From contig NZ_CP021080.1 of NCBI RefSeq assembly GCF_000802245.2, positions 6,076,001 to 6,140,000 of the forward strand: DNA of 64,000 nt, written 5' to 3'. The position numbers and the translations under genes were made by a program. A model generated the notes under the pieces. It was given only the letters and a program-made list of their open reading frames with translations. It was not told the DNA's origin and searched no databases. The stretch comes from Streptomyces pluripotens (lineage in GTDB: Bacteria > Actinomycetota > Actinomycetes > Streptomycetales > Streptomycetaceae). Below are positions 1 to 64,000 of this stretch, in pieces (position 1 is the first letter of the stretch; every line of letters starts with the position of its first letter).

Positions 1-93
1 CGGAATACACCCGCGCGGTGCGATGCTCTGATGTGAACAGTGCAACAGCGCGGCTGTGAACGGTGCGCGAAAGCGGCGAAGGGCTGGTGGACG

Positions 94-1662
94 ATGACGG
101 CAGACCGGACGGGCCCAGTCGTTCGAACGCCTCACGGGTCCGTACGAGGCCGCTACGAGCAGGGGATCGCGGTGTTCCGCGGCATCCCGTACGCCGCCCC
201 ACCCTTCGGCCCTCTGAGGTTCCGCCCGCCCCGGCCGCCCACGCCCTGGGACGGTGTGCGCGACGCCGGCGCCTTCGGACCGACCGCGCCGAAACCCCCC
301 TATTCCGAGGCCTTCGCCCACTACCTGTCCGATCCGGAGATCCCCGGCGACGCCTGCCTCAACCTGAACGTATGGACCCCCGAGCCGACTCCCGTCGCCC
401 GCCTCCCCGTCCTCATGTGGCTGCACGGCGGCGCACTGACCAGAGGATCTTCCGCCGTTCCCGTGTACGAGGGCAGTGCCTTCGCCCGGGACGGCGTCGT
501 CTGCGTCTCGGTCAACTACCGGCTGGGAGTGGAAGGGTACGGACTGTTCCCGGACGCACCCCCCAATCCCGGTCTGCGCGACCAGCTCGCCGCGCTGCGG
601 TGGGTGCACCAGGCCATCGATGCCTTCGGAGGCGATCCGGACCGGATCACCCTGTGCGGTCAGTCGGCCGGCGCGATCAGCGCCGGCGCCCTGCTCGCCG
701 CCCCCCAGACCCAGGGCCTGATCCGGCGCGCGGTGCTGCAAAGCGGACCACCGGAGGCATCTGACCGCGACAAGGTGCGACGCATGGTGCGCCGCATGGC
801 CGCCCGGCTCAAGATTCCCGCCACCGCCGAGGCCTTCGCCGCCGTCGACCGGCGCCTGCTGCTGTCCACCCAGGCCGAGGTGGGTCGGCTCAGCAGCCCG
901 GTACTGGGCGGACCCGCGTTCGGCATCGTCGTGGACGGCGACGTCGTCCCCCGTGACCCGTTCACGGCACTGCTCGATGGTGACGCCGCCCCGGGTGTGG
1001 AACTGCTCATGGGCTGGACCCGGGACGAGTACCGGTTATGGCTGGTACCCGGCGGGCTGCTGGAGCGCGTCGACCGGCTCGGCCCGGTCGCCCTGGCCGG
1101 AGCCATGGCCCGCTGCCACGCCGGGTACGAGGTGCCGCGCGGCTACCGCGCCCTGCATCCCGATGCCGGTACCGCCGAGATCGTCGGCCAGATGGTCACC
1201 GACCATCTGCTGCGCGTCCCGCTGCACCGGCTCGCCGACACCCGGCCCGGCACCTCCTACGTCTATGAGTTCGCCTGGCCCTCCGGCCTGCCCAAACTAG
1301 CCGCCTGCCACGCCCTGGAACTGGGGTTCGTCTTCGGCACCGGGGACGTACCGGAATCGAAGAAGCTGGCCGGGGAGGGTGCTCCGCAGGAACTGCGTGA
1401 TGCCATGCACACGGCCTGGGTGCGGTTCGTGACGACAGGGGAACCAGGCTGGGAGGCCTGGGACGCCGCGCATCCCATACGGATCTTCGGCGACGGTCCA
1501 CCGTATACCGCATACGGTGGACGGGATGCGGAGCTCGCCTTGTGGTCGACCGGCCCCACCGCTTCGGAAACGGCACCTGCCGCCGACTTCAGGGCCCCCG
1601 GAGCCGAACTGGCGGCAGCGGTAAGGCGCCTGCGCCGGTCCACCGGAGCCCGGCGCCGCTGA
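94..1662 (+). CDS. Type B carboxylesterase
   Basis: A 522-residue alpha/beta hydrolase of the carboxylesterase type B family (cholinesterase/para-nitrobenzyl esterase group), expected to hydrolyse carboxylic esters. The oxyanion motif HGG lies at residues 111-113, the nucleophile Ser191 sits in GQSAG, the acid is probably Glu312 (GWTRDE) and the base His406 (ACHALE). The N-terminal block GIPYAAPP is typical of the family. No signal peptide is visible, so it should be cytoplasmic. I chose the ATG at 94, just before the conserved N-terminus; an in-frame GTG at 40 would add 18 unconserved residues. Leu315 is encoded by TTA (1036-1038), so translation probably depends on the bldA tRNA. The natural substrate is unknown. 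It converges with the next gene. Confidence 0.93.
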   Translation: MTADRTGPVVRTPHGSVRGRYEQGIAVFRGIPYAAPPFGPLRFRPPRPPTPWDGVRDAGAFGPTAPKPPYSEAFAHYLSDPEIPGDACLNLNVWTPEPTPVARLPVLMWLHGGALTRGSSAVPVYEGSAFARDGVVCVSVNYRLGVEGYGLFPDAPPNPGLRDQLAALRWVHQAIDAFGGDPDRITLCGQSAGAISAGALLAAPQTQGLIRRAVLQSGPPEASDRDKVRRMVRRMAARLKIPATAEAFAAVDRRLLLSTQAEVGRLSSPVLGGPAFGIVVDGDVVPRDPFTALLDGDAAPGVELLMGWTRDEYRLWLVPGGLLERVDRLGPVALAGAMARCHAGYEVPRGYRALHPDAGTAEIVGQMVTDHLLRVPLHRLADTRPGTSYVYEFAWPSGLPKLAACHALELGFVFGTGDVPESKKLAGEGAPQELRDAMHTAWVRFVTTGEPGWEAWDAAHPIRIFGDGPPYTAYGGRDAELALWSTGPTASETAPAADFRAPGAELAAAVRRLRRSTGARRR

Positions 1663-1793
1663 CCGTCCGCGGATCCGGCCCGCGCCCAGGGCCCCACGCG
1701 CCGGCGAAGCGCCCGCCATGGTCCTCACCTGCACCTGCACCTGCGGCAACGGCGGCACCGTCGCCGTCAGAGGGCGGGCGCCAGTCGACGGCC

Positions 1794-1817
1794 GTGAACC
1801 CGTGAACCCGTGAACCC
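1794..1817. repeat. Three tandem copies of an 8-bp unit
   Basis: The octamer GTGAACCC occurs three times head to tail in the short gap between two convergent genes (1663-1912). A CACCTG triplet repeat lies nearby at about 1726-1743. No function is evident; it looks like slippage in noncoding DNA. No clear terminator hairpin was seen in this gap. Confidence 0.7.
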
Positions 1818-1912
1818 GCGCGCGAGCCTGCCCCCAGTCCGGTGTGTCTGCGACGAGGCGCTCGGGCCGGTACTGGACAGCCCCGACCAGGCGCCGCCGC
1901 TGGCCGGTCCGG

Positions 1913-3577
1913 TCACCGACGCGGGGCGCCGTGGACGCTCCCTCGGGCACCGGAGTGGCCGGTGGGTTTGCGGCCGACCGTCGTCCCGGATCCCTGCGGA
2001 AGGGGCAGATAGGCGGTGAAGCCGGTGCCCGGCAGTGGGTGCGCGCCCCAGGCGCGGGCGTAGCGCGGGGGCCCGGAAGCCGTCCTGGCCAGGACGGCGG
2101 TGGGCTCGCGGGCGGCGCGTCGCGTGAGGGCGTGGACGGTGGTGTTGCGGTTGTTGCCGCCGATGTTGGCGGAGGCGCAGCCGGCGTAGTAGCCGATGGG
2201 CGGGGCGTGCTTGCCGCTGACCAGGCACGGCGAGTGCAAACCGAGGTGGTGCAGATCGTCGGCGAGGGTGCGGTAGCGGTCGGCGGTGGCCCGGGCCGCT
2301 GCCGCATTGTGCTGCAGGACCGTGTACTGCGAACCCAGGTGCAGGACGAGTACCGCGCTCCCCGCGCCGAGGGCCAGAGCGCGGCCCGGGGCGGAGCGGG
2401 CGGCCCGCACGCTGCGGGCCGCCAGGGCAGCCAGGGGCAGGGCGAGCAGTGCGTAGGCAGGCAGCAGGAAGCGTGGCGCGGAGTAGTCGATGAGGACGAG
2501 GTAGGGCACGGCCAGGGCAGCGGCCAGGGCGGACGGCAGCCAGGTGACCGCGGCTCGGCCGGTGCGCCGGGCGAGTACGCATGCGGCGAGGGTGAGGACA
2601 GGCAGAGCCAGCCACCACAGGGTGAGGGCCGGGTGGGTGAGCGGGGCACGGCAGGGGCGGCATAGCAGGGGGCCGTTCAGGCTGTGCCAGGCCATTGCGC
2701 CGGCCCAGTGCGCGCCCATGCCGCCCTCGGTGGCGCTGGCGGTGTGCAGCCGGTTGCTTACCCCGCCCCAGCGGACGTACGCCTCCACGACCCATTCGGC
2801 ACCGCCCGCTGCGAGTCCGGCGAGCAGGGCGATTGCCGGTGCCGGACGCCGCCAGCGCGGGACGGCCACGCAGGCCGCCAGCAGGGGCAGGGCGAGCCAG
2901 ACCCCGTCGGAGAAGCGGAAGAGGGTGGCGACCGCGACGGTGGCGGAAAGTCCCAGGAGCACGCGTCGTGGTGCGCTGGGCCGCACGGAGTACAGGAAAC
3001 ATCCCGCCGCGGCCACCGCCGCCAGGGCGACCCACAGGTTGGGCATGGCTTGCGGCCCGTAGAGCACGGTGGTCCACAGACCGGCGAACAGTAGCGCGGC
3101 GAGCGCGGTCCGGCGGGGACCGAGAAGCCGGTACCAGAGCCGGTACACCGCATACAGGGCGGCGGCGGACAACAGGGCGAGGACGATCCGGAGCACCAGG
3201 GTGGAGTCGGTGACGGCGAGGACGGGGGCGGTCAGCCAGCTGATGCCGCGTGAGCGCGGTGCACTGAAGTAGGCGGCGGGGTGACGCGGGTCGACCTGGG
3301 AGACGTACACCGTCTCGTCCCAGCCGAGGCCGAGGTGAGGGACGACGAAGGCGAGTTGGGCCGCCGCGTAGGCGGCTGCGACCAGAGCGAGCCACGGAAT
3401 CCGGCGGCGCGGCTGGCTCTCCGACCCGCTGTGCGGCCGTGCGGGGGCGCCTGGTGAGGTCGCACGCTGAGCACCGCGGTGCCCGGCAGTGCGAGGTGCC
3501 TGGGACACCCAGGGGTCCTTTCCTGCCTCGCGCCGCCCTCGGGGCGTCGGCGCACGGCACGCTTGGAAACGCGACAT
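1913..3577 (-). CDS. Polytopic membrane protein, GT-C glycosyltransferase-like
   Basis: A 554-residue integral membrane protein. After a basic, Arg-rich N-terminus (about 55 residues) come many hydrophobic segments alternating with short basic loops. The first extracytoplasmic loop carries a GWDETVY motif; an acidic pair in this position is the catalytic signature of GT-C fold polyprenol-phosphate sugar transferases (PMT/ArnT-like families). The C-terminal third is a soluble domain of about 150 residues. It therefore probably transfers a sugar or similar group from a lipid carrier on the outer face of the membrane. The sugar and acceptor cannot be read from sequence. It is monocistronic, with its own upstream region and no sugar-nucleotide genes nearby. 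The specific subfamily is uncertain. Confidence 0.75.
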   Translation of the reverse strand: MSRFQACRAPTPRGRREAGKDPWVSQAPRTAGHRGAQRATSPGAPARPHSGSESQPRRRIPWLALVAAAYAAAQLAFVVPHLGLGWDETVYVSQVDPRHPAAYFSAPRSRGISWLTAPVLAVTDSTLVLRIVLALLSAAALYAVYRLWYRLLGPRRTALAALLFAGLWTTVLYGPQAMPNLWVALAAVAAAGCFLYSVRPSAPRRVLLGLSATVAVATLFRFSDGVWLALPLLAACVAVPRWRRPAPAIALLAGLAAGGAEWVVEAYVRWGGVSNRLHTASATEGGMGAHWAGAMAWHSLNGPLLCRPCRAPLTHPALTLWWLALPVLTLAACVLARRTGRAAVTWLPSALAAALAVPYLVLIDYSAPRFLLPAYALLALPLAALAARSVRAARSAPGRALALGAGSAVLVLHLGSQYTVLQHNAAAARATADRYRTLADDLHHLGLHSPCLVSGKHAPPIGYYAGCASANIGGNNRNTTVHALTRRAAREPTAVLARTASGPPRYARAWGAHPLPGTGFTAYLPLPQGSGTTVGRKPTGHSGARGSVHGAPRR

Positions 3578-3869
3578 CTTTTACACTGCCGTAGAAGTTT
3601 TACGTGACTGTAGAAGACGAGCGGCAAAACGGCAAACCCCGTGAAGCGCCGCGTAACGCCTGCCGACGGGCTCCAGTCGGGCTGCCGCGGCGCACGCGGC
3701 GCCGAAACCCTCGGTTTGCCGGGTGGGAGGGTGGTGTCCCGCTACCCCTGCCGCTCCGGCCGACGCCAGGCCGGCAGCCGGACACCGCTGGTGGGCACCG
3801 CGGGTGGGCACCATGTTCCCGTGTGGCAGCACCGGACGCGCCACCGACCCTTCGGTGAACCGGCGAAAC
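3578..3869. other. Intergenic region upstream of the GT-C-like gene
   Basis: No gene is supported here. Just upstream of the leftward membrane-protein gene the heptamer GTAGAAG is repeated at 3591-3597 and 3610-3616 (19 bp apart), in an AT-richer patch that probably holds its promoter. The remainder is GC-rich and shows no tRNA or clear hairpin. Confidence 0.5.
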
Positions 3870-4790
3870 TCACCTCACGTCGGAGGCGATCAAGGCAATC
3901 GCCTCCGGTCCCACCCGGCAGCACCCCCCGATCAACCGCGCCCCCGCCTCGCGCCACGTCTCGACCTGTCCGGCGCCGAAGGTCATACCCCCCGTCCAGG
4001 TGCGCGCCTTCGCGTCCCAGGCCTCACCGCTGTTGGGATACACCACGACTGGCTTCCCGGTGACCCGGGCGGCAATCCTCACCGCCGGCTCCACGTCTCT
4101 TGGCGCGCAGCAATTCACTCCCACCGCGACCACCTCATCCACGCCGGCGGCGAGAGCGAACGCGTGCTCCAGAGGCTGACCGGCACGGGTGCGCCGACCG
4201 TCGACGGTGTACGACAGCCACGCCGGTACCTCCAACCCGTGCACCGCCCTGATGAGTGCCGCGGCCTCGTCGGCGTCCGGCACCGTCTCCAGTGCCAGGA
4301 CGTCCGGCGCGGCGGCGGCCAACGCCTCGATGCGGGGTCGGTGGAACCGCTCCAGCTCGTCGACAGTCATCCCGTACCGGCCCCGGTACTCGGAGCCGTC
4401 CGCGAGCATCGCCCCATACGGCCCCACCGAGGCCGCGACCCACAACGGGCGCTCCACCCCCGCATGCCGGGCCTGTCGGGCAGCCTCACGCGCCAGATCC
4501 ACGCTCAGCGCGAGCAGCCGCGCGCCCTCGTCCCGGCCGATGCCGCGCTTCGCGAAGCCCTCGAAGGTGGCCTGGTAGCTGGCGGTGATGGCCACATCCG
4601 CGCCTGCGAGGAAGTAGGCGAGGTGCGCCCCGGTCACCGCTGCGGGCTGCTCTGCGAGCAACCGTGCCGACCACAGCTCGTCGCTCAGGTCGTACCCGGC
4701 AGACTCCAGCTGGTTGGACAGGCCGCCGTCCAGCACGAGGTTCCCGCGAGCCAGGACTCCGGCAAAACGGGGGGAAGAATCGCTGGTCAT
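3870..4790 (-). CDS. mmuM: Homocysteine S-methyltransferase
   Basis: A 306-residue cytoplasmic zinc enzyme of the MmuM/YagD family, which methylates L-homocysteine to methionine using S-methylmethionine or S-adenosylmethionine. The N-terminal LDGGLSNQLE block, the GVNCC zinc cysteine and the C-terminal GGCCR motif supply the three zinc-ligating cysteines of the Pfam S-methyl_trans fold, and the length is normal. It is monocistronic and no S-methylmethionine permease lies next to it, so a role in methionine salvage is inferred. No SAM riboswitch was recognised in the 200-bp leader. Confidence 0.93.
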   Translation of the reverse strand: MTSDSSPRFAGVLARGNLVLDGGLSNQLESAGYDLSDELWSARLLAEQPAAVTGAHLAYFLAGADVAITASYQATFEGFAKRGIGRDEGARLLALSVDLAREAARQARHAGVERPLWVAASVGPYGAMLADGSEYRGRYGMTVDELERFHRPRIEALAAAAPDVLALETVPDADEAAALIRAVHGLEVPAWLSYTVDGRRTRAGQPLEHAFALAAGVDEVVAVGVNCCAPRDVEPAVRIAARVTGKPVVVYPNSGEAWDAKARTWTGGMTFGAGQVETWREAGARLIGGCCRVGPEAIALIASDVR

Positions 4791-4988
4791 GTCACGACAT
4801 TAGTGCCCTACGTTCGGGGCTGTGCAGGCCGGCGCGGTCGGTGGGCCCGGTGGTGCGAGCCCGGCCACCGCTGTGCCCGTGCTGCCCGAACCAGCCTGCC
4901 GCCGTCGGGCCTGTGGACGACGGTGGCCCCGACACCCCGGTCAGCCCACAGGCTGCAGCGGCCGTGATCTCACTGGTGCCCTGGACCT

Positions 4989-5747
4989 CTACACGGACAG
5001 TCCGGTGCTGGAGCCAAGTGTCGTGGCGAGCAGGTCGGCGAACTCCGCCGGATGATCCAGGGCGCCGAGGTGCCCGCCAGGAAACTCCGTCAACGCGCCG
5101 CCGAGCCGCTCTGCGAGGAATCTGCCTGTGCGGTGCAAGAGTTGGCCACGTGAGTCGGTACCGACGGCGACCGTGAGCCGACCGGAGGGAGCGGTGAAGG
5201 CGGGCACGTGCGCGGTGAACGGACGCAGCACGTGGGCCAGGAAGACACCCATCGGAGTCGCCGACTCGCCCTGCGCGGGCGGACGTTTGGGACCGTCCAG
5301 CTGCCCGATCAGCTCCGCCCGACGCTCCGGTCCGTCCGGCAGCAGCGTCACGCAGGGCGGCTCGTGTGCGACCACATGAGCCAGCCGCCCCGGGTGCCGG
5401 GCGAGCAGGTCCAGGGCCGCGACACCGCCGGAGCTGGTTCCGAAGACGTACGCCGACTCACCCTTGGGCAGCACCGTCTCCAGTACCCGGTGCGCGCCGT
5501 CGCTCCAGCGCGCCACCAGTTGCTCGGGAACCGGCCGGCCGAGCCGGCCGTGAGCGAGGCCGAGCGGGTCGTACGTGACTACGGTGAAGTCGGCCGCCAA
5601 CCACTCGGTCAGCGGCTCCAGACCCATCGGATGCCCGGCCCCGCCCGGCATGACCAGCAGCACGGGGCCGCTGCCCGTGACGTCGTAGGCGTACGGGAGC
5701 GGGCCGGTCGGAGGGGTCGGGCCGACAGGAGCGGTCGTGTCGGTCAT
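4989..5747 (-). CDS. Alpha/beta hydrolase
   Basis: A 252-residue alpha/beta hydrolase fold protein. The nucleophile elbow is GTSSGG (near residue 100) and the C-terminal GGHLGALDHP supplies the likely catalytic histidine. The N-terminus carries the usual GSGPVLLVMPGG strand and oxyanion segment. The ATG at 5747 overlaps the stop of the upstream TetR gene by four bases (ATGA), so the two are translationally coupled and the TetR protein probably controls the hydrolase. A much longer open frame runs on upstream but is noncoding read-through. The substrate is unknown; this subfamily often acts on small esters, lactones or halides. Confidence 0.9.
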   Translation of the reverse strand: MTDTTAPVGPTPPTGPLPYAYDVTGSGPVLLVMPGGAGHPMGLEPLTEWLAADFTVVTYDPLGLAHGRLGRPVPEQLVARWSDGAHRVLETVLPKGESAYVFGTSSGGVAALDLLARHPGRLAHVVAHEPPCVTLLPDGPERRAELIGQLDGPKRPPAQGESATPMGVFLAHVLRPFTAHVPAFTAPSGRLTVAVGTDSRGQLLHRTGRFLAERLGGALTEFPGGHLGALDHPAEFADLLATTLGSSTGLSV

Positions 5748-6337
5748 CGTGTCTCCGTCCCGGCTCCGGACTCGCACGGCCAGTGTGCGAGGGTCAGGTG
5801 CAGGGCTTCGATCGCCTTGTCCCAGGAGGCCTGTACGTCCCGGTCCGCACCGAAGCCGCCGGCGGACTCCAGGGCGCAGTAGCCGTGGAAGGTGCTGCGC
5901 AGCAGCCGTACGGCGTCCGTCAGGTCGGGTTCGCGGAGACCGTAGCCGCGCAGCATGCCGTAGGTGATCTCTGCGGTGCGGCGCAGGGTTGGGGAGTCGA
6001 CGATCAGGGACTGGTCGATACGGATCTGGGTGGCCGCGTACCGGCCCGGGTGTTCCAAGGCGTAGCTGCGGTAGGCGCCGGCGAAGGCGGCCAGTGCTTC
6101 CTTGCCCGCGCGTCCGGCCACGGCCACCGCGATCCGGTCGATCAGCTCGCCGCCCGCGTGCAGCGCGAGCCGTCCGCGCAGGTCGTCGAGGCCGCGAACG
6201 TGTGAGTAGAGGCTCGCGTCCTTCACGCCGAAGTGGCGGGCCAGCGCGGACAGGGTGACACCGTCGAAGCCCGCGTCGTCCGCGAGTTCGGCGGCGGCTG
6301 CGATGACACGCTCGGCACTGAGACCCGCTCGGGCCAT
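5744..6337 (-). CDS. TetR family transcriptional regulator
   Basis: A 197-residue one-component repressor. The N-terminal helix-turn-helix (about residues 8-50; DGVTLSALARHFGVKDASLY) is classic TetR, and the C-terminal ligand-binding part resembles the WHG-type domain. I chose the ATG at 6337 because a GGAAGG ribosome binding site stands 8-10 bases upstream; an open frame extends to 6397. The gene is coupled to the alpha/beta hydrolase that follows it. A strong palindrome sits in its own promoter region, which suggests autoregulation and control of the hydrolase. The inducer is not known. Confidence 0.93.
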   Translation of the reverse strand: MARAGLSAERVIAAAAELADDAGFDGVTLSALARHFGVKDASLYSHVRGLDDLRGRLALHAGGELIDRIAVAVAGRAGKEALAAFAGAYRSYALEHPGRYAATQIRIDQSLIVDSPTLRRTAEITYGMLRGYGLREPDLTDAVRLLRSTFHGYCALESAGGFGADRDVQASWDKAIEALHLTLAHWPCESGAGTETR

Positions 6338-6399
6338 GCTGAACTTCCTTCCTTGCAGAGGGACTTCCCGGGGGCCGACGAGAGTGGACCCCATCAAAT

Positions 6400-6426
6400 C
6401 CTAGATGGTCTAGGTTACTTCCTAGG
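6400..6426. promoter_or_regulatory. Probable TetR operator
   Basis: CCTAGATGGTCTAGG (6400-6414) is a perfect 6-bp inverted repeat with a 3-bp spacer, followed six bases later by a second palindromic CCTAGG (6421-6426). It lies about 60-90 bp upstream of the TetR start, in an AT-rich patch unlike its surroundings. Size and symmetry fit a TetR dimer site; binding by this TetR is inferred from position. Confidence 0.65.
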
Positions 6427-6530
6427 TATACCAGGAGAGCTTCGACTGCTCGCCACCACGAGAAGCCGGGGACCGGGAACGCAGGAGGAGCCGGCACCAT
6501 GCCCGCGGTCGAACGCGCCATTATTAGTGT

Positions 6531-6568
6531 GGTGTGGTGATCCGGACCAGCGCGGTGTGGTGATCCGG
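6531..6568. repeat. 15-bp direct repeat
   Basis: GGTGTGGTGATCCGG occurs at 6531-6545 and again at 6554-6568, 8 bp apart, upstream of the DUF1330 gene (start 6627). It may be part of that gene's control region or simple duplication. Confidence 0.6.
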
Positions 6569-6626
6569 TGTGTCGGCTGGGTGGCCCGTGGACACGATTC
6601 CAGGAGACTCGCATAGAGTCGCCTTC

Positions 6627-6917
6627 ATGACCGCTTACGTGATCGCAGATGTGCAGCTGACCGGTGACGCCGCGGAATTGGCCGAGTACCGCTCCAAGGT
6701 CGTCGCGACGCTGCGGCCGTACGGCGGTAGGTACCTCGCCCGGGGCGGTGAGGTCGACATCGTCGAGGGCGCTTGGGCGCCCGGGCAGATCGTGCTCGTG
6801 GAGTTTCCGGACATGGCTGCCGCGCGGGCATGGAACGAGTCCGCGGAATATCAGGCGATCGCTCCGCTGCGCATCCGCAACACGGACAGCAGACGGCTGA
6901 TCGTTCAGGGCCTGTGA
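6627..6917 (+). CDS. DUF1330 family protein
   Basis: A 96-residue soluble protein that matches the DUF1330 family over its whole length: an alpha/beta dimeric ferredoxin-like fold with the conserved start AYVIADVQ, the central GGRYLARGG and VDIVEGAW, and the LVEFPDMAAARAW segment. These proteins have no agreed biochemical role. The ATG at 6627 gives the family's normal N-terminus. It is divergent from the TetR gene, so the two may share the regulatory region between them; that is inference. Confidence 0.88.
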   Translation: MTAYVIADVQLTGDAAELAEYRSKVVATLRPYGGRYLARGGEVDIVEGAWAPGQIVLVEFPDMAAARAWNESAEYQAIAPLRIRNTDSRRLIVQGL

Positions 6918-7012
6918 GCGCTGCTCCTCCAGGCCGCACCCCAGCTGTATCGCCCCCGCCAGTGCGGCCACTGTCGCAGTGGTACCTGCCGGAGTGGCAT
7001 CTCCAAGGCGGG

Positions 7013-7046
7013 GCCGCCCGGCCGGTTGGAGAACGGGCCGGGCGGC
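7013..7046. terminator. Bidirectional terminator hairpin
   Basis: Perfect 11-bp GC stem (7013-7023 with 7036-7046) and 12-nt loop between the convergent DUF1330 and beta-galactosidase genes. No T tract, as is common in Streptomyces. Confidence 0.6.
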
Positions 7047-7069
7047 GGTGGGGACGGGAGGCGTGCCCG

Positions 7070-10386
<3,317 letters not shown>

Positions 10387-10390
<4 letters not shown>

Positions 10391-11637
10391 GAAGGCGGTG
10401 CGGTACGGCTCCTTGCGGGGGCGGTGCCCCTGACGGTTTCCTGTCTCTGCCCGACAGTCCGTAGCGCCCCTTCCAGCGCGAAGGTGGCCGCGCCGAGGCA
10501 CACCGGATCGGTGGCGATCGGGGAGAGGACGATTCCGGTGGCGGCCAGCGGCCGGCCCAGGGCGTGTCGGGAGACGACCCGGCGGACCTCGTCGAGCAGC
10601 GGCTCGCCCAGCCGGGAGGCGACCCAGCTGCTGAGCACCACCACTTCCGGATTGAGTAGATTGATCAGGTCGGCGATGCCGGCACCGAGGTAACGGGCGG
10701 TGTCCTGGACGGTTTTCAGCGCGACCGGGTCGTGCTCCGCGGCGGCGCGGGCCAGCGCGTCGATGGTGGCCGTCTGGTTCCCGGGGTGCAAGAGAGCTGA
10801 ACTCGGGCTCAGTTCGTGCAGGTTCTGCATGATCCCGGGCGCCCCGACGTACGTCTCCACACAGCCGTGGTTGCCGCAGTGGCACAGCCGTCCGTTCAAC
10901 ACGAGTGTGGTGTGCCCCCACTCACCGGCGCTGTTACTCACCCCGCGGTGCAACCCACCGCCCAGAGCGAGTCCCGCGCCGACTCCTGTGCCGAGGTTGA
11001 CCACCACGGCGTCCTCGTGTCCCCGGGCGGCTCCGAACCACAGCTCGGCCACCACGCAGGCCCGCAGCGGGTTGTCCAAGTGCAGTGGGTACGGGGTGTG
11101 TTCGGCGAGCAGATCGAGCAACGGCACGTCGTGCCAGTCCAAGTTGGGCGCGTACTCAGCGACTCCGGTGTCCCGGTCCACCTGACCCGGCACGCTGACG
11201 CCGACACCGAGCACGCGATCCGGCGCGACCCCGGCCCGTGCCACCACCGAAGCGATCGCTGCGGCAACGACTCCGACCACCCGCTCGGGCTGGCTCTCGC
11301 CGGGCCGCATCTCCTCGTCGGCGCGGGCCAGCACGGTCAATGCCAGATCGAACAGTTCAACATGGACGTACGTCTCCGCGATGTCCACGCCGATCAACGC
11401 GCCCCCTGAGGCGTTGACGGCGACCAGGCCCCGGGGGCGGCCGCCGGCCGAGTCCTCGAAGCCGACCTCGCTGATCATGCGGAGGTCCAGCAGCTCTCCG
11501 ACGAGCGTGGCGACCGTCGCCAGGCTCAACCCGGTGGCGGATGCCAGCCCCTGACGGGAGGCGGGAGACGCGGCGATGACCTGGCGCAGCACCTCGTAGC
11601 GGTGTGCGGTGCGGATGTCACGTGATGTGCGCTTCAC
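10387..11637 (-). CDS. ROK family transcriptional repressor
   Basis: A 416-residue ROK-type regulator. An N-terminal winged helix-turn-helix (about residues 15-65; SRQGLASATGLSLATVATLV) is followed by a sugar-kinase-like fold with the GVDIAETYVHVELFD nucleotide-type motif and the zinc motif CHCGNHGCVE. Such proteins sense a sugar and repress sugar-use operons. The GTG start at 11637 has a GGAGG site about 10 bases upstream. It precedes a broken secreted-protein gene (overlapping ATGA) and lacZ, so its effector is probably galactose or a beta-galactoside; this is inference from context. An inverted repeat in its promoter is a likely operator. Confidence 0.92.
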
Positions 11638-11715
11638 GTACCTGTTCCTCCCATGCCGCCCGGGCCGGGGCGCATCGCCACCGGTGTGAGCGGCAGGCTA
11701 TGGGCTGCGAGAGAC

Positions 11716-11734
11716 TTTCTACAAGGGTTAGAAA
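11716..11734. promoter_or_regulatory. Probable ROK operator
   Basis: TTTCTA (11716-11721) and TAGAAA (11729-11734) form a perfect inverted repeat with a 7-bp spacer, about 80 bp upstream of the ROK start in an otherwise GC-rich stretch. AT-rich inverted repeats of this form are typical ROK sites; assignment rests on position. Confidence 0.55.
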
Positions 11735-11821
11735 AGGGTTCGGAGGAAGTGAGGCGGTGAGGCGTGGCGGTGGCGGGCTCACGTCGACCACTGAGAGCTC
11801 CGCGCCGGGAGTGGTCGTACG

Positions 11822-12071
11822 TGTACGCCCGTCGCCCCCGACCGCAGGGAACTCGCCGCCACCACGCTCCCCGCCCTCTCCCTGCGCGACGCCTCCGTCA
11901 AGATCCACAGCGGTGTCGTGGACGACGGTGACGGCTCCGATGCGGAACTGGGTCTGCGTCGGTGTCCTGCCGCTGCCCCGGGTGCGGGCCCCCGGTGCCG
12001 GAGCATGCCGTATGCCCGGGATCGACGTACCGGAACACATCGCGCGTCGTGCGGGGACCCGGCACGACTGA
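11822..12071 (+). pseudogene. C-terminal remnant of a PNPOx-like FMN-binding protein
   Basis: One frame reads DRRELAATTLPALSLRDASV and on through KIHSGVVDDG; after a one-base shift near 11941-11950 the next frame reads NWVCVGVLPLPRVRAPGAG and then PGIDVPEHIARR before a TGA at 12069. Joined, these match the C-terminal third of the pyridoxamine 5'-phosphate oxidase-like family (VKVR-type strand, W-GVLPL block, P-H tail). The N-terminal two thirds, including the flavin site, are missing. The match is from memory of the family pattern. Confidence 0.5.
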
Positions 12072-12130
12072 GTGGGGACCGGGGGCATACGGTGAGGGGC
12101 GAACGCTTGAGCCGGGAGGAGACATTGCGG

Positions 12131-13477
12131 ATGGGTAGTCGCACCGCGCTGGTCGAGGATCTGATGGAGCGCTTCCCGCAGGTGCCGCGGGAAGCCGTCT
12201 TCAAGGAGGACCTGCTCCGGGGTGGTGTCGCCTTCGACCAGTCGGCACTCAGCGATACCGCCAACGAGGCGACCGGTGACGTCAAACCGAAGTCGTACTT
12301 CATCTTCTCCTTCGACCACGGCACCCTGCCCGAACTGGGCGAGGCCGCGCTGCGCCGGCCCCCGGAGGAGATCATCCTCACGGGTGGCCCGTACGATCTG
12401 CGCCGCACGGTGGTCTCCGTCCGGGTGAACCCGGCTTCGCCGTACCGAGTCGCCGCCGACGACGAAGGACTGCTCGGGCTCTACCTCGACGGCAAGCGCA
12501 TCGCCGACGTCGGTGTGCCGCCCATGCCCGAGTACTACCGGCACACCCTCTCCAGCGGGAAGTCCGTGATGGAGGTGGCCCCCACCATCCAGTGGGGCTA
12601 TCTGATCTATCTGACCGTCTTCAGGGTCTGCCAGTACTTCGGAGCCAAGGAGGAGTGCCAGTACTGCGACATCAACCACAACTGGCGCCAGCACAAGGCG
12701 GCCGGTCGGCCGTACACCGGCGTGAAGGACGCCGATGAGGTGCTGGAGGCACTGGAGATCATCGACCGGTACGACACCCAGAAGGCCTCCACCGCCTACA
12801 CCCTCACCGGTGGAGCGATCACCAAGACGGTCGCCGGGCGCGACGAGGCCGACTTCTACGGCCACTACGCCAAGGCTATCGAGGAGCGCTTCCCGGGCCG
12901 CTGGATCGGCAAGGTCGTCGCGCAGGCGCTGCCCAAGGCGGATGTGCAGCGGTTCAAGGACTACGGCGTGCAGATCTACCACCCTAACTTCGAGGTGTGG
13001 GACCGGCGGCTGTTCGAGCTGTACTGCCCGGGCAAGGAGCGGTACGTCGGCCGGGACGAGTGGCACAGGCGCGTCCTGGACTCTGCCGATGTGTTCGGCG
13101 CGCGCAACGTGATCCCCAACTTCGTGGCGGGCGTGGAGATGGCGGAGCCGTTCGGGTTCACTTCGGTGGACGATGCGATCGCCTCCACTACGGAGGGTCT
13201 GCGCTTCTTCATGTCGCACGGCATCACACCCCGCTTCACCACCTGGTGCCCGGAGCCCACCACCCCGCTCGGACGGGCCAACCCGCAGGGTGCGCCGTTG
13301 GAGTACCACATCCGACTGCTGGAGGCCTACCGGGCCACGATGGACGACTTCGGGCTGTCCTCCCCGCCCGGATACGGCCCGCCCGGACCTGGCCGTGCGG
13401 TGTTCTCCGTTAGCTCCTTCATGGACAGCCTGTCGGCGGGCGAATCCGCGGACGGACCCACGGACGAACCGGCCTAG
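12131..13477 (+). CDS. Radical SAM protein with CX8CX2C cluster motif
   Basis: A 448-residue cytoplasmic protein that looks like a radical SAM enzyme: Cys167, Cys176 and Cys179 lie in CQYFGAKEECQYC, followed by barrel-like blocks (TLTGGAITKT, YHPNFEVWD, VIPNFVAGVEMAEPFGF, TWCPEPTTPLG). The spacing is CX8CX2C instead of the usual CX3CX2C. It has an N-terminal region of about 150 residues and no SPASM-type cysteine-rich tail. The ATG at 12131 follows a GGGAGGAG ribosome binding site at 9 bases. It is monocistronic and no carrier peptide, cobalamin or tRNA partner lies adjacent. The reaction is unknown. Confidence 0.8.
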   Translation: MGSRTALVEDLMERFPQVPREAVFKEDLLRGGVAFDQSALSDTANEATGDVKPKSYFIFSFDHGTLPELGEAALRRPPEEIILTGGPYDLRRTVVSVRVNPASPYRVAADDEGLLGLYLDGKRIADVGVPPMPEYYRHTLSSGKSVMEVAPTIQWGYLIYLTVFRVCQYFGAKEECQYCDINHNWRQHKAAGRPYTGVKDADEVLEALEIIDRYDTQKASTAYTLTGGAITKTVAGRDEADFYGHYAKAIEERFPGRWIGKVVAQALPKADVQRFKDYGVQIYHPNFEVWDRRLFELYCPGKERYVGRDEWHRRVLDSADVFGARNVIPNFVAGVEMAEPFGFTSVDDAIASTTEGLRFFMSHGITPRFTTWCPEPTTPLGRANPQGAPLEYHIRLLEAYRATMDDFGLSSPPGYGPPGPGRAVFSVSSFMDSLSAGESADGPTDEPA

Positions 13478-13734
13478 GTGTGACGCCGGAGCGGCCGTGC
13501 TTCGGTCAGCGGTCCGGCGGCGCGGCGAACCGAACGGCGTCCGCGCCTTCGCCGCGGGCCCGGACCGCAGGGTGATCGCGCTGCGCGCTCATCCCGCCAC
13601 GCCGGGCAACCGAATGTGGACGGTTCGCTTGTCAGTTGTGTCGAGTACGTGAAAGGCTTTGTGTCCTGCCGCGAGGCCCTTCAACTGCCTTGCAAATGCG
13701 ATGAGTTGACCTCGCTTGTGGATGCAGGAGTTCC

Positions 13735-15348
13735 ATGCCCGACCTGCCGACCGCCCAGGACGCCACCGAGGCCGCGCTGTTCTCGGAAGGCTGGGACGCG
13801 GTGCTCTCCTACGCGGACCTGTGCACCTCGGGATCCCTGACGGCACATCAGCTGGCGACCGAGGCGTTCACGCTTGGTAGACGCGCGGTCCGCGCCGCGG
13901 CCAGCACCCATGTGCGCGGCGCCTGCCGTCGCGATGCGCGGCTGCCGACGATCCCGGCATTGCTCACCGCCGTGCGCGACACGGCCGCCGCCTGGGAGGC
14001 CGACGGGCAGGGCCACAGGCTCGATCCCGAGCTCAGACTGTGGCTCACCTCGGGGGAGTCGGCCTTCTCGGGGCCGCCGTTGTGCCGCCCGGTCGCACTG
14101 CGCGGCCTCCGGGATATGCGGGAGGCCGACGCCTCGCTGCTGTGGCTGGCCGAGGTGGAGGCGCTACCTCTGCCCACCATCGCCCGTCGGTTGGGCCTGG
14201 CCCCCGACACCGTCGCCGACGAACTCGACCAGGCCCGTGCCGTGTTTCGGGACTGTTGCCGCCGCGCCCACCTGGACACCCCGATGGACGCACAGTGCCG
14301 CAGCTACGCCCACCTGCTGGATGCGGTCACGCGCTCGGCCGCCGTCGACATCCCCGACGACCTCTACCGGCACTTAGCGGGCTGCGGGCGATGTGCCGAG
14401 GCCGCCGCCTGTCTGCGCCTGCACGGCGGCGACCTGCCCGCTGTGCTGGCCGACGGAGTGATCGGCTGGGGCGGCCTCGCCTACCTGGAGCGCCGCCGCC
14501 GCTTCGCCGAGGTCCGCCTCGACGAGGGCCGCCCCGGCGCAGCTGACCCCAGCCCGGGGGAGGAGGGGGACGGTGGCAAGGTCCTGCGACGCGGTCTGCT
14601 CGCTGCCGCCGTGCTGCTGTCAGTACTGGCCCTCGCAGTGTCGATGATGCCGTTCGGCGTATCCGGAGCGGGCACCGGAGCTGTCCACGACGACGGCCGG
14701 CCGGTCGCCGATCCCGATGTCCCCCGCGCCGCCCACCTGTCCCCGCCCGCCGACCTCTCCGTCGCCTCCAGGGTGCCTGCTACTTCCAGTGCGTCCGTCG
14801 CCTCCAGGGTGCCTGCTAGTCCCAGTGCGTCCGTCACCTCCAGCGTGCCCGCCAATCCCCGCACGCCGTCCGCCCCCACCACCCCCGCCGCGACGGGCGC
14901 CCCGGAGGCGTCCGGCCGTAAGGGGACAGACCGTAAGGGGCGCGATCGGACGGCGTCCGCCCCACACGTTCAGGGCACCTCCTCCGTGCCCCGTGACGCC
15001 CGCCGTACCAGCGCGCCCGCCCCGGCCGCGGCGGGCGCCTGCCAGGTCACGTACGACCTGGTCAGCCAGTGGTCCGACGGCTTCCAGAGCAGCGTCACCG
15101 TCACCACTGACCAAGCCCTCGCCGGCTGGCGGGTCTCCTGGAGGTTTCCCGACGGCCAACAGGTCCGCCTGGTGTGGGACGCCACGGTCCGTCAGAACGG
15201 TGACCGGGTCACTGCCATCGTCGCTGGCCACCATAGGACCTTTGCCGCGCACGCCACCCTGTCCTTCGGCTTCGTCGCCGGCCTGCGGGGCGGGAACCGG
15301 CCGCCGTACGCCTTCACCCTCAACGGGAAGCCCTGTGGGACCGGTTGA
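13735..15348 (+). CDS. Membrane-tethered sigma-like/zinc-finger protein with C-terminal CBM2-like domain
   Basis: A 537-residue fusion. Residues 1-190 look like a sigma-70 relic: a region 4-like helix-turn-helix (PLPTIARRLGLAPDTVADEL) precedes HLAGCGRCAEAAACL, an anti-sigma-type zinc-finger motif near residue 214. One transmembrane helix lies at about 290-310, then an extracellular Ser/Pro/Thr linker with three 12-residue repeats (14761-14868), and finally a 100-residue domain (about 435-536) like a family 2 carbohydrate-binding module, with W-W-spaced strands and end cysteines. It could sense a polysaccharide outside and act on transcription inside. Leu214 is encoded by TTA (14374-14376), suggesting bldA dependence. 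A GGAG site precedes the ATG. Confidence 0.8.
   Translation: MPDLPTAQDATEAALFSEGWDAVLSYADLCTSGSLTAHQLATEAFTLGRRAVRAAASTHVRGACRRDARLPTIPALLTAVRDTAAAWEADGQGHRLDPELRLWLTSGESAFSGPPLCRPVALRGLRDMREADASLLWLAEVEALPLPTIARRLGLAPDTVADELDQARAVFRDCCRRAHLDTPMDAQCRSYAHLLDAVTRSAAVDIPDDLYRHLAGCGRCAEAAACLRLHGGDLPAVLADGVIGWGGLAYLERRRRFAEVRLDEGRPGAADPSPGEEGDGGKVLRRGLLAAAVLLSVLALAVSMMPFGVSGAGTGAVHDDGRPVADPDVPRAAHLSPPADLSVASRVPATSSASVASRVPASPSASVTSSVPANPRTPSAPTTPAATGAPEASGRKGTDRKGRDRTASAPHVQGTSSVPRDARRTSAPAPAAAGACQVTYDLVSQWSDGFQSSVTVTTDQALAGWRVSWRFPDGQQVRLVWDATVRQNGDRVTAIVAGHHRTFAAHATLSFGFVAGLRGGNRPPYAFTLNGKPCGTG
14761..14868 (+). repeat. Three 36-bp coding repeats
   Basis: Three in-frame 36-bp units encode VASRVPATSSAS, VASRVPASPSAS and VTSSVPANPRTP in the extracellular linker of the sigma-like/CBM2 protein. 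The first 22 bases of units one and two are identical. Copy number may vary between strains. Confidence 0.8.
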
Positions 15349-15915
15349 GGCCTGCGTCAACCAGGCTCCGTACGGCGATGCCGGCGACAGTGTCGAGGCG
15401 GAACGTGCACCATGGCCCAGTCCTTCCGTGAGGACCGTGCCTTCCTGAACGGGTGCGACATCTGCCCATCGGCGTGCCGGCCAGGGGTGTCGAGCCCAGA
15501 CCCGTGTCCGGAACTCCGCGTGGAACGTCGGGGACCGACGCACGGACGCGGCCGCCCCGGACGACAGCCCGTGGCGGTGTACCTGCGATGCGCTCGGCCG
15601 GTACCTCGCCGAGCACCGCGTGGCTGGCCACCACGATTCCTCGCCCACCTCACCTCGACGGGGCGTGCTCCGGCCCGGAGCTAAATCGGTGGCACTCGGA
15701 TATCTGCCGCTCTAGGGTGAGGACTGCTTCGTACCGCAGCCGCCGGTCGCCGTTGTCGACCGAGTGAGGAATGGGAGGTGTGACCGATGACCGTCTTTGT
15801 GAGGGGCGCTGCCCGCAACCAGAAGATCATCTATTCCACCTCCACGGTCTCCGGCTGAACCTTCTCACCACGCACACGTGCGCGGAGCCGGGGCCGCCCG
15901 TGTGAAGGGTTCCCC
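15349..15915. other. 567-bp intergenic region with a candidate 23-codon ORF
   Basis: No full gene is supported. The leftward strand between 15350 and 15640 has a weakly protein-like frame, but no family could be named. At 15787-15858 a 23-codon ORF (ATG to TGA; MTVFVRGAARNQKIIYSTST then VSG) follows a GGGAGG site about 10 bases upstream. A GTG at 15780 opens an alternative overlapping frame. Either could be a leader peptide for rsgA, which starts 57 bp later, but coding status is unproven. Confidence 0.35.
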
Positions 15916-17064
15916 TTGAATTTCTCTTCTCCTTCGGATTCGTTGCACCCGCTCGCTGCCTATGGCTGGGACCGAGGCTGGGAAGCCGAGTTCGCCCCCC
16001 ATGCCGAGCGTGGCTTCTTGCCCGGCCGCGTCGTCCGTGTCGACCGCGGGCAGTGCGACATCGTCACCCCGACCGGTATGGTCCGCGCCGACACCGAGTT
16101 CGTTGTCCCCCATGACCCGATGAAGGTCGTCTGCACGGGGGACTGGGTAGCTGTGGACCCGGAAGGCAGCGATCCGCGGTACGTACGGACGCTGCTGCCT
16201 CGCCGTACCGCATTCGTGCGCTCGACCTCGTCCAAGCGTTCCGAGGGCCAGGTACTGGCCACCAACGTCGATCACGTCGTCATCTGTGTGTCGCTCGCGG
16301 TCGAACTGGACCTCGGACGCATCGAGCGGTTCCTGGCGCTTGCCATGTCCTGTTCGAGTGGTGAGGCACTGCTGCGTGACTCGGTGGATTGCGGGGAGTT
16401 CAGCGCCGAGCCGGTCGTCGTTCTCACCAAGGCCGACCTCGTACACCCGGCCACCCTCGCTCACCTGGTGGAGGACGTCGAGAGAAGTGCCCCCGGCGTG
16501 CCGGTGTTCACCGTCAGCGCCCTGCACGGTGACGGGCTCGATGCCCTCGCCGCGCTCGTCGGCTCCCGCACGAGCGTGTTGCTCGGTCAGTCCGGTGCGG
16601 GCAAGTCCACCCTCGCCAACGCCCTGCTCGGGGAGGACGTCATGGACGTACAGGCGGAGCGCGACGTCGATGGCAAGGGGCGGCACACCACGACCACGCG
16701 CAACCTGCTCGCCCTGCCCGATGGCGGTGTCCTCATCGACACTCCCGGACTGCGGGGCGTCGGATTGTTCGATGCCGGGAGCGGGGTCGGTCAGGTCTTC
16801 GCCGAGATCGAGGAACTGGCCGAGGCATGCCGGTTCCACGACTGTGCCCACCAGAGCGAGCCGGACTGCGCGGTGCGTTCCGCCGTGGAGAACGGGGACC
16901 TGCCGGTCCGGCGGCTGGAGAGCTACCGCAAGTTGACGCGGGAGAACCGGTGGATCGTGGCCAAGACCGACGCGCGGGCCCGTGCGGAACTGCGGCGGGA
17001 CTGGAAGCGGAGGGGTGCCGAGGGCCGGGCGGCGATGGCGGCGAAGCGCAGGCGCTGGACGTAG
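15916..17064 (+). CDS. rsgA: Ribosome small subunit-dependent GTPase A
   Basis: A 382-residue circularly permuted GTPase that checks late 30S subunit maturation. An N-terminal OB-type domain (about 30-110) precedes the GTPase domain with permuted order: G4 LTKADL, G5-like VSAL, then the P-loop GQSGAGKST (about residue 225) and G3 DTPG. The C-terminal zinc knuckle CRFHDCAHQSEPDC is typical of RsgA/YjeQ. The first codon is TTG at 15916, placed to give the usual N-terminal length; no better ATG or GTG precedes the conserved region. It stands alone, bounded by a terminator at 17079. Confidence 0.94.
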   Translation: MNFSSPSDSLHPLAAYGWDRGWEAEFAPHAERGFLPGRVVRVDRGQCDIVTPTGMVRADTEFVVPHDPMKVVCTGDWVAVDPEGSDPRYVRTLLPRRTAFVRSTSSKRSEGQVLATNVDHVVICVSLAVELDLGRIERFLALAMSCSSGEALLRDSVDCGEFSAEPVVVLTKADLVHPATLAHLVEDVERSAPGVPVFTVSALHGDGLDALAALVGSRTSVLLGQSGAGKSTLANALLGEDVMDVQAERDVDGKGRHTTTTRNLLALPDGGVLIDTPGLRGVGLFDAGSGVGQVFAEIEELAEACRFHDCAHQSEPDCAVRSAVENGDLPVRRLESYRKLTRENRWIVAKTDARARAELRRDWKRRGAEGRAAMAAKRRRWT

Positions 17065-17078
17065 GTCGGTGCCGGTGA

Positions 17079-17109
17079 GAGCGCCCCGGGGCTGCCGTCC
17101 CGGGCGCTC
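17079..17109 (+). terminator. Terminator after rsgA
   Basis: GC-rich hairpin, arms 17079-17090 and 17099-17109 with a single-base bulge and an 8-nt loop, 14 bp after the rsgA stop. The rest of the gap to 17369 (305 bp in total) shows no other recognisable element. Confidence 0.6.
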
Positions 17110-17369
17110 GCGTCCGGCACGAACCCGTACCCGGTACCGGGTGGGCCGGGCTCGGGATGCCGCCACACGGGGCATGGCGACTCCATCTTGAGCGCGGGTA
17201 CCAGGCTGCGGCTCACCCACCGGGGCCCGCACCAGGCAACCGCCGTCTTCGCGCCCGCGTCCCGCCCGTTACGCCGAGCGGGTGGAGCGTCGCTGATGTT
17301 CCAGCGGTGCGACCCCGTCGTGTGTCACGGTCGCCTCCGATGAGCAGACGGGGAAAGGCGGACGTACAC

Positions 17370-18554
17370 ATGGCCCGAGCCGGACGGGTTCTCGCCGCTC
17401 TCCTGTTGGCGTTGCTGCCGGTCGCCCCGGCGAGGGCCGTCGCCGAACCGGCGTCGTCCTGGACCGGCAGCTGGGAGACCGCTCCCTCCGGAACCGCCCC
17501 CGCACTGCGCGGCGCAGCCGTCCGCAACGTCGTCCACCTCAGCGTGGGTGGCACCGCCGTGCGGATCCGGGTCAGCAACCGGCTCGGCTCCCGGCCCCTG
17601 CGGCTCGGGGCGGTCACCGTCGCCCTGCGCCGGGCGGCGGGTCCGGATGCCGTGCCCGGCTCGATGCGCACCGCCACCTTCCACGGTTCCCCGACCGTCA
17701 CCGTCCCACCGGGCCGAGACACGGTCTCCGACCCGGTGGCGCTGACCGTTCCGGCCGCCGCCGACCTCCTCGTCACCGTGTACACGCCTGACGATGACGG
17801 ACCCGCCACCCACCACCGGACCGCCCTGCAGACCAGCTACGTGGCCCCCGTCGGTGCCGGCCGGGCCACCGACCCGGACGCCACCGGGTACACCAGGACG
17901 ATCAGCAGCTGGTACTACGTCACGGGCGTCGACGTCCGAGGGGCCGCAACGGGCAGCGTCGTTGCGTTCGGTGATTCCCTCACCGACGGTCAGGGTTCCA
18001 CCCCCGACACCAATCACCGCTGGCCCGACCGGCTCGCCGAACAACTGCGCACCCGCCGGCTCGGCGTCCTCAACGCGGGGATCGGCGGCAACCGCCTGCT
18101 GCACAACGGCACCGGCCCCAGCGCTCTGGCCCGCCTGGACGCCGATGCCCTGGACCGGGCGGGGGTGCGCGCCCTGGTCGTCTTCGAGGGAATCAACGAC
18201 ATCAAGGGCACCCCGGAGGCGAACGACGCCGAGGCGTACGCCGACGCCTACCGCACCCTCGTCGCCCGCGCTCACGCCCGCGGCATCCGGGTCATCGGCG
18301 TCACCCTCACCCCGTACCGCGGCTACCCCGCCTACACGGCCGCCCGCGAGTCCGTGCGGCAGCGGGTGAACGCCTTCCTCCGTACCGGTGGCGCCTTCGA
18401 CGCCGTCGCCGACGCCGACGCCGCCGTACGCGACCCTGCTGATCCGACCCGCATCCTGCCGCGTTACGACCCCGGCGACCATCTGCACTTCGACGACGCG
18501 GGTATGGCAGCCGTCGCCGACACCGTCCTGCTGGCCCTCACCGGGGCGCGCTGA
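17370..18554 (+). CDS. Secreted SGNH/GDSL hydrolase
   Basis: A 394-residue exported esterase. Residues 1-25 form a signal peptide (RAGRVLAALLLALLPVAPARA, cleavage after ARA). A beta-sandwich-like N-terminal domain follows, then the SGNH catalytic domain: block I AFGDSLTDG (Ser), block II GIGGNR, block III FEGINDI and block V DHLHFDDAG (catalytic His/Asp). This layout fits GDSL lipases or esterases that act on extracellular lipids or acetylated sugars. I prefer the ATG at 17370 because it starts the signal peptide directly; an in-frame ATG at 17340 is possible. It ends 4 bp before the stop of the convergent DUF456 gene. Confidence 0.93.
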   Translation: MARAGRVLAALLLALLPVAPARAVAEPASSWTGSWETAPSGTAPALRGAAVRNVVHLSVGGTAVRIRVSNRLGSRPLRLGAVTVALRRAAGPDAVPGSMRTATFHGSPTVTVPPGRDTVSDPVALTVPAAADLLVTVYTPDDDGPATHHRTALQTSYVAPVGAGRATDPDATGYTRTISSWYYVTGVDVRGAATGSVVAFGDSLTDGQGSTPDTNHRWPDRLAEQLRTRRLGVLNAGIGGNRLLHNGTGPSALARLDADALDRAGVRALVVFEGINDIKGTPEANDAEAYADAYRTLVARAHARGIRVIGVTLTPYRGYPAYTAARESVRQRVNAFLRTGGAFDAVADADAAVRDPADPTRILPRYDPGDHLHFDDAGMAAVADTVLLALTGAR

Positions 18555-18558
18555 CGGC

Positions 18559-19041
18559 TCACCCCCACACCACCGCGCCCAGCCACGCCGCCGTGATCAG
18601 CAGACACGCGAAGAACTCGGCCAGCACGCTGGAGCCGCCCGTCCGCATCGCCGTGCGCAGCGCGGCCATGGCCTGGCCGTGGCCACCCAGCCGTAGCCGT
18701 TCGTGGAGGTAGATCCCGGCCATGAAGCCCGGTAGTGCCCCGAGCACTGGCAGCAGGATGAAGCCGAGCAATGCCCCGGCACCCGCATACACCCCCATCC
18801 GGGGCGTGGCACCGCTCTGTCGCAGGCGGCGCGGCGGCAGTGCCCAGCGCACCCCCAGCGACAGCAGCAGTACCCCGGTGGCCCCCACCAGAACACCCCA
18901 GGCCACCGGCTGTGGGGCCGTCAGCGCCCACCACAGCACCGCGGCCCACACCAGCCACGACCCCGGCACGCCGGGCACCAGCACCCCGCACAGGCCGAGC
19001 GCGATCACCACGCCGACCAGCACAAGCTCCCCTGCTCCCAT
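18559..19041 (-). CDS. DUF456 family membrane protein
   Basis: A 160-residue integral membrane protein with about four hydrophobic helices and two glycine-zipper stretches (GLCGVLVPGVPGSWLVW and AGALLGFILLPVLGALPGF), the signature of DUF456. The function of the family is unknown; it resembles small channel or glycine-zipper proteins. The gene is monocistronic and tail-to-tail with the SGNH hydrolase gene. Confidence 0.88.
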   Translation of the reverse strand: MGAGELVLVGVVIALGLCGVLVPGVPGSWLVWAAVLWWALTAPQPVAWGVLVGATGVLLLSLGVRWALPPRRLRQSGATPRMGVYAGAGALLGFILLPVLGALPGFMAGIYLHERLRLGGHGQAMAALRTAMRTGGSSVLAEFFACLLITAAWLGAVVWG

Positions 19042-19482
19042 CTGCCCAGGGTGTCGGAGAACGGAAGAAATATCAGGTCAGCCGTCGCGGACCTGGCCAT
19101 CCAGCTCCCCTTCGCGGTGGCGCCGACCGGGGTGCGGCCGGGCCGTCGGGCAGACCGGCTCCCTCAGCGGACGCACCCGGTGGTCCACGGTCCCGCGGGT
19201 ACGCGACGACGAGCCGTGCCGCTCCAGCTGGAGTGGCGCCCGTTCGAGGGAGCGGCGGGGTGCGGACCCGGAGCTGCGGGAGCGCACGAAGGGAACCCGG
19301 GACCGGGCCATTCCGGCCGACGCCGGATGGTCCTTGCGCGGGGAGGGCCGCCCGGTAGCCGCCAACCGATGCTCGTACTCTTGTTCGTCCATTCACTCGA
19401 CACGCCGTTCGGTGCAGGCGGATGCACGGGATTTTTCCGATGCGCCGTTTTCATGCGGCCCGTGCGGTGGACAATTAGGGGC

Positions 19483-20937
19483 ATGAGCCAGCAGGGGGGG
19501 AGGGTCTCCCGCCATGAGGACGACTGGTGGGGTCAGCTGTACGACGACTCCACTGAGGACACCGGACCCACGGCCGCGTCGGATTCCCTGGACGACCGTT
19601 TCGCCTCGGCGAAGAACACGGTGGCGGGACGTCCGGCACAGACGCCGGCGCACGGTGCGGAGCCGGCCGGACGGGGCGGTGACGGTGAGGGCGACGGGCG
19701 TGGCGATGGCGGCGACGCGGGGAGGCGGGTGGCCCGGGAACCTGCGGTGCCGGCACAGCGCGCCGCGCAGGCGCCGTCCGCCACGGCGGCAGCCGGGCGG
19801 AACACATCCGCGCGTCCCGTATCCGCCGGATCCGCTCAGCCCGCGTCGCCAGGCGGGCCCGCAGCACCCGCTGACCCGCCTCCCGCCCCCACCGAGCCCC
19901 TCGCCACCATTTCAGCCCCCACTGACTACACCATCGCGGACGGCACGGGCACCGATTACGTGGGCACCGATTACGTGGGCACTGGCCCCCCCACCTATGA
20001 CCCCGAGCCCGCCGCGCTCCCGGCCGCAGATCCGGACGGTCTCGGCGAACTGGTCCCGGACACCGTGCTGGACGGGGCGCGGTACGGGGCGTGCACGCTT
20101 CGTGCGGCGTCCCTGCGGGGGGACTCCGCGCGGTACCGGGGAGAACCGCGCAGGGACGCACTGCTCACCGCGCGGTTCGGGACGGGCGAGCAGGCGTTGG
20201 TCCTGGTCGCGATGGCGACCGGTGCGCGGGCCACACCGGGCGCGCACCTGGCGGCGGCCGAGGCCTGTCGGTGGATCGGGCGGGCCGTGGGCCGCAGCCA
20301 GCAGCGGCTCGTGGAGGATATCCGGGCCGCCCGGCGCGGCGACCTCAAATCCGGCCTGCACCGGCTGACCGATCGCAGCCTCGGCAGGCTGCGGACGAGC
20401 GCCGCCGAGCAAGGCGTTCACCCGGACGAGTACACGGCCAGCCTGCGTTGTCTGCTGCTGCCTGCTGACCCCGCCTGTCATATCCGCGTGTTCTTCGGCA
20501 TCGGCGGCGGTGGGCTGTTCCGGCTGCGGGACGGCGAATGGCAGGACATCGAGCCACAGGCGCCCGTTGTGGAGACTGGTTCTCCCGCGGTCGGCGGCTC
20601 CGGCTCGCCCGCCATGGAACTCCCCGAGGGCGACCCCCTCACCACGGACCTCGGTATCCCCAGCCCGTCCGGCGCACATGAGCCAGCCCCGGGGGTGCCC
20701 CGCGCGCCGTTCCGCTTCCGAGCCTCACCGGCCCGGTCAGGTGACGCCCTGGTGATGTGCACCGAAGGCCTGTCCGACGCGCTGCGCGGCGAACCCGCCC
20801 TCTGTGCCTACCTGGCCCGCCGCTGGTCGCGGCCGGGCCGGGACGCTCCAGGCCTGGCCGCGTTCCTCGCCGACGCCCAGGTACGGGTGAAGGGGTACGC
20901 CGACGACCGTACGGCGGCGGCCGTCTGGGAATCGTGA
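19483..20937 (+). CDS. PP2C-type protein phosphatase-like protein
   Basis: A 484-residue cytoplasmic protein. The first 190 residues are a low-complexity Ala/Pro/Gly-rich region with two short repeats of GTDYVGTDYV type; the remaining part resembles a PP2C_2 domain (LTARFGTGEQALVLVAMATG near 235, later GDALVMCTEGLSDALRG), where the acidic residues that bind metal in PP2C are only partly conserved. Serine/threonine phosphatases of this type antagonise kinases or switch anti-anti-sigma factors. The RsbW-like gene follows in the same direction after 449 bp. The ATG at 19483 is chosen because the upstream open frame has no coding character. Confidence 0.8.
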   Translation: MSQQGGRVSRHEDDWWGQLYDDSTEDTGPTAASDSLDDRFASAKNTVAGRPAQTPAHGAEPAGRGGDGEGDGRGDGGDAGRRVAREPAVPAQRAAQAPSATAAAGRNTSARPVSAGSAQPASPGGPAAPADPPPAPTEPLATISAPTDYTIADGTGTDYVGTDYVGTGPPTYDPEPAALPAADPDGLGELVPDTVLDGARYGACTLRAASLRGDSARYRGEPRRDALLTARFGTGEQALVLVAMATGARATPGAHLAAAEACRWIGRAVGRSQQRLVEDIRAARRGDLKSGLHRLTDRSLGRLRTSAAEQGVHPDEYTASLRCLLLPADPACHIRVFFGIGGGGLFRLRDGEWQDIEPQAPVVETGSPAVGGSGSPAMELPEGDPLTTDLGIPSPSGAHEPAPGVPRAPFRFRASPARSGDALVMCTEGLSDALRGEPALCAYLARRWSRPGRDAPGLAAFLADAQVRVKGYADDRTAAAVWES

Positions 20938-21386
20938 CCGCTCCACCCTGCGGCGCCTCGCTGCGCTGGTCAGGATTGGCCGCACCCCTCCCGGGGCGGA
21001 TGGAACCGTACCCCTCCCCGTGGGGCGCAGCACCCGGGATATCCTGCCCGGCGGAACGTGAAGCAACGGCCGCACGCGGCGCTGCCGATGCGCCCATTCG
21101 GGGTTGAATTTCGGCCAGTTTCACGGCCCGTTACCGCGCCCCGACTGCCAGTGCCGGGTGCAATTGCGATGCCATCACCGGACGTTGGCGACGTCCGGTA
21201 ACGGTACGGGAGTACGCCATCGTGTGATCGCCGGACTCCGGGTACCGGGCGCCGTGGCTTGCGCAAGTGGCCGAACCGCCGGTCATCGACGAGGCGCCAT
21301 GACTGCCCGTGAGTCTGGTGGGCAAGCATCCTCCGTGAACGTGTTCGACCAGGAGGGCAGGCACCGGCGGCGTGTGGGCGGGGGTC
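20938..21386. other. 449-bp intergenic region with an 8-bp palindrome
   Basis: No gene is supported. A perfect inverted repeat, CCGGACGT (21178-21185) and ACGTCCGG (21191-21198) with a 5-nt centre, lies about 190 bp upstream of the next start and could be a regulator site or hairpin. Confidence 0.45.
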
Positions 21387-21860
21387 ATGAAGAGGCAGGC
21401 GCTAGGGGGCGGTCTCGGGGTGATGGGGGCCTTCCCGGCGAAGGCGGGAGAAGAGTCCGACACCATCACGGAACACACGTGCCTGCTCCGGCGCAGGCTG
21501 GGCCGGGCGGATCTGAAGGCGGTGCCCGAGGCCCGGCGGGAGCTGCGCCGGCTGTTACGGCACTGGGGCAAGCCAGGCCGCTCGGACACAGCCGAACTGC
21601 TCACCAGCGAACTGGTCACCAACGCACTCGTCCACACCGACGACGACGCCGTTCTCACGGCCGTGGTGACACCCGGGGGATTGCACGTTGAGGTGAGGGA
21701 CTTCGTGTCCCGCAGGCCGGAGTTATGTGCCCCGGACACCCGGGAGGACACCCACGGGCGGGGGCTGGTGCTGGTGCAGTCCCTGGCGGACGCCTGGGGC
21801 GTGCGGCCGCACGGGGTGGGCAAGTCGGTGTGGTTCGAACTCGGTGCCGAGGCTGCCTGA
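21387..21860 (+). CDS. RsbW-like ATP-binding (anti-sigma) protein with two TTA codons
   Basis: A 157-residue GHKL ATPase of the serine-kinase/anti-sigma type. The N box is ELLTSELVTNALVH and the G2 region GRGLVLVQSLADAWG; the usual DxGxG loop is degenerate (VRDFVSRRPE), as in many Streptomyces relatives. Such proteins sequester sigma factors or phosphorylate anti-anti-sigma partners; the PP2C-like gene upstream could be its counterpart. Codons 57 (21555-21557) and 113 (21723-21725) are TTA, so expression should require the bldA leucyl-tRNA. The ATG at 21387 is one of two close candidates (GTG at 21372). Confidence 0.87.
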   Translation: MKRQALGGGLGVMGAFPAKAGEESDTITEHTCLLRRRLGRADLKAVPEARRELRRLLRHWGKPGRSDTAELLTSELVTNALVHTDDDAVLTAVVTPGGLHVEVRDFVSRRPELCAPDTREDTHGRGLVLVQSLADAWGVRPHGVGKSVWFELGAEAA

Positions 21861-21883
21861 GACAGGCACTACGAGAGCGGGAA

Positions 21884-21925
21884 ACGGGAGGGGGCGCGAC
21901 CCACTTGGGTCGCGCCCCCTCCCGT
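21884..21925. terminator. Strong bidirectional terminator
   Basis: A perfect 20-bp inverted repeat (21884-21903 with 21906-21925) between the convergent RsbW-like and DUF2637 genes. It is the longest perfect hairpin noticed in the window. Confidence 0.9.
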
Positions 21926-21959
21926 GTTGCGGTCCGGCCGCGGTGATGGCCCAGGGCCG

Positions 21960-23000
21960 TTAGCCGAACTGCTGCTCCAGGTCCTTCAGCTTGCGTTCCA
22001 GTGAGTCCAGGCGCGGCAGGGCCATGGTGTCGTCCTCCGCGGTGAGGTCGACGGTCACCGGCTCAGAACCGCTGCGGACCGGCTGCAGGGAGGGCCGAGC
22101 GCGAACGGGCAGTTGCTCCGCGCTCGATATGGCAGGCTCCGCGGTCGTTGGTGCCGGGGCGCGCTCGACCGCCTGCACCTCGACCTGCCGGCCGGCCCGG
22201 CCCACGAACCCGCGGTGGCCCCGGCTGATGGCCTTGAGCTGGGCTCGCTCCACGCGCTGCTGGTCGCGCCGCCGCTGTCGTGCTTCCTCCTTCTGCCGCC
22301 TGTCCTCGCGGACCTCCTCGACCGCCTCGTCGAGACTGCGCACGCCCTCCAGGAGCATCAGCGACCAGGCCCGGTAGGTTTCGCGGGGGGCCCGCAGCCA
22401 GCGGACGATCCGGATCTGCGGAAGCGGACGCGGCACCAGGCCCTGCTCGCGCAGCGCGGCGCGGCGGGTCTGCTTGAGCGCCCGGTCGAAGAGGACGGCC
22501 GCCGACAGTGACATGCCGGAGAAGAACTGCGGCGCACCGTCGTGGCCGATGCCCCGGGGCGCGTGCACCCAGTTGAACCAGGCCGCTGCCGCGGCGAACA
22601 TCCACACAAGTATCCGGGAGCCGAGGGCGGCGTCACCGTGGCTGGCTTCGCGTACTGCGAGGACGGAGCAGAACATCGCCGCACCGTCCAGGCCGAACGG
22701 CACCAGGTACTGCCAGCCGTCGGTCAACCCGAGGTTCTGTTCGCCGAAGCCGACGAGGCCGTGGAAGGACAGGGCGGCCGCGACCGCCGCACAGCAGAAC
22801 AGGAGAACGTAGGAGGCCGTGCCATAGATGGCCTCCTTGCGCCTGCGGCGCTCCTCGCTGCGCTCCCACGAGTCGTCCGCGCTCGGCTTCTCCCCGGAGG
22901 AGCGCTTGCTGCGCGCGAGTACCGCCACCGCCGTCAGCATGCCCAGGAGCAGTACGGCGCCCGGAAGCAGCCAATTCAGCGATATGTCGGTCAGTCTCAT
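21960..23000 (-). CDS. DUF2637 membrane protein (SpdB2-like)
   Basis: A 346-residue protein with an N-terminal membrane helix, a basic stretch, then a DUF2637 core of about four transmembrane helices (residues 60-185, with FGEQNLGLTDGWQYLVPFGLDGAAMFC), and a cytoplasmic tail that includes a charged, probably coiled-coil part (EEVREDRRQKEEARQRRRDQ) and ends in ERKLKDLEQQFG. DUF2637 proteins occur on actinomycete plasmids and chromosomes; some relatives take part in mycelial DNA spreading, but no transfer genes are present here. The ATG at 23000 begins the first helix. It is monocistronic. Confidence 0.87.
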   Translation of the reverse strand: MRLTDISLNWLLPGAVLLLGMLTAVAVLARSKRSSGEKPSADDSWERSEERRRRKEAIYGTASYVLLFCCAAVAAALSFHGLVGFGEQNLGLTDGWQYLVPFGLDGAAMFCSVLAVREASHGDAALGSRILVWMFAAAAAWFNWVHAPRGIGHDGAPQFFSGMSLSAAVLFDRALKQTRRAALREQGLVPRPLPQIRIVRWLRAPRETYRAWSLMLLEGVRSLDEAVEEVREDRRQKEEARQRRRDQQRVERAQLKAISRGHRGFVGRAGRQVEVQAVERAPAPTTAEPAISSAEQLPVRARPSLQPVRSGSEPVTVDLTAEDDTMALPRLDSLERKLKDLEQQFG

Positions 23001-23715
23001 CAGGGGTCCCTTGCATTGGGATAGGGCGTAACGCCCGCCATAGTGGCCCAACCCCGCCGACCCTCAGGGGGGTTTCGGGGCAAGAGGCCGCCAAGGAAGT
23101 GCAAGGGGATGCCCAGGGCGGCGTTCCGCTCGAACTGGTGTTTGAGGGGTGGGAGTTGAGTTCGAATAAGACTACCCGTACGGATGGTTCCTCGGAAAGT
23201 TCTTGCGACAGGTGGGGAAGTGGTGAATCACCGTCCGTGAACCGATCCGCGGGTGGGTGGCCCGCTGGCGGCGATCCTAGTCGACGCGGGAGGTTCTGTG
23301 GACCCTGAAGGCCCCTCAGGGGGACTTTGGGGTAGCAGGGTTGAGGGACGGCGTCGGCCGGTGCGGTGAGTGCTCAGGTCACCTCCAGGTCGGTGTGCTG
23401 GTGTGGTTCGGGATGCCTTGGGGTGCCTTGGGGCGGTCGGTGAGCCGTCATCTGTCGGTGCTGCCCGGGCCGGCCGGTGTGCACTGCGTGCCGGTGCGGC
23501 CCGGTCCTGCTGGGGTGTGGGGATGCTGGCCGGGGGTCGCGGCGCTGCCTGCCGCGGGCCCGGTGGTGCAGTGATCGCTGAGACCGTATAGGTGAGGCTG
23601 ACCTTAGTTATCTTGTTGGAATGTGCACTGCAGCCCGGTGCGCCTATGGTGCTTGACGGGCAAGCGACAACCCGTCGTTAATGACCCAAGTGCCGACAAG
23701 TCGCCAGGAGGACCC
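23001..23715. other. 715-bp intergenic region before the GntR gene
   Basis: Divergent control region between DUF2637 and the GntR gene. No open frame in it has coding character. Short hairpins of CCCCTCAGGGGG type occur near 23060 and 23310. The right-hand part is AT-richer and holds a likely iron box (separate entry). Otherwise nothing was recognised. Confidence 0.5.
23588..23606. promoter_or_regulatory. Probable DmdR/IdeR-type iron box
   Basis: ATAGGTGAGGCTGACCTTA, read on the opposite strand, agrees at 15 of 19 positions with the Streptomyces DmdR1 consensus TTAGGTTAGGCTCACCTAA (recalled from the desferrioxamine literature). It lies about 110 bp upstream of the GntR start, where a promoter is expected, so that regulator may be iron-repressed. 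Confidence 0.5.
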
Positions 23716-24528
23716 GTGAAGCAGGGCGTGCAGGGCTTCGCCGGGGCGGGGACCCCGAAGTGCGGGACGCCGAACACGGCCCGGGTACCACCGCAGCAGC
23801 GGTCGGCCACTCCCCGGGACGGCGTCCGGGAGCGGGACATGGCCGTCCCGGGCGCGCGGGGCGAGCACACGCACGGTGAGCGGCCGGTTCCCGGGCCGCA
23901 GTCCGCTGTGCAGCGGCCCTCGGTGCGCGGGCAGGTCCTGGACGCCTTGCGCAGGGCACTGGTGACCGGGGAGCTGAAGCCTGGCGAGGTCTATTCGGCA
24001 CCGGTGCTCGGTGAACGCTTCGGGGTCTCGGCCACGCCGGTGCGGGAGGCCATGCAGCAGCTTGCGCTGGAGGACGCCGTCGAAGTCGTGCCCAATCGCG
24101 GTTTCCGGGTCGTTGAGCGCGGATCCCAGGAGATCGCCGAGCTGGCTGAAGTGCGCGCACTGATCGAGGTGCCGGTGGTGCTGCGGCTCGCGCGGACCCT
24201 GCCGGCCGAGCGGTGGGCGCACTTGCGTCCCCTCGCGGAGGCGACGGTGCGCGCGGCGTCCACCGGCTGTCCGGCGGCGTACGCGGAGTCCGACCGGGTC
24301 TTCCACGGGGCCGTGCTCTCCCTGTCGGGCAACGAGCAGCTGGTGCGTGTCGCGGAGGACCTGCACCGCCGGTCTCAGTGGCCGCCGGCCGGCGGCCCGG
24401 TCCGGCGGGGGCGTACCGGTCTGGTCGCGGATGCGGCGGAGCACATGGCCCTGTTGGAGGCGTTGGCCGCCCGTGACCTGGACGGGGTGCGGAACGTGGT
24501 GCGGGAGCACTTCGCGGGCGCGCGCTGA
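23716..24528 (+). CDS. GntR family regulator, FadR/FCD subfamily
   Basis: A 270-residue DNA-binding protein. After a flexible N-terminus of about 70 residues comes the winged helix (RGQVLDALRRALVTGELKPG, then LGERFGVSATPVREAMQQLA) and a C-terminal all-helical FCD ligand domain with metal-type residues (EVRALIEVPV, ESDRVFHGAVLSLSGN, AAEHMALLEAL). These regulators respond to carboxylic acids. The GTG at 23716 has an AGGAGG site five bases upstream, so the long N-terminal extension appears real. No adjacent catabolic operon exists, and its targets are unknown. A likely iron box precedes it. Confidence 0.9.
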   Translation: MKQGVQGFAGAGTPKCGTPNTARVPPQQRSATPRDGVRERDMAVPGARGEHTHGERPVPGPQSAVQRPSVRGQVLDALRRALVTGELKPGEVYSAPVLGERFGVSATPVREAMQQLALEDAVEVVPNRGFRVVERGSQEIAELAEVRALIEVPVVLRLARTLPAERWAHLRPLAEATVRAASTGCPAAYAESDRVFHGAVLSLSGNEQLVRVAEDLHRRSQWPPAGGPVRRGRTGLVADAAEHMALLEALAARDLDGVRNVVREHFAGAR

Positions 24529-24710
24529 GCGCGGTGCCCCGCGCGGCCGGGAGAGCCGGGATAGCCCGGACAGCCCTGGCGCTCCTGTTGGTGCCGGGCG
24601 GGTTTCGCCTGTCTGCCAGCAGCAGGAGCAACGGCACATGATGCCCGGTGGGGGCCGGCCGGTGGTCGTGACGGGTGCAGCGGCCACCGGCCGGTGTCGA
24701 TCAAGGTCGT

Positions 24711-25229
24711 TCAGGAACCGTCTGTGTCACCGTGCGCGGTCTTGGAGTAGGCGTCGTGCCAGGCCGCCTTCGCGCCCGAGTCGCCGACCCGGTACACGTC
24801 CACGACCGCTCCCGCGGCGACGGCCACGGACAACACGGCCACGACTATCCGCACCGGCAGGGCGGACCAGCGCAGCCCGCCGCCCTGCCCGCTCCCGGTT
24901 TCCGCCGCGCCGCGCCGCGCGGCCCACCACACGAGCGCGGCCAGCACGAACAGGCCCAGCGCCCACGGCAGCAGTCCGTCGCCGAGTTCGGCGTGGCGGC
25001 GTACCAGGGCGTCGTTCTCCACGTGCCGCTCCAGCCAATCGCCGGCTTCGGTCGTCAGCGGCACGCTGACCAGGGCGACGAAGGCCAGCACGGGCAGCAG
25101 CAGGCCCAGACGCCGGGCGGCGGACGGCCACAGGGCGCCGGCCACCAGGGCAAGTGCGGTCAACGGGACCAGTACGACGACGACATGGACCAGCAGCACA
25201 TGGGCAGGCAGGCCATTGACGAGGCTCAT
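24711..25229 (-). CDS. DUF2231 family membrane protein
   Basis: A 172-residue membrane protein with four predicted helices: MSLVNGLPAHVLLVHVVVVL at the start, two central helices and one near residue 140. The conserved HVLLVH histidine pair and the polar E-GD-LE loop mark DUF2231, a family sometimes linked to heme or redox membrane proteins but without a proven role. An AGGAG ribosome binding site precedes the ATG at 25229. The TPR protein gene upstream is also leftward, 76 bp away, so they may share a transcript. Confidence 0.87.
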   Translation of the reverse strand: MSLVNGLPAHVLLVHVVVVLVPLTALALVAGALWPSAARRLGLLLPVLAFVALVSVPLTTEAGDWLERHVENDALVRRHAELGDGLLPWALGLFVLAALVWWAARRGAAETGSGQGGGLRWSALPVRIVVAVLSVAVAAGAVVDVYRVGDSGAKAAWHDAYSKTAHGDTDGS

Positions 25230-25305
25230 CAGTCGCTCTCCTGAGGGGGTAGTCGGAGCGTGTCACCCTGGCACAAGAAGCTCTCAGTTCCCTCTCAGAG
25301 CGTTC

Positions 25306-26073
25306 TCACGCGGTGGCCACTCCCGGAGTGGGCGGCGTCAGCTGCCTCGCCAGCCACGTCGGGACACCCCCGAGCAGCCGGAACAGCCGTCGGGCCTCTT
25401 CCCGTAGCCGGGTCGCCTCCGGTTCGGACTCCGTGTCGGCGAGGGAGACCAGTGCGGGCGCCGTACCCACGAGATATCCCAACTCCTCACGGATCCTCAG
25501 CGATTCGGCGAAGCCGTGTCGAGCCTCGGCCACCTCACCCTCCCGCAGGGCGAGTCCGGCGAGGTGGCGCCAGGTGAAGGAGAGCAGGAGTGGGTCGGCG
25601 TGGGACGTGGCGCCCGCATGTGCCCTTCGGTACGCGGCTCGGGCAGCCTGTGGCGAACGGCCCAGGTTCTCGGCGAGCAGCCCCCGACGGAAGTCCAGCA
25701 GGGCCCGCCCGCCCGCCCCTGGAGGGACCAGGGCCGCGGCCCGGCCGAGCGCGGCCCGCGCCTCGTCGGCGCGGTCCCGCACCCCGTGCAGCGTCGCCGC
25801 GTAGGCGAGCTGGCCCCGCTCGCAGGCTGCCGCGCCCCGCTCCTCGTCGGTGTGCGCGAGGGCCTCCGCTGTCCGCAGGGCGTCCTCGGCCTCCTCCCAC
25901 CCCCGCTCGGTGTACAGGCACCGTTCGACCAGCAGCGCCGCCCGCTGTAAGGCGGCGGCGGGAGTGCCGCACGGCAGGAGGGCCGCCGCGTCGGCCCAGC
26001 AGGCCCGGCTGCGCAACCGCCACACCGCGGTCTGGAGGGGGTCGTCATTGGCGGTCGTTCCGTTACCAGACAT
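25306..26073 (-). CDS. TPR-like helical repeat protein
   Basis: A 255-residue soluble protein made almost entirely of paired helices of tetratricopeptide type (for example ALRTAEALAHTDEERGAAACE, AYRRAHAGATSHADPLLLSF, ESLRIREELG). TPR folds mediate protein contacts; no catalytic motif is visible. I chose the ATG at 26073, since the open frame upstream to 26163 lacks coding character. Leu42 is encoded by TTA (25948-25950), which suggests bldA dependence. It lies between PucR and DUF2231, all transcribed leftward. Its partner is unknown. Confidence 0.8.
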   Translation of the reverse strand: MSGNGTTANDDPLQTAVWRLRSRACWADAAALLPCGTPAAALQRAALLVERCLYTERGWEEAEDALRTAEALAHTDEERGAAACERGQLAYAATLHGVRDRADEARAALGRAAALVPPGAGGRALLDFRRGLLAENLGRSPQAARAAYRRAHAGATSHADPLLLSFTWRHLAGLALREGEVAEARHGFAESLRIREELGYLVGTAPALVSLADTESEPEATRLREEARRLFRLLGGVPTWLARQLTPPTPGVATA

Positions 26074-26236
26074 GGCGGAATGCGCCACGTTGCCCTCCCC
26101 GAGCACGCCATCGAGCTGTTGAGTGGTGGCGGCATTCCAGCACCAACCGACGGGCCGGGCCAAGGGGATGGGTGAAAGTTTTCACAAAGTCGGGGGTGGG
26201 TGTGACCGAATTCGGCCGGTGCACGCCCCGCGGGCC

Positions 26237-27910
26237 TCAGCTCATGCGCAGCGCCAGGAAGAAGTCGAGCTTGTCCTCCAGTCGTGACAGGTCCCGGCCC
26301 GTCAACTGCTCGATCCGGCCGACCCGGTAGCGCAGGGTGTTGACGTGCAGATGGAGGCGGGCGGCGCAGCGGGTCCAGGACCCGTCGCTGTCCAGGAACG
26401 CCTCCAGCGTCGGGATCAGCTCGGCCCGGTGGCGGCGGTCGTAGTCCTTGAGGGGGTCCAGGAGGCGTGCGGTGAAGGCACGGCGGACGTCATCCGGGAC
26501 GAACGGGAGCAGCAGCACGTGGGAGGCCAGCTCCTGGTGTCCGGCCGCGCACACCCGGCCGGTGCGGGCCGCGGCGACCCGGCGGGCGTGCCGGGCTTCC
26601 TCCAGGGCGCCGCGCAGGCCTTCGGCCGAGTGCACGGCCGCGCTCACGCCGAGCGTGAGCCGTCCGTCGTCGTCCAGGCCCGCCGACAACGGCTGTTGCA
26701 CCGACCGCAGCAGGACGTCGGCGAGCAGACCGGTGTCGGAACCGTCGTGCTCGGCAGTGACCGCGGGCAACGGGACCAGGGCGATCGCTTCGTCACCCGT
26801 GTGCGCCACCGCGATGCGGTCGGAGGGTTCCGGGCCGGTCGCCAGGGGGTCGACCAGTACCTCCTCCAGAAGGGACTGGGCGACCGGGCCGCCCGCGATC
26901 TCGACGCCATCCCATTCCACACAGGCCACGACCACCTGCCAGTGCGGGGCCGCCCCGAGTCCGGGCAGCAGCACCGGCGCGGCCACCCGCAGGCGGGCGG
27001 CGATCTCGGCGGGCGCGGCGCCCGCCTGCACCAGTTCCAGCACCTCCTGGGCGAGCCGGCGTCGCACCGTGCGTGCCGCGTCCCGGCGGTCCCGCTCGAC
27101 CGCGATCAGCTGGGTGACCCCCTGGAGCAGGTCCAGTCGCTCCTCGGGCCAGTCGCCCGCGTCCGCCTCGACGGCCAGCAGCCAGTCCGACAGGACCGTC
27201 TCCCGGATGTCGCGGGCGGCCTGTGGAGAGCGACCCGAGGAGCGGATCGGGAAGAGCGAGTAGGTGGTGCCGTCCAGCAGCACGCGGTGCGGGCCGCGCC
27301 GTCCGGTGCGGGTGGCCGCCAGGTGCTCTGCGGCGAGCCCTGCGCAGACTTCCGGCGGCAGCGCCGGGCCCGTGAGCTCGGAGCCGGCGATCAGCCGGCC
27401 GGTGGGGGACAGGACCCAGGCACGCAGGTCCAGGTCGGAGCCGAGTAGGTCCAGGACCACGTCCGGACCGCCGCCCGCCGGACCCGAGGTCATCATCCGG
27501 CGGTGCCGGTCCACCACCGCCGCCAGGTCTCCGGCGCGCTCGCCGGAGACCTGGCGGACGACGTACTCGGTGATCGTCGCGAACGCGACCGACTCGTGCA
27601 CCGCGAACAGCGGGAGCCGGTGTCGTGCGCAGGCCAGGACCAGGTCCTCCGGTACGTCGCCGAGTTCGGCCTCGCCCGCGGCGAGGGCGGCCACACCGGC
27701 CTGCACGAGGATGCGGACGAACGGCTCGGAGTCGGCGGCGCCCCGGCGCCAGGCCAGACCCGTCAGCACCAGCTCGCCCCCCGAGAGGTAGCGACTCGGG
27801 TCGCGCAGGTCGGTGGTCATGACACCGCGTACCGAGCGGTCCAGCTCGTCCTCGCCGCCGAGCAGCCGCAGGCCCAGCGCATCGGTGTTCAGCAGAGCGC
27901 GCAGCCGCAT
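26237..27910 (-). CDS. pucR: PucR family regulator of purine catabolism
   Basis: A 557-residue activator-type regulator. The N-terminal PucR domain (about 1-125, MRLRALLNTDALGLRLLGG) is the ligand-sensing part, a GGDEF-like middle region follows, and the C-terminal HTH_30 (about 500-555, LHLHVNTLRYRVGRIEQLTG) binds DNA. PucR proteins control purine catabolic genes in response to pathway intermediates. It is divergent from the xanthine dehydrogenase-type operon, which fits that role exactly. The ATG at 27910 gives the normal N-terminus of the family; a longer open frame to 28201 crosses the promoter region and was rejected. Confidence 0.93.
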   Translation of the reverse strand: MRLRALLNTDALGLRLLGGEDELDRSVRGVMTTDLRDPSRYLSGGELVLTGLAWRRGAADSEPFVRILVQAGVAALAAGEAELGDVPEDLVLACARHRLPLFAVHESVAFATITEYVVRQVSGERAGDLAAVVDRHRRMMTSGPAGGGPDVVLDLLGSDLDLRAWVLSPTGRLIAGSELTGPALPPEVCAGLAAEHLAATRTGRRGPHRVLLDGTTYSLFPIRSSGRSPQAARDIRETVLSDWLLAVEADAGDWPEERLDLLQGVTQLIAVERDRRDAARTVRRRLAQEVLELVQAGAAPAEIAARLRVAAPVLLPGLGAAPHWQVVVACVEWDGVEIAGGPVAQSLLEEVLVDPLATGPEPSDRIAVAHTGDEAIALVPLPAVTAEHDGSDTGLLADVLLRSVQQPLSAGLDDDGRLTLGVSAAVHSAEGLRGALEEARHARRVAAARTGRVCAAGHQELASHVLLLPFVPDDVRRAFTARLLDPLKDYDRRHRAELIPTLEAFLDSDGSWTRCAARLHLHVNTLRYRVGRIEQLTGRDLSRLEDKLDFFLALRMS

Positions 27911-28251
27911 CTCGTCGCCGCCGTTCTTTGTCTCGAAACCTACGATGGATCTTGGAGGGTGGGGAGAGGGACCCGGCACCCGGCGTGCAGGGGCGCACAC
28001 TGGGGTCTCCGCGCTGTTTCCTGTGTTTCTCCAGGGAAACGGAGAGGTTACCGATGACCTCTGTTCATACGAATCTACAAGATGCCCGGTCTGGCCAGCC
28101 AACTCCTTCATGGTTTCGGTGACTGACTCCGTTGGAGCACGGGGCGGTGTACTGACTCCACTCCCCGTCAACAGCACATGAACGAGCCGGGCCCGCCGCA
28201 CACGGATTGGCTCAATCTGTACGACTCACGAGACGAAGAAGAGAGCCGGTC
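27911..28251. promoter_or_regulatory. Divergent pucR/xdh control region
   Basis: The 341 bp between PucR and the dehydrogenase operon must hold both promoters. The 9-mer ACTGACTCC is directly repeated at 28122-28130 and 28151-28159, upstream of the operon start, and is a candidate PucR half-site array. No hairpin or other gene was seen. Confidence 0.55.
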
Positions 28252-29145
28252 ATGGACTTCCTTCGCCCTGGCAGCTGGGAGGAGGCGCTCGCCGCGAAGG
28301 CCGAGCACCCCACCGCTGTGCCGATTGCGGGTGGCACCGACGTGATGGTCGAGATCAACTTCGACCACCGCCGGCCCGAGTACCTCCTCGACCTGAACCG
28401 CGTCGGCGATCTCTACGAGTGGGAGATCGGCGAGGACGCGGTACGGCTCGGTGCCTCCGTCCCATACACCAGGATCATGGAGTGTCTCCGTGCCGAGCTG
28501 CCAGGACTGGCGCTCGCCTCGCACACGGTCGCCTCCCCGCAGATCCGCAACCGCGGTGGCGTCGGCGGCAACCTCGGCACGGCCTCGCCCGCCGGTGACG
28601 CCCACCCCGCCCTGCTCGCGGCCGGCGCGGAGGTCGAGGCGGAATCGGCGGCCCGCGGTACCCGGCTGATCCCCATCGACGCGTTCTACACGGGCGTCAA
28701 GCGCAACGCGCTCCAGCCCGACGAGCTGATCCGCGCCGTGCACATCAAGAAGGCGGACGGCCCGCAGCAGTACTCGAAGGTCGGCACCCGCAACGCCATG
28801 GTCATCGCCGTGTGCGCCTTCGGCCTCGCCCTGCACCCCGAGACGCGGACCGTGCGCACCGGTATCGGCTCGGCCGCTCCCACCCCGGTGCGGGCCAAGG
28901 CCGCCGAGGACTTCCTGAACGCGGCCCTGGAGGAGGGCGGCTTCTGGGACAACGGGAAGATCATCACCCCGTCGGTCGCCAAGCAGTTCGCGGAGCTGTG
29001 CTCCGGAGCCTGCAACCCGATCGACGACGTCCGGGGCACCGCGAGCTACCGCAGGCACGCGGTCGGCGTCATGGCCCGACGGACGCTCACCTGGACCTGG
29101 GAGTCGTACCGCGGCGCCCGCCGCGCCTCTGAGGGAGCTGCGTAA
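28252..29145 (+). CDS. Xanthine dehydrogenase-type FAD subunit
   Basis: A 297-residue FAD-binding subunit of a molybdenum hydroxylase. It has the PCMH-type motifs PIAGGTDVMVEIN (near residue 25) and NRGGVGGNLGTASPAGD (near 100), and a C-terminal CO_deh_flav_C domain. It passes electrons from the iron-sulfur subunit to NAD. It is the first gene of the operon; its stop overlaps the next start (TAATG). With PucR and a purine permease alongside, hypoxanthine/xanthine oxidation to urate is the likely role. The ATG at 28252 is preceded by a GA-rich ribosome site. Confidence 0.93.
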   Translation: MDFLRPGSWEEALAAKAEHPTAVPIAGGTDVMVEINFDHRRPEYLLDLNRVGDLYEWEIGEDAVRLGASVPYTRIMECLRAELPGLALASHTVASPQIRNRGGVGGNLGTASPAGDAHPALLAAGAEVEAESAARGTRLIPIDAFYTGVKRNALQPDELIRAVHIKKADGPQQYSKVGTRNAMVIAVCAFGLALHPETRTVRTGIGSAAPTPVRAKAAEDFLNAALEEGGFWDNGKIITPSVAKQFAELCSGACNPIDDVRGTASYRRHAVGVMARRTLTWTWESYRGARRASEGAA

Positions 29146-29741
29146 TGCGCGTCAACTTCACCGTCAACGGACGTCCGCAGGAAGCCGACGACGTGTGGGA
29201 GGGCGAGTCCCTGCTGTACGTCCTGCGCGAGCGCCTGGGCCTGCCGGGCTCAAAGAACGCCTGTGAACAGGGCGAATGCGGATCCTGCACCGTGCGGCTC
29301 GACGGCGTGCCGGTCTGCTCCTGTCTGGTCGCGGCCGGTCAGGCCGAGGGCCGCGAGATCGTGACCGTCGAGGGCCTCGCCGACTTCGCCAGGACACGCG
29401 CCGACGGCGGCTGCGCGACCGGCGCCTGCGGTACGACGCTGCAGCACGCCCAGCAGTGGCAGGCGCGCCCGCCGGAGGCACCTGCCACCGACTCACAGAC
29501 CGGCGAGGGCACCGAGCTCTCCCCGATCCAGCAGGCGTTCATCGACGCCGGCGCCGTCCAGTGCGGCTTCTGCACCCCGGGCCTGCTGGTCGCCTCCGAC
29601 GAACTCCTGGAGCGCAACCCGAACCCGAGCGACGCCGACATCCGTGAGGCGCTGTCGGGCAACCTGTGCCGCTGCACGGGCTACGAGAAGATCATGGACG
29701 CGGTCCGCCTCGCGGCCGCCCGCCAGGCCGAGGGGGTCTGA
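29145..29741 (+). CDS. Xanthine dehydrogenase-type 2Fe-2S subunit
   Basis: A 198-residue subunit with two [2Fe-2S] clusters: a plant-ferredoxin-type N-terminal domain (CEQGECGSCTVRLDGVPVC) and an all-helical domain with CGFCTPG and CRCTGY. It relays electrons between the molybdopterin and FAD subunits. An insertion of about 30 residues (QARPPEAPATDSQTGEGTEL) between the two domains makes it longer than the usual 150-170 residues. It overlaps the FAD gene by one base and is followed immediately by the large subunit gene. Confidence 0.94.
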   Translation: MRVNFTVNGRPQEADDVWEGESLLYVLRERLGLPGSKNACEQGECGSCTVRLDGVPVCSCLVAAGQAEGREIVTVEGLADFARTRADGGCATGACGTTLQHAQQWQARPPEAPATDSQTGEGTELSPIQQAFIDAGAVQCGFCTPGLLVASDELLERNPNPSDADIREALSGNLCRCTGYEKIMDAVRLAAARQAEGV

Positions 29742-29742
29742 C

Positions 29743-32127
29743 ATGCCGGCCAACGGCGCTCCTACGAAGATCACACAGGGCTCCCAGACCAAGGGTGGCA
29801 TCGGTGAGTCGACCCTCCGTCCGGACGGCACCCTCAAGGTCACCGGCGAGTTCGCGTACTCGTCCGACATGTGGCATGAGGACATGTTGTGGGGCCAGAT
29901 CCTGCGCTCCACCGTCGCACACGCCGAGATCGTGTCGATCGACACCTCCGAGGCACTGGCGACGCCGGGCGTCTACGCCGTCATGACGTACGACGACCTG
30001 CCCGCCGGGGTGAAGAACTACGGCCTGGAGATCCAGGACACCCCGGTGCTCGCGCACGGCAAGGTACGCCACCACGGCGAGCCGGTCGCGATCGTCGCCG
30101 CCGACCACCCGGAGACGGCCCGCCGCGCCGCTGCCAAGATCAAGGTCGACTACCGGGAGCTGCCCGTCATCACCGACGAGGCCTCCGCGACCGCGCCGGA
30201 CGCGATCCTGGTTCACGACAACCGCGACGACCACCACATCGGTCACGTCCCGCACCCCAACATCGTGCACCGCCAGCCCATCGTCCGCGGTGACGCGGAC
30301 CGGGCCGCCGGGCGGGCGGACGTGATCGTCAAGGGCGAGTACACCTTCGGCATGCAGGACCAGGCCTTCCTCGGCCCCGAGTCCGGTCTCGCCGTGCCCG
30401 AGGAGGACGGTGGCGTCCACCTCTACATCGCCACCCAGTGGCTCCACTCCGACCTGCGTCAGATTGCGCCCGTGCTCGGTCTGCCCGAGGAGAAGGTGCG
30501 CATGACGCTGTCCGGCGTCGGCGGAGCCTTCGGCGGGCGCGAGGACCTGTCGATGCAGATCCACGCCTGCCTGCTGGCCCTACGCACCGGCAAGCCGGTG
30601 AAGATCGTCTACAACCGGTTCGAGTCCTTCTTCGGACACGTCCACCGCCACCCGGCCAAGCTGTACTACGAGCACGGCGCCACCAAGGACGGCAAGCTCA
30701 CCCACATGAAGTGCCGGATCGTCCTGGACGGCGGCGCCTACGCCTCCGCCTCCCCGGCGGTCGTCGGCAACGCCTCCTCGCTGTCGGTGGGCCCGTACGT
30801 CGTCGACGACGTCGACATCGAGGCCATTGCCCTCTACACCAACAACCCGCCCTGCGGTGCCATGCGTGGTTTCGGCGCGGTCCAGGCGTGCTTCGCCTAC
30901 GAGGCGCAGATGGACAAGCTGGCCAAGAAGCTGGGCATGGACCCGGTGGAGTTCCGGCGGCTGAACGCCATGGAGCAGGGGACCATCATGCCGACCGGAC
31001 AGCCGGTCGACTCCCCGGCCCCGGTGGCCGAACTGCTGCGCCGGATCAAGACGATGCCGCTGCCGCCCGAGCGCCAGTGGGAGTCCAGCGAGGGCGCCGA
31101 CGTACGACAACTGCCCGGCGGCCTGTCCAACACCACGCACGGTGAAGGCGTCGTCCGCGGTGTGGGCTACGCGGTCGGTATCAAGAACGTCGGGTTCTCC
31201 GAGGGCTTCGACGACTACTCCACGGCCCGGGTGCGCATGGAGGTGGTGGGTGGCGAGCCCGTCGCTACCGTGCACACTGCGATGGCGGAGGTCGGCCAGG
31301 GCGGTGTCACCGTCCACGCGCAGATCGCCCGCACCGAGCTCGGCGTCACCCAGGTGACCATCCACCCGGCCGACACCCAGGTGGGCTCGGCGGGCTCGAC
31401 CTCGGCTTCCCGGCAGACGTATGTCACCGGCGGCGCCGTGAAGAACGCCTGCGAGCTGGTGCGCGAGAGGGTTCTGGAGATCGGGCGCCGCAAGTTCGGC
31501 GCCTACCACCCGGCGTGGGCGACGGCCGAACTACTCCTGGAGGGCGGCAAGGTCGTTACTGACGGTGGTGAGGTCCTCGGTGACCTGGCCGACGTCCTCG
31601 AAGGCGAGGTCGTGGAGGTCGAGGAGGAGTGGCGGCACCGGCCGACCGAGGCCTTCGACCTCCGCACCGGCCAGGGCAACGGACACGTCCAGTACTCCTT
31701 CGCCGCGCACCGCGCGGTCGTCGAGGTCGACACCGAGCTGGGCCTGGTCAAGGTCATCGAACTGGCCTGCGCCCAGGACGTGGGCAAGGCGCTCAACCCG
31801 CTCTCCGTCGTCGGCCAGATCCAGGGCGGCACCACCCAGGGCCTGGGCGTGGCCGTGATGGAAGAGATCATCGTCGACCCGAAGACGGCCAAGGTCAGGA
31901 ACCCCTCCTTCACGGACTACCTGATCCCCACCATCCTCGACACGCCGACCATCCCGGTCGACGTGCTCGAACTCGCCGACGACCATGCCCCGTACGGGCT
32001 GCGTGGCATCGGCGAGGCCCCGACCCTGTCGTCCACGCCGGCCGTTCTCGCGGCGATCCGGAACGCGACCGGGCTGGAGCTCAACCGCACTCCGGTACGG
32101 CCCGAGCACCTCACGGGAACCGCGTAA
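29743..32127 (+). CDS. Xanthine dehydrogenase-type molybdopterin subunit
   Basis: A 794-residue catalytic subunit of the xanthine dehydrogenase/aldehyde oxidase family. It has the Ald_Xan_dh_C N-terminal domain and the molybdopterin-binding domains with GVGGAFGGRED, MRGFGAVQACFAYE and EVGQGG. The C-terminal GIGEAP carries the catalytic glutamate. It hydroxylates purines at carbon, using water. The ATG at 29743 follows the 2Fe-2S stop with a one-base gap. Substrate is inferred from the PucR/permease/XdhC context; related enzymes can act on other N-heterocycles. Confidence 0.93.
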   Translation: MPANGAPTKITQGSQTKGGIGESTLRPDGTLKVTGEFAYSSDMWHEDMLWGQILRSTVAHAEIVSIDTSEALATPGVYAVMTYDDLPAGVKNYGLEIQDTPVLAHGKVRHHGEPVAIVAADHPETARRAAAKIKVDYRELPVITDEASATAPDAILVHDNRDDHHIGHVPHPNIVHRQPIVRGDADRAAGRADVIVKGEYTFGMQDQAFLGPESGLAVPEEDGGVHLYIATQWLHSDLRQIAPVLGLPEEKVRMTLSGVGGAFGGREDLSMQIHACLLALRTGKPVKIVYNRFESFFGHVHRHPAKLYYEHGATKDGKLTHMKCRIVLDGGAYASASPAVVGNASSLSVGPYVVDDVDIEAIALYTNNPPCGAMRGFGAVQACFAYEAQMDKLAKKLGMDPVEFRRLNAMEQGTIMPTGQPVDSPAPVAELLRRIKTMPLPPERQWESSEGADVRQLPGGLSNTTHGEGVVRGVGYAVGIKNVGFSEGFDDYSTARVRMEVVGGEPVATVHTAMAEVGQGGVTVHAQIARTELGVTQVTIHPADTQVGSAGSTSASRQTYVTGGAVKNACELVRERVLEIGRRKFGAYHPAWATAELLLEGGKVVTDGGEVLGDLADVLEGEVVEVEEEWRHRPTEAFDLRTGQGNGHVQYSFAAHRAVVEVDTELGLVKVIELACAQDVGKALNPLSVVGQIQGGTTQGLGVAVMEEIIVDPKTAKVRNPSFTDYLIPTILDTPTIPVDVLELADDHAPYGLRGIGEAPTLSSTPAVLAAIRNATGLELNRTPVRPEHLTGTA

Positions 32128-32137
32128 CCCCCGAACT

Positions 32138-32185
32138 CTCCGGGCGGCGCAGGGAACGTCACACACTCTGCCGCGCCGCCCGGAG
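32138..32185 (+). terminator. Hairpin after the dehydrogenase operon
   Basis: Perfect 13-bp GC stem (32138-32150 with 32173-32185), 22-nt loop, 10 bp after the stop. The following gene therefore probably has its own promoter as well as some read-through. Confidence 0.6.
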
Positions 32186-32334
32186 GAATCCCTTTGAGTT
32201 CCGCTCCGCTCGCGGTCCTTGAAGTACCAGGAAATTCGTACGTCTCGGGCCGTCCCCCGGGTCGTCCATTCCCAAATCCCGTGGCCGGCGAAGCGGTTGC
32301 ACGGGTGCCCCTGTGAACCTTGGGAGTTGGCACC

Positions 32335-33795
32335 ATGACCCAGCAGTCAGTGGAGCCCAGGACCGCAGCCGAAGACGCGGGCGAAGGAACTCGCGTCCCG
32401 GCCGGACGGTCCTGGCTCGACCGGTACTTCCACATATCCAGACGAGGATCGACGATCACGCGTGAGGTGCGTGGCGGCATCACCACCTTCATGGCGATGG
32501 CGTACATCCTCCTGCTCAACCCCCTCATCCTGTCCGGCAAGGACGCGGCCGGCGACACGCTCGGCCAGAAGGCCCTGATCACCGCGACGGCGTTCGCGGC
32601 GGCCTTCACCACGCTGCTGATGGGCTTCGCCGGCAAGGTGCCGCTCGCCCTCGCCGCCGGCCTCTCCGTCTCCGGTGTGCTGTCCTCACAGGTCGCCCCC
32701 AGCATGACCTGGCCGCAGGCCATGGGCATGTGCGTGATGTACGGCGTGGTCATCATGCTGCTGGTCGTCACCGGCCTGCGTGAGTTGATCATGAACGCGA
32801 TCCCGCTCGCGCTCAAGCACGGCATCACGATGGGCATCGGCCTGTTCATCGCCCTCATCGGCTTCTACAAGGCCGGCTTCGTGCACCAGGGCAAGGCCAC
32901 CCCGGTCACCCTCGGTCCCGCCGGTGAACTCGCCGGCTGGCCCGTGCTGCTCTTCGCCGGCACCCTGCTGCTGATCTTCATGCTGCAGGCCAGGAACACC
33001 CCCGGTGCCATCCTCATCGGTATCGTCACCGGCACGGTCGTCGCCGCTGTCCTCAACGGCCTCGGCGTGATCGATCCCCAGCAGTGGGCCGGTGGCGCAG
33101 CCCCCGAGCTGCACGGATCGGCGGTCTCGATGCCTGACTTCTCGCTCTTCGGGCACGTGGAGTTCGGCGGCTGGGGCAAGGTCGGGGCGATGACGGTCGG
33201 CATGATCGTGTTCACGCTGGTCCTCGCCGGGTTCTTCGACGCGATGGCGACCATCATCGGCGTCGGCACCGAGGCCGACCTCGCCGACGACAAGGGCCGG
33301 ATGCCCGGTCTGTCCAAGGCGCTGTTCATCGACGGCGCCGGTGGTGCGATCGGCGGTGTGGCAGGCGGCTCCGGTCAGACGGTGTTCATCGAGTCCGCCA
33401 CCGGCGTCGGTGAGGGCGCCCGTACCGGCCTCGCCTCCGTCGTCACCGGCCTGCTCTTCGCGGCCTGCCTCTTCTTCACCCCGGTTACCGCGATCGTCCC
33501 GCAGGAGGTCGCCTCCGCTGCCCTGGTGGTCATCGGCGCCATGATGCTGATGAACGCCCGGCACGTGGACTGGGCCGACCGCGCGACTGCCGTTCCGGTC
33601 TTCCTGACCGTCGTCCTGATGCCGTTCACCTACACCATCACCACCGGTGTCGCCGCCGGCGTCGTCTCCTACACGGCCATCAAGGCCGCCCAGGGCAAGG
33701 CTCGCGAGATCGGTGCCTTCATGTGGGGGCTGACGATCGTCTTCCTGGTCTACTTCGCCCTCCACCCCATCGAGGGCTGGATGGGCGTGCACTAG
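32335..33795 (+). CDS. NCS2 purine permease, AzgA-like
   Basis: A 486-residue transporter with about 12-14 membrane segments. The N-terminal block GITTFMAMAYILLLNPLIL and the GLFIALIGFYKAGFV, GFFDAMATIIGVG and SATGVGEGARTGLASVV motifs mark the AzgA/PbuG adenine-guanine-hypoxanthine branch of the NCS2 (proton symport) family. It would supply substrate to the dehydrogenase encoded just upstream. The ATG at 32335 stands after a GGGAG-type ribosome site; a TTG at 32320 is possible. A gap of only 47 bp separates it from xdhC, so these two are probably cotranscribed. Confidence 0.93.
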   Translation: MTQQSVEPRTAAEDAGEGTRVPAGRSWLDRYFHISRRGSTITREVRGGITTFMAMAYILLLNPLILSGKDAAGDTLGQKALITATAFAAAFTTLLMGFAGKVPLALAAGLSVSGVLSSQVAPSMTWPQAMGMCVMYGVVIMLLVVTGLRELIMNAIPLALKHGITMGIGLFIALIGFYKAGFVHQGKATPVTLGPAGELAGWPVLLFAGTLLLIFMLQARNTPGAILIGIVTGTVVAAVLNGLGVIDPQQWAGGAAPELHGSAVSMPDFSLFGHVEFGGWGKVGAMTVGMIVFTLVLAGFFDAMATIIGVGTEADLADDKGRMPGLSKALFIDGAGGAIGGVAGGSGQTVFIESATGVGEGARTGLASVVTGLLFAACLFFTPVTAIVPQEVASAALVVIGAMMLMNARHVDWADRATAVPVFLTVVLMPFTYTITTGVAAGVVSYTAIKAAQGKAREIGAFMWGLTIVFLVYFALHPIEGWMGVH

Positions 33796-33842
33796 CCCGC
33801 CGCTGCGTACCTGGCACACAACCCCGTGAGGAGACCGATCAG

Positions 33843-34994
33843 ATGCTGGACATCGCCGAGGAACTGAACCGGTGGGTCGAGCAGGGCCGTGACTTCGCCG
33901 TCGCCACCGTGGTGGCCGTCAGCGGCAGCGCCCCTCGCCAACCCGGCGCCGCCCTCGCGGTGGACGCCGGTGGCGCGGCGATCGGCTCGGTCTCCGGCGG
34001 ATGTGTGGAGGGTGCCGTGTACGAGCTGTGCCAGCAGGCGCTTCAGGACGGTGAGACCGTGCTGGAACGCTTCGGGTACAGCGACGAGGACGCCTTCGCC
34101 GTCGGCCTGACCTGTGGCGGCGTCATCGACATCCTGGTCACGCCGGTCCGGGCGGACGGTCCCGCCCGGCCGGCGTTCGCGGCCGGGCTGACCGCTGCTG
34201 CACGGGGACGGGCGGCGGCCCTCGCACGGATCGTCCGGGGCCCGGCCGAACTGCGGGGTCGCGCCCTCCTGGTCCGTCCCGACGGCTCAGCCGAGGGTGG
34301 CTTCGGCGCCCACCCCGAGCTGGACCGCACCGTGGCCGCCGAGGCCGGCGCCTTCCTGGACACGGGTCGTACCGGCACCTTGGAGATCGGTGAACTGGGC
34401 TCGCGTTGCGGCTCCCCGCTCACCGTCCTGGTCGAATCCTCCGTGCCCGCGCCCCGGATGATCGTCTTCGGCGCGATCGACTTCGCCTCCGCCCTGGTCC
34501 GCGTGGGCAAGTTCCTGGGCTACCACGTCACCGTGTGCGACGCCCGCCCGGTGTTCGCCACCCGCGCCCGCTTCCCGGAGGCCGACGAGGTCGTCGTCGA
34601 GTGGCCCCACACGTACCTGGAGCACACCGGAGTCGACGGCCGTACCGTCCTGTGCGTCCTGACCCACGACGCCAAGTTCGACGTGCCGCTGCTCCGGCTG
34701 GCCCTGCGTCTGCCGGTCGGCTACGTCGGTGCGATGGGCTCCCGGCGCACCCACCTCGACCGCAACGAGCGCCTGCGCGAGGTCGGTGTCACGGAGCTGG
34801 AGCTGGCTCGTCTGCGCTCACCCATCGGCCTCGACCTCGGCGCCCGTACGCCTGAGGAGACGGCGTTGTCCATCGCCGCCGAGATCGTCGCGGGTCGGCG
34901 CGGTGGGAGCGGGGTCTCCCTGACCGGCGCGCACACTCCGATCCACCACGACGCCGCCACCGCGCCGGCGGGGAGGATCGGGTCGGTGGCCTAG
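33843..34994 (+). CDS. xdhC: XdhC/CoxI family molybdenum cofactor maturation factor
   Basis: A 383-residue XdhC-type protein, which binds molybdenum cofactor, helps its sulfuration and inserts it into xanthine dehydrogenase. The N-terminal domain has GSAPRQPGAAL, SGGCVEGAVYEL and LTCGGVIDILV; the C-terminal Rossmann-like domain has VFGAIDFASALVRVGKFLGY, VLTHDAKFDVPLL and YVGAMGSRRTH. The ATG at 33843 is preceded by GAGGAG. It is the last gene of the purine locus. A 14-bp tandem duplication spans its stop codon. Confidence 0.93.
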   Translation: MLDIAEELNRWVEQGRDFAVATVVAVSGSAPRQPGAALAVDAGGAAIGSVSGGCVEGAVYELCQQALQDGETVLERFGYSDEDAFAVGLTCGGVIDILVTPVRADGPARPAFAAGLTAAARGRAAALARIVRGPAELRGRALLVRPDGSAEGGFGAHPELDRTVAAEAGAFLDTGRTGTLEIGELGSRCGSPLTVLVESSVPAPRMIVFGAIDFASALVRVGKFLGYHVTVCDARPVFATRARFPEADEVVVEWPHTYLEHTGVDGRTVLCVLTHDAKFDVPLLRLALRLPVGYVGAMGSRRTHLDRNERLREVGVTELELARLRSPIGLDLGARTPEETALSIAAEIVAGRRGGSGVSLTGAHTPIHHDAATAPAGRIGSVA

Positions 34995-35010
34995 CATCGG
35001 TGGCCTAGCA
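34983..35010. repeat. 14-bp tandem duplication over the xdhC stop
   Basis: TCGGTGGCCTAGCA is present twice in tandem (34983-34996, 34997-35010). The first copy includes the last codons and TAG stop of xdhC. It looks like a recent slippage event with no effect on the protein. Confidence 0.8.
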
Positions 35011-35029
35011 AGCTGTACCGGGCGGAGTT

Positions 35030-35062
35030 CCGCGATCACGTGCTGTCCCCGGGTGATCGCGG
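35030..35062 (+). terminator. Terminator of the purine locus
   Basis: Perfect 10-bp stem CCGCGATCAC/GTGATCGCGG (35030-35039, 35053-35062) with a 13-nt loop, 36 bp after xdhC and before a convergent gene. Confidence 0.65.
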
Positions 35063-35104
35063 TTCTTCCGCGGCCGCTGCACGTCCCGTACGCCCTGTTC
35101 CCCG

Positions 35105-35545
35105 TCAGACCCCTCTGAGGAGCCGGTTCACCGCACGCCCGAACACCGAGCGCGCCGACCGCTCCAGAACGCCGTCGAAGACACCGGGCAGGAAACGTAC
35201 GTGCACCTCCTCGCGCCACAGCACCCGGCTGCGGCCCCCAGGCCCCGGTTGCACCTCGATCTCCGCCCAGCCCAGTACGACGCGACCGCGCTTCTCCAGG
35301 CGGCACATTCCGGGCTCGCCGTCGGTGGGCGGACGCCAGACCGTCACCTCCATGACGTCGTCAAAGGCCAGCGGGCCGATGCCGGTACGGGCGACGAAGC
35401 GGGTTCCTGCACGGGTCGGCGGGGGCGTGAGCATCCTGATCCGGGTGAGCGGGACCGCGCCGGCGTGGTGCGGCCATTCGGTGAGCCGGCGCCACGCCTC
35501 GTCCAGGGGAAGCGGGGCTGTGCGGGAGAGAGAGAAGATCGGCAC
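35105..35545 (-). CDS. SRPBCC family protein
   Basis: A 146-residue protein with the START/Bet v 1-like (SRPBCC) helix-grip fold: a first strand FSLSRTAPLPLDEAWRRL, a helix, then a series of strands (RFVARTGIGPLAFDDVMEV, RLEKRGRVVLGWAEIEV, VLWREEVHVRF) and the long C-terminal helix. Such folds bind lipids or aromatic ligands or act as polyketide cyclases; here there is no cluster context, so the ligand is unknown. It converges with xdhC and precedes the deacetylase region. Confidence 0.85.
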   Translation of the reverse strand: MPIFSLSRTAPLPLDEAWRRLTEWPHHAGAVPLTRIRMLTPPPTRAGTRFVARTGIGPLAFDDVMEVTVWRPPTDGEPGMCRLEKRGRVVLGWAEIEVQPGPGGRSRVLWREEVHVRFLPGVFDGVLERSARSVFGRAVNRLLRGV

Positions 35546-35655
35546 GGCACGATCCTAGGCAACATGATCCCGGGCAACGGTCTTTCGTCATCCCGGTGTT
35601 GACACCGCCCGGGCTTCCGACGACCGCCGGGAACCCTTGCCCGGCTGCCGCGGCG

Positions 35656-36474
35656 TCAGGGCCGATACACCTCGCCCGGCTCGGCCTTGCCGGGCGCCAG
35701 TAGCTGGGGGACCGTCACGAAGACGAATCCGCGCCGCTTGAGGGCGTCGATGATGCCGGGTACCGCGGGCACCGTGCCCGGGTAGATGTCGTGCAGCAGA
35801 ATGATCCCGTCCCGGTCCGCCTGGGCGAGCACGCGCTTGGTGATCAGGGCGGAGTCGTCAGTCGTGTAGTCCTTCGCGGTCACGCTCCACAACACCTCTG
35901 CCAGACCCATCTCTTTGGCGATCCGGTGCACGTGGGCGTCCGTACGGCCCTGCGGTGGACGCATCAGCGTGGGCTTGCGGCCGGTGAGCCGCTCGATGGC
36001 GTCGTTGGGGCGTTTGAGCTCGTCGCGTATCTGTGCGTCGGATATCCGGGTGAGGATCTTGTGGTCCCAGGTGTGGCTCGCCACCTCATGGCCCTCGGCG
36101 GCCATCCGCTTGACCAGGTGTGGGTACTTCTCGATGTGCCGTTTGCCCAGCAGGAAGAAAGTGGCCGGAACCTTCTTCTCCTTGAGGACGTCCAGCAGTC
36201 GTGCCGAGTTCTCGCTGGGCCCCGCGTCGAAGGTGAGCGCGATGCACTTGGCCTCACGGCAGTCGACGGTCCCGAACGTCGCGGGCGCCCCGTGTACCGC
36301 CTCCGTGCGCGCTGCGCTCGGCGCGGTCGTGTCAACCTGCGCGCAACCGGACAGGGTGAGCGCCAGGCAGACCGCAGCCGAGGCGAACGCGGGCAGACGC
36401 AACGTCCGGCGCGTCTCGCGCGTCTTCTTGGTCGCGCGCTTCGGCGTCGGGGTCTTGTCGGTCGAAAGAGACAT
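35656..36474 (-). CDS. Polysaccharide deacetylase lipoprotein (NodB domain)
   Basis: A 272-residue exported lipoprotein. Its start is basic, followed by a hydrophobic stretch and the lipobox LSGC (Cys near residue 44). The catalytic NodB domain has motif 1 LTFDAGPS (the usual second Asp of TFDDGP is Ala), motif 2 SHTWDH with the metal histidines and motif 3 RPPQGRTD. Such enzymes remove acetyl groups from peptidoglycan or chitin-like sugars outside the cell. The ATG at 36474 is used rather than the GTG-type upstream frame. A palindrome lies in the promoter. The Asp-to-Ala change is tolerated in some active relatives. Confidence 0.9.
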   Translation of the reverse strand: MSLSTDKTPTPKRATKKTRETRRTLRLPAFASAAVCLALTLSGCAQVDTTAPSAARTEAVHGAPATFGTVDCREAKCIALTFDAGPSENSARLLDVLKEKKVPATFFLLGKRHIEKYPHLVKRMAAEGHEVASHTWDHKILTRISDAQIRDELKRPNDAIERLTGRKPTLMRPPQGRTDAHVHRIAKEMGLAEVLWSVTAKDYTTDDSALITKRVLAQADRDGIILLHDIYPGTVPAVPGIIDALKRRGFVFVTVPQLLAPGKAEPGEVYRP

Positions 36475-36921
36475 GCCCGGACTATACACTCAGTGCATAG
36501 TGTGTATGTTCGAATATGGTCTGGCTGTCGATGACCGGTCGGCTGCTCCGGAACCCCGCCGCCTTCCCGGACTGCGCCCACCTTCGCGGAGCGCTGCAGC
36601 CAGATCGGCGCGGTGTACCCGCTCCGCGGCGTCCGGCTGCACGATCACCTCGGCCGCACGGTTCACCGGCGGTGGCCCGATACCGCCCCGTCGCTCCCTC
36701 GTCCCCGCGTACGGACCGGGGTGCCCCGACAGGCGGGGCTCGGCACCGGCCGACCGTGGCCGCGTCGCCCGTGTTCCCCGTTCTTGAGCAGCCGGTCACG
36801 CATGGCCGGTCGATCGACCTGTCCCCCCGCACCCCGGAACAGCAGGATCAAGGGGTCCAGCCCACGGCACTCGGCCGTGCCGCGACCTCCGACACACTCG
36901 ACACCCCGACGAAGGAGTCCG
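36475..36921. other. 447-bp divergent intergenic region with a palindrome
   Basis: Upstream region of the deacetylase and of the secreted esterase. At 36484-36507 the outer arms ATACAC and GTGTAT frame a central TGCA, giving a 24-bp pseudo-palindrome that overlaps a TATAGT -10-like element on the leftward strand, so it may be a repressor site. A leftward frame between 36520 and 36680 looks faintly protein-like (EVIVQPDAAERVHRADLAAA) but has no start or family match. Confidence 0.45.
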
Positions 36922-38031
36922 ATGACGCCTCTCCGCCTGACCGCAGCCGGCGCATCCCTGGCGCTCGCCGCCCTGGCGGGCGCCGGCCCGGCACGCGCCG
37001 CCGCACCAGCCACGGGGCGTGCAGCCGCCTCGGCCCCCGCCGTTCCGGCCTTCGCCGACGGTCACGGACTGACCGTGGTCCCCGGGGCCACCGAGGTGCA
37101 CTCACCGACCGACTTCACGATCACCGTCACCACGAAGCAGGTGTCCGGAACGCACCGGATCCGCATCCTCCTCCCCGACCGCTACACGGCCGACCCCGAT
37201 CGCCGCTGGCCGGTCACCTACTTCCTGCACGGCGGTGGCGGCACCGTGGACGACGTCGCAGCCGCACCGGCGCTGCACTCGGACTCCATGATCACGGTGG
37301 TGCCGGACGGCGGCCTGAAGGGTTGGTACACCGACTGGCTGATGCAGAACACCGCCGAGGGCGCCGCGAACTGGGAGACCTTCCACCTGTCCCAGGTGGT
37401 GCCGTTCATCGACGCCAGCCTCCGTACCCTTCCGGACCGCGCCCACCGGGCCGTCGTCGGGCTGTCCATGGGCGGCTTCGGAGCCCTCCACTACGCCGAG
37501 GACCGGCCCGACCTGTTCGGCCACACCGCTGCGCTGTCCGGGGGCATCGACTTCGGTATGTGGCAGATCCGTGCCGCCGTCCTGGCCACCGAACTCAACG
37601 TCGAGGGCGCCTGGTGCGCGGTGAGCACCTCCGCCAACTCCTCCGGCAGTACCGCCGACTGCACCGGTGACGGCCCCTACGTCGACAGTGACGCGATCTT
37701 CGGCTCCCCCTACCCGGTCCTCAACGCCGACCGCGTCTGGAAGGCCGTCGACCCGGCCGCTCCCGTCAACCTGGCCAAGCTGTCCCACACCGCGATCACC
37801 CTTTACACGGGCGGCAACGACATCATCGACGCCCACACCGAGATCGCCTCCAGAACCGTGAAGACCCGCCTGGACCACCTCGGCATCCCCAGTCGCCTCA
37901 TCGACTACGGAGACGGCAGCTCGCTCGCGCCGACCTGCAACGGCGGCCACAACTACGGCTGCTGGGCCCCCGCCCTCGCCGACTACGTCCCGCGCCTCGA
38001 AGCCGCCTTCACGGCGGTTGACGAGAACTGA
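36922..38031 (+). CDS. Secreted esterase, PF00756 (esterase D/antigen 85-like)
   Basis: A 369-residue exported alpha/beta hydrolase. A signal peptide (LRLTAAGASLALAALAGAG, then PARA) leads into a putative esterase domain: the oxyanion motif LHGGGG, the nucleophile elbow GLSMGG, acid in the TGGNDIIDAH region and base in the C-terminal CNGGHNYGCW. Relatives include mycolyltransferases, feruloyl and acetyl esterases and S-formylglutathione hydrolases. A GAAGGAG site stands six bases before the ATG at 36922. It ends at a strong hairpin, the left border of the biosynthetic cluster. Confidence 0.92.
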   Translation: MTPLRLTAAGASLALAALAGAGPARAAAPATGRAAASAPAVPAFADGHGLTVVPGATEVHSPTDFTITVTTKQVSGTHRIRILLPDRYTADPDRRWPVTYFLHGGGGTVDDVAAAPALHSDSMITVVPDGGLKGWYTDWLMQNTAEGAANWETFHLSQVVPFIDASLRTLPDRAHRAVVGLSMGGFGALHYAEDRPDLFGHTAALSGGIDFGMWQIRAAVLATELNVEGAWCAVSTSANSSGSTADCTGDGPYVDSDAIFGSPYPVLNADRVWKAVDPAAPVNLAKLSHTAITLYTGGNDIIDAHTEIASRTVKTRLDHLGIPSRLIDYGDGSSLAPTCNGGHNYGCWAPALADYVPRLEAAFTAVDEN

Positions 38032-38051
38032 CCGACCCGGGGCCACGGAGG

Positions 38052-38094
38052 CACGGAGCGGCTCACCAGCCGACGGCCGGTGAGCCGCTCCGTG
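38052..38094. terminator. Bidirectional terminator at the cluster border
   Basis: Perfect 16-bp stem (38052-38067 with 38079-38094), 11-nt loop, between the convergent esterase and tautomerase genes. Confidence 0.85.
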
Positions 38095-38107
38095 AGGACC
38101 ACAGGGA

Positions 38108-38332
38108 TCAGTAGCGGGGCGGCTTGGCGAGCAGGTCGGGGCGGGCGGCGATCTCGGGCTGGTAGACCTCGCTGTCCCATGCCTCGGGAGCGACCTCCTG
38201 GAGGGCGATGGAGATCACCGCCGCGTCCACGTCGAAGGCGTCCTGGACCGCCTCGGTGAGGCGGGCGACCAGGCGCTCGCGCTGGGGCTCGTCGAGGTGC
38301 TTGGGGAAGTGCTTGATGGTCACATGGGGCAT
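38108..38332 (-). CDS. 4-oxalocrotonate tautomerase family protein (PptA-like)
   Basis: A 74-residue tautomerase with Pro at position 2 (exposed as the catalytic N-terminal proline after Met removal). The run HVTIKHFPKHLDEPQRERL and the SIALQEVAPEAWDSEVY segment closely resemble E. coli PptA/YdcE. Such enzymes interconvert keto and enol forms of phenylpyruvate-like acids. The gene lies 65 bp downstream of the NRPS gene in the same direction, so it may be cotranscribed and act on an arylpyruvate or on the pyridine-dione product of the NRPS; this is inference. An AAGGAG site precedes the ATG. Confidence 0.88.
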   Translation of the reverse strand: MPHVTIKHFPKHLDEPQRERLVARLTEAVQDAFDVDAAVISIALQEVAPEAWDSEVYQPEIAARPDLLAKPPRY

Positions 38333-38397
38333 GGGGTTCTCCTTAAGGTCCGCGGATTGCAGTGAGTTGTTTCCAATGGGTCCGTCAGGGGTGCACC

Positions 38398-41300
38398 TCA
38401 GCGGGACGGGGGCCGCCGGGGCGCGATGCCCCCGGTGCCTCCTCCGTCCCGCTGGCTCACGCGGCGGATGGCCTTGGCGAGTTCGTCCACACCGGGGTCC
38501 TTCAGGGCGCCGTAGTGGTCGGCCTCAAGCCGGATCGCGGCGATGGGGGGCCCGGTGCGGGCCAGCAGCCGCTCCAGAGGGGATTCCCCGTCGCCGGCAG
38601 CGGTGATGATGCCGACGGGGGCCGAGATCCGGTCGCCCTCGGGCAGCCAGCCGTAGGTGCGGCGGACCAGGCGGATGATGCGGCGGACCACATTCGGGTC
38701 GGGCCAGCGCAGACGCCGGGTGACGAACTCCGCGAAGGACTCCTCGTCAGGGCCGGTGCGCAGGCACTCCTCCAACAGGGGGCCCTTCGTGGCCGCCGCG
38801 AAGACGGAGTAGAGGATGGTGCGGAAGGCGGGGTCCGTGAACAGGTCCCTACGGTCGCCCGCGCTACCGCTGGCACGGTCACCCCCGGCCTCGGTGGCGG
38901 CCCTGGCCGTGCGTCGGCCGGTGGGCGTCGTGTCCGGGACCGGGAGACGCAGCCGTGGGGAGCCGGGGGCGATCAGGATCAGTCGTTCCACCTCCTCGCC
39001 CGCTCGTTCGAGCTGCCGGGCCGCCTCGAAGGCCACGCGTGCGCCGAAGGAGTACCCCCAGAGGGTGTAGGGGCCGTCGGGTTGGACCGCGCGCAGGGCG
39101 CGGACGTCGGCGGCGGCCATGTCGGTGAGGCTGCCGTGCGGGACCTCGCCCTCGTTGAGGCCGTACGCCTGGATGCCGTAGAAGGGCCGGCCGCCGCTCG
39201 CGCGGGCGGCGAGCAGGCGCAGGTTCATGGTGTAGCCGCCGAGCCCGGGCCAGCAGAACACCGCATGACCGGCGCTCCCGGTGTGCAACCGGAGCAGCCG
39301 GGGTGCGGAGGAGCCCGAGGAAGCGTCCACCCGCTCGGCGAGTTGCTCCACGGTCGGGGCTTCGAAGAACACCTGGAGCGGCAGCGCGGTGCCGAACTCG
39401 CTGTTGATGCGGTGCACGAGGGTGACCGCGATCAGGGAGTTGCCACCGCAGGCGAAGAAGTCGTCCCGGACCGACACCTCCTCGCGCTTCATGGCGGCCT
39501 TCCACAGGTCGCACAGCCGCGCCTCGGTACGGGTGCGCGGTGGGACCACGGGTCGGTCCTCGCTGATGAGGGCGGCATCCACCCGGGCGGCGAGTGCTTG
39601 GACATCCACCTTGCCGTTGGCGGTGTGGGGCAGTCGGTCCAGCACGATGACGCGGCCGGGGACCATGTAGTCCGGGAGGAACGAGACGAGATCGTCCTTG
39701 ATCATCTCGGCCGGGCCCCTCATGTGGACCGCGTCCTCCTGCATGCCCTGGTGGGCCCGCTGTTCCGCGCTGGTCTTGCCGCCGACGGAGAAGTAGCAGG
39801 GGCCGGTGGGTCGCCCCCCGGCGTCCAGGACGGCGGCGATACGACGGGCCGCGGGCAGGTCGTGGCCCGAGTGGGAGCTGTACCCGGAAGACATGAACCC
39901 GAGGCCGGAGTCGTTGTGCTGCAGACGCTGCAGGGTGCGGCCCAGGTCGATGTACCGGCGCCAGCCGGGGCCGGACCGGCTGACCACGGTGATCCCGAAG
40001 CAGGCCCGCTCGTAGACCTGTTGGTTGATGGCGATGACGTGGCGCTTGAGGACCAGGTCGTCGGAGATCCGCTCCCACCGGCCCTCCCGGTGGAGGTACT
40101 GGCCGCTGGGCAGTCCCATCTCGCCGCCCGGGTGGACCTGGAGGTAGACGTCCACCGGGTCGGGTCCGTCCGCCGGGGCGTACGGGGCCAGGGCGAAGGA
40201 CCCGAGGTAGATGTCGTCGTCGGCGCAGTCCAGCCGGTCGAGGGTGTCTGGGTGGTGGTCCAGTTCCCGCAGTGTGAGGCCGTGACCCGGGAGGATCTCG
40301 TCGAAGAGCCCGAGCATATGGCCGGTTTCCATCTCCAGGACTTCCTGGATGTTGTTCTTGTAGACGGGCTCGATGGCGCTCCTGCGGCCGAGGAAGTGCA
40401 GTCGTACGCCGGACTCGTCGGGGACGAAGGTGGTGTCCCCGACCCGGACGAGTTGGTGCTGCTGGGGGTGGAAGTAGTACGTGCCGGGTTCCAACCCGGC
40501 GGCGCCGCCGGCGGCCTCCACGTAGAGCTGGGTGGCGTAGAGGGAGCCGGGGGAGGCGTAGGCGTACTTCGGGAGCAGCCGCTCCTCACTGTGGTGGGGG
40601 CCGAAGTCCCGCAGGATGGTGCCGAGTTCGTCCCGGGTGAGGCTGTCGGGGCGGCGCGGGGCGGTTGCGGGGACTCGGCGGGCGAGCGCCGACAGCACCT
40701 CGCCCGCGGTGGCACCGCCTCCTTCGTAGAAGCGGTACGTCTTCCGGGCGAAGGCCCGCCGCCGCTGTTCGGGGGTGGCTTCGGCGCCCGGCAGGGGGAC
40801 GGTGGGCCGGCCGGCGACGTCGGTGCGGGTACCCGGGGCCGCCAGCTGGGCCTTGACCTGGAGCCTGGACTGCTTGGACAGGTGGTGGTCGCCGGCGTGG
40901 CCCTGATCCATCAGGGCGGCCTCGCGGGGGCTGAGCTCGATGCAGGCGACCAGGTTCTGGAAGCCGGTGCGCGGGTCGTCCCGGACCAGCACGGCGGCGC
41001 CGCGCACCCAGTCGTGGGCCTCGATGGCCAGGCGTATCTCGTCGAGTTCGACCCGGAAGCCGCGCAGTTTGACCTGGTTGTCGGCGCGCCCGGTGAACTG
41101 CACGGTGCCGTCGGGGTTCTGGTGGGCGAGGTCGCCGGTTCGGTAGAGGCGGTGGTGCGGCGACGTACTGTCGGCGGGACCGTCCAGGAAGCGCTCCGCC
41201 GTCAGATCGGGCCGGCGCAGGTATCCACGGGCCAATTGGATGCCGCTGATGTAGAGCTCGCCCACCTCGCCCGGTGCGACCGGCCGGCGGTCGGCGTCCA

Positions 41301-42378
41301 AGATGTGGAAGCGCAGGCCGGGCACGGGCGAGCCGATGGACAGGGAGTGCGGACCCTCGGCGGGGAGGTCCGGCCCCACGGTGCAGGCCGAGGCGTTGAT
41401 GGTGCACTCGGTGGGGCCGTAGAGGTTCACCAGAGTGCATTCCGGGAGCACGCGGAGAAAACCGCGAGCCACGGACCGGGACAGGGCCTCTCCTCCACTG
41501 AAGAGATACTGAAGGGAGGTGCACCGGTGGAGTTCTTCGGTATCGACGAGGGCTTGGAGGAGCGTGGGAACACATTGCAGAGCCGTCACCTGGTGGCGCA
41601 CCAACATTTCCACGATCTGCGTCGGATTGCGGTGAATTCCAGGGTTTCCGACGACCACTCGGGCGCCGTAGGCAGGGGCCAGGATCTCCCATTGGGCCGC
41701 ATCGAAACTCATGGGCGTCTTGTGGAGGACGACAGCACCCGCGCCTAGCCCGTAGGTGGTTGCGAACCAGTGCATCTGATGGGTGATGGACCGGTGCTCG
41801 ATCATCACACCCTTGGGTCTTCCAGTGCTTCCAGAGGTGTAGATGACATATGCGAGGTCACCCGGTTGCGGGGACGGCAGCGGGTCGGTGTCCACACTGG
41901 CCAGTTGCTTCTCCGCTTCGTTTACTCCCCCCCGATTGTCGAGCTTCTTGAGATAGTGGTTGGCTTCGTCGATGGTGACGATCAAAGTATCCGGTGGCAC
42001 CACCCCCGCGAGGCGTTCACGAAGTTCCTCCTGGGCGAACACCACGCGCACACCAGAATTCTCGGCCATGTAACGAAGGCGCTCGTCCGGATAGTCGGGT
42101 GACAGTGGTAGATAAGCACCTCCCGCATGCAGAACTCCCCAGATTCCGACCATCAGGCAGAGCGAGGGCTCTGCGCACACGCCCACCACGGTATCGCCAG
42201 CGACGCCGAGATGCCGAAGGTAGCGGGCGAGATCCGCAGCCGCTTCCCGCAGCTCACGATAGGTAAGGCTCTCGGCTTCGTGGACCACGGCAAGCCCGTT
42301 CGGGTGTGCCGCGGCTTGGCTGGCAAGTCGTTCCACAACACCTGCACCGCCGGTCGAACCGCCGCCGGGATCGTCCAT
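38398..42378 (-). CDS. indC: Indigoidine synthetase-type NRPS (A-Ox-PCP-TE)
   Basis: A 1326-residue single-module NRPS that matches BpsA/IndC along its length. The adenylation domain (about 10-500, resumed at 880-930) has YTSGSTGRPKG, SFDAAQWEIL, YGPTECT and GRADNQVKLRGFRVEL; a flavin oxidase of nitroreductase type (about 545-870, ARKTYRFYEGG to MSSGYSS) is inserted between A8 and A10. The carrier Ser981 lies in GGNSL and the thioesterase Ser1110 in GYSFG. Known members oxidise and cyclise L-glutamine to 5-amino-3H-pyridine-2,6-dione, which dimerises to blue indigoidine. I place the start at the ATG 42378 after a GGGGGAG site. No indA/indB or phosphopantetheinyl transferase is adjacent. It is divergent from the pap operon. 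Confidence 0.95.
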   Translation of the reverse strand: MDDPGGGSTGGAGVVERLASQAAAHPNGLAVVHEAESLTYRELREAAADLARYLRHLGVAGDTVVGVCAEPSLCLMVGIWGVLHAGGAYLPLSPDYPDERLRYMAENSGVRVVFAQEELRERLAGVVPPDTLIVTIDEANHYLKKLDNRGGVNEAEKQLASVDTDPLPSPQPGDLAYVIYTSGSTGRPKGVMIEHRSITHQMHWFATTYGLGAGAVVLHKTPMSFDAAQWEILAPAYGARVVVGNPGIHRNPTQIVEMLVRHQVTALQCVPTLLQALVDTEELHRCTSLQYLFSGGEALSRSVARGFLRVLPECTLVNLYGPTECTINASACTVGPDLPAEGPHSLSIGSPVPGLRFHILDADRRPVAPGEVGELYISGIQLARGYLRRPDLTAERFLDGPADSTSPHHRLYRTGDLAHQNPDGTVQFTGRADNQVKLRGFRVELDEIRLAIEAHDWVRGAAVLVRDDPRTGFQNLVACIELSPREAALMDQGHAGDHHLSKQSRLQVKAQLAAPGTRTDVAGRPTVPLPGAEATPEQRRRAFARKTYRFYEGGGATAGEVLSALARRVPATAPRRPDSLTRDELGTILRDFGPHHSEERLLPKYAYASPGSLYATQLYVEAAGGAAGLEPGTYYFHPQQHQLVRVGDTTFVPDESGVRLHFLGRRSAIEPVYKNNIQEVLEMETGHMLGLFDEILPGHGLTLRELDHHPDTLDRLDCADDDIYLGSFALAPYAPADGPDPVDVYLQVHPGGEMGLPSGQYLHREGRWERISDDLVLKRHVIAINQQVYERACFGITVVSRSGPGWRRYIDLGRTLQRLQHNDSGLGFMSSGYSSHSGHDLPAARRIAAVLDAGGRPTGPCYFSVGGKTSAEQRAHQGMQEDAVHMRGPAEMIKDDLVSFLPDYMVPGRVIVLDRLPHTANGKVDVQALAARVDAALISEDRPVVPPRTRTEARLCDLWKAAMKREEVSVRDDFFACGGNSLIAVTLVHRINSEFGTALPLQVFFEAPTVEQLAERVDASSGSSAPRLLRLHTGSAGHAVFCWPGLGGYTMNLRLLAARASGGRPFYGIQAYGLNEGEVPHGSLTDMAAADVRALRAVQPDGPYTLWGYSFGARVAFEAARQLERAGEEVERLILIAPGSPRLRLPVPDTTPTGRRTARAATEAGGDRASGSAGDRRDLFTDPAFRTILYSVFAAATKGPLLEECLRTGPDEESFAEFVTRRLRWPDPNVVRRIIRLVRRTYGWLPEGDRISAPVGIITAAGDGESPLERLLARTGPPIAAIRLEADHYGALKDPGVDELAKAIRRVSQRDGGGTGGIAPRRPPSR

Positions 42379-42727
42379 TACTCCCCCTTGATTCAAATGC
42401 CTCAACAGTCACTCGACGGCAGGAACTATGAAAGTCGAACAACGCTTTTGGCAAGCTCTGGCCATGATGCGGATAATCAGGAAGGGTCAAGGAACATGAT
42501 GTATCCGCATATATCCTTCGTAAAGGGGTGCGCAGTCGCACACTCTCAGCCAATCCGGCGGTGCGCAGCGCAGCGATCAGCCATCACCACGCAACCTGTT
42601 TGCCCGGTTTGGGGAAATATGCACCCCCGGATTCAGTGCAGTGCGTGGACCCGACCCATCGCGCCGGTGGCACCAGGGCCACACGGTTCGGCAGAGTCGA
42701 AGCGTGGAAAGGCGGGAAGGGCGATTC
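42379..42727. promoter_or_regulatory. Divergent control region of the cluster
   Basis: 349 bp, clearly AT-richer than its surroundings, between the NRPS and papB starts. ATGCGGATA (42467-42475) and TATCCGCAT (42502-42510) are perfect inverted 9-mers separated by 26 bp, and CATGATG is directly repeated at 42463-42469 and 42495-42501. This is a good candidate site for the cluster regulator encoded at the right edge. Confidence 0.6.
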
Positions 42728-46103
<3,376 letters not shown>

Positions 46104-46169
46104 CCGTCTCCCCTCACCCGTCTTCAGCTGTCATTTCCCATTCTCCCGACGCCCCTTGGAGGGTTTCCG

Positions 46170-47849
46170 ATGACCACCTTCGCTCCAACCGTCCTGACTC
46201 CGGAGCAGCGTGCCGCCGTGGCGGCCGACGACCGCATCGGCGGCGGCAACCTGTTGCGCTCGGCGCTGGCCGTGAACCCGGCGCCCAATGAGCCGTTCAT
46301 CCACGCCGCCCGCCCGATCACCACCTGCGAGGGCGAAACCAAGCACGACTTCAGCCTCGCCGAGTTCGATGCCCTGGCGCAGAGCTGGTCGGCTTGGTAC
46401 CTGGCCCAGGGCGTCCAGTTCCGCGACCGGGTGGCGGTCTGGTTCGAGGACTCCATCAGCTATTCGCTGCATTTCTACGCCCTGGCCCAGATCGGTGCCG
46501 TGGCCCTGCTGATCAACTCCAACGCGTCGAAGGCCATCGCGACCTCGCTGATTGAGCAGACCTCCCCGGTCGGCCTGTACGCCGACCGGGACCGGCTCGA
46601 CCTGCTCGGCGATGCGGTCGGCGACCTGGGCCTGGCCTGGGTCCAGTCCGCCGAGGAACTGCCGGCCCCGCCGGCCGCGACCCTCGACGAGGCCTCGTAC
46701 TGGAAGCACCACGACGAGGACCCGGTTGCGATCCTGCACTCCTCGGGCACCACGGGTCGTCCGAAGCCGACCATCCACACCCACCGCTCGATCGTCGCCG
46801 GCCCCAAGTTCCGCCTGGTCGACCACGTGGAGCAGCCGGGCTCGGTGATGATGACCGCCCTGCCCCAGTCGCACCTGGGCTGCGTCGCCTTCACGGTGTT
46901 CGCGGTTCTCGGCGGTACCCCGATCGTGGCGCTCAGCGACGGCAGCGGCGAGGAACTGGCCGCCGCGGTCCTCAAGCACCGTCCCACCGCGGTGATGTCC
47001 TTCGCCCATGGCTACGCCGAACTGGCCAACGCCGAACTGGAGCCGGGCGCGGTCGACTCCGTGGACGTGTGGGTGTCCATCGGGGACGCCGTCCACCAGG
47101 CTCACATCACCAAGGTGCTGTCGATGCGCAGCACGGACCTCAAGCCCTCCGCCTTCTACGACCGTCTGGGCACCACCGAACTGGGCTGGGGCGCGCTGCT
47201 GAAGATCCGTACGCTGGACAGCGAGCGCAACGACCGCTGCGCGGGCAAGCCGGTCGGCGTCTCCGAGGTGACCATCCTGCGCAGGGACGGCAGCCACGCC
47301 GACGACAACGAGATCGGCCACCTGGCCGCGAAGGGTCCGGCCATCACCCCCGGCTACTGGGGCGACTCCGACACCACCTACCGGTACAAGCTGTCCGGCT
47401 ACTGGCTGCCGGGAGACATGGCCTACCGCGACTCCAACGGCGACTACTTCCTCGTGGACCGGGCCGCCGACGCCATCCACACCGAGAGCGGTACCGGCTA
47501 CTCGGTCTTCATGGAAGAGGTCATCCTCAACGACGTGCCGGACACCGGTGACGTCGCCGTCATCGCGGGCCGCGCGGACGGCCGGGTCGTCCCCGTGGCG
47601 GTGGTCACCGTCGGCCAGGGTGCGCCGGAGCCGGAGAAGCTGCTGCTGCAGGCCAACGAGGCACTGGCGGCGGCCGGACACCCGCTGCTCGGCTTCTTGG
47701 AGATCGTCAGCGACGAGGCCGACTTCCCGGTCGGGGTGACCGGCAAGGTCCTCAAGCGCCGACTCCGGGAGAAGTACGAGGACCTGCGCGCCCACGCCAA
47801 GGCCCCGCAGGGCAAGTCCTTCGCCGCGGCCTCGGGGGTCCTGGCATGA
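46170..47849 (+). CDS. Stand-alone adenylate-forming enzyme (ANL superfamily)
   Basis: A 559-residue AMP-binding protein with the phosphate loop [11 protein letters not shown] (near residue 190), [12 protein letters not shown] and a hinge/C-terminal domain that keeps the catalytic-type lysine in [13 protein letters not shown] (near 530). It should activate a carboxylate as an adenylate for transfer to CoA or an amine. The usual signature after A8 is degenerate ([22 protein letters not shown]), and the PKG position reads PKP, so it sits on an unusual branch. By position the substrate may be an aminophenyl acid. Its stop overlaps the next start (ATGA). Confidence 0.88.
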
Positions 47850-48511
47850 CCGACACCGCCGCCACCCTCGCCGGGCAGACCACGGCCGCCCCGGCCCGTC
47901 GCACCGGAAACCGCGCCCAGGTCGACTTCTACTTCGACCCGGCCTGCCCCTTCGCCTGGATCACCTCCCGTTGGATCCTGGAGGTGGCCGAACTGCGCGA
48001 GATCGACCTGCGCTTCCGGGTGATGAGCCTGTACGTGCTCAACGAAGGCCGCGAGCTTCCCGAGTGGTACCGCACCCTGGTGGACAACTCGCTCGCGCTC
48101 ACCCGGATCTGCACGGCCGTGGCCCAGCAACACGGCGAGGAGGCGCTACCGGGCCTGTACACCGCGCTCGGCACGCGCATCCACAACGGCGGCAACAAGG
48201 ACTACCGTGCCGTCGCCGCCGAGGCCCTGGCCGAGCAGGGGCTGCCGGAAGCCCTGCTCGCCGCGGCCGACACGGACGCGTACGACGAGGCGCTGCGCAA
48301 GAGCCACCACGAGGGCATGGACCCGGTCGGCGAGGAGGTGGGCACGCCCACCATCCACATCGACGGAGTCGCCTTCTTCGGCCCGGTCCTCAACTCGATC
48401 CCACGGGGAGAGGAGGCCGCGCGGCTCTTCGACGGCGCGCGCGCCCTCGCCAACTACCCCGACTTCTTCGAGCTGAAGCGGACCCGCACCGGGAAGCTCC
48501 GCTTCGACTGA
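47846..48511 (+). CDS. DsbA-family mycothiol-type oxidoreductase
   Basis: A 221-residue thioredoxin-fold protein of the DsbA family that resembles mycobacterial Rv2466c, a mycothiol-dependent nitroreductase: [60 protein letters not shown] and the tail FELKRTRTG. The active site is CPFA; the second cysteine of CPWC is absent, as I recall for Streptomyces relatives (CPWA), so a single-cysteine mechanism is expected. Its coupling to the adenylate-forming enzyme makes it part of the pathway, perhaps for reduction of a nitro, N-oxide or disulfide group, or for conjugation. A terminator follows. Confidence 0.88.
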
Positions 48512-48540
48512 GTGGACCGGCCCGGTCGAGGCGGGCAGGG

Positions 48541-48574
48541 GCAGCGGCGGCGCCCTTCGGGGCGCCGCCGCTGC
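48541..48574 (+). terminator. Terminator with UUCG loop
   Basis: Perfect 15-bp GC stem (48541-48555 with 48560-48574) closed by TTCG, 30 bp after the oxidoreductase stop. It separates the pap operon from the ATP-grasp operon. Confidence 0.9.
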
Positions 48575-48709
48575 GGGCGGGCACGGCCGGCGGGTGCCGG
48601 TTCCGCTCGCCGCACGCATCCTGTCGCCTTCCCGCGCATCCTCCCGCTGCCCCACCGACCGCTGAATTCCCCCACCGAATGCTGTCATCGACCTAGGAAA
48701 GCCGGACTG

Positions 48710-51313
48710 ATGGACAAGACGCACCGTGCCGAAGAGCGCCCGAGGGCCTTTGTGCTCACCGGATCCTTCCTGGTCGTGTGCCGGGCGCCGCTCTACCTCT
48801 CCGAACTGGCCGCCCGCGGGCTGAAGATCCTCCTCATCACCCCCACCGCCTGGCGTGAGGAGGCCCTGCGGGCCGCCCAGGACCCGGCCCACCCGGCCTC
48901 CGCCATTGACGAGTTCGCCTTCGTCGACGGCAGCGTGGCCTCGGAGAACTCCTACCTGCCCGGCGTGATCTCCGCCGCCCGCCGCTGGCGCGAGCAGTAC
49001 ACCCTGGTCGGTGCCTACGCGGTGGGCGAGACCCAGGTGGAGCCGACCGGCCTGGTCGCAGACGCCCTCAGCGTTCCCACCCCTGGCCTGCGCGCCACTC
49101 GCGCCTGCCGCAGCAAGTACCTCCAGCGTTGGTACCTGCCCGAGTTCAGCCCCACCTCCCTGATCGTCCCCGGTGGGGAACGCACGGGGGTCGACCCGTC
49201 CGCCGTGCGCTTCCCGGCCGTCGTCAAGCCGGCCGGCCGCCACTCCAGCTCCGGGGTGGAGACGGTGGCCTCCCCCGAGCAGCTCATCGCCCGCCTCGCG
49301 ACCTACCCGGAGCACGAGACCGTGCTGGTGGAGGAGAAGGTGGTCGGCCAGGAGTATTCGGTCGAGAGCCTCGTCCAGCACGGCCGGATCCTCTTCGCCT
49401 CCGCCACCCGCAAGGACACCACGGACTCGCACGCCAGCACGTTCGTGGAACTGTCGCACACCGTGCCCAGTGACCGGCCCCTGCACCAGCAGGTCCTCCT
49501 GGACGCCAACGCCCGCATGCTGGAGGCCCTCGATTTCCGCGACGGCATCGCGCACGCCGAGTGGCGCGTTGACGCGGCAGGCCGCCCGGTCCTGATGGAG
49601 GTGGCGGCCCGCACCCCCGGCGACGGCCTGTGCGTGCTCTACGAGTTGGCCACCGGAGTTCCCCTGGAGCCGGAAATCGTACGCATCGCCCTCGGTGAGC
49701 CCGCCTCCTACCCGGCCCCGACCCGGGTGGCCCGCCAGGTGTACCTGGAGCACGTCCCCGGCATCCTCACGGACGTCACCGTGGACGGGTACGACATCAG
49801 CCCCGCATGGGTCGGTGAGGGCGGACTGTGGCCGCGGATCGCTCCGGGTCCCGCCGACGCGGCGCCCACACTGCGCACCGTACTCGTGCACAAGGACCGC
49901 GGTGCCCTCCTCGGCGAACTGACGAGCTCCGAGGACCGGGCCGTGTCCTTCTTCATCGACGCGCCCACCCTCGCAGAACTCGACGACCTGGAGACCCGGG
50001 TGCGGGAGGCCGTGACGCTGCACATCACGCCCGCCCCCGCCGAGATACCCGAGAGCGTCACCCACGTCCTGGTCGGCTACAGCCCGGTCATGCTCGGCAA
50101 GCTCGACGGCCGGTTCCCGAAGGACTCGGTGCTGGTGCTGGAGGAGCCCTCGGTGATCGAGGCCCGCGGCCTCTCCGGCCTCGCCGAGCGGCATCCCTGT
50201 GTGGCCGCCCTGCTGCCCGCCCCCTCCCAGGACGAGCGGAACCCGGAGCGCGTTGCCGCCGCAGTGCCGCGCCCGCCCCGGGTCCGCGCAGTGGTGCCCG
50301 TGGTGGAGTACGGCGTGGTCGTCGCGGCGACGCTCGCCGAGGAGTGGGGCTTGCCCGGCGCCGGCTCCAAGGCCGCGCGGATCCTGCGTGACAAGGGGCT
50401 GCTCCGCCAGGCCCTGGCGGACAGCGCTGTGGCCCAGCCCGCCTGGGCGGTGGCCGAGAGCCCCGAGGACGTCGCTGCGTTCCGCGCCGCGCACGGCGGT
50501 GAGGCGGTCCTCAAGCCCGCCAACCGGCAGGCCAGCCTGGGCGTGCAGTTGCTCGGCCCGGCCGACGACGTGGCCGCGGCCTGGGAGCACACCACCGGAG
50601 CCGACGAGCCCACCCTGCGTGCCCGCTACGCCGGCAGCGCCCGGTACCTGGTCGAGCAGCGGTTGCACGGGCCCGAGGTGAGCGTCGAGGCCGTGGTCCA
50701 CGACGGTGTGCTCGGTTTCACCAACATCACGGCCAAGTCCGTACTGGACTCCCCGTACCCGGTGGAGACCGGTCACGTGGTGCCCGCCCCGCTTCCGGAG
50801 GACACCGCCGACGCGCTGCGCGGCGCCTTGGCCCGGCTTGCGCAGACCATCGGCTTCCGCTCCGGCGTCCTGCACTCGGAGTGGATCCTCACCGACGGGG
50901 GCCGCACCCCCTGTCTGGTGGAGTGCGCGGGCCGGCTGCCGGGCGGCGGGATCACCGTCCTCATCGACCTCAGCTACGACACGGACATCCTGGCGCACCT
51001 GTTGTACGTCCTGGAGGGCCGCGGGAGCGTCGAACCCCTGCCGGCCGGCTCGGCCGCGGCGGTGCGGTTCCTGACCGCCGCACCGGGCCGGGTCGAGGAG
51101 GTCCGCGGCACGGATCTGGCACGCACCGCGGACGGTGTGCAGGAGGTCCACCTGACGGCCGCGACCGGCACCGTCCTCGGGGCCACCACCAGTTCCTGGG
51201 AGCGGGCGGGCTTCGTCATCGCGACCGGCCAGGACGCACCTGACGCCGCCCGACGCGCCGAGCACGCGGTCTCCCTCATCGACATCCGCACGGTCCAGGA
51301 GGCCCAGCAGTGA
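48710..51313 (+). CDS. Tandem ATP-grasp ligase (two modules)
   Basis: An 867-residue protein with two complete ATP-grasp carboxylate-amine ligase modules. Module 1 (about 1-400): a pre-ATP-grasp strand FVLTGSFLVV, ATP lysine segment FPAVVKPAGRHSSSGVETV, VLVEEKVVGQEYSVESLV and the metal site LMEVAARTPGD. Module 2 (about 440-867): AVLKPANRQASLGVQL, LVEQRLHGPEVSVEAVV and LVECAGRLPGGG. Both keep the residues needed for acyl-phosphate chemistry, so each could form one amide bond. The ATG at 48710 follows AGGAAA. The stop overlaps the MFS start (GTGA). Acid and amine substrates are unknown. Confidence 0.92.
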   Translation: MDKTHRAEERPRAFVLTGSFLVVCRAPLYLSELAARGLKILLITPTAWREEALRAAQDPAHPASAIDEFAFVDGSVASENSYLPGVISAARRWREQYTLVGAYAVGETQVEPTGLVADALSVPTPGLRATRACRSKYLQRWYLPEFSPTSLIVPGGERTGVDPSAVRFPAVVKPAGRHSSSGVETVASPEQLIARLATYPEHETVLVEEKVVGQEYSVESLVQHGRILFASATRKDTTDSHASTFVELSHTVPSDRPLHQQVLLDANARMLEALDFRDGIAHAEWRVDAAGRPVLMEVAARTPGDGLCVLYELATGVPLEPEIVRIALGEPASYPAPTRVARQVYLEHVPGILTDVTVDGYDISPAWVGEGGLWPRIAPGPADAAPTLRTVLVHKDRGALLGELTSSEDRAVSFFIDAPTLAELDDLETRVREAVTLHITPAPAEIPESVTHVLVGYSPVMLGKLDGRFPKDSVLVLEEPSVIEARGLSGLAERHPCVAALLPAPSQDERNPERVAAAVPRPPRVRAVVPVVEYGVVVAATLAEEWGLPGAGSKAARILRDKGLLRQALADSAVAQPAWAVAESPEDVAAFRAAHGGEAVLKPANRQASLGVQLLGPADDVAAAWEHTTGADEPTLRARYAGSARYLVEQRLHGPEVSVEAVVHDGVLGFTNITAKSVLDSPYPVETGHVVPAPLPEDTADALRGALARLAQTIGFRSGVLHSEWILTDGGRTPCLVECAGRLPGGGITVLIDLSYDTDILAHLLYVLEGRGSVEPLPAGSAAAVRFLTAAPGRVEEVRGTDLARTADGVQEVHLTAATGTVLGATTSSWERAGFVIATGQDAPDAARRAEHAVSLIDIRTVQEAQQ

Positions 51314-52713
51314 GCTTCCTGCCTGTCCCCTCGTGGCGGCAGTACGTTCCCGCCACCCCTGCCGGGCGCACCTTCGCCCTGCTCTCCCTGGTCAACGCCA
51401 TCGGCACCGGCCTGTACCTGGCGGCCTCGGCGGTGTTCTTCGTTCGCTCGGTGGGGCTCTCCGAGGCACAGGTGGGTCTGGCACTGGCGATATCCGGCGT
51501 CGCCGGCTTCCTCACCACCGTGCCGATCGGGGCGCTCGGCGACCGGTTCGGTGCCCGTCGTACCCTGATCGCGCTCCAACTCTGGCGGGCGGCCGGCTTC
51601 GTGGGCCTCTGCCTGGTCAAGGGGATGGTGGCGTTCACCGTCGTCTCCTGCTGCCTCGCCGCCGCGGAGGCCGCGACGCAGCCGATGACTCAGGCGGTGG
51701 CCTCGGCGACGGTCGCCGGTACCGACCGTACCCACACCATGGCCGTCATCCGCACGGTCCGCAACGCCGGCTTCTCCCTGGGCGCGCTGCTCGCCGCTCC
51801 CCTCCTGGCCGCCGACGACGTGTGGGCGTACCGGGGCATCGTGCTCGGCACGGCGGGGGCCTTCGTCTGCTCCGCGCTGATGCTGTTCGGACTGCGGATC
51901 GCCGGGGCCGACACCCCGCAGCGCAAGCTGAGCCCGCTCACCGCCATCCGGCAGTTCCGCGATGGCCGGTACGCATGGCTGACCGCACTGAACGGCGTGC
52001 TCAACCTGCACGTCACCATCCTGTCCGTGGGCATCCCGCTGTGGGCGCTGAAGGCCACCGCCATGCCGCCGGGGCTGCTGCCCTTCCTCGTCCTGGTCAA
52101 CACCGTGATGTCGATCGGGCTCCAGGTCCCGATCTCCCGGATCGTCGAGCGGGACGGCGGCGCGGCCCGCTCCCTGCGGTACGGCGGTTTCGCCATGGTG
52201 CTGTGCTGCCTGGCCCTGGCCGCGGCGGCCGGCTCCGGCTCGGCCTGGGCCGCGGCAGCCGTGCTCCTCCTGTCCTGCGCCCTGTTGACCTTCGGTGAGA
52301 TGTGGCAGGCCACCGGTGGGTGGGAGCTCAGTTACGAGTTCGCGCCCGAGGATCGCAAGGGCGTCTACCTGTCCGTGTTCAGCCTCGGCGGTACCGCCCA
52401 GCGCATCGCCGGACCGCTGCTGCTCACCTCCGTGGTGATGGCCGCCGGTCCGGCCGGCTGGATCGGACTGGCGGTGCTGTTCGGCGTGGCGGCGCTGCTC
52501 GTCGGCCCCGTCACCCGGGCTCTGCACCGGTCGGCCGTCCCGGCCGGGGCCACCGGTGCCACACCGGCCACCGGTGCCACACCGGCGACCGGAGATGCGT
52601 GGACCCCCGAGCTCGCCACGTCCGCCGATTCCGCCGGCCCCAGCCGGTCCGCCGAGACCGCTCGGTCCAATCCGTCCAACCCGTCCCAGCCCACGGGAGG
52701 AACCGCACGATGA
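51310..52713 (+). CDS. MFS transporter
   Basis: A 467-residue major facilitator protein with about 12 helices and the loop 2-3 motif GALGDRFGARRTLI. The C-terminal 60 residues are a cytoplasmic Ala/Thr/Ser-rich tail with the short repeat ATGATPATGATP. It probably exports the cluster product or a precursor and may give self-protection, as BacE does for bacilysin. It overlaps the flanking ATP-grasp genes (GTGA and ATGA). Confidence 0.92.
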   Translation: MSFLPVPSWRQYVPATPAGRTFALLSLVNAIGTGLYLAASAVFFVRSVGLSEAQVGLALAISGVAGFLTTVPIGALGDRFGARRTLIALQLWRAAGFVGLCLVKGMVAFTVVSCCLAAAEAATQPMTQAVASATVAGTDRTHTMAVIRTVRNAGFSLGALLAAPLLAADDVWAYRGIVLGTAGAFVCSALMLFGLRIAGADTPQRKLSPLTAIRQFRDGRYAWLTALNGVLNLHVTILSVGIPLWALKATAMPPGLLPFLVLVNTVMSIGLQVPISRIVERDGGAARSLRYGGFAMVLCCLALAAAAGSGSAWAAAAVLLLSCALLTFGEMWQATGGWELSYEFAPEDRKGVYLSVFSLGGTAQRIAGPLLLTSVVMAAGPAGWIGLAVLFGVAALLVGPVTRALHRSAVPAGATGATPATGATPATGDAWTPELATSADSAGPSRSAETARSNPSNPSQPTGGTAR

Positions 52714-53933
52714 GCGCCGTACCCGCACACCTGCCGCACCACCCCGCAGACCTGTTGCTCGTCGGCGTGGGCACCATGGGCCGTCCGTACCTGGATGCCG
52801 CCGCCCGACTGGGCGTACCCGTTCGGGCCGTCGAGTCCGCCGCAGCCTGGGACAACCGGCCCACCGCGCTCGCGGAACGCTTCTACCGGGTCGAAGGGAG
52901 CCGTGACGAGTCCTGGGTGGGTGCCGTTGCCCGTGCTGCCGCCGAGCGGGCCCCGGGAGGGCTGATCGCCTTCGCGGAGCCGCACGTGCTGGCCGGAGCG
53001 CTCACCCAGCAGCGGCTCGGGCTACCCGGACCGTCCCTGCACGCCGCCGTGATCTCCCGCAACAAGGCGCTGCAGCGGACCACGTTCGCCGCGTACGGCA
53101 TCGCGCAGCCGGAGTTCCGGCACGTGGCCACCCTCGCCGAGGGAGCCGACTGGCTGCGGGACAACCTGCCCGTGGTGGTCAAGCCGCTCACTCTCGCCGG
53201 CAGCGAGGGGGTGGAACTGGTTCGTGACCAGGCCGCCGCCGAGGAAGTCCTGGCCCGCCGCGGTGCGGAGGGACCCGTGCTGATCGAAGAGGCCGTGCAG
53301 GGGCCGGAGTACAGCTGGGAGGCCCTGGTCCGGGACGGCGAGGTGCTGTTCGAGAACGTCACCGCCAAGGAGACCACCCCACCGCCCTACTTCGTAGAGC
53401 TCGCACACCGCTGCGGCCACCAGTTCGATGGTGAAGACGCCCATCACGTACACGAGTTGACCCGGGGAGTGTTGTCCGCGATCGGGATGCGCACCGGGCT
53501 CGTCCACCTGGAGTTCAAGGTCGGGACCCGCGGGCCCGCCCTCATGGAGATCGCCGTGCGCACCCCCGGCGACTACCTGCCCGACGCCATCGGCCTGACC
53601 TACGGTTTCGACCTGTACGAGGTGTTGCTGCGGCTCGCCCTCGACCTGCCGCTGCCCGAGCTGCCACGGCAGCCGGTCCGCCACGCCGCCACGGTCTTCC
53701 CCACCGCCGCCCCCGGCACCATCCGGGAGATCAAGGGCGTGGCGGAGGTGGAGGCGCATCCGGCAGTCGTCCGCGTACGGCTCCGCAAGGGCCCGGGCGA
53801 CGTGGTGCGCGCCCTGACCTCCTCCTCCCAGCGCATGGGCCATGTGCTGGTCAACGCGGCCACGCCCGCCGAACGCGAGGACGCCCTGGCCTTCGTACGG
53901 GAAACCCTCCAGATCGTCGTCGATCCGAGCTGA
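52710..53933 (+). CDS. ATP-grasp ligase
   Basis: A 407-residue single-module ATP-grasp ligase: pre-ATP-grasp start DLLLVGVGTMGRPYLDAAAR, NLPVVVKPLTLAGSEGVELV (ATP lysine), VLIEEAVQGPEYSWEALV, a histidine-rich HRCGHQFDGEDAHH insertion and the metal site LMEIAVRTPGDYL. It closely resembles module 1 of the tandem protein encoded upstream, which suggests duplication. It should ligate a carboxylate to an amine. The ATG at 52710 overlaps the MFS stop; 15 bp separate it from the PLP enzyme gene. Confidence 0.92.
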   Translation: MSAVPAHLPHHPADLLLVGVGTMGRPYLDAAARLGVPVRAVESAAAWDNRPTALAERFYRVEGSRDESWVGAVARAAAERAPGGLIAFAEPHVLAGALTQQRLGLPGPSLHAAVISRNKALQRTTFAAYGIAQPEFRHVATLAEGADWLRDNLPVVVKPLTLAGSEGVELVRDQAAAEEVLARRGAEGPVLIEEAVQGPEYSWEALVRDGEVLFENVTAKETTPPPYFVELAHRCGHQFDGEDAHHVHELTRGVLSAIGMRTGLVHLEFKVGTRGPALMEIAVRTPGDYLPDAIGLTYGFDLYEVLLRLALDLPLPELPRQPVRHAATVFPTAAPGTIREIKGVAEVEAHPAVVRVRLRKGPGDVVRALTSSSQRMGHVLVNAATPAEREDALAFVRETLQIVVDPS

Positions 53934-53948
53934 ACGAGAGAACTGACC

Positions 53949-54959
53949 ATGCCTGACACCCTCGCCACCCCGGTCGCCTCCTCGTTCGAGGAGCTGGTCG
54001 GTAACACCCCGATGCTGCGGCTCCGTCTCGACGGGCTGCCCGCCGGCGCCCGCGTCCTGGCCAAGCTGGAGGCCGCCAACCCGCTCTCCAGCGTCAAGGA
54101 CCGCGCCGCCCTGTCCATGCTGCGGGCCGCCGAGCAGTCGCGGGAGCTCAGCCCGGGCGCCGTCGTCATCGAGGCGACCTCCGGTAACACCGGTATCGCG
54201 CTGGCCGCGCTGGCCGCCGCCCGTGGCTACTCGTGCCGGATCGTCCTCCCCGACAACGCCTCCCGGGAACGCGTTCTGACGCTCCAGATGCTCGGCGCGG
54301 CCGTCGAGTTCACCGACTCCGCCCTGGGGTTCGCCGGCTGCGTCGAGCGCGCCGAGGAGATCCACGCCTCCCTCCCGGGCTCCTGGTACGCCCGGCAGCA
54401 CGAGAACCCCGCCAACGCGCGCGCCCATTACGAGACCACCGGTCCCGAGATCTGGCGCGACACCGAAGGACAGGTGGACTACCTGGTGTGCTCGGTGGGC
54501 ACCGGCGGCACTCTCTCCGGCACCGCCCGCTATCTGCGCGAGCGCAACCCTGAGCTGGTCGTGGTCGCGGTCGAGCCGGCCGGCTCGGCCCTACTGTCCG
54601 GCGGTGCACCCGGCCCCCACCGCATCCCCGGCCTCAACGGGGGCTTCACCAGCCCCGTCACCGACCTGACCCTCATCGACGAGGTGATCAGCGTCGAGGA
54701 TGCGGAGGCGGCTGCGGCCACCCGTGCCCTGGCCGCCACTACCGGGCTGCTGGTGGGGGTGTCTTCTGGCGCCGCGGCCCACGGCTGTGCCCAACTCGCC
54801 CGTCGCCATGACCTGTCCGGCAAGGTCGTCGCCACCGTCTTCCCGGACAGCGGGGAGCGCTACCTGAGCTGGTGGCCCCAGGAAGGGAGCGCCTGCCTCC
54901 GGACCGGCTCCGACGCTGGAGCCGACGACCGCGCTGCCGCCAGCTCCGAAGACCGATAA
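53949..54959 (+). CDS. Cysteine synthase-like PLP enzyme (OASS family)
   Basis: A 336-residue fold type II PLP enzyme with all O-acetylserine sulfhydrylase motifs: VGNTPMLRL, PLP Lys50 in SSVKDRAA, the substrate loop TSGNTGIAL, the phosphate cup VGTGGTLSG, SSGAA and PDSGERYLSW. Family members replace the acetate of O-acetylserine with a nucleophile. With a serine acetyltransferase domain two genes downstream, it probably makes a beta-substituted alanine for the peptide; plain cysteine supply is the alternative. A 30-residue hydrophilic tail follows the conserved end. Confidence 0.92.
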   Translation: MPDTLATPVASSFEELVGNTPMLRLRLDGLPAGARVLAKLEAANPLSSVKDRAALSMLRAAEQSRELSPGAVVIEATSGNTGIALAALAAARGYSCRIVLPDNASRERVLTLQMLGAAVEFTDSALGFAGCVERAEEIHASLPGSWYARQHENPANARAHYETTGPEIWRDTEGQVDYLVCSVGTGGTLSGTARYLRERNPELVVVAVEPAGSALLSGGAPGPHRIPGLNGGFTSPVTDLTLIDEVISVEDAEAAAATRALAATTGLLVGVSSGAAAHGCAQLARRHDLSGKVVATVFPDSGERYLSWWPQEGSACLRTGSDAGADDRAAASSEDR

Positions 54960-54982
54960 CACGCCGAGGGAGCGAAGTCCGC

Positions 54983-56254
54983 GTGAAGTTCCGAGATCTG
55001 CACCCCAACATCCGGCTGCGCATCGGCGTCGGCTTTGTCCAGCGGTGTTTCGACATCATGCTCGTGCCGCTGATGGTGATTCACTTCTCCGGCCTGTACG
55101 GAGCGGCCACCGCCGGTGTCATGACCCTCTTCGCAGCCCTCGCCACCATCGCCTGCAACCTCACCGGCGGGCACCTGTCCGACACGTACGGGCGGCGCCC
55201 GGTGCTCCTCATCGGCGAGTTGGGCGCCTTCCTGTCCTACGCCGGACTGGCGCTGGTCCTCTCCCCGCTGGTGGGTGGCAACGGCATCGCCCTGTACGTG
55301 CTCTACCTGTGTGCGGGCTGCTGCGCCGGGATCGCGCTACCGGCGAGCGAGACGATGATCGTCGACGTCTCCACCCCGGCGACCCGGCCCGCCGTGTACA
55401 CCATCAACTACTGGTCCGTGAACCTGGCGTTCATGATCGGCTCACTGATCGGCGGCTTCCTCTACGGCGGCTACTTCTTCCAACTGCTGCTGGCGGCTGC
55501 CGTCGGCACCGGCGGCATCCTGCTGGTCACCTGGTTCGGCATCAGCGAGACGGCGCCCGCGGGCACCGTGGAGAACCCGCGCGGTATCCGTACCGCCCTG
55601 GTCGGGTACGTACAGGTGTGTCGCGACCGGGTGTTCCTGCGGCTGGCCTGCGCCGCCCTGCTCATCCGCTCCATCGAGGTGCAGATCTCCTCCTCGATCG
55701 CCGTCCGACTCGGCCACGACTTCACCCCGCAGGTACTGCTGCACATCGGCTCCTGGCAACTCACCGTGGACGGCGTCAACATGCTCGGGATCATGCGGGC
55801 GATCAACACCCTGCTGGTGGTCTGCTGCGCCTTGTGGGTGGGGAAGCTGCTGGGCGGGATGGACGAGCGTCGCCGCCTCATCTCCGGCATCGTCGTCTTC
55901 ACCACGGGCTACCTGGTGTGGACCGTCAGCGGCAACGCCTGGACCCTGATCGCCGCCACCTTCGTGGTCACCGCGGGTGAGTTGATGAACGCCCCGGTCA
56001 AACAGACCCTGCTCGCCAACCTGGTACCGGAGGAGTCCCGTACCAAGTACATGGCCGCCTACGGACTCCAGGTGCGGCTCGGACTCCTCGTGGGCTCGCT
56101 CTGCGTCACCCTGAGCGCGGTCGCCAGCGTCTGGGTGATGGCGGGCCTGTTCGCCCTCTTCGGTGTGGCTGCCGTGGTGCTCTACCGGTCGCTCTTCGAC
56201 CTGGTTGCCGCCCGCAGTGCCGCCGAGCGGCAGAAGGCGGCGGTGGCCACGTGA
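54983..56254 (+). CDS. MFS transporter (second in operon)
   Basis: A 423-residue major facilitator protein with about 12 helices, motif GGHLSDTYGRRPVLLIG between helices 2 and 3 and a C-terminal RSLFDLVAARSAAER tail. I chose the GTG at 54983, which directly precedes the first conserved residues (KFRDLHPNIRLRIG); the reading frame further upstream overlaps the OASS gene. The stop overlaps the next start (GTGA). It is of a different MFS subfamily from the transporter at 51.3 kb, so the two may handle different substrates or directions. Confidence 0.92.
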   Translation: MKFRDLHPNIRLRIGVGFVQRCFDIMLVPLMVIHFSGLYGAATAGVMTLFAALATIACNLTGGHLSDTYGRRPVLLIGELGAFLSYAGLALVLSPLVGGNGIALYVLYLCAGCCAGIALPASETMIVDVSTPATRPAVYTINYWSVNLAFMIGSLIGGFLYGGYFFQLLLAAAVGTGGILLVTWFGISETAPAGTVENPRGIRTALVGYVQVCRDRVFLRLACAALLIRSIEVQISSSIAVRLGHDFTPQVLLHIGSWQLTVDGVNMLGIMRAINTLLVVCCALWVGKLLGGMDERRRLISGIVVFTTGYLVWTVSGNAWTLIAATFVVTAGELMNAPVKQTLLANLVPEESRTKYMAAYGLQVRLGLLVGSLCVTLSAVASVWVMAGLFALFGVAAVVLYRSLFDLVAARSAAERQKAAVAT

Positions 56255-59200
56255 AAGGGCAGGCCAGGCCGCTCCGTACAAGCCTTCCCCGCACTGGATC
56301 GCTGCGTACGCTGCACCTGCGGGCCATGGAGGCCCTGGACGTGATCGTCGACCGCGACCCGTCGGTGCGCTCACGCAGCGAGGCGCTGTTGCACCCCTCC
56401 GTGATCGCCCTGCTGGGCCACCGGATCGGCAACCGCCTCTACCGCGGGGGCCACCACCGGTCCGCCCGGCTGGCCTCCGCGGTCGCCAAGGTACTCACCG
56501 GCGGTGTCGAGATCCATCCCGGGGCCCGCATCGGCCGTCGCTTCTTCGTCGACCACGGCAGTGGTGTGGTGATCGGTGAGACTGCCGTACTCGGTGACGA
56601 CGTGTCGCTCTTCCACCAGGTCACCCTCGGCTCGACCGGATGGTGGCACGATCGGGTGCGGGAGCCCGCGGGGCAGGCCCGCCGCCACCCACAGTTGGGC
56701 GACGGCGTGACGGTCGGCGCCGGCGCGAGCCTGCTCGGCCCGATCACGGTCGGCGACGGCGCCCTGATCGGCGCCATGACCCTGGTGATGACGGACGTTC
56801 CCGAAGGCGTCCACGTACGAACGGCGCGAACCCCCGTTCCAGACCAGCCCGCCTCGGCTTCCACGCCGGCTACCGTCCCTGCCCCCGCACCGACCCCCGC
56901 ACCACCCCCTGCACCGGCCCACGCACCGATCCCTGCAACGGCCGCCGCGCCGGCCCCGCCACCGGCCCCCGGTCCGGCGGACACCCCGACGCCGCCCCGC
57001 AAGGGGGGTGCCCCCGGCCCCGGGGCGTTGCACACGGACCTCAGCGATGGAGCCCCGCGCGGGCTCCACAGGAAGGCAGAGACTGCAATGACCGCCAACA
57101 ACCGCATCCTGATGGTGATGCCCTACCGGCAACTCGTCGAGAAGGCCGTGGCCGCCGGCTTCCGGGTGTGGTCGATCTGGGACCCCACCCTGCAGAGCCA
57201 GGACTACCTGCGCGAGGTGGCCGCCCACTCCGAAGAGCTCCTGCTGACGGACTTCGACGACGAGGCCGGCCTGCGCCGCCTGATCCGCGGGACCGCCATC
57301 GCGCACGAGGTCGCCCACGTCCTGCACCTCGGCAAGGAGAGCACCATGCTCCCGGTGGCCGAGGAGGCAGACGCCCTCGGCCTGGCGCCCAACCCCCCGG
57401 AGTCCCTACGCCGCCTCAATGACAAGGCGGCCATGCGCGAGGTCCTCGCCGAGCACGGCCTGTCCCCGGTCCGAACCGTCACCGCGGACTCGGCGGCCGG
57501 TACCGCCGCGGTCCTGGCGGAGTTCGGCTACCCGGCCGTCGTCAAGCCGACCGGGCTCTCCGGCAGCACCGGGGTCCGATTGGTGCGGTGCCGGGCGGAC
57601 CTGGACCAGTGGGCCGCCGATCTGGACGCCCTCGGCTACCACGGGCCCGTCCTGGTCGAGGAGTTCCTGGCCGGCCCCGAGTACAGTGTGGAGACCCTCA
57701 GCGCCAACGGCAGCCACCAGGTCATCGGCATCACGCAGAAGCGCACCACGTCCGCCCCGTTGTTCGTGGAGACCGGTCAGCTCTTCCCCGCTCCGCTGCC
57801 CGAGGACACGGCGGCGGTCATGGAGAAGGAAGTCCTGGCGCTGCTGGATGCGGCCGGCCACCGCTTCGGCCCCGCGCACACCGAGCTGATCCTGACTGCT
57901 GACGGCCCCCGCATCGTGGAGTCCCAGGCCCGGCTCGGCGGGGACCGGATCCCCCACCTCGTCCGGATCGCCACCGGCTTCGACATCGAGGCGGCGATCT
58001 TCGAACTCCTCGCCGGCCGCGCGGCCGTCCTCGGCTCGGCCACCCGCGTCGGAGCCATCCGCTTCTTCCAGTTCGAGCCCGGCACCGTGGAACACGTGGC
58101 AGGGCTCGACGAGGTGCGCGCCCTGCCCCAGGTGGCCGAGGTGTCCTTCCACTTCCAGGCCGGTGACACGCTGCCGGAGACCACCAACTCGGCCAGCCGC
58201 CACGGCTTCGTCATCCTCGGCGCCGACGACGTCCAACAAGCCGACCGCGGCGCCGAGGAAGCTGCCTCACTACTGCGCGTCACCACCCGCGCCCCCCTGG
58301 TGAACGCGGTCACCACCGCACCCACCCAGCCCATGGTGCCCGAGCGCACCCTGTTGCTCCTGGGCCACCTCACGGACCCGATCCGCCAGGCCAAGGCCCT
58401 CGGCCTGAACGTCATCCTCATCCAGCACAAGGACAAGTTCGACCCCGAGCAGGCCCGGTTGGCCGATGTCACCCTGGTCGCCGACTTCACCGACTGGGCG
58501 GTGGTCGAACCCCTGGCACGCGCCGCGCACCAGATCTGGGGCTTCTCCGCGGCCCTCTCGCTGACCGAGCCGGGCCTGGAGAACGCCGGACGGATCAATG
58601 ACCTGTTCGGGCTCGGCGGCACCGGGTACGAACCGGCCCGGCTGCTACGCGACAAGCTCGCGATGCGCCGCCACCTCGCGCAGGCGGCACCACGCTTCGC
58701 GATCGGGGCAGCGCCGCTGGTGGAGCAGGGCGACCTCACGGAGTTCGGCGCCGCCCACGGCTACCCCTTCGTGGTCAAGCCGGTGGACCTGACCGCCGGC
58801 TTCGGGATCTTCAAGGTCGAAGGGCCCGAGGACGCCGGGACGGTCTGGGAAGAGATCTGCGCTGTCCGCGCGCACGGCGTGGACCGGGGTACGACGCTGT
58901 ACCGGGTCGCCGACTTCCTGATGGAGGAGTACATTCCGGGGCCCGAGTTCAGTGTGGAGTCCTTCAGCTTCGAGGGCCGCCACGTGGTCGTCGCCATCAC
59001 CGAGAAGCTGGTGGACAAGAACCACTTCGCGGAGCTCGGCCACGCCCTGCCCGCGCGTCTGACGCCCTCGCGCGAACAGCAGGTCACCGAGGCGGTCTCC
59101 GCCTTCCTCGATGCCGTCGGCATCACGGACGGCCCCGCCCACACCGAGCTGAGACTCTCCCCGCGTGGCCCCCTGATCATCGAGGGCCACAACCGCAACG

Positions 59201-59601
59201 GTGGCGGGCACATCCAGGAGTTGGTGCGGGCCTCGTACGGAATCGACCTGGCCCACTACAGCCTGGCCTGGCCGTTCCGTCTGGTGGAACCGCTGGCGGA
59301 GCGTCCGCGTCCACGGGCCGCGGGATGCGCCCGCGGACTGGTGGCAAGCGCCGGCCGAGTGGTCGCCGTCGAGGGCGTGGAGGCGCTGTGGCTGCACCCC
59401 GCCGTCCTCGCCGTGGACGTTGCTGCCCGTCCCGGAGCGCTGACCCGGGCGGCCCGCGACAACTGGGACCGGCTCGGCATGCTCGCCGTGACCGCGTCCG
59501 ACACCGACGAGGCAGTCCGGCTCTGCGAGGAACTCCTCGCGACCCGCCTCACCATCCGGGTCGATGGACCCCACCCACTCGAAGGAGGTCAGCAGCGATG
59601 A
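56251..59601 (+). CDS. Serine acetyltransferase fused to tandem ATP-grasp ligase
   Basis: A 1116-residue open frame. Residues 1-190 are a CysE-type acetyltransferase with left-handed hexapeptide repeats (GGVEIHPGARIGRRFFVDHG, GVVIGETAVLGDDV, TVGAGASLLGPITVGDGALI). A 90-residue Ala/Pro/Thr linker follows, then two ATP-grasp modules from residue 280: PAVVKPTGLSGSTGVRLV, EEFLAGPEYSVETLS, VESQARLGGDR; and PFVVKPVDLTAGFGIFKV, EEYIPGPEFSVESFS, IEGHNRNGGGH. It would make O-acetylserine for the OASS-like enzyme and form up to two amide bonds. An internal ATG at 57088, with GGAAGG upstream, could start the ligase separately. Confidence 0.9.
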   Translation: MKGQARPLRTSLPRTGSLRTLHLRAMEALDVIVDRDPSVRSRSEALLHPSVIALLGHRIGNRLYRGGHHRSARLASAVAKVLTGGVEIHPGARIGRRFFVDHGSGVVIGETAVLGDDVSLFHQVTLGSTGWWHDRVREPAGQARRHPQLGDGVTVGAGASLLGPITVGDGALIGAMTLVMTDVPEGVHVRTARTPVPDQPASASTPATVPAPAPTPAPPPAPAHAPIPATAAAPAPPPAPGPADTPTPPRKGGAPGPGALHTDLSDGAPRGLHRKAETAMTANNRILMVMPYRQLVEKAVAAGFRVWSIWDPTLQSQDYLREVAAHSEELLLTDFDDEAGLRRLIRGTAIAHEVAHVLHLGKESTMLPVAEEADALGLAPNPPESLRRLNDKAAMREVLAEHGLSPVRTVTADSAAGTAAVLAEFGYPAVVKPTGLSGSTGVRLVRCRADLDQWAADLDALGYHGPVLVEEFLAGPEYSVETLSANGSHQVIGITQKRTTSAPLFVETGQLFPAPLPEDTAAVMEKEVLALLDAAGHRFGPAHTELILTADGPRIVESQARLGGDRIPHLVRIATGFDIEAAIFELLAGRAAVLGSATRVGAIRFFQFEPGTVEHVAGLDEVRALPQVAEVSFHFQAGDTLPETTNSASRHGFVILGADDVQQADRGAEEAASLLRVTTRAPLVNAVTTAPTQPMVPERTLLLLGHLTDPIRQAKALGLNVILIQHKDKFDPEQARLADVTLVADFTDWAVVEPLARAAHQIWGFSAALSLTEPGLENAGRINDLFGLGGTGYEPARLLRDKLAMRRHLAQAAPRFAIGAAPLVEQGDLTEFGAAHGYPFVVKPVDLTAGFGIFKVEGPEDAGTVWEEICAVRAHGVDRGTTLYRVADFLMEEYIPGPEFSVESFSFEGRHVVVAITEKLVDKNHFAELGHALPARLTPSREQQVTEAVSAFLDAVGITDGPAHTELRLSPRGPLIIEGHNRNGGGHIQELVRASYGIDLAHYSLAWPFRLVEPLAERPRPRAAGCARGLVASAGRVVAVEGVEALWLHPAVLAVDVAARPGALTRAARDNWDRLGMLAVTASDTDEAVRLCEELLATRLTIRVDGPHPLEGGQQR
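57048..57068 (+). other. In-frame hairpin and possible internal start
   Basis: An 8-bp stem (57048-57055 with 57061-57068, 5-nt loop) lies in the linker of the fused gene, followed by GGAAGG (57071-57076) and ATG (57088-57090). The arrangement resembles an intergenic junction that has lost its stop codon. Internal initiation would give an 837-residue tandem ligase, close to the 867 residues of the protein encoded at 48.7 kb. Confidence 0.5.
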
Positions 59602-60416
59602 CCGTGGTCATCCTGGACCGTACGGGTCCCGGGGGCCCGCTGCCCTACGCCGCATGGCTCGCCGAGGCCGGTCACGAACTGGTGCTCGTGACCGACACCC
59701 CCGGGATCCACCCCGACATCGCTGAGGTCCACGCCCTGGCCGGCTACCCCTCGTCCGCGGCCGTGGAAACCACCGTCCTGGACCTGGCCGCGCGGCACAC
59801 TCTCAGTGCCGTGGTAGCCCTGCACCCCGCCGACCAACTCCGTGCCGCCGCCCTCCGCGACACCCTGGGGCTACCCGGCCAGAGCCGCGAGGAGGCGTTG
59901 GTCCTCGCTGACTCCGTCGCCGCCCAGACCTGGCTGCGGCGGGCCGGGCTGCCGGTGGTGGAACGGGCCGGGGTCCGCCGGGTGCTGGACCTCTACCGGG
60001 CCGCCCACGCCTGGGGCTACCCCCTCGCGGTCCGCCGGCGCAGGGGACCGGAGCGCGAGGTGGTGGCGGTACCGGACGGCGAGGCGGCCCTGCGTGCCTT
60101 CATTCGAGGACGGCAGGGCGGTACAGCCGCCTCGGCACTGGCCGGACTGACGGTGGAGCCGGTACGGGACGGACGCCGCCACCAGGGCGCGGGTCTTGCG
60201 GTGACCGACGCGGTGCTGAGCGCGCTGCCGCTCCGGGCCGGGCACCCGTACGCCGTGGAAGCAGCGTACGAGGCGCACGGTGGCTGGCGGATCGACAGCC
60301 TCCGCTACCGGCCAGGCGACCTGCGTGCGCAGACCCGCGCCCAGGCCGCCCCGCTGGCCCCCACAGTCCGGACCGACATGACCGTGGTCAGCGCAAACAC
60401 CTCGGAGGTGGCGTGA
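59598..60416 (+). CDS. Degenerate ATP-grasp-like protein
   Basis: A 272-residue protein. Its first 110 residues match the pre-ATP-grasp domain of the neighbouring ligases (VVILDRTGPGGPLPYAAWLA, ALHPADQLRAAALRDTLGLP, SREEALVLADSVAAQTWL). The ATP-binding region keeps a helix-strand outline (AHAWGYPLAVRRRRGPEREV) but has no PxVVKP lysine motif, and the metal-binding glutamate/asparagine block of intact modules is absent. It is 130-150 residues shorter than the intact single modules. It may be an inactive partner or scaffold. It overlaps its neighbour by ATGA and is followed within 1 bp by the next ligase. Confidence 0.8.
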   Translation: MTVVILDRTGPGGPLPYAAWLAEAGHELVLVTDTPGIHPDIAEVHALAGYPSSAAVETTVLDLAARHTLSAVVALHPADQLRAAALRDTLGLPGQSREEALVLADSVAAQTWLRRAGLPVVERAGVRRVLDLYRAAHAWGYPLAVRRRRGPEREVVAVPDGEAALRAFIRGRQGGTAASALAGLTVEPVRDGRRHQGAGLAVTDAVLSALPLRAGHPYAVEAAYEAHGGWRIDSLRYRPGDLRAQTRAQAAPLAPTVRTDMTVVSANTSEVA

Positions 60417-60417
60417 G

Positions 60418-61680
60418 ATGAGTGTGCTGGTACTGCACCAGATCGGTTCGGTGCAAGCCGCTCCGTACGACCGGTGGCTGGCCGACTACGACGGCGACGT
60501 CCTCTTGCTGACCTGTGCCGACAACCTGGCAGGGGTGGCGGAAGAGCTGCCCGCGGCCGGCTCGGGATACGCCCTGGCCGAAGCCGTCCCGGGCTATGAC
60601 CACAGCGGCTTGCTGGAGGAGCGGGCCCTGGACCTCGCTCGGGAGCACGAGGTGCGACACCTGGTGGCCTGTCACGAGCGGGACCTGGAACGGGCCGCGA
60701 TCCTGCGGGAGGTTCTGGACCTGCCGGGTCAGCGCATGGACTCGGTCGAGCCATTCCGTGACAAGGCGCTGATGAAGCGGATCGCGACCGAGGCCGGCTT
60801 GGAGGTGGCCCCGTGGCGGGAGGTCGAGTGCGCGAGCGAGCTCCTCGGTTTCGCGGCCGAGTTCGGCTTTCCCCTGGTCGTGAAGCCCCGGGACAGCGCC
60901 GGGTCCATGGGCGTGCGGATCCTGCACACGGAGCAGGCGCTGCGGGATTGCCTGGCGACGGACCTCGACCTCGACGGGGCCGACCAGTCCCAGCTGCTGG
61001 TGGAGGCCTATGTGCCGGGCCGGATGTGCCATGTGGACGGGCTGGTGGTGGACGGCCGTACGGTCTTCGCCTGGCCCTCGCAGTACCAGTACGCGCTGGC
61101 CACGTACGCCACCGACACCGGCCCCCGGATGGACCTCACGCTCGATGCGGACGATCCGTTGGCCGAGCGGCTGCTGAAGTTCGCCGAACGGCTCCTTGAC
61201 GCGATGCCCGGGCCCGAGCACTTCGCCTTCCACGCGGAGGTCTTCCACACCCCGGACGACCGGCTGGTGCTCTGTGAGATCGCCTGCCGTACCGGGGGCG
61301 CCGCTATTCGGGACATCGTGCGGGTCATGTCCGGGGTGGATCCCACCGAGGCGTGGGTACGGGCGCAGCTCGGTCTGCCGCTGCAGGAGGACTTGGGCAG
61401 CGGTGGGGGGCTACCGCGGCGGATGGCCGGTCAGATGGTGCTGATGAAGCGACCCGGCCGGGTGGTTTCGGTGCCGCAGGAGGCCCCGGACTTCCCCTGG
61501 ATCGAGCGGTTCACGGTGTTCGTACAGCCGGGCCAGGTGATGGGTCCGGCGACGGCCTCGTCCGACTTCCTGGTCATGGCCTTGGTGAGTGGCCGGGACC
61601 GGGCCGAATGTGTGGAACGGCTGAAACAGGTGGAGCACTGGTTCCTGGGGGAGTTGGTACTTGAACCGGTCACCCGGTGA
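60418..61680 (+). CDS. ATP-grasp ligase
   Basis: A 420-residue single-module ATP-grasp ligase: pre-ATP-grasp start VLVLHQIGSVQAAPYDRWLA, HLVACHERDLERAAILREVL, FPLVVKPRDSAGSMGVRIL (ATP lysine), LLVEAYVPGRMCHVDGLVV and the metal site LCEIACRTGGAAI, then a C-terminal domain of about 100 residues. The active-site loop MCHVDG differs from the EYSVE of the other modules, so its substrate is probably different. It is the last gene of the operon; a terminator follows. Confidence 0.91.
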   Translation: MSVLVLHQIGSVQAAPYDRWLADYDGDVLLLTCADNLAGVAEELPAAGSGYALAEAVPGYDHSGLLEERALDLAREHEVRHLVACHERDLERAAILREVLDLPGQRMDSVEPFRDKALMKRIATEAGLEVAPWREVECASELLGFAAEFGFPLVVKPRDSAGSMGVRILHTEQALRDCLATDLDLDGADQSQLLVEAYVPGRMCHVDGLVVDGRTVFAWPSQYQYALATYATDTGPRMDLTLDADDPLAERLLKFAERLLDAMPGPEHFAFHAEVFHTPDDRLVLCEIACRTGGAAIRDIVRVMSGVDPTEAWVRAQLGLPLQEDLGSGGGLPRRMAGQMVLMKRPGRVVSVPQEAPDFPWIERFTVFVQPGQVMGPATASSDFLVMALVSGRDRAECVERLKQVEHWFLGELVLEPVTR

Positions 61681-61815
61681 CGACAGCCGCACGCCGCGAA
61701 ACAGGTGACGTACCGCGGGGTCGCGAGGGGCCGCGAGGCACTTCGGAAGGCTTCGGGGAGGCGACGCGGCCCGGTGGGGTCCGGCGGGGCCGCCCGCCGA
61801 CCGCACCGGACACGG

Positions 61816-61852
61816 CGGGGCGCCCGAGCCAGGTGGGCCCTCGGGCGCCCCG
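61816..61852. terminator. Bidirectional terminator
   Basis: Perfect 13-bp stem (61816-61828 with 61840-61852), 11-nt loop, between the ATP-grasp operon and the convergent aminotransferase gene. The rest of the gap (61681-61933) shows nothing else. Confidence 0.8.
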
Positions 61853-61933
61853 GCCTCCGGCCCTGGGGCATGCGTCGTTCGCCCGTCAGGGACCGGGCGT
61901 TGCGACGGGGCGATGGACGGTGCCTGCCCGGCC

Positions 61934-62959
61934 CTAGTTCTGCCTGGCGAGTTCGGCGGCCACGGCGAGGACGATGTCGTTCGCCTCCGGCTCGCCGACG
62001 GTCACCCGGGCGCCCTCACCGGGGAAGGCCCGCACCAGGGCCCCGGCGGCGGCGCAGGCTTCGGCGAACCCATGGGTGCGTCGGCCGAGTGGCAACCACA
62101 GGAAGTTGGCCTCCGAGGGCGGCACTTCGAGGCCCGCCGCGAGGAGACCTTCACGAACCCGGTGGCGCTCCTTGACCACGGTGTCCACCCGCTCCATGAG
62201 CTGGTGTTCGGCGTCGAGCGACGCCACAGCCGCACTTTGGGCCAGCGAGCTCACCCCGAACGGCACGGCGGCCGCGCGGATCGCGGCCGCAACCGGTTCG
62301 TGGGCCACGGCGTACCCCACCCGAAGGCCGGCCAGGCCGTATGCCTTGGAGAAGGTGCGCAACACCACCACCTGCGGCCGGTCCCGGTAGAGCTCCACAC
62401 CGTCCGGCACCTCCGCGTCACGGACGAATTCCCGGTAGGCCTCGTCCAGGATGACGAGGGTGTGGGCGGGGAGCCGGTCGAGGAACCGCTCCAGTTCCTG
62501 GCGCCGTACGACGGTGCTGGTGGGGTTGTTGGGGTTGCACACGATGACAGCCCTGGTTTCGGCGGTGACCGCGTCGGTGAGGGCCTCCAGGTCGTGGCGG
62601 TGGTCGGTCAGCGGCACCTGGACCGACCGGCCGCCGCACATCGCGGTCAGGTGCGGGTACGCCTCGAACGACGGCCACGCATAGACGATCTCGCCGCCCG
62701 GGGACCGTCCCTGCAGTGGTCCGGCGGCGACAAGGAGGGAGTGCAGCAGGTGCTGGGTGACGCCGACGGAACCGGCGCCCACGGCCAGGTGCGAGGCCGG
62801 CACGGAGAGCCGGTCGGCGAGGGCGGCGATGAGCTCGGTGGCGAAGCGGTCGGGGTAGCGGTTGACCCGGGCCGCCTCAGTGGCCAGGAGGTCCTGGACC
62901 GCGGGCAGGGGTGAGTGAGGATTCTCATTCGCGGCGAGACCGTAGGGAGAGGAGGCCAC
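61934..62959 (-). CDS. HisC-like aromatic aminotransferase
   Basis: A 341-residue fold type I PLP aminotransferase of the histidinol-phosphate/aromatic aminotransferase group: [44 protein letters not shown] Lys205 in [14 protein letters not shown] and [10 protein letters not shown]. Such enzymes (Pat-like) transaminate arylpyruvates. In this cluster it most likely converts 4-aminophenylpyruvate to 4-amino-L-phenylalanine, a step the pap operon otherwise lacks. The GTG at 62959 follows an AAAGG site. A housekeeping role is less likely, as no his genes are near. Confidence 0.9.
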
Positions 62960-63243
62960 AGGAATACCTTTCGCATACAGGTGTCAAAGGGGCAGGCACG
63001 GCAAAGGTGCGTGCACAGTGCCGGGTGGCGGGAATGGAACACGTGAGCGGCCATGCGTCCCGCCCCGCATTTCCTTAGGGTGCGAGGTGCACGAGCCTCG
63101 CGGGCCGGGGTCGCTGGGGGGACACATAGATGAGGCCGTGCGGAGCGTGACGGAACAAAGACACATGGCACTCAATCCTCCCGGCACGGCTGGAGGCTGG
63201 TTTTCGGCGGTGGGTTCCGCGCCGCGCCGCGTCTACCGCGGGC
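62960..63243. other. Intergenic region upstream of the aminotransferase
   Basis: 284 bp between the regulator's stop and the aminotransferase start, both leftward. It probably holds the aminotransferase promoter. No coding frame, hairpin or clear repeat was recognised. Confidence 0.4.
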
Positions 63244-64000
63244 TTATGAGGCGGATCCGGGCTCCGTGAGATCCCCTTGTATGTCTCTGGCATCATCGGG
63301 AGCCACATCGAGGTGGGCCGTGTCGGTGCCGGTCACGATGCCCTCCTTGGTGTCCTTGACTCCCATCAGGTAGCCGAGCTGAAGCCGGTGCTCGGCGCCG
63401 TACTCCTCCTTGAGGCGCGCGACGTGCGATTGCAGCGAACGCAGGCTGAATCCGAGGCGGCGAGCGATCTCCCGGTCCGAGCGGCCTTCGACGAGCAGTT
63501 TGCATACGGCGTCACGTATTGCTGGGCCGATTTCCGTTGCGGCGTCCGCCGCGCGAACCGGTAGAAATGGATACGGCTCGGCGCGGTCCCAGGCCCTTTC
63601 GAAGATATCGGCCAGGAAATTCACTACGGCCGGCTCGGTCACCACGGCCGCACTTGTGCGATCTGCGTTTGCGGGAATGAATGCGGTCTGACGATCCACG
63701 ATAATCAGCCGGTCGAAGAACTCGGCGAGGGTTCGGACCTGCGCTCCGTAGCCCGTTACGGCACGTACGTATTCCTTGGTCGGTTCATCGAAGCGTGTGC
63801 TGTGTTGATAGAGGGTCCGCATGGAGATCCCGGAGGCGAGTTGCCGGCGGACGGCATTGAGCGCCGCCGTCAGTACGGCGCTTGGACGCGGGCCGTCCGG
63901 CTGCGCCGTGAGGATCTCCGTGGTGGCGTTGTCCAGGGCGTGCTGCACAGCCTCCGCGATCTCGGCCAGACCGTGAACATGGGCGAAGCCGCTGCCCGCT
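63244..64000 (-). CDS. LuxR-type HTH regulator, 5' end outside window
   Basis: The last 252 codons of a larger protein; the frame stays open to the window edge, so the start lies outside. The C-terminal LuxR/GerE helix-turn-helix (GRSDREIARRLGFSLRSLQS) is clear. The part before it (TLYQHSTRFDEPTKEYVRAV, LAEFFDRLIIVDRQTAFIPA) has the TrmB-like effector-domain layout seen in stand-alone LuxR-type regulators of Streptomyces clusters. It probably activates this cluster, perhaps through the divergent promoter at 42.4-42.7 kb; this is inference from position. No response-regulator domain is visible in the part present. Confidence 0.85.
   Translation of the reverse strand, partial: AGSGFAHVHGLAEIAEAVQHALDNATTEILTAQPDGPRPSAVLTAALNAVRRQLASGISMRTLYQHSTRFDEPTKEYVRAVTGYGAQVRTLAEFFDRLIIVDRQTAFIPANADRTSAAVVTEPAVVNFLADIFERAWDRAEPYPFLPVRAADAATEIGPAIRDAVCKLLVEGRSDREIARRLGFSLRSLQSHVARLKEEYGAEHRLQLGYLMGVKDTKEGIVTGTDTAHLDVAPDDARDIQGDLTEPGSAS

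What the first reader, a model, noticed from the sequence alone, without database searches (positions are those of the whole stretch)
38108..64000. Uncharacterised peptide cluster: 4-aminophenylalanine genes, ATP-grasp ligases and an indigoidine-type NRPS
Adjacent genes encode papB-papA-papC plus an aromatic aminotransferase (a complete route from chorismate to 4-amino-L-phenylalanine), six intact ATP-grasp modules, an O-acetylserine module, two exporters, a stand-alone adenylate-forming enzyme and an IndC/BpsA homologue. PAPA pathways are known from chloramphenicol and pristinamycin, and IndC from indigoidine clusters, but I know of no pathway combining them with so many ATP-grasp ligases. 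The product is likely a 4-aminophenylalanine-containing oligopeptide made mainly without an NRPS.
Basis: partly seen in the sequence, partly recalled or inferred. Interest (0 to 1): 0.95.

Follow-up and report, generated by a model that had tools for sequence, protein, structure and literature searches.

The report
Nitrite-diazotised aminophenylalanine peptide gene cluster
This Streptomyces gene cluster probably makes small peptides around an aromatic amino acid whose amino group is converted, with nitrite, into a reactive nitrogen-nitrogen group; relatives of it occur in many actinobacteria and I found no described product.

Summary
The genes are as described: papB-papA-papC, an aromatic aminotransferase, six ATP-grasp modules with conserved residues (plus one degenerate), a serine-acetyltransferase/CysK-like pair, two MFS exporters and an IndC-like NRPS. 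The key part was missed. The "stand-alone adenylate-forming enzyme" belongs to the ATP-dependent diazotase family, and just past the window end lie a nitrosuccinate lyase (over NCBI's cut-off), a CreE-like partner and a DAHP synthase: nitrite and chorismate supply. Among 80 fetched loci, 48 have papABC beside the diazotase (47 of 54 at 54% identity or more, 1 of 26 below). Ten of the 47 carry nitrate-reductase genes instead of creE/creD. One ATP-grasp ligase (AG1) is near-constant (12 of 13 clusters); the others form a nested series (1, 3, 5, 6). IndC is an optional, sometimes embedded part (8 of 13). Best explanation: 4-amino-Phe is diazotised with nitrite and built into exported peptides by ATP-grasp ligases (0.7). 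The fate of the N-N group is unknown. Unexpected extra: a tiny ORF with the pentapeptide D[VI]GWN in the 11 of 13 clusters that have the luxR regulator. No product was found in the searched library, but a homologue's structure is deposited (PDB 9xb8).

The parts
38108..38332 (-). 4-oxalocrotonate-tautomerase-like protein, travels with indC
   Evidence: Pfam Tautomerase; beside indC in 7 of the 8 indC-bearing clusters by BLAST hit, not called in G196
38398..42405 (-). IndC-like NRPS: adenylation, about 500-residue insert, carrier, thioesterase (optional part)
   Evidence: 53.7% over 96% to a Streptomyces lavendulae plasmid protein
42728..43030 (+). papB, chorismate-mutase family
   Evidence: TIGR01803 84.4 bits, cut-off 73.35
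43027..45201 (+). papA, fused aminodeoxychorismate synthase
   Evidence: TIGR00553 352.2 bits, cut-off 328.4; GATase domain
45198..46103 (+). papC, prephenate-dehydrogenase-like
   Evidence: Pfam PDH_N and PDH_C; NCBIfam models below their cut-offs
46170..47849 (+). ATP-dependent diazotase-family enzyme
47846..48511 (+). Rv2466c-like DsbA-family protein, single Cys in the CPFA motif
48710..51313 (+). AG1-AG2, two L-amino-acid-ligase type ATP-grasp modules; AG1 is the near-constant one
51310..52713 (+). MFS exporter 1
52710..53933 (+). AG3, ATP-grasp ligase
53949..54959 (+). CysK-like PLP enzyme (beta-substituted alanine)
   Evidence: TIGR01136 347.1 bits, cut-off 344.15
54983..56254 (+). MFS exporter 2
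56251..59601 (+). serine-acetyltransferase-like domain fused to AG4 and AG5
59598..60416 (+). AGx, degenerate ATP-grasp-like protein
60418..61680 (+). AG6, ATP-grasp ligase
61934..62959 (-). HisC/aromatic aminotransferase
   Evidence: PRK03321 455.4 bits, cut-off 374
63244..64000 (-). LuxR-type regulator (continues to window-equivalent 64455)
   Evidence: no NCBIfam or Pfam match for the part scanned

Best explanation
A biosynthetic cluster for exported peptides built on nitrite-diazotised 4-amino-L-phenylalanine. Inferred steps: a DAHP synthase raises chorismate supply; PapA, PapB, PapC and the aminotransferase make 4-amino-Phe; CreE and CreD turn aspartate into nitrite; the ANL-type diazotase activates nitrite with ATP and converts the aryl amine into an aryl diazonium (or a product of it); AG1 joins this amino acid to a second one; here AG2-AG6 extend it (at most six amide bonds), one residue being a beta-substituted alanine from the acetyltransferase/CysK-like pair; MFS pumps export it. 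Shown: gene content, family placement, conservation, linkage to a nitrite source. Not shown: any reaction, the order of steps, the product. The N-N group could stay as diazonium or end as azo, triazene or hydrazine.
For: Best NCBIfam match of the enzyme is AvaA6 diazotase; in the genome this model scores 435, 332 (this gene), then 89 bits. It is nearer to Tri17 (251.8 bits) than to FadD13 (91.8). Nitrosuccinate lyase over its cut-off (744.6 against 650) with a CreE-like gene 3-4 kb past the window. papA, papB, papC and diazotase together in 13 of 13 clusters, creE and creD in 11, AG1 in 12. 47 of 54 loci at 54% identity or more have papABC, 1 of 26 below; 49 pap-linked rows lie in one 56-row branch, none among 32 others. 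Ten of the 47 have a nitrate-reductase gene and no creE/creD in the stretch, nine of them with a NarK-type transporter: a different way to nitrite. DAHP synthase of two unrelated types recurs.
Against: The diazotase is below the AvaA6 cut-off (332 against 975); the model also rings in 12 of 14 control genomes, none over cut-off. CreE-like gene has only a general Pfam match. 16 of 47 pap-linked loci show no nitrite gene in the stretch held; six of these also lack AG1. Nitrosuccinate lyase over cut-off is not rare: 3 of 13 control Streptomyces. No substrate has been tested; the alpha-amine or a peptide could be the substrate.
Confidence: 0.7

Rival explanations
1. Diazotisation is a hidden step: the diazo group leaves as N2 and is replaced by hydride, hydroxyl or a thiol such as mycothiol, so the final peptide has no N-N bond.
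For: This is how AvaA6/AvaA7 and CmaA6/CmaA7 work (PMC10777205, part 1 read). An Rv2466c-like protein of a mycothiol-dependent family is in 10 of 13 clusters.
Against: I saw no AvaA7-like dehydrogenase in the cluster, though I did not search with AvaA7 itself; the Rv2466c-like gene is absent from G347, G215 and G078; replacement by H or OH would give plain Phe or Tyr.
Confidence: 0.22
2. The cluster makes a plain 4-amino-Phe oligopeptide and the AMP-binding enzyme activates an acyl group; the nitrite genes serve something else.
For: The enzyme keeps ordinary ANL motifs and is below the diazotase cut-off.
Against: Placement near N-N enzymes, constant linkage to papABC and repeated linkage to two kinds of nitrite source.
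Confidence: 0.08
3. indC and the tautomerase are a separate indigoidine-type unit that happens to lie next door.
For: The insert region of IndC is in 61 of 392 Streptomyces genomes, of which nine have the pap-diazotase cluster, one of these nine (G347) with indC on another contig; 5 of 13 clusters lack it.
Against: Divergent from papB in 8 of 13 clusters; in G417, G354 and G397 it lies between creE-creD-aminotransferase and papB, in L088 and L136 also between creD and papB.
Confidence: 0.35

Closest known systems
Avenalumic acid and p-coumaric acid clusters (ava, cma; diazotases AvaA6, CmaA6)
   Same: ANL-type diazotase with CreE/CreD nitrite supply
   Different: There the amine is 3-amino-4-hydroxybenzoate-derived and built by a type II PKS, then denitrified by AvaA7/CmaA7 (PMC10777205, part 1 read); here pap genes and ATP-grasp ligases
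Chloramphenicol, pristinamycin (recalled) and dnacin pap pathways
   Same: Fused aminodeoxychorismate synthase, mutase and dehydrogenase genes for 4-amino-Phe (PMC7570522, passages)
   Different: No diazotase or nitrite supply is named in the passages seen; dnacin uses NRPSs
Triacsin (Tri17), cremeomycin (CreM), tasikamides (Aha11)
   Same: Nitrite-dependent ANL enzymes making N-N bonds (PMC11705231 and PMC11429834, passages)
   Different: Other substrates; no ATP-grasp peptide series
Bacilysin (BacD) and other L-amino-acid ligase peptides
   Same: ATP-grasp ligase caps an unusual amino acid; closest solved structures are BL00235 and BacD
   Different: Up to six ligase modules, aromatic diazotised residue inferred
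Pheganomycin (recalled)
   Same: ATP-grasp ligase with a small gene for a repeated short peptide
   Different: The D[VI]GWN ORF here tracks the LuxR regulator, not AG1

Membership tests
4-aminophenylalanine pathway (papABC) | Fused aminodeoxychorismate synthase | tested here: met
   TIGR00553 352.2 over 328.4, GATase domain present
4-aminophenylalanine pathway (papABC) | Mutase and dehydrogenase specific for the 4-amino substrate | tested here: inconclusive
   Families fit (TIGR01803 over cut-off; PDH domains) but no model for the 4-amino substrate passed its cut-off
ATP-dependent diazotases (AvaA6/CmaA6/CreM/Tri17) | AvaA6 equivalog cut-off | tested here: not met
   332 of 975 bits: not an AvaA6 equivalog
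ATP-dependent diazotases (AvaA6/CmaA6/CreM/Tri17) | Nearer to N-N-forming ANL enzymes than to acyl-CoA ligases | tested here: met
   PDB bits 277.8 and 251.8 against 91.8; 8ztz's function is unknown to me
ATP-dependent diazotases (AvaA6/CmaA6/CreM/Tri17) | Makes a diazo group from aryl amine, ATP and nitrite | not testable with these tools
   Needs an assay
Aspartate-nitrosuccinate (CreE/CreD) nitrite pathway | Nitrosuccinate lyase | tested here: met
   NF052556 744.6 over 650
Aspartate-nitrosuccinate (CreE/CreD) nitrite pathway | CreE aspartate N-hydroxylase | tested here: inconclusive
   Pfam NAD_binding_9 only, no NCBIfam match at 1e-8; beside creD in 11 of 13 clusters, fused to it in G196
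L-amino-acid ligase ATP-grasp family | ATP-grasp fold with LAL_C2 domain and conserved residues | tested here: met
   Pfam and alignment
Indigoidine synthetase (IndC/BpsA) | A domain with oxidase insert, carrier, thioesterase | tested here: met
   Order of domains and insert length; insert conserved in other genomes. That the insert is the oxidase is recalled
Indigoidine synthetase (IndC/BpsA) | Activates glutamine, makes blue pigment | not tested
   No specificity test was run
Pheganomycin-type ribosomal peptide plus ATP-grasp | Precursor peptide gene tied to the ligase | tested here: inconclusive
   D[VI]GWN ORF is in 11 of 13 clusters, those with luxR; no such short frame was found in the AG1-bearing loci without luxR

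The most novel reading that the evidence does not exclude
The family makes true arene-diazonium, azo- or triazene-bridged peptide natural products: 4-diazonium-phenylalanine set into a di- to heptapeptide. In indC-bearing clusters the nucleophilic aminopyridinedione expected from IndC plus tautomerase, or the Trp of the D[VI]GWN peptide, would capture the diazonium as an azo-coupled pigment or ring.
Probability: 0.15. Interest if true: 0.92.

Novelty: new variant of a known kind. Interest (0 to 1): 0.76.

Why it matters
It would add an orphan family of clusters, found here in eleven named actinobacterial genera (by record titles), that joins 4-amino-Phe supply, nitrite supply and diazotisation to ATP-grasp peptide assembly. 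It offers candidate enzymes for making 4-diazo-phenylalanine, a natural series (1, 3, 5, 6 ligases) for working out ATP-grasp chain order, clusters in which a nitrate reductase seems to supply nitrite for a natural product, and a conserved pentapeptide with a testable, unknown role.

Tried and rejected
Stravidin/amiclenomycin was considered first (recalled as another aminodeoxychorismate-derived peptide) and dropped because papC looks like an aromatising dehydrogenase and a diazotase is present; no direct test was made. The G005, G023 and G060 neighbourhoods (diazotase 44-45%) were compared and set aside: no hit to papB, papC or the ATP-grasp genes, only a weak papA hit (28%) in G023. The CPFA motif of the Rv2466c-like protein (15 of 15 cluster copies read) was first taken as special; the two own-genome paralogues read CPFA and CPWA, so it is not cluster-specific. 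D[VI]GWN as a DNA site and not a peptide: disfavoured, as the copies differ in DNA by synonymous and Val/Ile changes (8 variants among 25 copies); but copies were picked by peptide, so other changes were excluded by construction. Rfam gave no match in the window. The promoter scan gave 2 sites in the indC/papB gap against 0.5 expected, the terminator scan none: weak. A protein search with the whole small ORF returned only itself. No structure was predicted. Rows to discount: in the tree three rows (L020_x, L021_x, L027_x) look like wrong frames (longest open segment taken, very long branches); the L106 row was cut at a stop. L122 has papABC but fell just below the 54% line.
Full report
Observation. 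The + strand genes run papB, papA, papC, AMP-binding enzyme, Rv2466c-like protein, AG1-AG2, MFS, AG3, CysK-like, MFS, SAT-AG4-AG5, AGx, AG6; with the starts used seven of twelve joins overlap, six of them by 4 bases. Six ATP-grasp modules keep the aligned conserved positions; AGx has lost them. The IndC-like NRPS and a tautomerase run the other way.

What was missed. The 46170-47849 enzyme has NCBIfam's AvaA6 diazotase as best family (332 bits, below the cut-off of 975). Against the whole genome that model scores 435, 332 (this gene) and then 89; it also rings, below cut-off, in 12 of 14 control genomes. In the PDB the enzyme matches 9xb8 (801.6 bits), 8ztz (277.8) and 9bq0/8tf7 (251.8), well above FadD13 (91.8); that 9BQ0/8TF7 is Tri17 is from a passage of PMC11705231. 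9xb8 is labelled FadD; the 204 residues that I compared are identical to the translation of Microbispora corallina locus L105. No paper naming 9xb8 or 9xbs was found.

Beyond the window. The window is G000:C1:6076001-6140000. After it come a CreE-like flavoprotein, a nitrosuccinate lyase over its cut-off, a class II DAHP synthase and a PEP-mutase-family protein. Nitrite supply, chorismate supply, pap genes and a diazotase thus share one locus.

Comparison 1: 13 clusters, being the window's, the other 11 of 392 Streptomyces genomes with a diazotase at 54% identity or more and G078 from outside the genus. Gene calls are mine, by codon-position GC, with BLASTP to the window's proteins. papB, papA, papC and diazotase in 13 of 13; AG1 in 12 (not G215); creE with creD in 11 (not G215; not in G150, whose contig is short and whose nitrosuccinate lyase is on another contig); aminotransferase in 11; luxR in 11; Rv2466c-like in 10; indC in 8. 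ATP-grasp sets: none found in G215; AG1 in G002, G347, G078; AG1-3 in G407 and G150; AG1, 2, 3, 5, 6 in G180, G130, G196; AG1-6 plus AGx in G417, G354, G397 and the window. The CysK-like gene is in the 7 clusters with AG5/AG6 and in none of the 6 others.

Comparison 2: 80 loci, the best of 144, stretches of at most 21.7 kb. At 54% diazotase identity or more, 47 of 54 have papA, papB and papC; below, 1 of 26. Of the 47, 31 show a nitrite gene: 18 both creE and creD, 3 creD alone, 10 a NasC-like nitrate reductase. Those ten (eight Microbispora, Haloechinothrix, one MAG) have no creE/creD hit in the stretch; nine have a NarK-type transporter and nine a type I DAHP synthase hit. Gene-level reading of L097, L099, L100 and L105 puts the nitrate reductase and a NirB-like protein downstream of the diazotase. 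The L105 NirB-like protein covers positions 2-466 of 794 of its model, so it is probably an electron donor and not a nitrite reductase. In the tree all 49 pap-linked rows (48 loci and the window) lie in a 56-row branch and none among the 32 others.

Controls and limits. Nitrosuccinate lyase over cut-off: 11 of 13 cluster genomes against 3 of 13 other Streptomyces; the window's genome holds three, so the linkage matters more than presence. 16 of 47 pap-linked loci show no nitrite gene in the stretch: ten of the Streptomyces/Kitasatospora type, where longer stretches in comparison 1 reach one, and six (L117, L127, L128, L129, L131, L148) that also lack AG1 and may make something else; L131 has a frame with PALP, LAL_C2 and DAHP-synthase domains. 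The diazotase family is large: 316 proteins at E 1e-100 among 7996 scored candidates, 120 listed.

indC. Its insert region is in 61 of 392 Streptomyces genomes; nine of these have the pap-diazotase cluster, eight with indC beside papB and one (G347) with it on another contig. In G417, G354 and G397 the order is creE, creD, aminotransferase, tautomerase, indC, papB, which places it inside the cluster. I take it as an optional part.

Tiny ORF. A short frame with D[VI]GWN lies at the head of the creE or DAHP-synthase side of the cluster: three copies in the window's genome (window-equivalent 64733-65047), four in G180, three in G130, two in G196, one in each of G407, G150, G417, G354, G397, G347, G002: 19 copies in 11 of 13 stretches, against 0 for the reversed motif. 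These are the 11 clusters with luxR; it is divergent from luxR in nine, and upstream of creE with luxR elsewhere in G347 and G002. Of ten loci with a luxR hit, seven show it; L092 and L096 (probably the genomes G002 and G347) end before it, L115 has none; the one other hit (L155) is inside a long frame. The frames are otherwise unlike. 25 copies show eight DNA variants, synonymous or Val/Ile (picked by peptide). A DNA pattern for part of the codons found it at the cluster in 8 of 13 cluster genomes; off-cluster hits are single, two cluster genomes and 3 of 13 controls, and the reversed pattern hits 7 of 26 genomes once each. As it follows luxR and not AG1, a signal or regulatory peptide is my first guess; a ribosomal core for an ATP-grasp ligase is the bolder one. 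The nine papers listed for the motif letters look unrelated by title.

Mechanism. See best explanation. Diazonium and azo chemistry, the IndC product and pheganomycin are recalled. The aspartate-nitrosuccinate pathway, the ANL diazotases and the diazotise-then-remove precedent are from PMC10777205 (part 1 of 4 read) and PMC11705231 (passages).

Known or not. None of the listings seen joins a diazotase, 4-aminophenylalanine and ATP-grasp ligases (5 of 486 listed; 14: none; 17: 16 of 16; 28: 15 of 15; 40: 20 of 109; 41: 15 of 259; 45: 1; 76: 2). In one search the top row held one of the two terms, and rows with more terms come first, so no paper there holds both 'diazotase' and 'ATP-grasp'. Term searches inside PMC11705231 and PMC13061610 gave 0 for 'aminophenylalanine' and 'ATP-grasp', inside PMC11429834 0 for 'phenylalanine' and 'ATP-grasp'. 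The library lacks most subscription journals, MIBiG was not available, and the PDB entry suggests that somebody works on this enzyme.

Noticed in passing
L035:2733-3047 (window-equivalent 64733-65047); same position type in G180, G130, G196, G150, G407, G417, G354, G397, G347, G002 and L083, L085, L086, L093, L094, L095: Tiny ORF with one to four copies of the pentapeptide D[VI]GWN, conserved as peptide and not as DNA, found with the cluster luxR; role unknown.
   Followed up: partly
L097, L098, L099, L100, L101, L102, L103, L105, L109, L139: Nitrate reductase (NasC-like) and, in nine of ten, a NarK-type transporter in the place of creE/creD in pap-diazotase clusters.
   Followed up: partly
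G000:C1:7190256-7191830, 5923019-5924404, 6568192-6569586: The window's genome has a second diazotase-family gene (435 bits) and two further nitrosuccinate lyases over cut-off, so probably other N-N clusters.
   Followed up: no
G000:C1:6053767-6054405: A second Rv2466c-like gene with the CPFA motif (59% identity) about 22 kb left of the window.
   Followed up: no
L085 and L136 (Streptomyces bauhiniae, NZ_SRRT01000005.1): Two pap-diazotase clusters of different type (AG1-3 and the six-ligase type) about 85-105 kb apart on one contig.
   Followed up: no
L111, L115, L116, L124, L140: A branch of related diazotases (56-57%) in Streptosporangiaceae without papABC in the stretch; L115 has AG2-, AG3- and MFS1-like genes nearby.
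   Followed up: no
L061:7135-7809 (G180): A 224-residue methyltransferase-like gene between aminotransferase and MFS; G130 and G196 have a 225- and a 228-residue frame at a like place, not compared.
   Followed up: no
L131:13799-16093 (Kutzneria sp. 744): One frame carries PALP, LAL_C2 (ligase end) and type I DAHP synthase domains beside papA, papC and a diazotase.
   Followed up: no
window 33723-34994: XdhC-family protein outside the cluster.
   Followed up: no
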